The position numbers were made by a program, and so were the translations under genes. Below the pieces are notes generated by a model. That model made no database searches, had not been told where the DNA came from, and was given only the letters and a program-made list of their open reading frames with translations. From assembly GCA_026874595.1 (NCBI GenBank), contig CM049317.1, forward strand, positions 37,730,401 to 37,794,400: DNA of 64,000 nt, read 5' to 3'. Of this stretch, positions 1 through 64,000 are shown piece by piece (position 1 is the first letter of the stretch; each line of letters begins with the position of its first letter). This stretch comes from Sipunculus nudus. Its lineage: Eukaryota; Annelida; Sipuncula; Golfingiida; Sipunculidae.

Positions 1-3000
1 GACCTGCCACGCCGCTGACGACCAGCAGAACAAGGGTAAACACGGTATTCTTAGTTGGCCAGTTCCAGTTGCCAAGGAGACTACCAATAAGAGCCCCCGG
101 TACCACGGCGTAAGGTGTAAACAGGTACCGCGTGTGCCTGTCCAGGAGGGTAAGGTCCAACGTGAACCAGGCCACAATCTCTGCTGCCAACACGGAGAGC
201 GCCACTGTGCAGGAAACATCGTTTTCCACGCCAGCACTGTATGTCAGCACGATGGCAAAGTTCAGTAGTGTAGCTATCGTCGTCCAGGTGGCGTACACGG
301 CCAGGCCATTCTGTACCACATAGCGAACCAATCGGACTTCAAGCATGTGCCCGGATGTGGCCAGTACGTCACCATGTTGTTTCAATCCGCGCATGCTCAG
401 AAAAATGCATATGTATAACGTGAACGCTGTCAAAGCCAAAAGTACAAACGCTACATTGATGTGTTGTCGGTCCCAAACAAACAGCCAGGCCGTGTTCAGA
501 GCCATATTGACGCAATACACAATGTACAGCAGCGGGGGCAAGAAGTCTGGGTCATAGTACAGGTAGCCGCCACCAGGGCCCCGCCTGAAGATTAGTGACA
601 ATAGATACACACAGAACAGCAGCTCGTACACATAGATGACACCCCAGATCGAGAATGTTGGTCCTGATGGCGTGATTTGTAATGAAAACTTATCGGAGAT
701 TTCCCCAGTCGAATTCAGCAGGATCCCTACAATAACAAATATTCACAGTAACTCATCCGAGTCAAAATAGTGAACGGCGAATTTTAAAGAATCACGTGAT
801 TAAATCGTGTCATCAGACGATGCCTGATTTCGCTAAGTGAATAGAAGTTTTAAGGAAATTTATCTGATTCAGAAGCCAAAACACTACAAAGGTACAATAT
901 TAAGTTAATGCATATACGTTAAAAACATGAATTTAAATTAGTCTGCTGTTGGTTTGGGCACAGGCGCTTGAATTGCTTTAATTGTAGATTTCGGTTAAAT
1001 TTGTTACTTTTCTGGGTCATTTCCTTATAACTATTACTTATCTGACATGTTCCTAGCGTTTTTCGCACTATATGGTCCATCTCTTTATTATTCACTTAAT
1101 ATTTGAGATAGGCAGACAAGAAGCCCCCGCCGTTAGGTCCGACAGCCATGGCATAGCAACCGAAGACGCGCTTTCTGATTGGTTGATATGTCTAATACTG
1201 GAGTCTTCAGTTTGTGACACCGCTGACGTAACAATGGTTCAGCCATTCACGCATGTACTTCAAATTTAGCCTGAAACCGATGTACCATGGCTGTCGGGCC
1301 TAACAACCGGGGCTGCTTACCTGCCTGTCTCAAATATTAAGTAAATAATAAAGAGATAACACCATATAGTGTAAAAAAAGCTCGGAAAATATCAGGTAGG
1401 TAAAATTTATAAAGAATTGACCCTGAGAAGTAACAAATTTAACCGAAATCTGCACTAATAGCAATTCAAGCTCCTGTGGTTTGGGTCATGTCTCTCCCTC
1501 AAATGTGGTTGCTGTTCTCTGGTTGCCGAGAAACGTCTTTAAAGTTTAACAGGATAGCTGATAGAGATAATTTTGTCAGGACCTGTAGACAGTTCATGAT
1601 ATTACCGCCAGGGAGCACCATCAACTGTCGTCGGATGAGCAACCAGAAGTGTCTGATAGTTATTTCAAGTGCATACTGGAATGAAATATAGCAGGGAGGA
1701 GGGAGCAAGTTAGATTTTTTGTTCCTGGTAGTTGCTATACAGCTTTGCGTGGTATTAATATTAGTATAGCTTTAGCCAATTAGATTTGTTATATAAAAGA
1801 GCCAAATGTTTTCATGAATCTAACACGGAATATTTAGTTGGTTCCCACAAAGTTCTGGAAACAGCCGAATACTTCGTATTAGAGGGGGCTACTTTCCTTA
1901 TTTGACCGACAAGATTTCGACCCCCTAAAGTTTAATATGTCAGTCATATTTATACTTCTACAACGGTGTTAATAATTCTTCATGGACTTAGTGTTTCTAA
2001 AACTGTCAAATAAGACCGCTCAGATCTAAAGCAAATGTATTTCGCAAATAGTTGTAGGTGTGTCTAATGTCGCGAAGACAGAGTGGTCGAGAACTGGCAT
2101 AGAGGCGTGCTTTCTCTCGAGGGTATTATTAGATGGTCGACAACTGGCAAAGAGGCGTGCCTTCTCTCGCGCATATTTTTGAATGAACGACGACTGGCAA
2201 AGAGGCGTGCCTTCTCTCGCGCATATTATTGAATGGTCGAAAACTGGCAAAGAGGCGTGCCTTCTCTCGCGCATATTTTTGAATGAACGTCAACTGGCAA
2301 AGAGGCGTGCCTTCTCTCGCGCATATTACTGAATGAACGACAACTGGCAAAGAGGCGTGCCTTCTCTCGCGCATATGACTGAATGGTCGAAAATTGGCAA
2401 AGAGGCGTGCCTTCTCTCGCGCATATTATTGAGTGACGACAACTGTCTTATCTCGCACATATTATTGATAGAACGACAACTGTCAATGAGGCGGGCCTTC
2501 TCTCGCGCATATTATTGAGTGACGACAACTGTCAAAGAGGCGTACCTTATCTTGCACATATTATTGATAGAACTTCAACTGGCAATGACGCGTACTTTCT
2601 CTCGCGGGTATTATTGAATGATCGAAACTGGCAAAGAGGCGTGCCTTCTCTCGCGCATATTATTGAATGGTCGACAACTGGCAAAGAGGCGTGCCTTCTC
2701 TCGCGCATATTATTGAATGAACGACAACTGGCAAAGAGGCGTGCCTTCTCTCGCGCATATTACTGAGTGACGACAACTGTCAAAGAGGCGTGCCTTATCT
2801 CGCACATATTATTGATAGAACTACAACTGTAAAAGACGATTGCTTTCTCTTGCGGGTATTATTGGATGGTCGACAACTGGCAAACAGGCGTGCCTTCTCA
2901 GGTGGATTTTACTGAATAAAGGACAACTGGCAAAGAGGCGTGCCTTCTCTCGCGCATGTTATTTAATGAACAACAACTGCAAAAGAGGCGTGCCTTCTCT

Positions 3001-4170
3001 CGCGCATATTAATGAATGAACGACCATCGGAAAAGAGGCGTGCCTTCTCTCGCGCATATATTACTGAATGAACGACAACTGGAAAAGAGGAACTTGTTTT
3101 AGGTTTCTAAGTATATTTGCCCAGAACCTCCCTTGATGTTTTGATAGAAGAATCTAAACCTAATGGATACAATTTGTGACCTGACCGACTCTCTGGGTAT
3201 GCAAAATCAAGGTTTTTGGCCCATAGCTTGCAGGATATAGGTCACCATAACACAATTTTAGGTTTTTTAAGAGATGTGCAAAAGACGTACGTGGAACTTA
3301 TCTTAGAAGATTTTAGGTATAACGGATACAATCTGTGCCCTGTCTGACTGTCTGGAAGCTCAAAATCAAGTTTTGACCTATACCTCGCAGAATATAAGCC
3401 TCCATGACCTAGTTTTCAGGTATCAGAGGATATTTGCCCGGAAACTCCCTGCGTTAGAAGATTCTATGCGACATACGGGGTGCTCAAATCATGTTTCTTA
3501 TCCAATAGCTCGCAGAGTTTGGGTTAAAGTGAGCTTATTTAAAGTTTTTTTATAGACATTTGTCCAGGGCCTCCCTGAATTTTATGTAAGAAAACTTCAA
3601 AAGGCCTAATGGGTACAATGTGTGCCCCACCTGACTGTCTGGGTGCTCTAAATCGTGTTTTCGGCCCGTAGCTCGCACAATAAAGGTCAGCATTAACTAA
3701 TTTCAGGTTTCTAAAGGAATTTGGTTAGGACCTCCCTGGATGTACAGTTAGAGGTTCTATGTCCATCGGTTACGATTTGTGCCCTGTAAAAGGATGTACG
3801 ACCGGGCGCACGACGGACAAAGGGCCGGTGGTCGCTCTTGCTCAGATGACTTACAGTCACCCGAGCTAAATTTCGGCTAGTACATAATAGGCCTGACGTT
3901 CTGACGTCGGGCCCGTAGAAGTTAGTGCTGCCAAGGCTTAGAAAGTTTCTTATGACCTAAAGAGTCCTGTCGAAAGAATGGTTACGAATAGAATGAAAGG
4001 TCTATCAGAATTGCAGACGTACCTAATTTGACTCCGAGTCCACTAGCCAAACTGGAGAAGAAGCCGTTGATGGCGAAGCAGACGACAGCTGCCACGAGGA
4101 TCAGGATACGAGCGACATGGTGACGCGGGCTACTGGCGTTCCCCTCCATGTCCGGGGATACCTTACTCAT
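1..4170 (-). CDS. Copy A: TspO/MBR-like multi-pass membrane protein (3' end cut by window start)
   Basis: Two exons read on the minus strand. Exon 1 is 4170-4023 and ends in 'TTAG' followed by the donor GTACGT. Exon 2 starts at 726 after the acceptor 'TTATTGTAG' and runs open to base 1, so the C-terminus is outside the window. The intron is phase 1 and splits a Gly codon. Exon 1 encodes an N-terminal extension (MSKVSPDMEGNASS...) and a hydrophobic helix (ILILVAAVVCFAINGFF). A second in-frame Met (4149) would give a start closer to the sister copies. Exon 2 shows an N-S-T sequon, 'EISDKF', 'ITPSGPTFSIWGVIY', 'FRRGPGGGYLYYDP', 'NTAWLFVWDR' and '[13 protein letters not shown]', as in copies B-D. 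The Trp of 'PAGW' is replaced by Pro here, so this is the most divergent copy. No stop or frameshift is seen in the visible part. Family assignment is by recalled resemblance to bacterial long TspO/MBR proteins; the ligand and role are unknown. Confidence 0.8.
959..1478. mobile_element. Foldback (long-TIR) element with 9-bp target duplication
   Basis: Bases about 959-1165 and 1270-1478 are inverted copies of each other (about 210 bp per arm, near 85% by eye) around a ~110-bp centre. Matching stretches include ACAGG.GCTTGAATTGCT at the tips, then AGATTTCGGTTAAATTTGTT, ACTATATGGT, CTCTTTATTATT.ACTTAAT and CCGACAGCCATGG. The direct repeat TGGTTTGGG flanks it at 950-958 and 1477-1485. Long arms plus a 9-bp duplication are typical of Mutator-like non-autonomous elements; that class is inference. 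It sits in the intron of copy A and has no coding capacity. Short ORFs inside it are chance. Confidence 0.75.
2078..3091. repeat. 50-bp tandem array (about 20 units) in the intron of copy A
   Basis: The unit GACAACTGGCAAAGAGGCGT plus GCCTTCTCTCGCGCATATTA recurs every 50 bp (for example 2161, 2211, 2261, 2311, 2361). The units in the middle and at the right end are more varied (GAGTGACGACAACTGTC..., CTTATCTCGCACATATTATT). Short ORFs on either strand across it are repeat artefacts. Confidence 0.95.
3091..3790. repeat. Degenerate ~160-bp tandem repeat, about four to five units
   Basis: Recurring blocks are TTTTAGGTTTCTAA, ATATTTGCCC, GACCTCCCTG, TAATGGATACAATTTGTG, GACTGTCTGGGTGCTCAAA, GGCCCATAGCTCGCA and ATAGGTCACCAT. 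They appear in the same order each time with many substitutions, so this is an old array directly abutting the younger 50-bp array. Confidence 0.8.
3790..3900. repeat. Dispersed-repeat remnant
   Basis: The stretch with 'GGGCGCACGACGGACAAAG', 'GGTGGTCGCTCTTGCTCAG' and 'CACCCGAGCTAAA' recalls the 3' tails of dispersed repeats common in bivalve and other molluscan genomes (for example ACGACGGACAAAGGGC...TCAGGTGAGCTAA). The identity is from memory, not from a search. It lies in the copy A intron about 120 bp downstream of exon 1. Confidence 0.4.
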
Positions 4171-5235
4171 GTCCGTGTCTCTGTAAAAAATACATATTAA
4201 AACTACATGACATGATGACTTGGGCTACTGGCGTTCTCCTCCATGTCCGGGGATACCTTACTCATGTCCGTGTCTCTGTGAAAAATACATATTAAAACTA
4301 CATGACGTGATGACGCGGGCTACTGGCGTTCCCCTCCATGTCCGGGGATGCCTTATTCATGTCCGTGTCTCTGTAAAAGAATGCATAATAAAACTACATG
4401 ACATGATGACTTGGGCTACTGGCGTTACCCTCCATGTCCGGGGATGCCTTATTCATGTCCGTGTCTCTGTAAAAAAATACATAATAAAACTACATGACAT
4501 GATGACTTGGGCTACTAGCGTTCCCCTCCATGTCCGGGGATACCTTACTCATGTCCGTGTCTCTGTAAAAAATACATATTAAAACTACATGACATGATGA
4601 CTTGGGCTACTGGCGTTCCCCTCCATGTCCGGGGATACCTCACTCATGTCCGTGAGTCCTTAAACCAATATATATTAAAACTACATGACATGATGACTTG
4701 GGCTACTGGCGTTCCCAGCAATGTCCGGGGATACCTAACTCATGTCCGTGTCTCTGTAAAAATACATATTAAAACTACATGACATGATGACTTGGGCTAC
4801 TGGCGTTCCCCTCAATGTCCGGGGATACCTTACTCATGTCCGTGTCTCTGTAAAAAATACATATTAAAACTACATGACATGATGACTTGGGCTACTGGCG
4901 TTCCCCTCCATGTCCGGGGATGCCTTACTCATGTCCGTGAGTCTGTAAACCAATACATATTAAAACTACATGACATGATGACTTGGGCTACTGGCGTTCC
5001 CCTCCATGTCCGGGGATGCCTTACTCATGTCCGCGTGTCTGTAAACCAATACATATTAAAACTACATGACATGATGACTTGGGCTACTGGCGTTCCCCTC
5101 CATGTCCGGGGATACCTTTTTCATGTCCGTGTGTCTGTAAAACCAATACATATTAAAACTACATGACATGATGACGCGGGCTACTGGCGTTACACTCCAT
5201 GTCCGGGGATACCCTACTCATGTCCGTTAGTCTGT
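4100..5235 (-). repeat. 95-96-bp array made of the splice acceptor, ATG and start of exon 1 of copy A (12 units)
   Basis: The motif TCCGGGGA recurs at 4151, 4246, 4341, 4437, 4533, 4628, 4724, 4818, 4913, 5009, 5105 and 5202. The first occurrence is inside the real exon 1 of copy A. Read on the minus strand, each unit is a T-rich tract ending in TTTTTTACAG, then AGACACGGAC, ATG AGT AAG GTA TCC CCG, the codons for GNASSP, and then diverged sequence with an in-frame ATG TAG. The array is therefore built from the 3' end of the 5' intron plus about 60 bases of exon 1, copied away from the gene. Plus-strand ORFs across it are artefacts. Confidence 0.92.
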
Positions 5236-8200
5236 TAATCCAATACATATTAAAACAAATAAATCAGGAGGACATTCAAGGGATTATTTAAGGATAATGT
5301 AACTTGTATCCGTGAGCCATTCTTTGGTTTATATAATATATAAATAGTATATTCATCACGTTAGTTTAATATGAAGCCCTACGTTTCTGAGCTTACGCGC
5401 ATTAGAACCAACATGGCCGTGACAGAGGATGAGTTCAGTTTACCAGCTGTACAACGTCTGTAAATTCAGGTAGACAATTTCAGCATGTCAACCTGATAGC
5501 TGAAATGTAAGCGGCCATAGTTCAATAGGTACTAATTGTCACGAGAGGACTGTGACTTTGTTTTATTATTGAATGTTCAATTAGGGAGTATAACCAAATG
5601 ATTTTTTTTTAATTCATTGTACATTAATACGGAGTATCATTTTTAGACGTTAACGCCAGAACTTAGGTTGGAGAGCACAGGTGCCTCGTTTGATTTTTAA
5701 TTTCAGTACAGTTTAATTCCGCTTGAGCCGTCTCTCTATACGATCTCTATAGTAACGTTGTTTATGGTAAACATCCAAGGCCGAACACCTGCTTTGTTTG
5801 CTTAACTCAGGGTCGGAAGTCGGTCGGAACTTGCGACGTCAGCAAAACCCTGGTTAAGAAGAAATTCTCTACAATTGCCTGTTCAGGGCGGAAGTCGGGT
5901 CTGAAGAAGGCAACGCTTATAACTCTGTAACGGACTTCAGAGAGGCTATCGCAATTGCCGACGGACTGGTATTCCGGCGGTCTTGTATGTGTTGTGAGCA
6001 CTTCCAGTGACAGGCCAAGGACATTACTTACACGCGAAACTTCAGAGGTACTGGGTATCGTTATGTGGGGACATTCAGTTACCTAGTGCTGGATGATTCC
6101 AGAAGACATCGTCTGTGAAAGACATCGATTTTAAGTTTAGATAGAATAGGCAGTCAGTGCTGCGTGAACTTTACCTCGAGACACTTTCGTGTTCTCCGGC
6201 GAGAAACTCTTGGTGGTTGGACCGTGTGCATACATATTATTTACGTTTACTAATTTTGCTGGGTATACAGTGCGAGCAAACTGTGATGTGAGCGGCTTGG
6301 CATTTCGATGTCACGTGTGCGCGATGGTCATGGGATCAGGAGCGGTGTAAACAAAGGACTCCCTCTGTATATACAGGTGAACATAACGGACTTCGTGATT
6401 TCGTGTTTCTTATTGGATCATCAGCGTTTATATGTATTGAGCGCCTCTCCATGTATATGTATTCTTTTGTTAATATATTGATTTGTTTGTTAACTCATGT
6501 CTTATCCATCTTTTTACGTGTATGTATAAATGATTTTTAACCGGATTGGTTTACCAATTAAAAGATCCTGGCCGTTCATGCCTTTAGGGTTGTGACACAA
6601 ATAAAATTTTAAAACGGTTACAAAATCAGCCGGAATCCATTTTCAGGACGGCCAGAAAATTAACATTTTACCTAACTGAACTTTGTAAGACAAAAGATTA
6701 TAGCTGTTCAACTTGACAGACCGTGTTTCAAATGTACCCCGAAAATATTAATGCCTGGTGAATGTCAGTACATCAGTGGTACGCTTATTACACTGTGTGA
6801 CTCTGGGGTGTCGGTCTCATCTCAAACTGAGGTTACTGACGGTGTGGCTGATACGGCTGAATAATCCTGTAACATGAACCGACACAACGCGCTGTTTTAT
6901 ACTGGCTTGTCTGTGGGCAGTGTGAAGAAACGCCACATGTGTCCACCGGTACATCTTTGTTCACGCTGTGCAGGTTCAATAATCTATCAGGCGCCTGCTT
7001 GAGCCCTATAGGTCTGAATGCAGACAACGTAACAGACCAGAAAACATAATGGCATAATGTTGACACTGCATGTGTTGACGATAAAGATGAACTAAATGCA
7101 TGACTCATTCCCAAAGCGAGACATATAAACAAATACGCTTGTTTTTCTTTGCTCTGACAAGCCATGCAAAACATATACACTTACGTTACTTATATTACTA
7201 TCTGTAACAATTTACTTGTACACACTAGTGGATCTATATAAATACGAGGAATCTTACTTCAGAGGTGCAAGTCCTAGGCCCAGGAGAGAATCTGACCGGT
7301 AGCTGGGTATTTACATTCCTGACTAGTAGCTGGGTGTTGTACTAGCTGATGCAAGCAGGCGGGGAAATACACAACCATTCAGCTGTTATATACTGATGTA
7401 AACAACATTCACGTGCTAACCCACGCGGCTTAAAGGCCTAAAGCCACTCTGAATACCAAGACCGTCAGAGAACACAGCATTAGAAAACCTTGCTTTCTAA
7501 CACGGTACACTTGTGTGGATTAAACAACCGCCAAAGCAAGATTAGTTTCAGCACTGCGTGTTCAATAACTGCCTCACGTGGCACGCCATGTGCCAGGACC
7601 TCACCAAGCCCCATGGCGTCAGTGTTCATTCAATGTCAGTGCGTGTCAGTAATTACATTACGCCCACAAGGGCCCCGACCGTCAGGTATTGGTCACATTG
7701 TTAACGCCCATTGTGATGCAAACGACGCAATGGAACAACCGAACTGTTGACTGAAGACTTGTTCGAGATAAAACTGTTAATTAATTGTCAGTTTTACTAT
7801 TACCATTCGCAAAATAATTTTTTTTTAAACTCCATGAACCTGACAGCCAGCCTTTGCGATCATATCAGTTCTGCAGAAATCATATACACTGAGCCCACCA
7901 AAATACGTGTTTGTCAATGAAAGGAGTGCACTTGCCCGAAACCTTGCAAGACGGTCATTCATCATTAGTGCCCCCCCCCCCCCCCCCCAAATAACTCTAC
8001 ACTCAACTTTTAAAGATTATTAAAGGTCCAATTTTGTGTTAGATGTGCGTGGTCAAACAACGAGCAGAGGAGCGGAGATATACATAGTTGTAACCTCACT
8101 CAGAATGCCAGGCCAGCAGGACAAATAAAATTAACTGAATCAAGTCATTAAGTATCACTATAAAAAGAATTGGTTTTCTTACCGAATCGGTTATTTTACT

Positions 8201-9200
8201 GTGTATTTTCTTGTGTTCATATCAAATGACAAAACCATTTTGCAGGAAACCCCTTCACCATCTTATTTACTTTCTTAATACTAATTGAGAATTAATGTAG
8301 TAAATGTAATGTTCACAGTGTAATGAATGTGCTTACACGAACCCGATGTGTCACATTTTCTGGTGATATATTGATGCAGTTATTCAGTGTAATCGTATTG
8401 TTTGTCAGCTTGAAAAATCGGCTTCCTTGATTTAATTTACAAAATATATGATCTCCTGTTTTCCTTATAGCCATGTATGTTTGTGAAATAAGACTCATAC
8501 CATGTAAACATTAATGACCGTGATGCCCTTAAACATGCGTTTTGACGATGTCACAGGCTTGTTGTTCATATTTAAGATGTTGGTCGCAAAGCGGTGACGT
8601 TAAGCATCAGCGATGATGTTTATATTTTTTTTCTTAACACTTAAATACAAAATATTATGTATTTATCCCAGCATACACCTGATTGTCGGGTAACTGTTCA
8701 GCGCTGGTTTGGTTTTTTAGTCACAAGTTCCCACGCCATCTCATGTTAGTACACTGAGCCACATTATATATATGTCACCCACGTGCGGGGGCAGCCAGGC
8801 GTGCCAAGGTAAACTCTGTCACCTTTTACACTCGAACATTTTTGCCGGTACCTGTGTACTAAATAGGCCAGTCACGTTATGGACCACGTGGTGTTTTGTA
8901 ACAAAAAAAAATATAAGCTTATATAACACCAAAAAATATAAATAAAATCCTGACGTGAAGAGTGCATGTACACTCATGCTGGAGAACTCATACAGGCCCG
9001 GTCACTCATCACGATCTCCAGAGTCTTTATCAAACTCAAACGTTTTCTTAGAAACTTGGATTACATCAAATTGGATATAATATGTAAACTACCCTGATTA
9101 TACTCACACAAGCTGTCGGTATCGGCGAGTGTTTTTTTTTTTTATTCAGTACGCTAACTAAATGAAACACGAACGGGTTAAGATAACGCGTACTATTAAT
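5236..9200. other. Intergenic region between copy A (minus) and copy B (plus)
   Basis: No exon can be supported. This region is upstream of both divergent genes, so the 5' UTR exon and promoter of copy A should be here or within the array. It contains less repetitive, higher-GC sequence at about 5650-6400, a poly-C run at 7973-7988, and scattered AT-rich DNA. Short ORFs here have no recognisable motif. Confidence 0.5.
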
Positions 9201-9269
9201 GTGTTGGTGTGTGTGTGTGTGGGGGGGGGGGGGTATATATTGGTTCTACTCTCCACGCAGATCAGACAG

Positions 9270-9271
<2 letters not shown>

Positions 9272-9312
<41 letters not shown>
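9272..9312. repeat. (TA)n microsatellite
   Basis: About 40 bp of TA dinucleotides, preceded at 9208-9233 by a (GT)n and poly-G tract. It creates spurious 'IYIYIY' ORFs. Confidence 0.95.
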
Positions 9313-9314
<2 letters not shown>

Positions 9315-9711
9315 TTATTATTTTTATCGTTTTTATTTTCAAGTGCAATATGAATTCATACACCTTTCATCAGGCAAGTGTGCTCGGATGTTACGGCATA
9401 AAGTAGAGTTATATGATCTGTTATCACTGACGACGTCGGGTCTCATTCGGCTGTATAAGCTTAATTTGTCTTCCCAGCTGGTGATGTCATTCTTGTAGCT
9501 TTTCTTAGCCCCCTGTGGCGCATTAAAACCAAGCAGGCATGACATGCGCTGAGGGGTTACAGAATATATTTAAACGTGCAGTTGGCCCCAATTTGTGCAG
9601 TTATAAACTGAAAATGTGCAGTTAAAAACTTAGAAGGTATAGTCCATCAATGTTATACGACACATATAAATTGCTCTGGTGTGACTTTGCAAATGTTCTG
9701 TAATATTTCTG

Positions 9712-9718
<7 letters not shown>

Positions 9719-9796
<78 letters not shown>
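9719..9796. repeat. (TA)n microsatellite abutting a SINE tail
   Basis: About 78 bp of pure TA, directly adjoining the 3' end of the minus-strand SINE-like element that starts at 9797. Confidence 0.95.
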
Positions 9797-9799
<3 letters not shown>

Positions 9800-10190
9800 T
9801 CCGCCAAAGGGGCGGGGGTTATTTGCCGGCGTTGGTTTGTTTGTCTAATAGCAAAATTATTTACGGATTTTGATGAAATTTTCAGGAGAGCTCGGCAATG
9901 ATATGAGGAACAACAGCTGAACTTATTGATTAAATGTTGGGGGTGATCGGGATCTGCATTTCTGATAGTGCCATATTGGGGTAATGAGCTGCCTTGGCTT
10001 GCTTGCTCTCTGAGTGCTTCAGCAAATGACCAGTATTCATTCATACTTTGGTAGAAAGAGCACACCCTTGTGGTAACGACTTTGGCCAGGAGCTGAGCGC
10101 GGATGGCCGGCGAAACGGGACGCGAACCCACAACCCTGCGGTCACAATCCGTCACATAATCTAGCACAGCAACCATCACCACACTCTATA
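9797..10190 (-). mobile_element. tRNA-derived SINE-like element
   Basis: On the minus strand the head near 10190-10110 looks tRNA-like: GTGCTAGATTATG..., then GACCGCAGGGTTGTGGGTTC followed by GCGTCCCG. GGTTCGCGTCC fits a pol III B box (near 10118-10129). The A box is weak. The body and tail contain ACGGATTTTGATGAAATTTT in plus orientation near 9860 and end in 'GGGGCGGGGGTTAT' and 'GCCTCCGCC', next to (TA)n. Similar tails are widespread in marine invertebrates, from memory. The 186-residue ORF read across it is spurious. Confidence 0.6.
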
Positions 10191-10199
10191 AAGCGAGGC

Positions 10200-12962
10200 G
10201 TGAAACAAACCAGGAAAAAGTAAATAAACCGTCATTTTGGTCTTACAACACGTAAATAAAATAAGTTCAGTAGTCCTGGTCATATATACAGCCTCGTGAA
10301 TAGGCCTACATTAAGAATGGAGGCAATCAAATATATTTGAATTCTCTCCATGGATTTTACCCAATATCCGCACATACAAATAATAAATTTACTGTTATTT
10401 ACTGTACACAATAAATACTTTTTCGTAATATGGTCATTAATGTGAACGCTCGACAGAAATAAATGCTTCGGTAAACATTGTCACAACACACTATACCCGT
10501 GTGCAGGAGCGCTGGCAGTGGTAATTTTACCGGCGCTGTTGGGTATAATCAGGCTACTCAAACCATAAATATTATATCAAGTACGCTGTACACATTTATA
10601 GCGGCATTTCGGGTGGCTTTAAAGACATTTCGATACATGAGGAATTTCAAGCACTTGTACTACAGTTTGAGTTGTTTCGCTTGTATGATTATATGTACCG
10701 GCCTCACAGCTGAGTCACCGCGTGGGCTTGACTGAGTTTACCACACGCAAAACAAGGTACCTTAATTAATATTCCGGCACCGTACAAATCCCGTGCCAGT
10801 ACACGTGTTTCGCCCGGTGGCCCAGGATCACCAGTCGTGTTATAGCCGAGGATTTGTAGAGAATCATATTGAGCAGGGCGCACTCAGGCAGGGAAGTCGT
10901 GTGAGGGACAACTTCAAAACACAGCTTTGTTCCTTTGACCAGAAAATCAGCATTTAGAATTTGACCGCAATTCAGAGTAAGTGTGACAATTTTTCGAACA
11001 TTTTGTTTAAATGCGTTCGAAAGAAGACATTGCTATTAATTAGGCAATTTAAATGAAGCTCTTCACTCTTAACCAGTGTTCAAATTTACATTGATTTAGC
11101 TCAACCGATTTCTTTTGCTCTCCTCCGTTGAGCGATGTATGTTTGGCTGTCGACGTCGTCCTTCACTCAAGCGACCGTCTAGTAATAAACCTGAAACATA
11201 TACTTGAAATGTTGACAGATCCTGGTGGTATCCCGCGCAAGTTACCTGTTATAGTGGAGAAACTGAGCAGAAAAACTAATTAACCCCAAAAACACGTGCG
11301 GTCAATCACAGAATTGCATTGTTTTAAGCACCATTTGTTGTTGTTTTTGTATTTTGTAAGAATTGAACGGATTTTGTTTAAATGGTGGTGGTGGTGGTGT
11401 GTGTGTGTGTGTGTTGGGGGGGGGGGAGGTATGGTAATACTCAAAGAACAGCCCATTTATCAATTTTGGAAGTAATCAGGATCACCAAAATGTATTTTGG
11501 TTTTTAGAATTTTTTACTAATATGTGAGACGAGGTGATACTTTTGCCCTTGCCGAGGAAGACACCGTCGTCATTCACCAGTATTAGGCAATATATATATT
11601 AATATATATATAAAGGTATCATTCTCATGCACCGCCCGCGTCAATTTTAACCCCCTGCATCAAACGTTTTGATTTTGATTTTCATCTTTAAAGAAGTTAA
11701 AATAATACAATTTCGATAAAATTTTCTGTGTTATGTTGTGCTTTTACTTGCTTAGGAAAAACAATCTATTATTTTCATGCTTTATCGTAACATACAGAAA
11801 AAAGGTAATAATAAAATATCGCCCGCCCGCACTGATTTCTGAAGAAAGTGCCTGAGAACCATACTTTATTTTGCCTTGGAGAAACCGATAGAAGAGTGCC
11901 TTCGCGTGAAAATGCATAGCCGCCGGCAGCGACGACACGTCCAATATACCTTTAATTATCGACTATTTCGTCTCCCCCCATACTATATTATATAGAGCTA
12001 GTAGCGTCATATCGACCCTCTGGTATTACGACCAGATAACTGGCGCCAGAGTATCCTTACATCTAAGTCTGAGGAAAGCATTATAAGGCCTTATGAAGAT
12101 GCAATTATTTTCGTCATTTCTGACAACGCTTCATGGCCTACAGGTACACTGTCAATCAACATAAATCAGACCAGTCATTAGTATTTTTGTGTACTTTCTA
12201 ATAATACCAAACATGAGGATGAAAAATTCCGTTTTAACTCAGAAAATTAGCAAACCCCTCGGCATTGAATTTTAATTAATGATCGCATGAACACAAACAT
12301 AGCACGCACGGCCCGGTTACAGGAACAAGCAGCTTGCAGGCGATACAGGGAATAACCCGTGTCAATGGAGACGGTGCATGTTTCAGTTTGGGCTGTGAGC
12401 TCACATTGATACTATCGTGTTAATTTACCACGATATTGGCTTACCATAACTGGGCTCTTTCTAAATAAAATGGGATACCTGAAATTATTATTGGCTTTAT
12501 CCCTTTTTACACATGCACACAGATCGTGCCGACCTTAGAATCCCATTCAAAATGTACTCAGACATATCTAACATTTTGGTCCCCCTCGGTGACTATATAT
12601 GGTATGTGCAGGTGTGATCTGGTAGGAACTGACATTGTTCTGGTTCACAGAACTTGCCTGTGATGCAGCTATACAAGGAGTAAGTGAACATGCATTTACA
12701 CACATCTCTTTTTGCGGGGAATCATTTATTATTTCATGTGCTTAGGTACCGAACACCAACGTTTGATTACGATCCTCATTATATCACGGAACTAACTGTT
12801 CAGAATATTTGCGGATGTATGGGGTCTCCGGGTGCATTTCCTAGCTACCTTAACACATGTACATTGTACAAGTCGGGAATTCTCCAGTGTATCCTTTAAG
12901 TCTTTTTTTTTATTCGGTGTTACATTCATTTTCTGTTGATGCGAACCAACCAAATATCGTGT

Positions 12963-13003
<41 letters not shown>

Positions 13004-13120
13004 TAGTGCTATATCTTTCATCAATAAGAAACGTACGTCCGTAAGCCCTATACGTCCAGATGTTGAACACTTTGTATGACTATATATGAATTCCTTTAAC
13101 TTAAGTAATGTATCAGGCCC
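10200..13120. other. Intergenic, no supported gene
   Basis: AT-rich DNA with a (GT)n/poly-G tract at 11395-11427 and TA-rich patches (11590-11612, 12966-12992). At 10975-10983 the sequence AGA|GTAAGT could be the donor of a 5' UTR exon of copy B, but nothing else confirms it. Small ORFs lack any recognisable motif. Confidence 0.4.
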
Positions 13121-13125
13121 CAAAG

Positions 13126-13675
13126 GTCTGTTCCACAAAACGGTGCCCAATGAAATTTGGCAATTATTCCCTTAACCCCCCCCCCCCCCACACCCCCCCA
13201 CCCCCCCCACCCCCCAAAAAAAACTCAATCTGACCTTAAAGTTGATGAGGGACCAAAGGCCTTATATGACATGTAAAACCTCATAACAAAAACATTTATA
13301 TTTTGCAGTCCTCTGGTTCTTTTTAATATTGTGGCCAAGTGACCTGGCGTCTGCCATAGATTGCAGACAACTTTACTTTTTAGAATATTTATGACCAGTT
13401 ATTAGCAAATCAGGAGCTGTCAAGTGCAGTTGTTTTCATGTGACCAGTGACCTTGACCTTCATGAATTGGGTTGAGGTGTTGTAAAAATAGACTTGTTTT
13501 CTCATATATCGATTTAATTGCATTGCTTTAATATTTTGCTAGGTATGATAATAATTTAATTATAGCAAATTAGGCCAACACCTCATTTCTTCATTGCAAC
13601 ATGCCATCTGATTATAATCTGCCAGTTAATGAAAATATTGCCAAATTTCAATGGGCACCCTCTTGTGGAACAGAC
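13126..13675. mobile_element. MITE-like element with ~40-bp inverted ends
   Basis: The left end GTCTGTTCCACAA...GGTGCCCA...TGAAATTTGGCAAT (13126 on) matches the right end read in reverse (13675 back, GTCTGTTCCACAAGAGGGTG then CCCATTGAAATTTGG). It is about 550 bp with no coding sequence. A C-rich tract (13170-13215) lies inside. No clear target duplication was found. Confidence 0.65.
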
Positions 13676-13960
13676 TATAGTATATAATAGTGTGTCAATT
13701 ATTTTTGTGACACCAAATATACAACACACAGACGTGTGCTACAATATCTTGATCTTTTCTGAATATTTCCTACACACTGGTGATGAAGGCGGTCCGGTAT
13801 ATGTAGAGATAACGACCACCTTATTATGCAGACAGTCGGCTAAATGCATTATAAGTATATACATTTACTTACTTCGCAATGTTTTTGTGTTGATATTCTC
13901 CGTGTGCGAAGTTCATGGCCTGCTCTACGTAAGTACGGGGTCATAATAGCGTGTAGTTTG

Positions 13961-14038
13961 TGACGTCACCGGTGTCGCGTGAATGCACATGAATGCGATA
14001 AGGCCAGTTGATACGAGGGAATTTATTTTGTGACGTCA
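13961..14038. promoter_or_regulatory. Two palindromic CRE-type sites upstream of copy B
   Basis: TGACGTCA occurs at 13961-13968 and 14031-14038, 70 bp apart and about 430-510 bp before the copy B ATG. This 8-mer is the consensus full cAMP response element bound by CREB/ATF proteins. A single TGACGTCA also lies 339 bp before the copy D ATG. Function is not shown, because the same 8-mer also appears in the dispersed repeats at 22254 and 23302. Confidence 0.3.
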
Positions 14039-14471
14039 TTGTAGTAAAAGACCATTTTCAAAACCCTTGAACCTTTCGGTGAACGATAAATAATACGCCC
14101 TCTCTCACCAAGGTAAAGAGTTTGCAATTTATTTTGGATTATGGGATGTATCTCGATGAAGAAATTATTACTAAGTGTAAGTGTAACCCGCTTGCTTGCT
14201 GTGGACACAGCAATTCGGGCGTAAAACGACATGCATGTGATGGGAAAGCGCTTATCGTCCGAGACAAGGGAGGGGAGAGGGGCTGCCGTTCGTTAATGCG
14301 TGTGCATTAGATCTATATGTCACTGTGAATAAATTGTCGCCTTTTTCCTTTCAGCAAGAATATATATATATTGGTTCCGACGGGTTTATTAATCAGCACG
14401 ATGTGATTAGCCAATATTTTCTCGATGACAGTCTCCCTAAAGCCAGTGTTGACGTTTCTTTCAGACTGACC

Positions 14472-15528
14472 ATGGGGGAGCACAAGCCGGTTTACATCGT
14501 ATGTATTGTAGCTGCGGCTGTCATGTTCATCGTCGCCATCATATTTAATGCCCTCTCCGGAAGTATTGGTGTTCAGGCGGGTAAGTATAGGCATATAAGT
14601 GTTACCTATAAATTGTCAATAAATTGAAGTATCGGTGATACTTTTAAGATGAGCCCCCTCACTGGTGATTAGAAGTAAGAAGGGTAGGTTTGTGTGTGTG
14701 TGTGTGTGTTTTTTTCATAGCGTATCAGCGTTTTTTATCATCGAATGATGTTTTCTTTATGAGCAAATATATCGCAGTGATAAATAATTTGCCTCGGTGA
14801 CGGGATTCATAGGTTAAAATAATCTCTTTTCCACACATTATAGTTAAATGTGAAATCCTGCATTTATTTATACAATCGCTATATTTCGTTTAAATAAAAA
14901 CACTGTAACTGAAGCCGATTTATATGTGGCAGGATAGTTACATTGTTTGGGATGCTGTTGCGGGCTTCACCAGAGGCTTGGCACATGACCGATGTTTTCT
15001 TTATGAGCAAATATATCGCAGTGATAAATAATTTGCCTCGGTGACGGGATTCATAGGTTAAAATAATCTCTTTTCCACACATTATAGTTAAATGTGAAAT
15101 CCTGCATTTATTTATACAATCGCTATATTTCGTTTAAATAAAAACACTGTAACTGAAGCCGATTTATATGTGGCAGGATAGTTACATTGTTTGGGATGCT
15201 GTTGCGGGCTTCACCAGAGGCTTGGCACATGACCGATATTTGTTTTCAAACCAATGAGAGGAAGGCATCACATTTTGCATCCGACTCCAAGTTTCAAACC
15301 CGCGATAACCAGCCCTCATTGATTTGATTACAATTCTTATCCCTGTGACAGCCTGGTGGTGTTATCCGGTCTATACAAACCAGCGGTTAAAGCGAAGGAG
15401 AACGCAGTGTATAATCACTGTGTAAATAAGAAGCGTATGTTGGGTTATTTACAAAGGATATTAAACTGTTTTCATCGACTTGCTACAATGCAACACACAA
15501 TTACGAGCACCTCAAACCCTTCGAGGTG

Positions 15529-15603
<75 letters not shown>

Positions 15604-16746
15604 ACAGTGTACAGTGGGGCGCCGATTATTCGAACACTGTTTATCCGAAAACCCGTTCCTCCAAAAGATCCGACATGATGACGATTTATCCTGATTTTTT
15701 TTAACTGATGCTTTTATGAATTGAGTGAAAAAAATAAGTTTATCCGAAAACCCGTTCCTCACAGATTTAAACTAAAGAACCGATTTGATTACTGTTTATG
15801 CTAAATTTTCTGAAATTGATGCCTATATGGATTTAGTATTTAACAGTACCGATAGTTTGCTCCTGATACCCATTAATTAGCACATGACATCGGTTGATCG
15901 TCCGGGGATAAATACTTTGTTCATGGTAGTATGTTTTGTATATTTTCAGGCGTATTCCTTAACGGCACCGGCGATGTGTCGGACAAGTTCAAGACAGAGA
16001 TCACGCCGGCCGGCTGGACGTTCTCCATATGGGGGTTTATTTACGCCTACCAGGCGATATTCTTTGTGTACGCCTTCTCTACTATCTGCCGACGAGGGCC
16101 CAATAAAGGCTACATCTACTACGACCCCGTGATCAATCCTCCTGCCATCTACATTATCTACATCTTCAACATGGCTATTAACATCTCATGGTTGTTTGCC
16201 TGGGACCGTCAGCAGATGATCGCGGCCCTTATACTTATCGCGCTCCTCCCGTTCTCTCTCTACATTTGCTTGTTCTTGTCCATGCGCGCTGTGATCAAAT
16301 ACTCCCCTGAACTCGTGGCTGCCGGGAACCATTACGAGCCGTGGCTTGTCCGAGGGATTGTACATAACGGGCTCGCCATTTACGCTACGTGGGTAACCAT
16401 AGCAACCCTGCTGAACTTCAATATCGTACTAGTGTACAACGCGGGTGTATCATCTGAGACGGCCAGTACAGTGGCCCTGGGAATCCTAACATTTGAGATT
16501 TTGCTGTACTGGACTCTTGATAACATTGTCCTGGACCGGTACACGCGTTACACTTACACCCCCTACATCGTGGTCATCGTAGCGCTGGTCGGGAGTCTGA
16601 CCGGAAACTGGAACCCCGGGGCCAGGAACTTCGTGTTCACCGCGGTTTTGCTGGGGATCGGGTGTGCACTAACCTTAATAAAGCTGGCCCTGTCGATCTG
16701 GCGACATTTCTACAGACCGATTGCTTCAGTTGTGCCAGAAAATTGA
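14472..16746 (+). CDS. Copy B: TspO/MBR-like multi-pass membrane protein, intact, 301 aa
   Basis: Exon 1 is 14472-14580 (109 nt, MGEHKPVYIV...), followed by GTAAGT. Exon 2 is 15950-16746, preceded by 'TATTTTCAG'. The join is phase 1 within a Gly codon and gives 301 residues. The start is supported by 'TTTCTTTCAG' seven bases upstream of the ATG, the same layout as copies C and D, which implies a separate 5' UTR exon. About eight hydrophobic segments are visible, near residues 9-28, 58-80, 102-121, 125-148, 168-201, 208-231, 240-257 and 262-288. Signatures are N41-G-T (possible N-glycosylation), 'DVSDKF' 45-50, '[15 protein letters not shown]' 54-68, 'CRRGPNKGY' 83-91, 'NISWLFAWDR' 114-123 and '[13 protein letters not shown]' 181-193. 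The combination of ITPAGWxFSIWGxIY, an Asn/Trp-rich third helix and W/ATW in the fifth is typical of long bacterial TspO/MBR proteins. It is longer than animal TSPO, which is about 170 aa. Function is unknown. Confidence 0.88.
14747..15234. repeat. 244-bp exact tandem duplication in the intron of copy B
   Basis: Bases 14747-14990 and 14991-15234 appear identical, each starting GATGTTTTCTTTATGAGCAA and ending GCTTGGCACATGACC. No difference was seen by eye, so this is a recent event or an assembly duplication. Confidence 0.93.
15535..15600. repeat. (TA)n microsatellite in the intron of copy B
   Basis: About 65 bp of TA dinucleotides. It creates spurious 'IYIYIY' ORFs upstream of exon 2. Confidence 0.95.
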
Positions 16747-16792
16747 GCAACGTCCAACCTGTATTCAGTGTATTGGATAGAGAGATTTGAAC

Positions 16793-17928
16793 AGACCTGG
16801 GGTCAATTCAAATTTTTTCAATTACGATTCAAGAAGATTTATGAAACTTCAATTAATTCAGTGAGCTGGAGAAACATATCAATTCAAATAATTTAAATTC
16901 AATTCATATTCGATTCACAATTGAAAAGTTTCAATCATTTGAATTCATTTCATTGGTGTGTAACGATTGTTATCACAAGTGTTCCATTACTTTTACACAA
17001 TTACACATCTGACAGTGTTGTTCACAATTTGTTAGATTTGCTCCAAAACTAAATGAAATATCAGTAATTAAGAATTTTACCATTCAATGTGGTAAGGCAT
17101 AGCAGCCAGACAGGTATTACTAGTTTTACTGGGCAATAATTCCTTAATATTAGATTAATTGCCTAAATACGGATACAGGTTTATGGATATCAACTGAGTG
17201 GCCATTATCACCTAGTGCAATTAATATTCAGGCAAATTTTGTTGATGATGAAAAAAGTTTTCATAATCATAAAATCACTGATCACTGTTATATCCCCTGA
17301 CAATAGCAAGGTCAACAAACTTGATGCTTAAATGAGCACTGATATGCCATATAATTTTACTGATTTTTGTTATCAAAGTACAGTAGTCTATGGGATGTAT
17401 TCTGCTATCTCTTGGCTGATACATGATCTGGCCAGTAAAATGTCCTGGGTAATTAGATAATAGCTGGTCCACGCACACCAGGCCAGCGGAACAAGTCGAG
17501 GCACATAGACAATATAACAATACAGCAAGAAATGGGAAGTAATAGAATGTCATACATTTTACTCTAATCCTTTGCCTTCTGTTACCATTACTATTTCAGC
17601 TCAATTTTATATTTATTATATTACTATTACTTGTGAAAAGCTCGTGTGCTGAAACTGGTGATACAGACAATTCAGGAACAGTGATTAAGAAGCACTTAAG
17701 CTGTTATCATGCTACTTGTGTCACCGTGAGAGGCTTTTGTGTTCGACTTTAACCAAATACTGCGTGACTAATTTAAATCTGACATTGAGTAACTTCCAAT
17801 GAGCAACACTTGTGTGACTTGACTTGTGTTCATCAATTCAGATCAATTCAGTTTTATTTTTTTTTTCAATTCCAATTCAATTAATTTTTCCTTTAATTCT
17901 AATTCAATTCAGAATTGACCCCAGGTCT
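16793..17928. mobile_element. DNA-transposon-like element with AGACCTGGGGTCAATTC ends
   Basis: AGACCTGGGGTCAATTC at 16793 is repeated in inverse at 17928 (GAATTGACCCCAGGTCT). Both sub-terminal regions are runs of AATTCAATT-type sequence. It is about 1.1 kb with no transposase. It begins only 46 bp after the copy B stop codon, so it may lie in that gene's 3' UTR. Flanks AGATTTGAAC and AGATTTAACC are similar but not a clean duplication. Confidence 0.6.
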
Positions 17929-18522
17929 AGATTTAACCCTCAAAATTTTGAGATAGTGATACAGTTAGATCAAGTCTCTTCAATTTATGAAAAGATCATG
18001 TACTGTGACCAGGAAACAGTTACCCAACCCGCACTCGTGTCGCCTCATTTTGAATGCTGCCAGCATTGCCACCATGCCATTGTGTGCCAAGGATAGAGAG
18101 GTCTTACATTTCACAGCTCAAGCCACTGAATCGGCTTAAGACCACAAGAACATGTTCTAGACGATTGTTAAATCCAGTCATATAACGTCGTATATACCAC
18201 CCATTGAGGGTGCGAATGCCAATCAGGTCTGAATTAGTCCCGAGAATGTTTGCAGAATTTATATTTACGCCTATACTGTTAACACTTTTATGATATTTAT
18301 TCCGTGGTATATACTCTTGTATCATTTGAAACTCATTTAAAAACGTATCTCTTTCTGCAGTTTTTTGGTTAAATTAATATGCATCATTTTTTTTTTGGGG
18401 GGGGGGGGGGGTCAGGCACAGGGATGGGATTTCAATGAAATTGTTTGCGAGTATGTGTGTTTGTGAATTGCGCTGAGTCCGGCCATCGGAGAATTTGCGC
18501 TATATAAATATTATGTACTATT

Positions 18523-18553
<31 letters not shown>

Positions 18554-18969
18554 TTTTTATTATTATAATATAACGAATAAGATTGTATTTTATTTGTATT
18601 TTTGTATCATGATGGCACATATTATCTACAGACTACAGAAAGAAGATTAGTTGAATATATCAGTCCAACCAGAAAAAAAATCTAACTTTTTAATCAAAGC
18701 ATGTACTTTTTCAATAAATCTTAATGTTAAACTTTTGAGTTAATTTGATATTTCCTGTCAATCGCCCGAAATTACTGACCCAGTGTGTATGTATACGGGA
18801 ACACGTGGCCACAGTGGTACTAAGGCCCTGACGAATGTATACAGAGCATCAACATTATTACCAGTGCCCCTACATTATGGTAATCATGTGATACAAATCG
18901 CTAAATCGGTAAATGAACTCGGGCACAAGACAGGGCGGCTGCTACTACTAAAACCTTTTGAAAGTATTG

Positions 18970-19475
18970 GGTACTATAGTTCATTTTATCCTGTCATTTC
19001 CACCAGTTATTTGCTATGAACATTTCAATCAGTAATATTCCGAGGAAATACATGTTAATGTAGGGTAGAGAAAAAAGGACCTAATTTTCAACAAGGTAAA
19101 TCAATATCTACCTACCTTACACCCCATTTAAGAAACGTAATTATTTAAAAATACGAGTAATCAATCTATATTTAAATACATATCAGACCCATTTACGGTG
19201 GTCAAGGTCATAGGTCACATGCAAAAAATCCTCATTATACAGCTATTGATTGGATATCATGTAACTATTCTAAAAAATATAACCAGCTCATACGAAGATG
19301 GCTACTCATGCAGGGACACATCTGATCTGCCAGATCATTGTGAAGAGACCAAAAAGTTGTCAAACATAAACTTGAGATTCATTGTTCGATTCTTAATTGC
19401 CATGTTAGGCTGTCACTTCCATGAACAGATTTCTAAGAAATGATTGAAAAATATAAACTTTTTAAGAAAATAATC
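18970..19475 (+). repeat. Dispersed repeat, copy 1 of the 'CTATAGT' family
   Basis: About 480 bp match 21528-22025 in the same orientation. Shared blocks are GACCTAATTTT, GGTCAAGGTCAT.GGTCACAT, AAAAAATATAACCAGCTCA, GATCATG/TTGTGAA and TGTCACTTCCAT. No conserved ORF spans both copies, so the 81-residue ORF here is not supported as a gene. Confidence 0.75.
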
Positions 19476-20265
19476 TATGAAGAACAATGAGGACACAGGT
19501 TGGTGGAGTGCATGGAATCTAATATGTTGAACATGCATAATTTTGTCCCATTCGTGGTCTTACCTATGCAAGAGCACTTTTAAATTAGAAATTACAATTA
19601 TTATGAACTACAGTTAATGCAGGCAAAATGTTGAGTCTTAAATTTTGTAACAAATGTCATTTAGGCCTACATGTCTGTACGGTGTTAGTCATACATCGCC
19701 CTCACATTTGAAATGTGAAAGGTACCTTGGAAGAGTCGCTTTAAAAAATGGGTCGGTTAATAAAGCGGTAGGGGTGGGGGCAGAACCTTATATAAACCCT
19801 CTCCCATCTCAAGACCAAACTATACCCAATGTATTGGCTTGACCCATTTGCTATTGGAAACATATTTTTAAGTGCCACATAATATACGAATGTCTTATTG
19901 ACAGTAGGTTATCCCATACGAAGCGTTCTGACACAGCTCACGACAAGACCCAAATTAATCAAGCCAGAGAGATATAACGCAGTAAAGTGGAAACTGAAAG
20001 CTTGGTGTTGGAAACCACTAAACCCTGAATCATTTGGTCTCGACCTGCAGTGACGCATGAAATATATATAATATATAAAGGCAGCAGGGCTGCACCAGGT
20101 GGCGACACCATCGAATTGTTTCTGGCAAGAAATTTTCCGTTCTGTACACAGAAGATGTATCATTTGAGATGACACGTGTGTGTGTGTGTGTGTGCGACCA
20201 GTGGTCTCATAGTGACAATAAACCTTTCAAAGATGATCATGAATAGTAAAGTTCATGGACATGTG

Positions 20266-20465
20266 TTACGAACCATAATGTAATAACCGGCCCAAAATGT
20301 TATAACGGCCCATAGTGTAATAAAAACGACCCATAATGTAATAACGGCCCATAATGTAATATAAAATGGCCCATATTGTAATAACCATTCCCTGCCCATA
20401 TTGTGATAAAATCGCAAGTAGGTAAAACGGCCCATATTATAATAAAATCGCAGTTGGGTAAAACG
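20266..20465. repeat. Short tandem repeat, ~20-bp unit
   Basis: About nine imperfect units of the type AACGGCCCATAATGTAATA, with insertions of 5-15 bases between some of them. Confidence 0.8.
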
Positions 20466-21527
20466 GCCATGAATTCTATAATTCAAATTTCATGCAAATT
20501 AACTTAAGCAATTCAAATATTGACTTCTAGTGACACGAATGTGTAGGTGTACATACACGTATGAAAAACCACAAGATTGACATAATGACTATCTGTTTAA
20601 AACGGTGCCCCGGGCTAATATGAGCAAAATATATGGCCATGAATCATTGTTTATCCTTGTGTTGAATTAGTGTTTAAATGGGATGATAAAGTATTTAAAC
20701 AGGATAAACAGGAAAATTTTTAAAATTAATATATATATACCTTATTCCTTCAAAATCGGAACCATCCTACAGATAATTCAGTAGTATGAAAAACATTATT
20801 TCAAAACTCGTGAGATTTTTGTTCAACAGCAGTAAACACTTAGAAGAGCCAGACTTCATGGTTACCAAAACTTTAACTTAGCCAGGTCGCACACAGAAAT
20901 TAGGTTTCCAAGAAGATTTCTTCAGGAGCTTTTGACATCAAGCAAAGGCTGTAACTACTTGTGCCTGCTTACGACGGCCCGACGGTAGGAGGATTAATTT
21001 ACTCGGCCGAACAGAAAAGGACGACAGACGGAGTCCAATCATTATCAACTCAGCTGAGCTATACACAAGTGGACAGGAGTAGTGGGCCTGTAGAAATCCT
21101 TTTGTGACGTCTTTCATTCGATAACATGTTTCGGTGATGACGTCATGCAATAGTTCCATTCTATTCATATCCTGGAACAAGAGATTTAACCCTAGAAGTC
21201 ACAGGACGCGACGAATCTCAAATTCATTCAACATAAGGCAAGTTATTTGGTTAAATGTTTGAGTCAGCTGACTTCAAGTCATGCTTAGCCGAATATGACA
21301 GTCTGTGTTCGACGTCCGACCATGATTATATATAATCGACCCATTTTAAGGAGAAAATCATGTAAATTACTAATTTCCTAATGTAAGCTTGTTCAATTAT
21401 GTCAACCAATATGTGGGACTATAGTCCGTCCCAGTACCCGTGTCCGCATGTTTTTCCGGAATAATTTTTCAATCAAGTTAAGCAGTGTAAAACTTTCTGG
21501 TCCAAAGGTTGCAGGATCTATTCCGTA

Positions 21528-22025
21528 GACTATAGTCCGCTTCATCCCTTCATGTCCACCTGTTTTTTGCTATGAAAATGTTTAATAGTTTCATTTCGAG
21601 GGAAACAATTGTAGTGTAGAGTAGAGGATTAAAGGACCTAATTTTTGACAAGGTTACTATATACCTATCTTACACCTTTTTTTGAGAAACAGGATTTTCT
21701 GAGAATATGAGAAATCAGTCTATATTTTACAACATACCAGACCCACTTTTGGCGGTCAAGGTCATTGGTCACATGGAAAAAAGCCTCAACTGGCAGCTGC
21801 TGATTGGATGATCTCATGTAGACCCTCTAAAAAATATAACCAGCTCAAACAAAGACGGCTACTTATGGAGGGACACATCATATCTGCCAGATCATGGTGA
21901 AAAGACTAAAATGTTGTAAAAAATTAACAGGGAATTTATTGTAATATTCTTAATTGCCATATTAGGTTGTCACTTCCATATGTTGTTTTCTTGAAAATTA
22001 TTGAAAAATATAAACTTTTAAGTAT
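21528..22025 (+). repeat. Dispersed repeat, copy 2 of the 'CTATAGT' family
   Basis: Partner of 18970-19475. It begins ACTATAGTCCGCTTCATCCC. The sequence at 21419 (ACTATAGTCCGTCCCAGTAC) is a related start, so family ends are clustered here. Confidence 0.75.
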
Positions 22026-22154
22026 ATCATCCACAAAAAAAAAAAAAACAGGTCGACAGCAGTTGGTGAAACAGACTGTAGCTGCGTAAAAAGTAATCCC
22101 TTACATGGCTTTGATTTTGTATGGGACAAATAATCCAAAATATGACAAAACAGG

Positions 22155-22535
22155 TTACAGCGTTTACAACTTTACGACCAAAACACTGATAATAAACAAG
22201 CCAGGCGAACTGATGATGTAAGTCAATTGAAGGTGACGCGCGACCGATCATTGTGACGTCATAGTTGTCTAACAAACACCACACGAAGCCATAAAGACAT
22301 GGACAGTGTACCATGAGGGAATATACCGTTCAGTAATGCCGGAAACACGCCATCCACGGTCCTGGCTCCATCAGCACAAATTATACGATAAAGGGTCGCA
22401 AAGTTAATACTTTATACATGATATATAAATACTTTACACAAAATCAGCGGAATATCTTCAATCTACTTGAGGCCATAGGGCATTTTAAAAGAAATTTCCT
22501 AAAATGTTTATCGCGAAAAAAACATGCGGACATAG
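22155..22535 (-). repeat. Left arm of a ~380-bp inverted repeat pair
   Basis: Reverse complement of about 23040-23420. Matching blocks include CTGATAATAAACAAGCC, CTAACAAACACCA, CAAAATCAG and TTATCGCGAAAA..CATGCGG. The arm also carries TGACGTCA at 22254-22261. Confidence 0.8.
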
Positions 22536-23039
22536 TTACTCACATAGTCCGTCCCCAAACTCTTGTCCGCATGATTTTTCTCGATTATCTCTACTTAAGA
22601 CAAACTTGCCAAACAAAATTTGCACCAGTTGCATAAAGAAGAAAATGCATTAGTTTTGGTATCGTACCTGCTCACGATATAAATTATATTTACTTTACGG
22701 CCTGGCTGACATACCTCATATATATCCGTGGTTCATTGTTTATCCTCCTGGGATAGGGATATGAAGTAATGTGACGTAACAGTGAAGCGCGTGCACGCGG
22801 AGAATACACGTCTTGCTGTAAACAGGGGTCAGCAACACCCTTCTGCCAAAGGTCGTTTCTACTCAAAACGTATCTCTTCTGCACGGGGAATGTGGGAAGG
22901 ACCGAACTACTTGACAAGTGTAGCCTGGTACAATATTCTCTTAAATTATTTAACAGGAAATTAACGGACCGACGAACGATTAACCATAACTACAGCACAT
23001 ATACCGGGTAACTTATCAGCTTATATAGTCCGTCCCAAA

Positions 23040-23420
23040 ACCCGTGTCCGCATGTATTTTCGCGATAATTATTTTTAAAATATTCTTTAAAAATGCCCTT
23101 CGGGCTGAAGTAGATAAATGGATAAACTGATTTTGTGTTAAGAAGTTATATATCATGTAAAATGTATTAATTTTGCGACTCTTTTGCGTTATTTATGCTG
23201 AAATACCGTGAATGGCGTCTTCCCGGCACTACTGGACAGTACATTCCTCCATGTTACACTTTCCATGTCTATGGCTGCGTTTGGTGTTTGTTAGGCAACA
23301 GTGACGTCACAAAGACGTCACAGTGATCGGTCACGCGTCACCTTCGTCCTAAGGTTTGACTGGCTTGTTTATTATCAGTTCTCAGGCAAGGAATAAGTCG
23401 TAAACGACTCCGTTTAGTTA
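23040..23420 (+). repeat. Right arm of a ~380-bp inverted repeat pair
   Basis: Its inner end is preceded by TATAGTCCGTCCCAAAACCC (23025 on), followed by GTGTCCGCATGTATTTTCGC. The centre of the pair holds another direct copy of this terminus at 22546 (ATAGTCCGTCCCCAAACTCT). TGACGTCA lies at 23302. Confidence 0.8.
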
Positions 23421-23958
23421 CATAAGCTAATAAAAGTACAAATCCCTGTGACGCTGTACAAATCCCATCCAAGACGAAGTCTTGTCGTGACCTCTCGTTT
23501 CAAGATGTCAGGTTTCGTACCTTTCTCTTTTTATAGGTACGAGGGCAAGCGGGACACTATGATATGTTTGAAAATTAATATCCAAGCGTTTTTGAGCGGA
23601 TTACGGCATATTTTGGGTAAATAGCCCCTAGGATTGGAAAATATAGTTTGATTAACGATAAATATGCGAAAACGACAGTTGGGGTAGAGGTCCTTCAGGG
23701 CTAAATATATCTCAACCCCCCCCCCCCACACACACACACACATTGTAACAAGTTCCTGTGCTTGTTATAGACGTCTAGACTGCGGGGTTTGCAATTGACT
23801 GCTCCTATATATATATAATCTATAACGAGAGGCTAATGTGTTCAATGGGGACTTTTTTCTCATTCATAAAAAGAGAGACATTTTAAAGAATTCGCAGAAA
23901 ATATATGCCTCATACTTTCAAAAAGTCAAATATACATTTTTTTTAACGTTAATAAACT

Positions 23959-24087
23959 ATGGGCGATCACAAGCCGCTGTGCCTGCTCTATACATCATCT
24001 CAGCTGTGTTATTTACAGGATTCCACCATTGGAGATAACAAGCCGCTGTACTTGCTCTACATCATCTCATCCTTGTTATTTCCCGGA
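23959..24087 (+). repeat. Two diverged founder units left of the 66-bp array
   Basis: ATGGGCGATCACAAGCCGCT at 23959 and GGAGATAACAAGCCGCTGTA at 24030 are closer to the real exon 1 of copy C (ATGAGCGATCACAAGCCGCT) than the array units are. The left one still has its ATG, but a 2-bp insertion (CTATACATC for CTACATC) follows. Confidence 0.8.
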
Positions 24088-26330
24088 GTAAACTACGGGA
24101 GGCACAAGCAGCAGTACCTGCTCTACATCATCTCAGCCTTGTTATTTCATGGAGTAAACTACGGGAGGCACAAGCGGCAGTACCTGCTCTACATCATCTC
24201 AGCCTTGTTATTTCCCGGAGTAAACTACGGGAGACACAAGCAGCAGTACCTGCACTACATCATCTCAGCCTTGTTGTTTCCCGGAGTAAACTACGGGAGG
24301 CACAAGCAGCAGTACCTGCTCTACATCATCTCAGCCTTGTTATTACCCGGAGTAAACTACGGGAGGCACAAGCAGCAGTACCTGCTCTACATCATCTCAG
24401 CCTTGTTATTTCCCGGAGTAAACTACGGGAGGCACAAGCAGCAGTACCTGCTCTACATCATCTCAGCCTTGTTATTTCCCGGAGTAAACTACGGGAGGCA
24501 CAAGCAGCAGTACCTGCTCTACATCATCTCAGCCTTGTTATTTCCCGGAGTAAACTACGGGAGGCACAAGCAGCAGTACCTGCTCTACATCATCTCAGCC
24601 TTGTTATTTCCCGGAGTAAACTACGGGAGACACAAGCAGCAGTACCTGCTCTACATCATCTCAGCCTTGTTATTTCCCGGAGTAAACTACGGGAGGCACA
24701 AGCAGCAGTACCTGCTCTACATCATCTCAGCCTTGTTATTACCCGGAGTAAACTACGGGAGGCACAAGCAGCAGTACCTGCTCTACATCATCTCAGCCTT
24801 GTTATTACCCGGAGTAAACTACGGGAGGCACAAGCAGCAGTACCTGCTCTACATCATCTCAGCCTTGTTATTTCCCGGAGTAAACTACGGGAGGCACAAG
24901 CAGCAGTACCTGCTCTACATCATCTCAGCCTTGTTATTTCCCGGAGTAAACTACGGGAGGCACAAGCAGCAGTACCTGCTCTACATCATCTCAGCCTTGT
25001 TATTTCCCGGAGTAAACTACGGGAGACACAAGCAGCAGTACCTGCTCTACATCATCTCAGCCTTGTTATTTCCCGGAGTAAACTACGGGAGGCACAAGCA
25101 GCAGTACCTGCTCTACATCATCTCAGCCTTGTTATTTCCGGAGTAAACTACGGGAGGCACAAGCAGCAGTACCTGCTCTACATCATCTCAGCCTTGTTAT
25201 TTCCCGGAGTAAACTACGGGAGGCACAAGCAGCAGTACCTGCTCTACATCATCTCAGCCTTGTTATTTCCCGGAGTAAACTACGGGAGGCACAAGCAGCA
25301 GTACCTGCTCTACATCATCTCAGCCTTGTTATTTCCCGGAGTAAACTACGGGAGGCACAAGCAGCAGTACCTGCTCTACATCATCTCAGCCTTGTTATTT
25401 CCCGGAGTAAACTACGGGAGGCACAAGCAGCAGTACCTGCTCTACATCATCTCAGCCTTGTTATTTCCCGGAGTAAACTACGGGAGGCACAAGCAGCAGT
25501 ACCTGCTCTACATCATCTCAGCCTTGTTATTTCCCGGAGTAAACTACGGGAGGCACAAGCAGCAGTACCCGCTCTACATCATCTCAGCCTTGTTATTACC
25601 CGGAGTAAACTACGGGAGGCACAAGCAGCAGTACCTGCACTACATCATCTCAGCCTTGTTATTTCCCGGAGTAAACTACGGGAGGCACAAGCAGCAGTAC
25701 CTGCTCTACATCATCTCAGCCTTGTTATTTCCCGGAGTAAACTACGGGAGGCACAAGCAGCAGTACCTGCTCTACATCATCTCAGCCTTGTTATTACCCG
25801 GAGTAAACTACGGGAGGCACAAGCAGCAGTACCTGCTCTACATCATCTCAGCCTTGTTATTTCCCGGAGTAAACTACGGGAGGCACAAGCAGCAGTACCT
25901 GCTCTACATCATCTCAGCCTTGTTATTTACAGGAGAAAACTACGGGAGGCACAAGCAGCAGTACCTGCTCTACATCATCTCAGCCTTGTTATTTCCCGGA
26001 GTAAACTACGGGAGGCACAAGCAGCAGTACCTGCTCTACATCATCTCAGCCTTGTTATTTCCCGGAGTAAACTACGGGAGGCACAAGCAGCAGTACCTGC
26101 TCTACATCATCTCAGCCTTGTTATTACCCGGAGTAAACTACGGGAGGCACAAGCAGCAGTACCTGCTCTACATCATCTCAGCCTTGTTATTTACTGGAGT
26201 AAACTACGGGAGGCACAAGCAGCAGTACCTGCTCTACATCATCTCAGCCTTGTTATTTCCCGGAGTAAACTACGGGAGGCACAAGCAGCAGTACCTGCTC
26301 TACATCATCTCAGCCTTGTTATTTACTGGA
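24088..26330 (+). repeat. 66-bp array, 34 units, derived from the acceptor and start of exon 1 of copy C
   Basis: The unit begins GTAAACTACGGGAGGCACAA, continues GCAGCAGTACCTGCTCTACA and TCATCTCAGCCTTGTTATTT, and ends CCCGGA. The array passes directly into the true exon (26331 GTTGACCATGAGCG). It corresponds to the last intron bases (TTATTTACTGGAG), the start codon region (now ACG) and about 15 codons of exon 1. The 22-codon period keeps an open frame (repeat peptide HKQQYLLYIISALLFPGVNY), giving two apparent ORFs of 395 and 406 residues. They are split by one 65-bp unit with a missing C near 25138. These are best read as repeat, not genes. Confidence 0.93.
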
Positions 26331-26337
26331 GTTGACC

Positions 26338-27866
26338 ATGAGCGATCACAAGCCGCTGTACCTGCTCTACATCATCTCAGCATTCACCTTGCTCATCATT
26401 ACCGTAATCTTTAACTTCCTGTCAAGAAGTGAGGCCATATCAACAGGCAAGTATCGTCATCTTCTAAAAAAATCACTCATGGAAGTACTTAAACGCACCA
26501 GAACATTTAATTAATGTACACGTGCCAAAACAAAATATTTGTTTGTGCGCTTGCCCTAACATTTCTTCCCGGAAAACTGAGAACAGCCATTTTTACTCTG
26601 AAAAAATAAAACAAATTAATCCTGACAAAACATTATGGTTTATACATTGCTATAAATAGGAAACACAACGTGTTCATAATTCTCCCGGTAAGCTATAGAG
26701 TCAGACGGAGTTACATGCTAATAAGAACAAATCGCGTGTTTCCCTTATTTGAAAACTGTCATGCAAGTGGAATTTAATGTACAATTAGAACAAAGAAAAT
26801 ACACGCCGCATGTGGGACAAGTTGACTTGCATCACCCCTAGCTGTAATGCAAGTGAATTTTGACGTACAGCTGGAACAAAGGAAAATACGCCTCATGAGG
26901 GACAATTTATGGTTACATGGAATATCTGTGGCAGAAGTATTGACGAAATACTAGATGATAGGCTTAAATGTTGTATAATGCATTAAGATTCAATATTCGA
27001 GATCTTCAATAAAACAAATTTTATGTTTTTCAGGTTTATTTCTGAACAGAACCGGCGCGGTGTCAAACAAATATAACACAGAGATCACGCCTGCTGGATG
27101 GACCTTCTCTATCTGGGGGTTCATCTACGCCTACCAAGCCACATTCATTGCCTACGCATTGTCTACGGTCTGTAGACGAGGTCCCAACCACGGCTACCTG
27201 TACTACGACCCCATGATCAACCCGCCAGCAATATACGTCACGTACTCCGTCAACATGGCGTGCAATATTGCATGGCTGTTCTACTGGGATCGGGAACAGA
27301 TGATAATGGCCCTGGGTCTCCTTTTCTCCATTTCACTTACTTTGTTCGTCTGTCTTTTTTTGTCTATGCGCGCTGATGCACGTTTCGCCCCTCGTCTGGT
27401 TGCTGCTGGGTTCCGTCGCGAGCTCTGGCTGGTCCGAGGAATTGTTCAAAACGGCCTTGCGATGTACGCCACGTGGGTTACCATAGCGACGTTGCTGAAT
27501 TTGAACATTGTGTTGGTGTATAGGGCGGGGATGTCTCTGGAAGACGGGGGTATGGTAACACTTAGGGTACTGACAGTTGCCTTACTTATATACGGACTGG
27601 TCGATAACTTTCCATTAAACAAATTCACCTGTTACACGGTGACGCCCTACATGGTAATTATAATGGCGCTTACCGGGATCTTCTTCAGAAAATGGGATCA
27701 CACTAAAATTAGCCCCAACTTCACATTCGTTTCCATTTTGCTAGGTTTTTCAAGCATCTTAGCTCTCATCAAACTGATGCGCTCAATGTGGTGGTTAATA
27801 ACGTCATCTCACGCCGGTAATAGGCACCTTGATATATACGCAACAAATTCACATTCAGAGAGTTAA
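26338..27866 (+). CDS. Copy C: TspO/MBR-like multi-pass membrane protein, intact, 313 aa, GC-AG intron
   Basis: Exon 1 is 26338-26446 (109 nt, MSDHKPLYLLYIISAF...). Exon 2 is 27034-27866 after 'TTATGTTTTTCAG'. The join is phase 1 in a Gly codon and the protein is 313 residues. The donor reads ACAG|GCAAGTAT, which is a GC donor with an otherwise strong consensus, where B and D have GTAAGT. Family marks are N-R-T, '[19 protein letters not shown]', 'CRRGPNHGYLYYDP', 'NIAWLFYWDREQ' and 'YATWVTIATLLNLNIVL'. The C-terminal third ('GLVDNFPLNKFTCYTVTPY', 'FFRKWDHTKISPN') has drifted most from B and D, and the tail is a little longer. The ATG sits at the right edge of a 34-unit array made from this exon's own 5' end, so correct start choice depends on seeing that the array is repeat. 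A (TA)n tract follows about 50 bases after the stop. Confidence 0.87.
26447..27033 (+). other. GC-AG intron of copy C with a 65-bp direct repeat
   Basis: The intron starts GCAAGTATCG and ends TTTTTCAG. Inside, 26761-26825 and 26847-26910 are imperfect copies (ATGCAAGTG.AATTT...GTACA...GAACAAAG.AAAATAC...GGGACAA). Confidence 0.75.
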
Positions 27867-27909
27867 GACCATGCATGCTTGTTTCGTTATTTATGTATGT
27901 AGGTATGTT

Positions 27910-27953
<44 letters not shown>

Positions 27954-30900
27954 AATAATATATATAATTTGCCTTTCGCAACATAGATGAAAGCGGTTTT
28001 CTGTTTTATTTCATTTTGGTATGATCCTTATATAATCTGTGAATCAATGTTATCTTGTACATTAATTGAAGCTTGTCCTGTTTCTCAACTTACGTATATG
28101 TTAATGTCTATGAATATATAAGAAGTCCCATTCTGCATAGATACATAGATTCATTGGCATGATTTGAGGAAATCATTCACATAAGCGTGTAAAGATGAAG
28201 AGTTGAATGAACAAAGGCAGACCGAAGGATCACAAAACACAAGATAGCGGATAGGATGAGACAAGTTACATAAAACACAAACTGGTCAGCACCAGCCTGT
28301 ACACAAGGTGTGTTATGTTTTTTTTTATGATGCTATTCTTACGACTGATACCCAGCCCTCTTACTGCCAGCCAAGCAGACTCAGGCGCGGATCCAGGATT
28401 TTTTTGCAGTGAGGGGTCAACGGGCATCATGCATAAAAATTGTCTAAAAAAAGGTTGTTGGTTAAGAGCAAAAAATTTTTATTTTATTCAGTTTTTCGCA
28501 TTTTTTTAATATTCATCATACAAAGGATATGATATTAATGTTTAGCCTATCGGTCAGGGAAAATAGCATTTTGTAGGGAATGTAGAAAACCTTATCCTAT
28601 GATCTTTAAAGGCCTATTCTCCATGAAATAGAGAACAATTTTTCGATCGCCTCCTGTATAATCTTGAGAGAGAAGGGTAACCAGAGTCGAAACCTCGGTT
28701 AAGGTTAACGAATAGCAAGTAGCGTAAACCCCAGCGACCTCTTGTGGTGATTCATTAACATATTTTTTTTTTTCATCATGCCTTCTTCCCCATGTTATAC
28801 ATAACATACGGTCGTATATACTGCAGGCTGACATCTTGGACAAAGCGCCAAACAGCTGTAACGAACACATTTACAGGTAAAATACAAGTATGTTCACTGA
28901 CGTAAGAAAGCTTAAGGATTCAAAGCTAACCTGTGATATCTCTGCATGGTCACAAACATTATTGTTCATACTTTAACTTCTCTTATGGTATATGTTCAAT
29001 ACTTGTACACAAGCTGATCACAGTTAAATGACTGCTGAGAGCTAAAAATAAAGCAACACCCTTATATAATCATATCAATTTCATGCTGTTTGCCTACAAA
29101 AAATGATCCTACATTCTACTTTTACCAAGAAATGTGGGCCTAATAAGGTGAAAATGCAAAACACAACTTGAAGAATAAAACAAACTGCATAAACAAAGGA
29201 CTTAAATTAAGGGTCTCGGGAGTGTGCATAAATATGTTCCTGCATATGTGCTATTCCGTTTGTGTGATAACGGTCATCAAGTCTGTAAATCCTATTTTTA
29301 TTGCCGCGGCCGAATAGACAATAATACAAAGACAGTTATTATCTTTTTAAAGTAACAAATATTCATAGAAAGAAAGAAAGTTGTTGAAATTGGTGAACTT
29401 TTGTAAAGAAAGAACAAAAGCTTAGCAAGACATTGTCTGTAATGAACATATAGATACATAATGTGATATAATAATATATACTTATTTTCAATTTTAAAAT
29501 TTCCATTCACCTAAAGAAAAACTATTTTTGTTGTATTTGTTGAAATTTTGTGAAGAAAGAAAAAAAGCTTAGCAAGATATTGTTCGTAATGTAAATGTTA
29601 AGAGTGTCAGACTTTGAACATTTCTAAAATAAATCTAAACAGTAAAGTATTTTCAACAATTATTTAAACCTGAAATGGCAAATATAATTCAACGACTATT
29701 TTCATTTCTAATATTCTTGTGTTTAAGTACTTAAATTACCTCAGGTCAAACTATCTTTATTATATTTCAATTCAAACTGGCACCAGTTTGAACTTAATTG
29801 ATGCAAAAATATTTTCTCTACCAAAGACCTGTATCATGGAATTCATTATCAAAAGCTTCACACAAAACAGATGCTGTTACAGATGCTGTTTTGACAGATG
29901 TAATAGTAAATCCATTTGTTTTTTTGTTTTTTTTTTGTTCTGACCATCTTTTACTTTAAATATTACAATTAAGTAACAACTCTGTACACTTATTGAGGCA
30001 TGTATTTTTCTGTTGTTTAAATAATACATTATATATATATCGATATACTAGCTGATAAACCTGGTATACCGGGCTTTTTACCGAGGTTTGGGAGATATAT
30101 TTACTGAGATATTGAATGTTGGCTCATTTTTATTATAAAAGTTAATAGAAAATATAGATTTTTAGTGGGATACTCTCGGAATACGATATGTACAAATATT
30201 TTTTACATTTATTTTTTGGCGCTGTGCTCGTGGCAAAAATCATACCTTGGTATGTTTACCTTGAAGACCTGGTCAGTGATGGTTTACATTGCGAGACGCG
30301 GAGGCATACAGTGTTTCGTTGATATTTGACTGGTTTCTATCGTTGGACGTATAAAATATAGGTTGATGTGAGGAACACATGAAAGATTAATTTAATGTTC
30401 GTTACAAGGAAACTGTTCCTGAAGCAGGAAACAGAAATATGCATACATCGTAAGTAGCAGAAGTGGACCCAGCGGGACTCTATGTAGAGGGTCCGTATCC
30501 CATTTTCAACCACCGCCACCTTTTTTTCATCGTATCAGACAAATTTTGAGGCCTGAAACCCCCGCCACCACCCAACCCCAGGCCTGTTGATATTGGGACC
30601 TTGAATTAGGTTTTGTCATTATTCCTCCTAGGTTCAACTCTCCATTTCATAAAGCGAGAAACATGTGTTTTTCTCTTTTACTGACCACGCACGTGGGTCA
30701 AATCCCATTGAAAGCAAGCGTTATTCATATCAACAATAGTCCTTAGTGTTAGAGGTTAAATGACCACGATGCACGCATTCCGGTGATTGCCGAAGGCAGT
30801 TCGGCTGTGCTCGGTAAAAAAAAAAACGGAAAAATCACTCAACATTATATGTACATTAAAAATTATTTATTTTCATATCGCCTATGTCACTGCGGGGATA

Positions 30901-31236
30901 ATAACCTTTCAAATGATGTATGGCACAATATTGTACACAACGCGGTTTTAGAGAACATTGCGAACAAACGTGAACCGAATTCGTTTTATAAATATTAGAT
31001 AAGTGCCCCAAGGTTAACATAATTAACAACTTGAATTTGATGTCATACAAAATTAATAATACTACTCATAATAATAATGCAAAAACTAACAGTAATGTTA
31101 TGTTTAAAGTTGGAGATAATTTTACTGTAACTTGTGTTCAAACAAGTTAAACATGCTTGCTTCCTATTAGGCTTTGTGTTAGATATTTATAATCTGAATA
31201 ATAATTATATATATACATATATATATATATATAAAA

Positions 31237-31283
<47 letters not shown>

Positions 31284-32200
31284 AACATTTTTTCTGCAGT
31301 TTAAATATATACTTACGGGTCGATGAGCTTTTAATAATTTCAGAAATAAAGAATGTAGCGAATTAGGTGTGACCATGACCATATATAAACATTCTTAAAA
31401 ATGCAATCAGCCCCTTCCCAGCTTTGGGGCTGCGCCCCCTCTATTTTCAAATCCAGGATAAGCCACTGAATGATCCGACCACCATAAAAGGATTACAAAA
31501 GCAAAATTCTGCAAACAGATATAACGAATGATGTGTACATTTTCAAGATTTTCAAGATCTCTACACATGCTCTTGTTTAGACTTATAGAAACTGAATAAT
31601 AATCATTTTCTTCCTTCACAAGTAAACTGACAGTAATCAACAAACTGATAAGACCAAATCAATACCCAGTGTGAGAACCGAGGAAAACTGACCAGCTGAC
31701 GACAAGAATAACTATCAGCCAGGCTAAAAAAAAATGCATGATGACAGGCATATATTCCAGGATAATGCATCCACTTTCACACCATGCATGCCTGCATAAT
31801 ATGTGTTACGGTCCTCATTCACACTGCCAATCTGACTTGACGGACAGCAACACAAAAATTCAGACACGTATCCTAACAGGTAACAAAGAAGACGTTATAT
31901 GTGTTCCAAAGGTGCTCTATTAATCATACTCCGGGTTTATATACAATATATACAATAACAGACAATATTATAGGATTAATACATAATTAAAATTAAAGAA
32001 AGTCTCTGGGATGCCCTGTAACATAAATACTTACCTGAAGTCCAGTCCAATTCGACGATCACTAAAGGTTCATGGTGAATCCCAGTTCACAGTTCGGTAT
32101 TACAACGAAAGTCCAGTTCAACACTTAACCAAAGTTCAAGGTGGCTCACAAACGTTCATGGCAGGTCCGCCGATGGATCATGATGTTTAGTCCACATGTT
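27867..32200. other. Intergenic, mostly AT-rich, no supported gene
   Basis: Contains (TA)n at 27916-27950 and 31206-31280 and a repeat end CAGGCGCGGATCCAGGATTT at 28382. The minus-strand sequence near 31380-31460 reads as the common 'CCAGGATTTGAAAATAG...GGGGGCGC' transposon terminus. A ~70-bp direct repeat (AGCTTAGCAAGA.ATTGT) occurs at 29420 and 29570. No ORF here has recognisable domains. Confidence 0.5.
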
Positions 32201-32204
32201 GCCT

Positions 32205-33190
32205 TTCCATGAGCGCGACGCGTTCACCGAAGGGTTTGTCAAAATTTGGAGACAGCAATACAGGTGCACTTTGTAATATTGCTTTGGCTCTTTCAAAAGC
32301 TCGTTCATATTTTTCACTCCAGTGAAATTCTTTGTTCTTTTTCAGTAAGTCTCTTAATGGACTTACTACCTCTGCAAAAATCTGGCAATCTTTCTATAAT
32401 AAGCGGACATTCTTGAGAATCGCGTAAGTTCCTTTCGGTTTGCAGGAACTCAAACAGTCACTTTACTGGTTATAGGTTTAACACAATCTTGGCCTACCTA
32501 GTGCCCTAGATAAATCACTGTGGCATGAAAAAAAGTAACGGTTCACTGTTAGTGTTGCTTCCAACCTTTCAAAGGGGTGTAACAGACTGCTTATGTTCCT
32601 CCCATGATTAGTTGTACACAATGACATAATCAATGTAACAACTGATATTTTCTAACCCAGACAATACACAATTCATTAACCTCATAAAGCAGGATCGTGC
32701 GTTTAAAATTTTTCATTCCGAAGGGCATAACTTTGTACTGGTACAATCCATTTGGCGATTATTTGTTTAAGCAGTTGTTTAGCCCGTTTGGTTAGAGGCA
32801 CCTGCCAATATTCAATACCCTTTTATCAAATCAAACCTGCTAATGTATGTAGCAGAACCAATCTTATCAATGCAATCTTCTACCCAAGGCAAAGGATAAG
32901 TATATGTTCTTGTTACATTGTTTACTTTTAGGTAATCCGTACAAAACATGTAGGTGATATCAGGCTTTTTAACCAGCAGACATGGGGAACTCCAGGCACT
33001 ATAGTATACAACTATTGTCAATGATGTCATTCTCTATCATATACTGGATTTCTTTGTTAATTGCTTGTAACTCTTGAGGACGAGCCTTATATGGTGCCTG
33101 TTTAATGGAGGATGCATCTCCCACTTCTACATCATGCTGAAGTAAGTTTATTTTGCTTAACACATCAGGAAACAGGGGATTATAATTTAG
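32205..33190 (-). pseudogene. Decayed Ty3/gypsy-type pol fragment (reverse transcriptase to RNase H start)
   Basis: On the minus strand the piece 33030-32812 reads as the reverse transcriptase fingers and palm start, with 'SSPCLLVKKPD', 'FCTDYLKVN' and 'FDLIKGY'. Upstream bases to about 33125 continue the usual N-terminal part ('ENDII'). Downstream, in shifted frames, come pieces typical of the connection domain ('YRKIARF', 'LRDLLKKN', 'FHWSEKYERAFERAKAIL', 'SAPVLLSPNFDKPF'). Several stops and frameshifts break it, and no LTR, integrase or gag was recognised. It is an inactive fossil. Confidence 0.8.
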
Positions 33191-33373
33191 TAAACAACAT
33201 CAACAGTATGATGGTTTGGTTGCTTGGTTGCTTACTACAAACAAAAACACAATGTTCAAACGAGTGCAATTTCTTATGGGTCCAAAACACACAAAAATCA
33301 CCAAAATTGTAGGAGGAGCTGCCAATTTTGGCTTGTGGTTTACTTGTTCAATTTTACACTTATACCCATGTTC

Positions 33374-33555
33374 CGGGAGTATCTGTCCAGGCTTTGCTGC
33401 TATAATCCGTTTAGGGGGGGGGGGGGGGGGGGGGTAGGACGTAGCCTAGGCGTTGCTGCTATAATCCGTTTAGGGGGGGGGGGTAGGACGTAGCCTAGGC
33501 GTTGCTGCTATAATCCGTTTAGGGGGGGGGGGGGGTAGGGCGTAGCCTAGGCGTT
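33374..33555. repeat. Three-fold ~50-60-bp repeat with poly-G runs at a SINE head
   Basis: GCTGCTATAATCCGTTTAGG, then a G-run of variable length and GTAGG(A/G)CGTAGCCTAGGC, occurs three times. The last copy runs into the SINE body. The related phrase GTATCTGCCAAGGCTTTGCT recurs at 33807, beyond the SINE. Confidence 0.85.
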
Positions 33556-33735
33556 GGACTTCGGAGCTGAAGGTGCCTGGTTCGAACCCCGCCGCTGCCT
33601 CCATGGCATAATGATGAAATCCCGTCATAGAACCTGAGAGATTCGCTCTAATGTCTTAACGAAAGGTTATGACTTCTGGATTATTCCTAATCGCATATAT
33701 ATAAAACCTGACACCCAGAAGGCTTAATAATAACA
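33536..33735 (+). mobile_element. tRNA-derived SINE-like element
   Basis: Box A-like CGTAGCCTAGGCGTTGG (33541-33557) and a perfect box B GGTTCGAACCC (33579-33589) are spaced about 40 bp apart, as in tRNA promoters. They are followed by an unrelated body ('CATAATGATGAAATCCCGTC...'). The right end is uncertain. The sequence does not fold convincingly as a whole functional tRNA, so SINE is preferred. Confidence 0.6.
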
Positions 33736-33849
33736 TATCATTCTTATTAAATCCTCATTCAATAGGCCTAGGACCTATCCTTATAATACATAAATACAAA
33801 TGCGGAAGTATCTGCCAAGGCTTTGCTGCAAAAAGCCGCTATAGTGTTA

Positions 33850-34200
33850 ACAAACAGACGACAGAAAGACGCCGGTGAGCTGACAAACAGACGGACACCA
33901 GTGTTCACAAACAGACGACAGACGGACGCCGGTAAAGCGTGTCCCATAAAGGTGCCGGGTCAACAGCTAGGATCACATCCGGCACGATCCGGCGTGTGAA
34001 CCATGTAGCCCCCGTGATGGTCCGCGACGATCCCTGTTGGTCCTGATACGTCCGGGAAGGTCCTTGGGGTTCCGGGAGGCCAGTTTTGGGATGTTCAAAA
34101 CTGCCGTGTTTGTCCGTGACTGTCCGGGGAGATGTGTAGGGACCCGGCACTTTCCGGGACTGCCGTGTTCATCCGTGCTGGTATGGGACTGGGGCTTAAG
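33850..34200. other. GC-richer patch with degenerate GTCCG repeats
   Basis: Imperfect short repeats (ACAGACGACAGA.GACGCCGGT; GTCCGGGAAGGTCCTTGGGG; GTCCGTGACTGTCCGGGGA) occur in a locally GC-rich stretch. The 81-residue minus ORF here follows the repeats and is not supported. Confidence 0.5.
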
Positions 34201-35840
34201 CTAGTAAAGACGTGGGCAACTACAGGTTATTCAGCAAAGCCAAAGGTTATGTCTACGTAAACCGAAATAACCCTGTTATCTAGATCCTCGCAAAAGCAGA
34301 GTCCTTACCCGGTCAGCGTCCAGGTAGCTCCCTGGGAATCGATGCAGCAAGTCGTTGGGTAATCGTTCTGACATACAAACCAACAATCGAACAAACAGAC
34401 AGGGTAAAATAAAATCCCAAACAAGGTGTTGGTGCATATACGCGGCGTAGTCCATACATACTCAACGGGACAATCCAGCGATATCACATGAAGAGACTCG
34501 TGCGGTCGGGTCACCACGCCCTTGGTTCATGGACTCTTTGTCAATGTCCATGATGGCTTCCCCCTCTTTCATGGCCCGCGGGTTCCACTCGTAATTACTT
34601 TATTGATCACGCTAGGTAACGCTTCAGTGTGTCACTTTAAGGAAGATTGCAAAGTATCCTTACGACATTATATACAAACAAAATTAAAAATTTTCGTGAT
34701 ACATACCTGTACTACCACCCAGGGTTCTCAACATTTACCTTTAACAGAAAATCCCGTGCCAATACACTGATGCTGTGAACTTTAAGATTGTTCAGCCAAA
34801 TACCAAAACTTTTGATCCGGGTTAACTTAGGAAAAAAGGCAAAATAGAATTAACTGAATATAAATTACGTATCTCGTTTGAAATTCTAACCATGCATACG
34901 TGGGGAGGTCATATATTCAATGCGGTCACGCTTCAATGCTTTGATCATATTGAGATGACATGAACCGCGACCCGGGTGTACATACGCCTGACCAACGTCT
35001 GCTTACACCGAGTCGCATGGCAGGCCATGTGAGCGAGCTGAAGTATAACATCCACCCTGACTAGTGATTGTCCACACGTTTTCAGTCATGGGGTTTTTTG
35101 TTTGCATGTGGCTTTATGCATAATGAACCCCGTCAGCGATATTTGGTTATGAAAGTAATGTCAATATATGTATATACTTCTCTGTCACGCGCCAGCAGTT
35201 GAACTGAGCTTTGGGCCACTATATATTGCCGTTGGAAGAGGTTTCGCACCATACCTGGTTAAGGCGAATAATCACGAACTCTGTCTGACAAAGCCTCTTG
35301 GCGTACGAACTGACTACTGCACAGGTTGTTTGCAGGGAGAACCATCTAGAAACCTGACTGCTCCGGGTCCGTTACGTTGTAACATCAGCTTCTGTCTTCT
35401 TTAAAGTAAGTGCTTAAAATACAGTTTTTGTTATTGTCCTTCTCATTCTCTGGTTATTTGGCAAACATCACCCGGCCCGTTCAGCTCTCAGTATAAAGAC
35501 GTGAACAATATCTGGTGTGATAGTATGAAAGACATTCGACTACATTACATCCATAAGAACGACGTGAAGAGTGAAGTGAGAACATATTGCAGTCAAATTA
35601 TGCTCAGTACGCCTAGCCTCGTGGTCTCCCATAGCACCATACCTTGCGGTTAGTCACCATTAATATATGATATTTAGAGAATGTCAGGGGGGACCTACAA
35701 ATTATGTAAACATGCAGATTGGTATTTTTCATTTAAGTCTTGTCTTATTTCACCGTATACACAATTAAAATCAAGGATCTTACCCTTTTAAGCACTAAGA
35801 ATGGTAAACATGTCTTCTCTCTTTATGATGATAAACTTAT

Positions 35841-38727
35841 ACTATACGTCAGTAACTCAGAATTGACATACATTATGTCGGTAACTCAGAATCGACATAC
35901 TACCTGTTAGTAACTCAGAATGGACAAACTATATATCGGTAACTCAGAATTTACATACTATATGTCGGTAACTCAGAATAGACATACTATCTGTCAGTAA
36001 CTCAGAATGGACAAACTATATGTCAGTAACTCAGAATTGACATACGCCTGTCGGTAACTCAGAATTGACATACTATTTGCCAGTAACTCAGAATTGACAT
36101 ACTATATATGCCAGTAACTCAGAATTGACAAACTATAAGTCGGTAACACATAATGGACAAACTATATGTCAGTTACTCAGAATGGACAAACTATATGTCA
36201 GTAACTCAGAATTTACATACTATATGACGGTAACTCAAAATAGACATACTATCCGTCAGTAACTCAGAATGGACAAACTATATGTCAGTAACTCAGAATT
36301 GACATACGCCTGTCGGTAACTCAGAATTTACATACTATATGTCGGTAACTCAGAATTGACATACTATATGCCAGTAACTCAGAATGGACATACTATATAT
36401 GTCAGTAACTCAGAATTGACAAACTATAAGCCGGTAACACATAATGGACAAACTATATGTCAGTTACTCAGAATGGACAAACTATATGTCAGTAACTCAG
36501 AATTTACATAATATATGACGGTAACTCAGAATAGACATACTATCTGTCAGTAACTCAGAATGGACAAACTATATGTCAGTAACTCAGAATTTACATACTA
36601 TATTTCGGTAACTCAGAATAGACATACTATCTGTCAGTAACTCATAATGGACAAACTATATGTCAGTAACTCAGAATTGACATATACTATATGTCGGTAA
36701 CTCAGAATTGACATACTATATGTCGGTAACTCAGAATAGACATACCATCTGTCAGTAACTCACAATGGACAAACTATATATCGGTAACTCAGAATTTACA
36801 TACTATATGTCGGTAACTCAGAATAGACATACTATCTGTCAGTAACTCAGAATGGACAAACTATATGTCAGTAACTCAGAATTGACAAACTATAAGTCGG
36901 TAACACATAATGGACAAACTATATGTCAGTTACTCAGAATGGACAAACTATATGTCAGTAACTCAGAATTTACATACTATATGTCGGTAACTCAGAATAG
37001 ACATACTATCTGTCAGTAACTCAGAATGGAAAAACTATATGTCAGTAACTCAGAATTGATAAACTATAAGTCGGTAACACATAATGGACAAACTATATGT
37101 CAGTTACTCAGAATGGACAAACTATATGTCAGTAACTCAGAATTTACATACTATATGTCGGTAACTCAGAATAGACATACTATCTGTCAGTAACTCAGAA
37201 TGGACAAACTATATGTCAGTAACTCAGAATTTACATAGAATATGTCGGTAACTCAGAATAGACATACTATCTGTCAGTAACTCAGAATGGACAAACTATA
37301 TGTCAGTAACTCAGAATTGACATACTATATGCCAGTAACTCAGAATTGACAAACTATAAGTCGGTAACACATAATGGACAAACTATATGTCAGTTACTCA
37401 GAATGGACAAACTATATGTCAGTATCTCAGAATTTACATACTATATGACGGTAACTCAGAATAGACATACTATCTGTCAGTAACTCAGAATGGAAAAACT
37501 ATATGTCAGTAACTCAGAATTTACATACTATATGCCAGTAACTCAGAATTGACAAACTATAAGTCGGTAACACATAATGGACAAACTATATGACCGTTAC
37601 TCAGAATTTACATACTTTATGTCAGTAACTCAGAATGGACATACTATCTGTCGGTAACTCAGAATAGACATACTATCTGTCAGTAACTCAGAATGGACAA
37701 ACTATATGTCAGTTACTCAGAATGGACAAACTATATGTCAGTAACTCAGAATTTACATAGCATATGTCGGTAACTCAGAATAGACATACTATCTGTCAGT
37801 AACTCAGAATGGACAAACTATATGTCAGTAACTCAGAATTGACATACTATATGCCAGTAACTCAGAATTGACAAACTATAAGTCGGTAACACATAATGGA
37901 CAAACTATATGTCAGTTACTCAGAATGGACAAACTATATGTCAGTATCTCAGAATTTACATACTATATGACGGTAACTCAGAATAGACATACTATCTGTC
38001 AGTAACTCAGAATGGAAAAACTATATGTCAGTAACTCAGAATTTACATACTATATGCCAGTAACTCAGAATGGACATACTATCTGTCGGTAACTCAGAAT
38101 AGACATACTATCTGTCAGTAACTCAGAATGGACAAACTATATGCCAGTAACTCCAAATTGACATACTATATGCCAGTAACTCAGAATTGACAGACTATAA
38201 GTCGGTAACACATAATGGACAAACTATATGTCAGTTACTCAGAATGGACAAACTATATGTCAGTAACTCAGAATTTACATACTATATGACGGTAACTCAG
38301 AATAGACATACTATCTGTCAGTAACTCAGAATGGACAAACTATATATTCAGTAACTCAGAATTTACATACTATATGCCAGTAACTCAGAATTGACAAACT
38401 ATAAGTCGGTAACACATAATGGACAAACTATATGTCCGTTACTCAGAATGGACAAACTATATGTCAGTAACTCAGAATTTACATACTATATGACGGTAAC
38501 TCAGAATAGACATACTATCTGTCAGTAACTCAGAATGGACAAACTATATGTCAGTAACTCAGAATTTACATACTATCTGTCAGGAGCTTAGAATGGACAT
38601 ACTATCTGTCAGTAACTCAGAATGGACAAACTATATGTCAGTAACTCAGAATTGACATACTTTATGTCAGGAACTCAGAACTGACATGTTATCTGTCAGT
38701 TACTCAGAACTGACACACTTTCTGTAC
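35841..38727. repeat. 29-bp satellite, roughly 100 units, with higher-order order
   Basis: The basic unit is ACTATATGTCAGTAACTCAG followed by AATGGACAA. Unit types (ATAAGTCGGTAACACATAAT; GTCAGTTACTCAG; ATGACGGTAACTCAGAATAG; CTGTCAGTAACTC) recur in the same order, giving a higher-order pattern with the ACACATAATGG type about every 6-11 units. No ORF or exon was found within it. Confidence 0.95.
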
Positions 38728-38794
38728 GTAATTTCTTACTTTCAGCTTTGTTCTTCTGATTTCCGCGTAGGAACGGATCATCACATTTTTTATA

Positions 38795-39285
38795 CGCCCG
38801 TCTATGACGGGACGTATTATAAGTATACCTGGACATCCGTCTGTCGGGCGTTAGTCCGTTAACTTTTACTGTCGCCGCGATAACTTACCAGGGTTTTGAT
38901 AGGTTTACACAAAACTCACCATAACTACTTACCAATAGATTATCTCGCCCGATTTGAATTATATGCAAAATCCACGCATATTTAATAAAGTCAGAGGTCA
39001 AAAGGCTACTGTATTGTGTCGACGCGATAACTTAGGAGGAATACGATGGATTTTGAAAATACTCAACAAAAAAATATTAATCAATATATTATCTCGCCTC
39101 AGTTTGATTTTCACGCATATTTATTGTGGTCAGAGGTCACCAGACTTTTGTGACACTATGGTGACTTGCCAAAAATCTTATAGATTTTGATGAAACTCAT
39201 GATACACATTTACCAATAAAGTTTCTCACCCAAATTACATCCCATATTTCACGCATAGTTAATGAGGTCAGAGGTCACCAGATAC
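38795..39285. repeat. Dispersed repeat with three ~135-bp internal units
   Basis: Begins TATACGCCCGTCTATGACGG then GACGTATTATAA, a phrase seen in molluscan dispersed repeats (from memory). Internally, ATTATCTCGCC...TTTCACGCATATTTA and GTCAGAGGTCACCAGA recur three times. No coding sequence. Confidence 0.55.
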
Positions 39286-40335
39286 GGGGATATTATGCAC
39301 CATTTGCGGTGCTCTTGTTGGCAACTGAGAGCGGCAGTGAATGCATGTCCAGGCAAGTAGTAAAATTTAGTAATTAATACTAGCAGGTATATATACTGAG
39401 CATTGCGGGGGCTTTGAAAAAGTTGGTCTTTTGTTACCTTGTGGTGGTGTGTAATTACAGGGAATACATTTAACTGACACAGGAAATACACGTAAAACCT
39501 GCTTCTTATCCTACTGACTATAATGAACTTGAGTTGTATATATACATGTACTACAAAACATCAGTTACTCGATGGAAGTATATTCTTGATGCCGGCAATA
39601 TGTGTGCCTTGCATGATCCTGAAAACGGGTCCCTGTAACCTTCATGACCAGAGGCGGGTACAGGGTCTCAGAAAAGGGGGCTGAGCACCCTAACATAGTA
39701 ATCTATACCGGAAGTGCATGTAGACTTAATAAATTACTCTCCAATGTAGAAGTATATCCGTGGAAGAAGACTGTTCCAGATACATAATCCGGCTCTTCTT
39801 TTCAGGTGGAAGTGAACAGTGAACAGTTGGCGAGCTGTCCGTCATAATGACAGGCGACCGAATGCTTTTAGGGCCCCTAAATAGTTTCGTTCTCCCAGTA
39901 AACTTAGCACTTGTGTTATCTCTTAGTCAAATTGACATATTTCATACTTCTGGCTTTAATCTAGGAACATCAGCGGTTCATTATTGTGACATTAATGACG
40001 TCATAATAGACAATGTTTGTAAGCTTGCTCTCTGACTAAGTCATGTTATTCAGCTATTCGTATTTAGCTGTTCTGTATCTCTATCATGAATACATATTGA
40101 CTCTGCTGTTTATGAATGTAAATCAGTTCTGCTGTTTAATTATACATTATTATGTACAATATTACATTTTATCAACTGAGAGAACATGCAGGTTTAAAAT
40201 TAATATTGAACAACGAACGATTCCATTGAACCCAAAAAGATTGTGAATGTCAAAAGTAAATAAAGATGTGTGACACTGATATTAGAGTGGAGCATATTAA
40301 CTTGAATATACAATCAGCTTTTCCATATTTTTCAG
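39286..40335. other. Upstream region of copy D
   Basis: Holds the presumed 5' intron and promoter of copy D. The acceptor ATATTTTTCAG ends 6 bases before the ATG. TGACGTCA lies at 39996-40003. A transposon-end-like stretch (AGAGGCGGGTACAGGGTCTC) is at 39651. No 5' UTR exon could be fixed. Confidence 0.4.
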
Positions 40336-40341
40336 ACAACC

Positions 40342-43300
40342 ATGGGAGAGCACAAACCGTTCTACATTATCCTTATTGTCGGTGCAATTGTCATGTTTGG
40401 AGTTGCCGTGTTCTTTAACGGCATGGCCGGGGGAACGGGAGCACGGATTGGTAAGTACCTGGGTAAAATCAACCACATTCTGTGTATGGGTTAGAACTGT
40501 TTCACATTCATATTTGAACTTCCTTTGAATATGATGCTTTCTCATTGAAATTTAGCAATACTCGACCATTGGTTGAATACTACGTGAAAACCAGCAACAT
40601 GAAGAAACAGACATGACTTATTAAAGAAACGTTAAGACCTTCCACGGTGTGTTTTTCTAATATATTCTGCGATTTTCCATGAAAGTCTACAAATCCACAG
40701 GAAAGCATCCACGACAAGTTTCTGTCAAAGAAAATCGTAAGGGGAGGAAATCACAGGAAAGTTAAGTAAATCGTCGCGTTTTGGTCATGTAAAAATAGTA
40801 AAGGCATCCTGAAAAGAAATCATGTAGACAGTGTCAGTCACTGTGTATGTGGAGTGGTGGCAGTGGACAAAGTAGACAATCTCAGACAACAGTGTCAGTC
40901 ACTGTGCATGTGGAGTGGTGCCAGTAGACATAGTAGACAATCTCAGACAACAGTGTCAGTCACCGTGTATGTGGAGTGGTGACAGTAGACATAGTAGACA
41001 ATTTCAGACAACAGTATCAGTCACTGTGTATGTGGAGCGGTGCCAGTAGACCTAGCAGAAAATGTCAGACAATCGTTTTAGTCACAGTGTATGTGGAGTG
41101 GTGGCAGTAGACATAGTAGACAATCTGAGACAACAGTGTCAGTCACAGTGTATGTGGAGTGGTGCCAGTAGACATAGCAGAAAATCTTAGACAACAGTAT
41201 CAGTCACAGTGTATGTGGAGTGGTGGCAGTAGACATAGTAGACAATCTGAGACAACAGTATCAGTCACAGTGTATGTGGAGTGGTGCCAGTAGACATAGC
41301 AGAAAATCTCAGACAACAGTATCAGTCACAGTGTATGTGGAGTGGTGCCAGTAGACAGAGCAGAAAATCTTAGACAATAGTTTTAGTCACAGTGTATGCG
41401 GAGTGGTGGCAGAAGACATAGTAGACAATCTCAGACAACAGTGTCAGTCACAGTGTATGTGGAGTGGTGCCAGTAGACATAGCAGAAAATCTCAGACAAC
41501 AGTATCAGTCACAGTGTAAGTGGAGTGGTGGCAGTGGACATAGTAGACAATCTCAGACAACAGTGTCAGTCACAGTGTATGTGGAGTGGTGCCAGAAGAC
41601 ATAGCAAAAAATCTCAGACAATAGTATCAGTCAAGGTTTAAGTGGAGTGGTGGCAGTAGACATAGAAGACAATCTCAGACAACAGTGTCAGTCACAGTGT
41701 ATGTGGAGTGGTGCCAGTAGACATAGCAGAAAATCTCAGACAACAGTATCAGTCACAGTGTAAGTGGAGTGGTGGCAGTAGACATAGTAGACAATCTCAG
41801 ACAACAGTATCAGTTACAGTGTATTTTGAGTGTTATTAGGAGACATAGTAGACAATCCCAGGCAACATTATCAGTCACAGTGTATGTGGAGTGGTGGCAG
41901 TAGACATAGTAGACAATCTCAGACAACAGTGTAAGTCACAGTTTATGTGGAGTGGTGCCAGTAGACATAGTAGACAATCTCAGACAAGAGTGTCAGTCAC
42001 AGTGTATGTGGAGTGGTGCCAGTAGACATAGCAGAAATTCTCAGACAACAGTATCAGTCACAGTGTAAGTGGAGTGGTGGCAGTACACATAGTAGACAAT
42101 CTCAGACAACAGTGTCAGTCACTGTGTATGTTGAGTGGTGCCAGTAGACATAGCAGAAAATCTCAGACAATAGTTTTTGTTACAGTGTATGTAAAGTGGT
42201 GCCAGTAGACATAGTAGACAATCTCAGACAACAAGGTCAGTCACAGTGTATGTGAAGTGGTGCCAGTAGACATAGTAGACAATCTCAGACAATAGTGTAA
42301 GTCACGGTGTATGTGGAGTGGTGCCAGTAGACATAGTAGACAATCTCAGACAAGAGTGTCAGTCACAGTGTATGTGGAGTGGTGCCAGTAGACATAGCAG
42401 AAATTCTCAGACAACAGTATCAGTCACAGTGTATGTTGAGTGGTGCCAGTACACATAGTAGACAATCTCAGAAAACAGTGTCAGTCACTGTGTATGTTGA
42501 GTGGTGCAAGTAGACATAGCAGAAAATCTCAGACAATAGTTTTTGTTACAGTGTATGTGGAGTGGTGGCAGTAGACATAGCAGAAAATCTCAGACAAAAG
42601 TATGAGTCACAGTATATGGTGAGTGGTGGCAGAAGACATAGTAGACAATCTCAGACAACAGTGTCAGTCACAGTGTATTTGGAGTGGTGCCAGTAGACAT
42701 AGCAGAAAATCTCAGACAACAGTATCAGTCACAGTGTAAGTGGAGTGGTGGCAGTAGACATAGTAGACAATCTCAGACAACAGTGTCAGTCACAGTGTAT
42801 TTGGAGTGTTATCAGGAGACATAGCAGAAAATCTCAGACAACAGTATCAGTCACAGTGTAAGTGGAGTGGTGGCAGTGGACATAGTAGACAATCTCAAAC
42901 AACAGTGTCAGTCACAGTGTATGTGGAGTGGTGCCAGTAGACATAGAAGAAAATCTCAGACAACAGTATCAGTCACAGTGTAAGTGGAGTGGTGGCAGTA
43001 GACATAGTAGACAATCTCAGACAACAATGTCAGTCACAGTGTATGTGGAGTGGTGCCAGTAGACATATCAGAAAATCTCAGACAACAGTATCAGTCACAG
43101 TGTAAGTGGAGTGGTGGCAGTAGACATAGTAGACAATCTCAGACAACGGTATCAGTCACAGTGTATGTGGAGCGGTGGCAGTAGACATAGTAGACAATCT
43201 CAGACAACAGTGTCAGTTACAGTGTAAGTAGAGAGGTGGCAGTAGACATAGCAGAAAATCTCAGACAATAGTATTAGTCACAGTGTATGTGGAGTGGTGC

Positions 43301-46300
43301 CAGTAGACATAGTAGACAATCTCAGACAACAGTGTCAGTCACAGTGTATTTGGAGTGTTATCAGGAGACATAGAAGACAATCTCAGACAACATTATCAGT
43401 CACTGTATGTGAAGTGTTATCAGGAGACATAGCAGAAAATCTCATACAATAGTTTTTGTTACAGTGTATGTGGAGTGGTGGCAGTAGACATAGCAGAAAA
43501 TCTCAGACAAAAGTATGAGTCACAGTATATGGTGAGTGGTGGCAGAAGACATAGTAGACAATCTCAGACAACAGTGTCAGTCACTGTGTATGTGGAGTGG
43601 TGCCAGTAGACATAGCAGAAAATCTCAGACAACAGTATCAGTTACAGTGTAAGTGGAGTGGTGGCAGTAGACATAGTAGACAATCTCAGACAACAGTGTC
43701 AGTCACAGTGTATTTGGAGTGTTATCAGGAGACATAGCAGAAAATCTCAGACAACAGTATCAGTCACAGTGTAAGTGGAGTGGTGGCAGTAGACATAGTA
43801 GACAATCTCAGACAACAGTGTCAGTCACAGTGTATGTGGAGTGGTGCCAGTAGACATAGCAGAAAATCTCAGACAACAGTATCAGTCACAGTGTAAGTGG
43901 AGTGGTGGCAGTAGACATAGTAGACAATCTCAGACAACAATGTCAGTCACAGTGTATGTGGAGTGGTGCCAGTAGACATATCAGAAAATCTCAGACAACA
44001 GTATCAGTCACAGTGTAAGTGGAGTGGTGGCAGTAGACACAGTAGACAATCTCAGACAACGGTATCAGTCACAGTGTATGTGGAGCGGTGGCAGTAGACA
44101 TAGTAGACAATCTCAGACAACAGTGTCAGTTACAGTGTAAGTGGAGAGGTGGCAGTAGACATAGCAGAAAATCTCAGACAATAGTATTAGTCACAGTGTA
44201 TGTGGAGTGGTGCCAGTAGACATAGTAGACAATCTCAGACAACAGTGTCAGTCACAGTGTATTTGGAGTGTTATCAGGAGACATAGAAGACAATCTCAGA
44301 CAACATTATCAGTCTCTGTATGTGAAGAGTTATCAGGAGACATAGCAGAAAATCTCAGACAATAGTATTAGTCACAGTGTATGTGGAGTGGTGCCAGTAG
44401 ACATAGTAGACAATCTCAGACAACAGTGTCAGTCACAGTGTAAGTCGAGTGGTGGCAGTAGACATAGAAGACAATCTCAGACAACAGTATCAGTCACTGT
44501 ATGTGCAGTGTTATCAGGAGACGTAGCATACAATCTCAGACAACAGTATCAATCACAGTATGTTTGGAGTGTTATCAGGAGACATAGTAGACAATCTCAG
44601 GCAACAGTATCAGTCACAGTGTATTTTGAGTGTTATCAGGAGACATAGTAGACAATCTCAGACAACAGTATCAGTCACAGTGTATTTGGAGTGTTATCAG
44701 GAGACATATCAGACAATCTCAGACATCAGTATCAGTCACAGTGTATGTGGAGTGTTATCAGGAGACATAACAGACAATCTCAGACAACAGTATCATTCAC
44801 AGTATATTTGGAGTGTTATCAGGAGACATAGTAGACAATCTCAGGCAACAGTATCAGTCACAGTGTATTTGTAGTGTTATCAGGAGACATAGTAGACAAT
44901 CTCAGACAACAGTATCAGTTACAGTGTATTTTGAGTGTTATTAGGAGACATAGTAGACAATCCCAGGCAACATTATCAGTCACAGTGTATTTCGAGTGTT
45001 ATAAGGAGACTTAGTAGACAATCTCAGACAACAGTATCAGTCACAGTGTATTTTGAGTGTTATCAGGAGACATAGTAGACAATCTCAGACAACAGTATCA
45101 GTCACAGTGTATTTGCATTTTTATCAGGAAACATAGAAGACAATCTCAGACAACAGTATCAGTCACAGGGTATTTGCATTTTTAACAGGAAACATAGAAG
45201 ACAATCTCAGACAACAGTATCAGTCACAGGGTATTTGCATTTTTATCAGGAAAAATAGAAGACAATCTCAGACAACAGTATCAGTCACAATGTATTTGGA
45301 GTGTTATCAGGAGACAAAGTAGACAATCTCAGACAACAGTATCAGTCACAGTGTATTTTTAGTGTTATTAGGAGACATAGAAGACAATCTCAGACAACAG
45401 TGTCAGTCACAGTGTATGTGGAGTTATATCAGGAGACATAGCAGACAATCTCAGACAACAGTATCAGTCACAGTATATTTGGAGTGTTTTCAGGAGACAT
45501 AGTAGACAATCTCAGGTAACATTATCAGTCACAGTGTATTTGGAGTGGTGCCAGTAGACATAGAAGAAAATCTCAGACAACAGTATCAGTCACAGTGTAA
45601 GTGGAGTGGTGCCAGTAGACATAGCAGACAATCTCAGACAACAGTATCAGTCACAGTATATTTGGAGTGTTTTCAGGAGACATAGTAGACAATCTCAGGT
45701 AACATTATCAGTCACAGTGTATTTGGAGTGTTATAAGGAGACATAGTAGACAATCTCAGACAACAGTATCAGCCACAGTGTATTTTGAGTGTTATCAGGA
45801 GACAGAGTAGACAATCTCAGACAACAGTATCAGTCACAGTGTATTTGCATTTTTATCAGGAAACATAGAAGACAATCTCAGACAACAGTATCAGTCACAG
45901 GGTATTTGCATTTTTATCAGGAAAAATAGAAGACAATCTCAGACAACAGTATCAGTCACAATGTATTTGGGGTGTTATCAGGAGACAAAGTAGACAATCT
46001 CAGGCAGTAGCAGTTCATAAGTTAATGCTTCCTATCATGTGATTATTTAACATTGTGGCTGGAGATCACAGACTCTTTGCTTAGTACACAGCAAAAAAAT
46101 TGTTTTAGTTGTTCTTTAGTCAACGTTCCATCTTTCCAGAAAATTTAATTTTAAGTTATTTTAAATGCAATGATACATTTAAGAGATATATAAGTATATA
46201 AGGGCGATGGGTGGATATTAATTTTACTTCGCAGAACACTAAATACTGTTTACTCTACTTCCAGGCATCTTCCAGAACGACACTGGCGGTCTGTCTGACA

Positions 46301-47062
46301 AGTATTCTCTAGTGATCACGCCAGCCGGATGGACGTTCTCCATATGGGGGGTTCATCTACACCTACCAGGCGCTGTTCCTCGTGTACGCTCTCACTACAA
46401 TATGTAGACGAGGGCCCAACAAAGGCTACCTGTACTACGACTGTCCCATCAACCCGCCCACACTCTATATTGTATACATGTTTAATATGGCCTGTAACAT
46501 CGCGTGGCTGTTTGCTTTTGATCTTGAGCAGCTCATCGGAGCAGCCATTCTGCTAGCAGCTATAGCTTTTACGTTGTACATATGTCTAATAATTTCCATG
46601 CATGCCGTGGTCAATCAAGGCCCGGCACTTGCCGAGGCTGGAAACCGACGTGAGGCGTGGATTGTTCGTGGGATTGTGCACAACGCCCTGGCCATGTACG
46701 CCACCTGGACAACGATTGCGACACTACTGAACTTTTGCATAGTTCTGGTGTACAGGGTTGGAATGTCGCAAGAGAACGCGGGGACCACCGTGCTCGGCAT
46801 CCTGTCGTTTGAGATCCTGCTGTACGCGCTCCTCGACTTCGCCGTAGTGGACAGGTACACGCGTTATACCTTCACGCCGTACATTGTCGTCGTAGTGGCC
46901 CTCGTAGGAAGTCTCCTTGGAAACTGGTATCCAAACACACGGAATTTTATTTTCACAGCTGCTCTGTTGGGAGTAGGTGGTACTCTGGCCTTAATTAAAC
47001 TTGTTCTGTCTGTGTGGCGCCATTTCAGGAAACCAATGTCACATGAGAGAATTACAGATTAA
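40342..47062 (+). CDS. Copy D: TspO/MBR-like membrane protein with a one-base frameshift; 5.8-kb satellite-filled intron
   Basis: Exon 1 is 40342-40450 (109 nt, [14 protein letters not shown]...), with 'TATTTTTCAG' just before the ATG region and GTAAGT after. Exon 2 is 46265-47062 after 'CTTCCAG'. The reading frame is the family frame up to '[10 protein letters not shown]'. There the run of six G at 46346-46351 has one G more than the equivalent five-G run in copies B and C and shifts the frame. From about 46382 the correct frame resumes without any stop to 47062 ('[13 protein letters not shown]', '[12 protein letters not shown]', '[13 protein letters not shown]', '[19 protein letters not shown]'). 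Without that base the exon is 797 nt, the same as copy B. With no other lesion, this is either a sequencing or allelic slip in a homopolymer or a very young pseudogene. The intron is mostly a ~61-bp tandem array. A possible AATAAA lies at 47686. Confidence 0.8.
40823..46005. repeat. ~61-bp satellite (about 85 units) filling the intron of copy D
   Basis: The unit is GTAGACATAGTAGACAATCT, CAGACAACAGTGTCAGTCAC, then AGTGTATGTGGAGTGGTGCC. Two main subtypes alternate in the left part (TAGTAGACAATC with GTGGTGCCAG; AGCAGAAAATC with GTAAGTGGAGTGGTGGCAG). From about 44.5 kb a third subtype (GAGTGTTATCAGGAGACATA) takes over. A block containing AGTTTTTGTTACAGTG repeats with a 913-bp period (42538 and 43451), as does CAACGGTATCAG (43145 and 44057), so there is a ~15-unit higher-order repeat. 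ORFs across it are artefacts. Confidence 0.95.
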
Positions 47063-50000
47063 CATTTTAACATTATGACCTGGCGCCATGCCCGAAATAT
47101 TATACGTTTAGTTACTCTTTCACACGCCAGATGGCGCGTAATCTTGTAATGAGCACTGTAGGAATAACTATACGGCTTCAGATTTACCAGGGTCACCAGA
47201 ATCAGTGTTTTTCCTGAAAAAAAAAACTTTTTTTTTTTTAATTTAAATATAGTAGTAGAGCTGTATATTGATAATATGTAGGAACTACACAGCTCTACTT
47301 GTAAGAACAAGGTTTTAACCAGATAAAACTATAGTAAGCTGCTGGCCCTCTTGTTTATAAAGTTTATGACTATAAACAAGGGGCAAATATTAATGAACCA
47401 TCTTTATCATCCATCTTTTACAGATTTAATTCCATAAACATGTTTGAAGTATTCAAATATAAGGTTTGTGGTGAAGCTTTATATTGTCGTATTGGGTCAT
47501 GTATGACATCTCTGCATTTTGTTTTGATTCCTTGCATTAATGTTATTACCTCCGTAACAGACTTGAAGGATGTTTAATACATGTAAAGACAAGCAGGCTT
47601 TGGTCCACGTGGTACTACCTGATTCTTTGTGAGTACTGTGTCAACCTACCGAAATCTTCCGAAAGCACTGTCTACAGAGAACCACAATAAAATGGACACA
47701 AGGAGAACACGCTATATGCAGTGAAAGAACTAACACACTACCGTATTATATGTTGCGGTGACAGTCTCCGATGCAGCGAACGTTTTCTTTTGGGATTGGT
47801 TTCCTGAAGAATGGATTATTGAAATCATACACAGTTCGGCCCACACGGTGTAGACGTGGACAGGGTAATGGTTCAACAGAACATCCATCCATTCAGTGTA
47901 AATCATTAGTTGTCCGGTTCCTGACAGGATTGTTTGTATTTTTGTCCATACTACACAGCGGTTTAGTGAAACTGGTCTTATATTTATATTATTTTCAATA
48001 TTTAAAAATGAAAGTACATTGTGACTTTATAAATGCCTATGTGTAATGTTTAATTTCGTTACTTTAATTGTTATACTCCCGTCGTTTGTACAGGAGGACA
48101 CTTGATTGCCTCATTCCCATCATTAATATATATGTTTATCAGATTATATATGTCATCAGCGTCCAGTAAACGTCGGTTTGGCGTTGTTACGTTATGTGTC
48201 ATTCCAATCATTAACATACATGTATATCAGATTATATATGATATTAGGGTCCAGTAAACGTCACTTGGTACGTTATGTGTATTATTTATGTGACTTGGAC
48301 AATTCCGTCAATTCACCACGAAAAAGAACTTTTAACTAATTCAATCAAACTACAGCATATGGTGTCAGTTTTCTTCCGGATAACATTATACGGCCTTTAG
48401 CTTTTACTTCATTTCAAAGTAATGTTTCATCACGAGTTGGCCATCACCAATATGGACAACCAAATGTATTTCATGCGGCAGAAGTATTTATAGCAATAAA
48501 AACATATTTCACTTTAACACTGTGACCTTTGTAATGTCGAAATAAATACCATATTCTCCACCGAGGTTTAGTCGTGGCATTATGAAATCATGAAATAATG
48601 TTGAGATCAACGATTTATGAAGCATTAAGAAATCTTTCAGTATACGATACTGAAGAAGCAACAAGTAAAAAGGTGAACAAGGAATTTATCCTAGAATATG
48701 GATAGAAATGGGAGATAGTACCTTGCGATTTATAACAATCTGGAAAATTACAGGGAAACGAGCTGAAAATAGTAAACGTGTGGTGAGTGTGAGGCAATGT
48801 GACGGAAAAACTATATTAAAAGGTGACGGCACGACGTGGGCCAAGTTCCAGCTCAGCAGTCAATTACTTTACCATGTGTCATACACTTAAACTGCCAGCT
48901 TCCTTAGGACATACATCCTGTCATCATAAAGGGTTGGAGAATACAGCTTTCCTTGTGAAAGGCTGTGTAGATTGTGATGATCAATGTTTTTTGTTCTTGT
49001 TTACGTTTGCTTTTCATATCATTCACTACCTGTATCACAATATGTCACAAACTACCTTTCAGGTTTGTTTGTATCGGTATCTTTCACGGCTTGCAAGCAA
49101 ACAAACCTACGCTTCCCCTTATCTGGTCCCTTTTTGTACAGGATAATCCTCTTTTATCTCTAGGTATACTGTGATATATGTCAACCTGCTTACTCTAAGC
49201 GGTTAAAGTGTTGCGTGTAGCACAAAACATCCCCGAGTTCCACTCACACAACGAAGATGTTAAATGAAAAACTGACTCACAAATATAGTACAAAATATAT
49301 ATAATTATTTAAACAAACATTATTTACAATATATACAATACATGAACACAAAGTTTCTAACACATAATAACTAAATCTTGGTGCGGTACAAAATGAAGAA
49401 ATACTTATCTGCTGTAAATCAAAGTCACTGGTGCTGGTTCGACGAAATAAAAATGACTCCGGGGTTGCTCTGAGGAGTCATAACGAAAGTTCAGTTCATA
49501 ATCCGTGCACAACCATAATAAAGTCCAAAACGTCCAAAATGTCTCCGCCTTATCACAAGGAGACTACACATCATCAGGCCTGGATATCCCTGGATATCAG
49601 TTCTTGTTTGCAACCCAATTCAAAATCACTAAATGAAGGGTATTTATAGTGTCTGTGGACCTTAACGCAATATCGATCGATCCACTTTTAAATTCCAGTT
49701 CAGGTTGTTTAACCGCTGTTAATGAATGAATGAAAACGTTCTCTTTGTCCGTTTATTTGTTGTTGCCGGAGTTCAATAGATGACTGTAAGCGACACGGGT
49801 CAACGCGTTCCTGTTGTTCCTGGGTCTATGGTTCTAAGGTCCTTCCGTGAGTGCCCTGCCATCGCGTACGGACATACATCACAAAAGGATTTACATATTT
49901 TTTTTTCCACTCAAGCAGTGAACACTCGCCTAAGATTTTACCTCGTAATGTTCGGTTCTCTGCATCAGATAAAGGCCAGGGTGGACAACAAGAGAGCTAT

Positions 50001-50550
50001 AGAACATGACTAGAACGCAAACTTTCTATTTCTCAGTAACTATAACCAGATCTTTCTTTATAAAACTTTGATGAGGTACATCTAGGAGCAGCAAACACAC
50101 ACAGACGTACAGGCGACACTACTCCCTCCCCTGGACTATGTTCACTTGGTGTCATTCACTGTTGTCTTAAATAATATGTTTATAGGTTGACTAAATATCT
50201 TATATCCATAGATAAGGGACAGGCATTAGTTTTTTTTATTATTGTGAGAAATCAAGGTTGCCCTTTTGCTTCTAAGTTCTTAGTCAATCGGCAGATGTCG
50301 CTTAATACACAAAGAAACACAATGGTAAAGTTCGTTGCAATTATTTCTCAACCACATACCTTCCTGTACTCTGTAAACTGATGTCTGCATCACTCAAAGC
50401 GTTCTCTCAATATCATCGTATGGGGAACGTGACATTTATATAATATGCCCTTTGACACACACCAACACTCACTCACACACACCCTCCCACCAGCACGTAA
50501 CATCAAACACAGGCATGCAAACACAGATCACGACCTTTTGGCAACATTCT
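47063..50550. other. 3' flank of copy D and intergenic DNA, no supported gene
   Basis: Possible polyadenylation signal AATAAA at 47686. A two-unit ~85-bp direct repeat (48111-48280) shares CAGATTATATATG, GTCCAGTAAACGTC and TACGTTATGTGT. The rest is ordinary AT-rich sequence; the small ORFs show no domain. Confidence 0.45.
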
Positions 50551-50557
50551 TACATTT

Positions 50558-50657
50558 CAGTGGCGGATCCAGAGCCCCCCCCCCCCATTGCAGTAGGATT
50601 TACATAACACTAAAAAATAACACTATATTTTTCATTGACTGAATTATATCACATACT

Positions 50658-50704
<47 letters not shown>

Positions 50705-50795
50705 GTTATTTTGCCCAAACAATCGCATTAAAGTGCTCAACATAACTGGAGCTTATTAGAAACATTTAAAACACGTTATTAACGTGTTTAATATG

Positions 50796-50841
<46 letters not shown>

Positions 50842-50867
50842 GGCAATATGATACACTATGAAGGCAC

Positions 50868-50914
<47 letters not shown>

Positions 50915-51014
50915 ATATTCAATTTAAGATCTTAAGTTTTCACAATACCCATCAACCGCAAACCCAGTATAAGCGCCTCCCCCCCCCCCCCTTGGATTGC
51001 TGGATGCGCCACTG
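50558..51014. mobile_element. MITE-like element with CAGTGGCGGATCCAG ends
   Basis: CAGTGGCGGATCCAG at 50558 and its inverse (CTGGATGCGCCACTG, one mismatch) ending at 51014 bound a 457-bp element. It carries C-runs just inside both ends and three (TA)n tracts. CATTT flanks both sides (50553-50557 and 51015-51019), a possible 5-bp target duplication. No transposase. Confidence 0.7.
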
Positions 51015-51896
51015 CATTTCTTGTGATATAACCACATACATAACTTCAACCATCTCATATTAATCCCGGCCCTTACCATCTTTACATATACCGGATTCCT
51101 GCCAGTATAAAATAAATTTGAATCTCTACTTCTGCTCTTACTTGATATCTGCTGCGTCCTTCTTCTGTAGAAATCCTATGAATGATGTCATAAAACCTTT
51201 ATTTTCCGCAAAAACATTTTTTTCCCTTGAATGTATCGATTCACGTGTATTTTAACTTCAAATACGGTTAAATGCGAATAAATAGGTTATTTACAAGGCG
51301 TCGCTGCCTCAGAGTATTTATGCCAAAGAGTGATCCAATCACCCCGCGTCATCAGTCATGCACTATGACGCCACGCGTTGCTTTTAACAGAGGGCAAAAT
51401 GGTATCATAATGACGCAGTAAACTAAGCTGAAACGGCAACATCTGTACCCTGTGTAGAAAAATTGGCAATGTATTTTCTTTTTAATTAGAAAAACAAATT
51501 ATGTTTGGCTCCCCGCGATACAGACCTGAGTGTTACGTTTAATTGAAATCTATCTGTCTGATTTTCAGTTCACACTCCAACAATATCGAAAGAGAAAAAT
51601 ACGATACTGACGGGTATCATAGAGATCAAATCTTTCACTTTTTTTCTGCACGGGACAGGACCTCTTGAATAAAAAATTAGGTAACAAACAAAACAAATTA
51701 TCAGCTGAACAATTGTGGTTAAAGTCGAAGCTTATAAAGCTATGGTATTATACGAAGCTCAATATTTGATATGAAATACGGGTCACAACTGCTTATCAAA
51801 ATAATCTGTATTGTGTACGGTGCCACATATAAAAAAAACATAAATATTACAAAACTTGAAATAACTAGAAAACCATACCAAGTTTATAATTTATAA

Positions 51897-51903
<7 letters not shown>

Positions 51904-51934
<31 letters not shown>

Positions 51935-51959
51935 GTGTGTGTGTGTGTGTGTGTGTGTA
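51904..51959. repeat. (GT)n microsatellite
   Basis: About 55 bp of GT dinucleotides with a GAGG interruption. Confidence 0.95.
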
Positions 51960-52044
51960 AAACATAACAACAGAGGACGTCTAACTTGAATATTTTATTC
52001 TACAGACAAAATAAAATAACTATTAAAAGTAAAGGTAACATACA

Positions 52045-52295
52045 TAAGAATATTATCACATCATGTTACCGAATTAACATTCATTATAATATTATCACAT
52101 TGTGTTACCAAATTAAAAGTCATTGTTATATTTCACATCCTGATACCAATTAACATTTATTATGATTTTATCACATATGTTGCCAAGGTAACATTCATCA
52201 TGATATTATCATATCAATATAACATTCACTGTAGTATTATCACACAATGTTATCAAATTAACATTCATTAAAATATAATCACGCCCTGTTATACA
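52045..52295. repeat. Degenerate ~47-bp tandem repeat
   Basis: About five to six units of ATTATCACAT..TGTTACCAAATTAA followed by CATTCATTATAAT, with substitutions and one shortened unit. Confidence 0.8.
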
Positions 52296-52299
52296 TGAT

Positions 52300-55150
52300 A
52301 AGTATCTAATGCTCAATATATACATGGAAGTCTTACATGAGACATGCAGCCTTAAATGATTCAAATTGCATGGTCACATAACAAGTGTTACTTATTGGAA
52401 AATGGTTGGAATGACTAATTGTGGGGAATGGAATGTGGCTTTCTGTGTATTCAGCTGAGTCGATTCCCAGATTGCGCAGCCCCACCGATAGACTGACCAA
52501 AGTAACTGAAAGGGTATTACAAAACTAAACCTAAGATCTCGCATATGCACTTGTTACAGACGTCACACTATAATAGGATACATAATTTAGCTACAACTAC
52601 CAACTCTGTATTGAATATTAATCTACAGACTAAAATCTACAGTCCCAAAATATGCAGGTATTATGAAGAAATTTGCTGAGTATGAACGTGCTGGTCAAAA
52701 ACGGCATCCAGTCATCAATAACTTTTTTGTATACTGGTGCAACATAAATTGCAACATATAACATTATTGCACCAATGAATATTGATGATAATGGGTCAAT
52801 GAGAAGTTGAGTATTGTGATGTAACTGAATATCTAACATATAACATTATTACATAATTGTATATTTATGAGTATGAGGGTATGAAAATTTGAGTATTTTG
52901 TGCAAATAAATAAATATACCTGATTTATATGTGCATGTACACAGATGAACGTGAATCAACATTTTAACATGGTCCAGCCATATATATGTAAAACCTCACA
53001 GAGGTAATGTCCTCATTTCTGATCAGATTGTGGAACTTTGACGTGTAACCTGATGTAATGCTTGTAAAACATCTGAACAAGGAAACAGCATACATGTTTA
53101 AAAAGGTATAAACATTAAACTCACACACACTGTTCACTTTATAGAGCTACCCACAATCTGTACACACTGGTCGTCATGAAAAACGACGCCATCAAGACAG
53201 GAACTTGTTACCTTTTGTAGACAGATTTATATAACATTGTTTTTCAATTTCATACTACTGTTTTCACTTATTGCATTTACCATTATATCTTTAAACATAA
53301 TTTAATAAGATACGAGTAACTGGTAAGTAAAGTAAAAATAAGCATCTATCAAATTAATTTATGGATACAGATGCATCGCAAAGAGGAGCATCCCCTGACA
53401 ACAGGGACATAGTTTTACTGGATGTATTTAAGTGACAGCCTGTTGAGTGTTAAAATCAGTGGCACGGTCCTGCGACCATGACCTTTGAGCTTTGACCTTG
53501 TGAACTGAAAGTCAAGAGGAATTTGCTTCTATTGATAGGCAAGCCAAAGCGAAAGGTGAAACGTGTGAAAAGTTCGGCTTATTATGTGTGCACAACCTTA
53601 TGAACAAATGAAACATTTGACCTTCACCTCTGACCAATCAATAGTTTTCAAACGTCTTCCATTTGTAGGTGAGCCAAATGTGAAGGGTCGAACAGTTTGG
53701 TCAAGAATACGTCAGCCGAACGGACACACGCACGAACGCTCCGCAGTGCGAGAGGCTAATAAGCAGAATGAAATATGAACGTTTGCAAAGCACATAAACA
53801 CAATAAATAAAGCTGCAGGACTGTGCTCTGTGAGACAGCTACAGCTGAATATTGATTAACATGCTCTCCACCTTTTTAAAGAATTCATATAAGTCATTTG
53901 AATTTCACGAAGCACATCATGACCAAATATCATATGATATTCAACATGCGGCATTTAATACGCCGGTACTCGTTTATATTACACTGTCTGATAATCCGCT
54001 ATGAATAATATATAAAAAAACCCAGTAGAACAGAGCCAGCGCAAAATGTATAAGCAAACAAAGCATCATTACTCCTCTGAGAGAAGCATTATGGCACAGC
54101 TGAAACAAACATGAATCGGTAAGTGAAAGTCCATGATCAACTAGAGTAAGTCAAAAGAGAACGTATCCCAGCTCCCTTGTGCGGTTATGAATAAAAGTCT
54201 ATAGATCACAAAATACCTACACTATATTGCATACACTATTGAAGCCATACAAAACTAAACCACTAGAATCCTCGAATACTCAAGTGGAACAAGCAGTTGA
54301 CGAAGCAAAGAAAACCCATACAGAATCAATACATGAAGGCCTACCGTGAAATATAGCATTAAAATTATACTTAATATTATAACCAAAATAATGTAATAAT
54401 ATATGGTTAGTATTTAAAGAAAACAATATCATGAATAAGGCTTAGAAAGTTAAAATAGGGATCTGCTTCATCAAAGAAAAATGGTGAGTATCCTTCGGGG
54501 TATCTGATTTATTGGTTATGACATTCATGTCCAAGCAAATAAAATAATCAGTGATACACAGGAATTACTTTACTCCAAAAATATAACATATAAAATACAC
54601 GTTATACAAACCTTTATAACAGCTATGTGTTAACATTCTGTATTGAGTTGCACCCGTTTTACAGATAAGATGAGAAAAACGTGGCAAGAGATGGCTTCTT
54701 CTAAAGAAAACTATATTCATCAAGAACTGAATGAGATCGAGGTTGACCGTAACAAACAAACACAACAATTAACATTTTGAAGTCCAATCCAACCCCCGGG
54801 ATATTGTAATGTTTTGTCAGATCCGCTGCATAGTGGACCAAAAATGAAAGTGAAACAATTTTGGGAAAAGGAATAGACCTGTGCTCAGGATACTAATTTG
54901 CATAGTTTTGTTTCAGCCCTCATTTAGATATTCAAGTAAATTCCAGAATAAAAATAACACAGGTACATTATACGTACAGTATGTCTGACAGGATAACCGA
55001 GCCACCTGACGGAGGACATTGGTAACAGAGCTGTGATCCGTAACTAGCTGTGAGGACGTCAATTTCCAAAAATATGCCTTCAGAGGCGGCGTTTAACGTC
55101 TAATATGTCTTATGCATCCTCCGGTCCCCTGCACATGTCTTTATAGTTAC
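52300..55150. other. Intergenic, no firm gene
   Basis: Contains a dispersed-repeat-like stretch at 53460-53740 (CCTTTGAGCTTTGACCTTG; ACGGACACACGCACGAACGC). One open minus-strand stretch (52505-52333) follows a good acceptor but does not match the phase of the nearby membrane-protein exons (see rejected items). Confidence 0.4.
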
Positions 55151-55156
55151 CCATAA

Positions 55157-55379
55157 CAGGGGCGGATCAAAGATTTGGGAAAAGGGTGGGGGGGGTCAAA
55201 CCTTGGAGGACTAATGAAGCCCTGAAAAAAAAGGTCCTCGGGTCTGGAAAAGGGGGGGTCCAGGCCGCAAAATCTTGTCTGAAGCCCTTAAGAAACGTTG
55301 TTTCTGATGAAGAAGGGGGGGGGGGGGGGGCGTCCGGACCCTCTGGAACCCCCCCCCCCCCTCCCCCCGATCCGTTCTG
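55157..55379. mobile_element. Short MITE-like element with CAGGGGCGGATC / GATCCGTTCTG ends
   Basis: Imperfect inverted ends, G-run and C-run inside, 223 bp. CATAA (left) and CAAAA (right) could be a decayed 5-bp duplication. The Gly/Pro-rich ORFs on both strands come from the homopolymers. Confidence 0.5.
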
Positions 55380-55649
55380 CAAAATCCCCTTAAGGGCACC
55401 CGCCCTTTACATATCTTTGGTGATCTACCATTAACACATGTAGGGAAACATCAAGTCCCGTTAGAGTGCCTTCTGGGACCCTCATTCCGCCTATTGCTTA
55501 AGCACATTAAAACATAAATTAACGGATGGACATTATTTTTGCACCTCACATTTAGTTATAATGTAAAAGGTGCGGTAAGATACATACAATTGACACTGAT
55601 TTCGCGTAGTCATCTTGGTATGGTATGAAGACATTTAATAATGTCATTA

Positions 55650-55781
55650 TCAACAGGCATCCTGGACTGGACTGGTTCTTTTTCTGTAGAATGTGGCTTG
55701 GAGGGCTCTTCTTATGGAACTGAGTTCCTGAAAAGGTTTAAAGGATACAACTTATAATCATATTATTATACTTATATTATA

Positions 55782-55814
<33 letters not shown>

Positions 55815-56182
55815 GTAATAATTTATTATACTGCATTCATTATCTACATCACAGGCGAGACCCTGATGAATGCTATTCAAGATGCGGTCATGTTAACAGA
55901 ATCCTTCATATGAAAAACCGCATCATTACAGATTCTGTGAGATATAATGCATCAGGGAGTGGCAGGGCCTATATTAGTACATCTGTCATCACGTGCTGAC
56001 CAATATTAGCACAAAAAACCACAATATGTAAATCAGCATGTAAAGGATAACAGAGCCTGTTAATTACACACGCGGGATATATAAAGTAGTCGCATATAAT
56101 TAAAGTCGTCCCTTCAGTATTAATTCTGCAAAAGATAAATATCTGATGGTTTGAAATAGGACTTAGGGGCGCAGCCAGGATC

Positions 56183-56257
<75 letters not shown>

Positions 56258-59200
56258 CCTCACATTAATTCCACACAACTTACTACTGTTTTCATTCCAA
56301 TTAGACATATCAGTTATACAAGATTATTATATAATCATATATCATATTTGCAGGACCAAACCTAAAGAAATGTTCAATTATCAATAAAAATTCCGCAATA
56401 ACGGGGGCACTGGATGCCCTGCCCCCCCCCCCCCCATCCCCACCCCGTTGGCTACCCCCCTGCAGACCAATTCGGTATTGCATGACAACAGTAGTGACAA
56501 CCTGCCAGTTTTAACTAAAAGGTCATAGAATACACGGACAGATACATACTGTATACATGTATAACTTGGGAACCCCGAGGATGCCCCCAGTGCTCCTGGG
56601 ACGTATCAGATGCCGGCATGTGGGATATGAAAACAAGGATATGTATTTGTTTCGTAGAATAAGGTGCGCAACACTCCGTAAAAACATGACCAAACATAAA
56701 CATCATTGTCATCCATAGCCTTATCAAAAAGGCGACTCGGAGAAGTTTATACAAATAGGATGCAGTGTAGTTATTGTCATTTAAAATTCAATTTAATTTC
56801 AGGCAGATCACTGCAGCAACATCATCATCGTTTAAATACCCGTTGTCATGATTAGCCGTCAATACACGACTCGGTAGGCTGGTGAAGCTGGCTGGTCCTG
56901 GTCATGATTAGCCGTCAATACATGACTCGGTAGGCAGGGGAAGCTGGCAGGTCCTGTCATTGATTAGCCGTCAATACATGACTCGGTAGGCTGGTGAAGC
57001 TGGCAGGTCCTGGTCATGATTAGCCGTCAATACATGACTCGGTAGGCAGGGGAAGCTGGCAGGTCCTGGTCATGATTAGCCGTCAATACATGACTCGGTA
57101 GGCTGGTGAAGCTGGCTGGTCCTGGTCATGTTTAGCCGTCAATACACGACTGGGTAGGCTGGTGAAGCTGGCTGGTCCTGGTCATGTTTAGCCGTCAATA
57201 CACGACTGGGTAGGCTGGTGAAGCTGGCTGGTCCTGGTCATGTTTAGCCGTAAATACATGACTCGGTAGGCTGGTGAAGCTGGCTGGTCCTGGTCATGAT
57301 TAGCCGTCAATACACGACTCGGTAGGCTGGTGAAGCTGGCTGGTCCTGGTCATGTTTAGCCGTCAATACATGACTCGGTAGGCTGGTGAAGCTGGCTGGT
57401 CCTGGTCATGTTTAGCCGTAAATACACGACTCGGTAGGCTGGTGAAGCTGGCTGGTCCTGGTCATGTTTAGCCGTCAATACACGACTGGGTAGGCTGGTG
57501 AAGCTGGCTGGTCCTGGTCATGTTTAGCCGTCAATACACGACTCGGTAGGCTGGTGAAGCTGGCTGGTCCTGGTCATGATTAGCCGTAAATACACGACTC
57601 GGTAGGCTGGTGAAGCTGGCTGGTCCTGGTCATGTTTAGGCGTCAATACACGACTCGGTAGGCTGGTGAAGCTGGCTGGTCCTGGTCATGTTTAGCCGTC
57701 AATACACGACTCGGTAGGCTGGTGAAGCTGGCTGGTCCTGGTCATGATTAGCCGTAAATACACGACTCGGTAGGCTGGTGAAGCTGGCTGGTCCTGGTCA
57801 TGATTAGCCGTCAATACACGACTCGGTAGGCTGGTGAAGCTGGCTGGTCCTGGTCATGATTAGCCGTCAATACATGACTCGGTAGGCTGGTGAAGCTGGC
57901 TGGTCCTGGTCATGTTTAGACGTCAATACATGACTCGGTAGGCTGGTGAAGCTGGCTGGTCCTGGTCATGTTTAGACGTCAATACATGACTCGGTAGGCT
58001 GGTGAAGCTGGCTGGTCCTGGTCATGATTAGCCGTCAATACACGACTTGGCAGGCTGGTGAAGCTGGCTGACCCTGGTCATGTTTAGCCGTCAATACATG
58101 ACTCGGTAGGCTGGTGAAGCTGGCTGGTCCTGGTCATGTTTAGACGTCAATACATGACTCGGTAGGCTGGCGAAGCTGGCTGGTCCTGGTCATGTTTAGA
58201 CGTCAATACATGACTCGGTAGGCTGGTGGAGCTGGCTGGTCCTGGTCATGATTAGCCGTCAATACACGACTTGGCAGGCTGGTGAAGCTGGCTGGCCCTG
58301 GTCATGTTTAGCCGTCAATACATGACTCGGTAGGCTGGTGAAGCTGGCTGGTCCTGGTCATGATTAGCCGTCAATACACGACTCGGTAGGCTGGTGAAGC
58401 TGGCTGGACGTGGTCATGATTAGCCGTCAATACACGACTCGGTAGGCTGGTGAAGCTGGCTGGACGTGGTCATGATTAGCCGTCAATACACGACTCGGTA
58501 GGATGGTGCAGCTGGCTGGACGTGGTCATGATTAGCCGTCAATACACGACTCGGCAAGCTGGTGGAGCTGGCTGGTCCTGGTCATGATTAGCCCTGAATT
58601 TACGACTCTGTAGGCTGGTAAGATTATGTTGTAAGAACGGTAAAATGACAGTCATCCTTTGTCAATATCATCTCTGGTTGTGTGTGTATGTCTGTAATAC
58701 CATAGCATACAATCATTTATTATTATAAAACAGAAACTAACCTTGGCTGGTTTTAGAGCACATAGTTTATACGAGAGTATTCCCACTATCAGCAGAAGTA
58801 TGATGCACAATATCCCGAGCGTCACCGCGGCGGAGTAAGCTGATATGGTATCACTCGGCGTATCTGCGTAAATCATACATACATTATACTTGAACAATGG
58901 CTCTGTATTCAGGCGGAAGTAAAATATAAAAATAACTTATAGCAATAGAACTGATCAGAAGAAGAATGGTGGAAACGCATTTGCCTTCAGGTTGTCATTG
59001 GTGAAAAAAAACTGTTTCCAGGTAATCCGGGTACAGTCGAGTATACCTTGCGTCAACTTTGGTCTGTATCTGTAGCATGCAGTTATACCGAGGAAAGCAT
59101 TAAGACGCGTCAGCGCTCAGGAACCTCAATGTGCTTATAGCGAGGCTCATCGGCGTTTAAATTTGACCACGCATGCGCACACAAATACGCATCTGCTACC

Positions 59201-59587
59201 ACCAATCATCTGATTGTGTATACAGGATGGAAAGGGAGCTACTATCACAGGGTTATACACTCCTATAAACAGACATCCAGCAGGAATAGAAAAGTTGTAT
59301 TTCTAGTGAAAGCATATATTAATTCATGATTAAAAAAATAATGGCTATTATAAGTGATCAAACTAATTTTACACAATAAAAAATAATAAATGCATCTTTT
59401 ATTAGACGAATTGCCCTGCGTATAAACGTATACTCCTGTATATAAATGTCATCCAAACCTTAGTAGTCAAATCTTTACATCACCACCAATAACAATGTGA
59501 ACATGTGACGTTTACCTTTCCTCTCTGCTGCCTTTGGGTCCTCCACGTCAGAACCAGTTGTTACTTCTTCTCCAGTCGTCGTGACAT
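55650..59587 (-). CDS. C-terminal exons of a single-pass transmembrane protein (5' part not seen)
   Basis: Three minus-strand exons have fitting splice sites and phases. Exon 59587-59516 (72 nt) is bounded by 'TTGTTTAG' and GTAAAC, phase 1 on both sides, and encodes a Thr/Glu-rich stalk (VTTTGEEVTTGSD...). Exon 58863-58742 (122 nt) follows 'TTTACGCAG', ends at AAG|GTTAGT in phase 0, and encodes TPSDTISAYS and a single helix (AAVTLGILCIILLLIVGIL) followed by SYKLCALKPAK. A plausible terminal exon, 55727-55650, follows 'AAACCTTTTCAG' and reads ELSSIRRALQATFYRKRTS to a stop in phase 0. The topology is type I-like: extracellular stalk, helix, basic cytoplasmic tail. No ligand-binding domain is visible, because upstream exons would lie past 59587, where a 34-bp array begins at about 60.1 kb. 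The 3-kb intron before the last exon holds a 56-bp array. The last exon is less certain than the other two. Confidence 0.5.
56164..56462. mobile_element. MITE-like element with AGGGGCGCAGCCAGG ends
   Basis: Left AGGGGCGCAGCCAGG and right (inverse) AGGGGGGTAGCCAACGGGG, with a 68-bp (TA)n tract (56186-56253) and a C-run inside. Boundaries are approximate. Confidence 0.45.
56844..58620. repeat. 56-bp tandem array, about 31 units
   Basis: The unit is TGGTCATGATTAGCCGTCAA, TACACGACTCGGTAGGCTGG, then TGAAGCTGGCTGGTCC. The period of 56 is seen, for example, at 57126 and 57182. Variants include TTTAGCC/TTTAGACG and CACGACT/CATGACT. It lies in the intron between the helix exon and the presumed last exon of the minus-strand membrane-protein gene. 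Confidence 0.95.
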
Positions 59588-60132
59588 CTAAACAAAGGCA
59601 GTCATATTAACGTTAACAAATGGAAATGACCATGTTTTGCATATTAAAACGTACACGTTTTATATCTTATACATATTACCTATCTGCGATGTCACAAATA
59701 CTCAGCTGGTAATAAATGCAAAGCAGTTTTATTTATTTTGCAAAATGTTGAGGTCATACGGGCCCGCTGTCCAATTACTTAAAATTAATAAGGTAAGTGT
59801 TGAGTATGTGGACCATCAGTAAAAGAATATAGATTCTCTGCCGTTATTTATTTATTTATTATTAACTGACGAGTGAACGTTGACTGTTCTATGGACCAAT
59901 AAATGTCCTCCATTTGGAAAAATAATAAAATTTAAACTTCTAGGTTGTTTACACAAAATTGTGTTCATTATAGGGATAATACACAGAGTCAGTACAGATT
60001 CAGGTCAGTGGACAGAGGGTTAAAACTATGAGGTCGGGAACTATATGTCGCCTCATATACATGGCTCCTCTTGGAACCTCCTGATCTGTCTACATATAGA
60101 ACTTAAGAAACTTGGTACACGAGGGGATTGAC
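59588..60132. other. Region upstream of the Thr-rich stalk exon
   Basis: AT-rich, presumably intron of the minus-strand membrane-protein gene. No further exon with good splice sites was found before the 34-bp array. Confidence 0.4.
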
Positions 60133-63100
60133 GGACCTATATATTGCTGATGGGATGTACCTACCTGGACCAATCTATGGCTGATGGGATGTACCTAGCT
60201 GGACCTATCTATGGCTGATTCGACGTACCTAGCTGGACCAATCCATGGCTGATTGGATGTACCTGGCTGGACCTATCTATGGCTGATTCGACGTACCTAG
60301 CTGGACCAATCCATGGCTGATTGGATGTACCTGGCTGGACCTATCTATGGCTGATATGATGTACCTGGCTGGACCTATCTATGGCTGATGGGATGTACCT
60401 AGCTGGACCTATCTATGGCTGATTCGATGAAACTAGCTGGACCAATCCATGGCTGATTGGATGTACCTGGCTGGACCTATCTATGGCTGATAGGATGTAC
60501 CTGGCTGGACCTTTCTATGGCTGATGGGATGTACCTAGCTGGACCTATATATGGCTGATAGGATGTACCTAGCTGGACCAATCTATGGCTGATGGGATGT
60601 ACCTAGCTGGACCTATCTATGGCTGATTCGATGTACCTAGCTGGACCAATCCATGGCTGATTGGATGTACCTGGCTGGACCTATCTATGGCTGATAGGAT
60701 GTACCTGGCTGGACCTATATATGGCTGATGGGAAGGACCTGGCTGGACCTATCTATGGCTTATGAGATGTACCTGGCTGGACCTATATATGGCTGATGGG
60801 AAGGACCTGGCTGGACCTATCTATGGCTGATGGGATGTACCTGGCTGGACCTATCTGTGGATGATGGGAAGGACCTGGCTGGACCTATCTATGGCTGATA
60901 GGATGTACCTGGCTGTACCTATATACGCCTGATGGGATGTACCTAGCTGGACCTATCTATGGCTGATGGGATGTACCTAGCTGCACCTATCTTTGGCTGA
61001 TGGGGTGTACCTAGCTGGACCAATCTATGGCTGATGGAATTTACATGGCTGTACCAATCTATGGCTGATGGTATTTACCTGGCTGGACCTATCTATGGCT
61101 CATGGGATGTACCTGGCTGGACCTATCTATGGCTGATTGGATGTACCTGGCTGGACCTATCTATGGCTGATGGGATGTACCTGGCTGGAACAATCTATGG
61201 CTGATAGGATGTACCTGGCTGGACCTATCTATGGCTGATGGGATCTATCTAGCTGGACCAATCTATGGCTGATGGGATGTACCTGGCTGGACCTATCTAT
61301 GGCTGATGGGATGTACATGGCTGGCCCTTTCTATGACTGATGGGATGTACCTGGCTGGACCTTTCTATGGCTGACGGAATGTACCTGGCTGGACCTATCT
61401 GTGGCTGATGGGATGTACCTGGCTGGACCTTTCTATGGCTGATGGGATGTACCTCACTGGACCAATCTATGGCTGATGGGATGTATCTGACTGAACCTAT
61501 CTATAGCTGACAGGATGTACCTGGCTGGACCTATCTATGGCTGATGGGTGTACCTGGCTGGACCTATCTGTGGCTGATGGGATGTACCTGGCTGGACCTT
61601 TCTATGGCTGATGGGATGTACCTGGCTGGACCAATCTTTGGCTGATGGGATGTACCTGGCTGGACCTATCTATGGCTGACGGGATGTACCTGGCTGGACC
61701 TATTTATGGCTGATGGGTGTACCTGGCTGGACCGATCTGTGGCTGATTGGATGTACCTGGCTGGACCTATCTATGGCTGATGGGATGTACCTGGCTGGAC
61801 CTTTCTATGGCTGATGGGATGTACCTGGCTGGACCTTTCTATGGCTGATGTGATGTACCTGGCTGGACCTATCTATGGCTGATGGGATGTACCTGGCTGG
61901 ACCTATCTATGGCTGATGGGATGTTCCTGGCTGGACCTATCTATGGCTGATGGGATGTACCTGGCTGGACCTATCTTTGGCTGACGGGATGTAACTGGCT
62001 GGACCTATCTATGGCTGATGGGATGTACCTGGCTGGACCTATCTATGGCTGATGGGATGTACCTCACTGGACCAATCTATAGCTGATGGGATGTACCTGA
62101 CTGAACCTATCTATAGCTGACAGGATGTACCTGGCTGGACCTATCTATGGCTGATGGGTGTACCTGGCTGGACCTATCTGTGGCTGATGGGAGGTACCTG
62201 GCTGGACCTTTCTATGGCTGATGGGATGTACCTCGCTGGACCAATCTTTGGCTGATGGGATGTACCTGGCTGGACCTATCTATGGCTGACGGGATGTACC
62301 TAGCTGGACCTATCTATGGCTAATGGGATGTACCTGGCTGGACCTATCTGTCGCAGATGGGATGTATCTGGCTGGACCTATCTATGGCTGATGGGATGTA
62401 CCTGGCTGGACCTTTCTATGGCTGATGGGATGTACCTGGCTTGACCTTTCTATGGCTGATGGGATGTACCTGGCTGGACCTATCTGTGGCTGATGGGATG
62501 TACCTGGCTGGACCTATCTATGGCTGATGGGATGTTCCTGGCTGGACCTATCTATGGCTGATGGAATGTTCCTGGCTGGACCTATCTATGGCTGATGGGA
62601 TGTACCTGGCTGGACCTATGTATGGCTGACGGGATGTGACTGGCTGGACCTATCTATGGCTTATGGAATGTATCTGGCTGGACCTATCAATGGATGATGG
62701 GATGTACCTGGCTGGACCTATCTATGGCTGATTGGATTACCTGGCTGGACCTATCTATGGCTGATGGGATGTACCTGGCTGGACCTATCTATGGCTGATG
62801 GGATGTACCTGGCTGGACCTTTCTATGGCTGATGGGATGTACCTGGCTGGACCTATTTATGGCTGATGGGATGTACCTGGCTGGACCTTTCTATGGCTGA
62901 TGGGATGTACCTGGCTGGACCTATCTATGGCTGATCGGATGTACCTGGCTGGACCTATCTATGGCTGACGGGATGTACCTGGCTGGACCTTTCTATGGCA
63001 GACGGGATGTACCTGGTTGGACCTTTCTATGGCTGATGGGATGTACCTGGCTGGACCTATCTATGGCTGATGGGATGTACCTGGCTGGACCTATCTAAGG

Positions 63101-64000
63101 CTGATGGGATGTACATGGCTGGACCTTTCTATGGCTGACGGGATGTACCTGGCTTGACCTTTCTTTGGCTGATGGGTTGTACCTGGCTGGACCTATCTGT
63201 GGCTGATGGGATGTACCTGGCTGGACCATTCTATGGCTGATGGGATGTACCTGGCTGGACCTTTCTGTGGCTGATGGGATGTACCTGGCTGGACCTATCT
63301 GTGGCTGATGGGATGTACCTAGCTGGACCTTTCTATGGACGATGGGATGTACCTGGCTGGACCTATCTGTGGCTGATGGGATGTACCTGACTGAACCTAT
63401 CTATAGCTGACAGGATGTACCTGGCTGGACCTATCTATGGCTGATGGGTGTACCTGGCTGGACCTATCTGTGGCTGATGGGATATACCTGGCTGGACCTT
63501 TCTATGGCTGATGGGATGTACCTCGCTGGACCAATCTTTGGCTGATGGGATGTACCTGGCTGGACCTATCTATGGCTGACGGGATTTACCTGGCTGGACC
63601 TATCTATGGCTGATGGGATGTACCTCACTGGACCAATCTATGGCTGACGGGATGTACCTGACTGATCCTATCTATAGCTGACAGGATGTACCTGGCTGGG
63701 CCTATTTTTGGCTGATGGGTGTACCTGTCTGGACCTATCTGTGGCTGATGGGATGTACCTGGCTGGACCTATCTATGGCTGATGGGATGTTCCTGGCTGG
63801 ACCTATCTATGGCTGATGGAATGTTCCTGGCTGGACATATCTATGGCTGATGGGATGTACCTGGCTGGACCTATCTATGGCTGACGGGATGTAACTGGCT
63901 GGACCTATTTATGGCTGATGGGATGTACCTGGCTGGACCTATCTATGGCTGATGGGATGTACCTGGCTGGACCTATCTATGGCTGATGGGATGTACCTGG
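60133..64000. repeat. 34-bp satellite running off the window end (about 114 units)
   Basis: The unit is GATGGGATGTACCTGGCTGG then ACCTATCTATGGCT, with common variants (CCAATC, CTTTCT, CTGACGGG, CTAGCTGG). Block copies are visible: the set CCTCACTGGACC...CTGACTGAACC...AGCTGACAGG recurs near 61450, 62070 and again, altered, near 63630. The right end is not in the window. Confidence 0.95.

Follow-up and report, generated by a model that had tools for sequence, protein, structure and literature searches.

In the 64,000-base stretch of DNA analysed here, part of an animal-like genome and hereafter the window, two of four paralogous genes carry a long tandem array that overlaps the first coding exon, and we conclude that the two arrays are most probably ordinary minisatellites in an array-rich stretch, born of chance tandem duplications and tolerated upstream of a last copy that is still complete, a reading to which we give a probability of roughly two in three. 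Gene A lies on the minus strand and genes B, C and D on the plus strand, and all four share the layout of a short first coding exon followed by a long second exon. The features on which the argument rests are the following.

1..727, minus strand: second exon of gene A, running past the window start
4024..4170, minus strand: first coding exon of gene A, the working copy and last unit (A11) of its array (translation; tblastn 4170-4024)
4114..5256, minus strand: array A, 12 units of 94-97 bp (Tandem Repeats Finder: period 96, 11.9 copies)
14472..14579, plus strand: first coding exon of gene B, no overlapping array
15949..16746, plus strand: second exon of gene B
23953..26381, plus strand: array C, 37 units of about 66 bp (Tandem Repeats Finder: period 66, 36.7 copies)
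26338..26445, plus strand: first coding exon of gene C, the working copy (unit C36)
27033..27866, plus strand: second exon of gene C, open until its stop
40342..40452, plus strand: first coding exon of gene D, no overlapping array
46264..47062, plus strand: second exon of gene D, with a frame change near 46349

Tandem Repeats Finder and anchor splitting both gave two head-to-tail arrays, with units inside the minisatellite range of about 10-100 bp, each lying upstream of the working exon copy and in the orientation of its own gene. Their unit sequences show no detectable similarity: two-unit samples of A and of C found no match in the other's array (blastn-short, E <= 0.5). The units of each array descend from their own gene, from a segment that takes in the end of the intron, the acceptor, the start codon and the first 15-20 codons. 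The array A unit opens with the end of the intron and its acceptor, has the ATG after a leader of 10 nt, and reads on for 20 codons to a stop (typical translation MSKVSPDMEGNASSPSHHVM, then stop), and the last unit, A11, continues into the real exon 1 of gene A. ATG is present in all 12 units and ACAG in 11 of them, the exception being A06 with TTTAAGG; the 20-codon frame is found in 10 of the 11 upstream units, and A05 has an early stop after two codons. Nine of the 12 units have the form CCCAAG, with the gene-like CCCGCG in A00, A09 and A11. Variable sites number 4, 6 and 9 at codon positions 1, 2 and 3, with minority-letter rates of 0.029, 0.046 and 0.054, respectively, and rates of 0.047 for the intron portion and 0.083 for the leader, so that a coding-like lean to third codon positions is at most weak.

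Array C units correspond to the start of gene C exon 1 (26338), from the acceptor region through the leader to codon 15 or so, and are spaced by 66 bp in 33 of 36 cases, by 67 in two and by 65 in one. The array is made up of 34 homogenised core units and, at its ends, three more ancestral-like copies, C00, C01 and C36. The core units carry derived changes (ACG at the start site in 34 of 34, a 1-bp deletion, and CAGCAG for CCGCTG) that are found in none of the end copies; C01 has ATT at the start site, and ATG is left in C00 and C36 only. The TTTACAG acceptor survives in two of the 37 units (C01 and C30) and is missing from the working copy, which has TTTACTGGAG in its place. Graded on the number of pyrimidines and the identity of the base at -3, and not with a trained model, TTTACTGGAG would make a poor acceptor and CATCTCAG, present in 36 of the 37 units, a reasonable one, although the latter is a sequence match only. 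In the sequence-only reading both arrays cover the acceptor and the start codon region; this stands for array A, and for array C it is true of the ancestry of the units and not of their present state. Variation within array C is uneven, with 6 of the first 13 columns (the linker) variable against 4 of the remaining 53, in a count that leaves out letters due only to a 1-bp deletion in C18, and it comes in part from the survival of older letters in the linker.

Mean unit identity is 89% in A (all 12 units) and 98% in C (the 34 core units, of which 19 are identical over the aligned segment), and the end copies C00, C01 and C36 are just 71-76% identical to the core. A homogenised interior with conservative ends is the usual picture for arrays, and here it has arisen twice, independently. 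The paralogues themselves are far more diverged: taking the second exon of gene B as reference, identity is 59% for that of C, 64% for D and 55% for A, the value for D being lowered by an alignment row that starts out of frame because its open frame was taken from stop to stop. At silent sites the second exons are at or near saturation, with pS of 0.70-0.84 in all six paralogue pairs (gene D only downstream of its frame change) and dS of 2.04 and 3.57 in two pairs and not computable in the other four. Units so alike next to silent sites so worn indicate separate and recent events, which bears out the earlier proposal that the same gene module was amplified independently in two paralogues.

The host genes likely belong to the TspO/MBR family, a name that is not established, since only two of the four second-exon proteins match Pfam PF03073 (TspO/MBR; exon 2 only scanned), with a best E of 6.4e-05 for gene D exon 2 that, at 23.2 bits, falls just below the gathering cut-off of 24; NCBIfam TspO matches one of the four (E 0.18). 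A search of solved structures (10 sequences) gave a best E of only 0.75, and the window had no match in Rfam at gathering thresholds. A search for relatives of the genes gave 56 pattern matches in viral_contigs and 28 in genome_contigs, of which none was confirmed. The search for extra first exons returned one weak match at 28284 (E 0.06), and no exon was recognised on reading 28201-28420. In gene B, exon 1 follows the acceptor TTTCTTTCAG with its ATG 7 nt further on. The end of gene C exon 1 (26446-26453) appears to be a GC-type donor, ACAG/GCAAGT, where A, B and D have GT. The frame change in gene D exon 2 near 46349 falls at a run of G; either the sequence is wrong there or the gene is damaged.

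We propose that each array started when, by chance, a segment spanning the 5' edge of a first coding exon was duplicated in tandem. Such a duplication, which takes in the end of the intron, the acceptor, the ATG and some of the codons, would leave a complete exon as the last copy, and because that copy is complete the gene would still work and the upstream copies would be free to expand. They would grow by unequal exchange or slippage, and would then drift and homogenise. In array C a derived unit, with start and acceptor lost and a hairpin-forming quasi-palindrome present, has taken over the interior and left the older copies at the ends, and the hairpin formed by CCCGGAGTAAACTACGGG may account for its spread. 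As the working copy of gene C is without TTTACAG, its exon 1 is probably now joined via the CATCTCAG acceptor in the preceding unit, unless transcription starts inside the array. Neither array lengthens the protein, since in-frame stops lie upstream of both working ATGs: 19 codons upstream in gene A, and in gene C 17 within the array, the nearest 24 codons upstream. That starts and acceptors are not kept in C, and that A05 has an early stop, speak for chance and tolerance. On the other side, array A keeps its ATG and, but for one unit, its acceptor, the excess variation in the array C linker is not predicted by uniform drift, and random placement gives P of only 0.0012-0.0015 for the double overlap.

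These probabilities have to be read against the density of arrays. The 44 rows from Tandem Repeats Finder, once overlapping ones were merged, gave 11 arrays that cover 19,353 of the 64,000 bases (30% of the window), which implies a high background rate; microsatellites, a C-rich tract (13175-13215) and a 2.4-copy 27-bp row (17844-17909) were left out, and the cluster at 20273-20468 was entered as one array with a 39-bp unit. In the chance model single founder units are placed randomly, arrays are independent and the target was picked after the data had been seen. Under it, at least two arrays fell over the acceptor-ATG spans of the four genes with a post hoc P of 0.0012 (200,000 simulated trials), and the Poisson figure for the same coincidence is 0.0015, or 0.0004 with the seven largest minisatellites only. 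For at least two arrays over any of 16 exon edges the Poisson P is 0.022, or 0.006 with the seven largest. Each of the four first exons has an array no more than 375 bp away (P 0.0012 by simulation, on data that overlap with those of the acceptor-ATG figure), the 61-bp array beginning in gene D intron 1, 375 bp downstream of exon 1. No array touches a second exon, an outcome expected in 43% of random placements. The double overlap at first exons is somewhat above chance prediction, and since the figures are post hoc and come from one window chosen for its oddity, they prompt a survey and are no proof of targeting.

The same overlap could be produced by a process acting at gene 5' ends, such as open chromatin, meiotic breaks at promoter-like sites or transcription-replication conflict, that makes first exons a hotspot for duplication. 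Two of the four first exons are overlapped and the others are close to an array, and the literature lends it some precedent, with hotspots in promoter-like regions in various lineages (PMC11703093) and an enrichment of commonly polymorphic human VNTRs at transcription start sites (PMC8096271). Set against this, the pattern concerns four genes in a single window and was noticed post hoc, the A and C units have no detectable similarity, and the acceptor that precedes each ATG implies that the genes have a 5' intron or are trans-spliced. R-loops at the first exon, suggested in the sequence-only reading, are not supported as the mechanism because they call for a G-rich non-template strand and the GC skew has the wrong sign in C and is slight or missing in A: on the sense strand it is -0.15 in the array and -0.29 in exon 1 of gene C, a C-rich sense strand, and +0.11 in the array, which is slightly G-rich, and -0.02 in exon 1 of gene A. 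On balance we consider a 5'-end hotspot unlikely, though worth weighing.

Of the two arrays, only C has a hairpin. The quasi-palindrome CCCGGAGTAAACTACGGG (24077-26320) occurs in 30 of the 37 array C units, all of them core, and is missing from C00, C01, C36 and four core units. Folded as DNA against shuffles, the array C core dimer gave z of -3.86 (plus strand) and -1.79 (minus strand), and two single core units carrying CCCGGAGTAAACTACGGG gave -2.54 and -2.21; C00, C01, C36, core unit C30, which is without CCCGGAGTAAACTACGGG, and the exon starts of genes B and D ranged from -0.60 to 1.07. The array A sample showed no hairpin (z 0.12 and -0.12), and the one sample folded from the 61-bp array did no better than shuffles. 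Among the samples folded, from A, C and the 61-bp array, C alone beats shuffles, and with array A lacking a hairpin it is not the common cause of both arrays. A motif or mobile element common to both arrays was also rejected, as samples from seven arrays gave just three matches outside the array they came from, each 12-14 bases long.

A broader proposal is that first coding exons of this genome or family are recurrent minisatellite seeds, with arrays then taking over some of the splicing, as may have happened in C if its own acceptor decayed and one born in the array is used. We hold this to be unlikely. If first exons do seed arrays repeatedly, minisatellite birth would be linked to gene 5' ends, and the case would illustrate how a gene can live with an array growing at its splice acceptor and perhaps come to rely on it; otherwise the two arrays neatly exemplify where duplications at a coding edge are tolerated.

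The arrays might instead be kept for a function, with repeated acceptors or upstream start codons regulating splicing or translation. Each A unit offers a putative acceptor and a 20-codon upstream reading frame, its elements are largely intact along the array, and CATCTCAG recurs in nearly every C unit. Array A units are just about 11% diverged, so that five kept sites would weigh little, and the ATG is lost in every C core unit and the frame cut short in A05; we therefore find a retained function improbable.

Splice sites multiplied by a minisatellite have a human counterpart, which is said to lie in IFI6 (6-16, G1P3). A minisatellite is reported to give multiple splice donor sites in an interferon-induced transcript (Nucleic Acids Res 1995, 23:1854, cited in PMC2572611), and the statement in the sequence-only reading that no system of this type had been described is thus too strong. 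The likeness lies in a minisatellite across an exon edge with splice-site sequence in each unit, matched here by ACAG in array A and by TTTACAG, rarely, and candidate CATCTCAG in array C; the difference is that IFI6 repeats donors whereas arrays A and C repeat acceptor sequences and the start region, in two paralogues struck independently. Compared with ordinary intronic and exonic minisatellites and VNTRs, as described in PMC8096271, arrays A and C are alike in unit size, head-to-tail order and gene-associated placement, but they were founded on the very start of the first coding exon. Tandem genomic duplication as a route to intron gain (PMC4974935) likewise takes place within a gene, although there it is tied to a new intron and here long arrays lie upstream of an existing exon. 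Among the literature matches listed, none concerned arrays over first-exon acceptors, and the passages taken from PMC11506328 had no bearing on the question.

Assembly is difficult where near-identical units run on at length, and the copy numbers given here may be wrong; an assembly artefact as the source of the arrays is very improbable, however, given that units all along the two arrays have variants of their own and that the end copies are unlike the core. Least credible is the translation of array C as a repeat protein of 22-codon units, for although the ATG at 23959 begins an open frame of 395 codons that stops at 25144, this is what units of coding origin whose length is a multiple of three would give, the frame is terminated by the 1-bp deletion in C18 and does not enter exon 1 in frame, and most variants, as read, change the residue.

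Other repeats in the window were also noted. In gene B intron 1 a 244-bp segment is duplicated in tandem (14747-15241, 99% matches), beginning 165 bp after exon 1, and this duplication is very recent. The ratio of observed to expected CpG is 0.06 in the 61-bp array (40828-46003) and 0.10 in a 34-bp array (60133-64000), compared with 0.83 in non-array sequence, a scarcity that suggests methylation-driven loss or a CpG-free founder.
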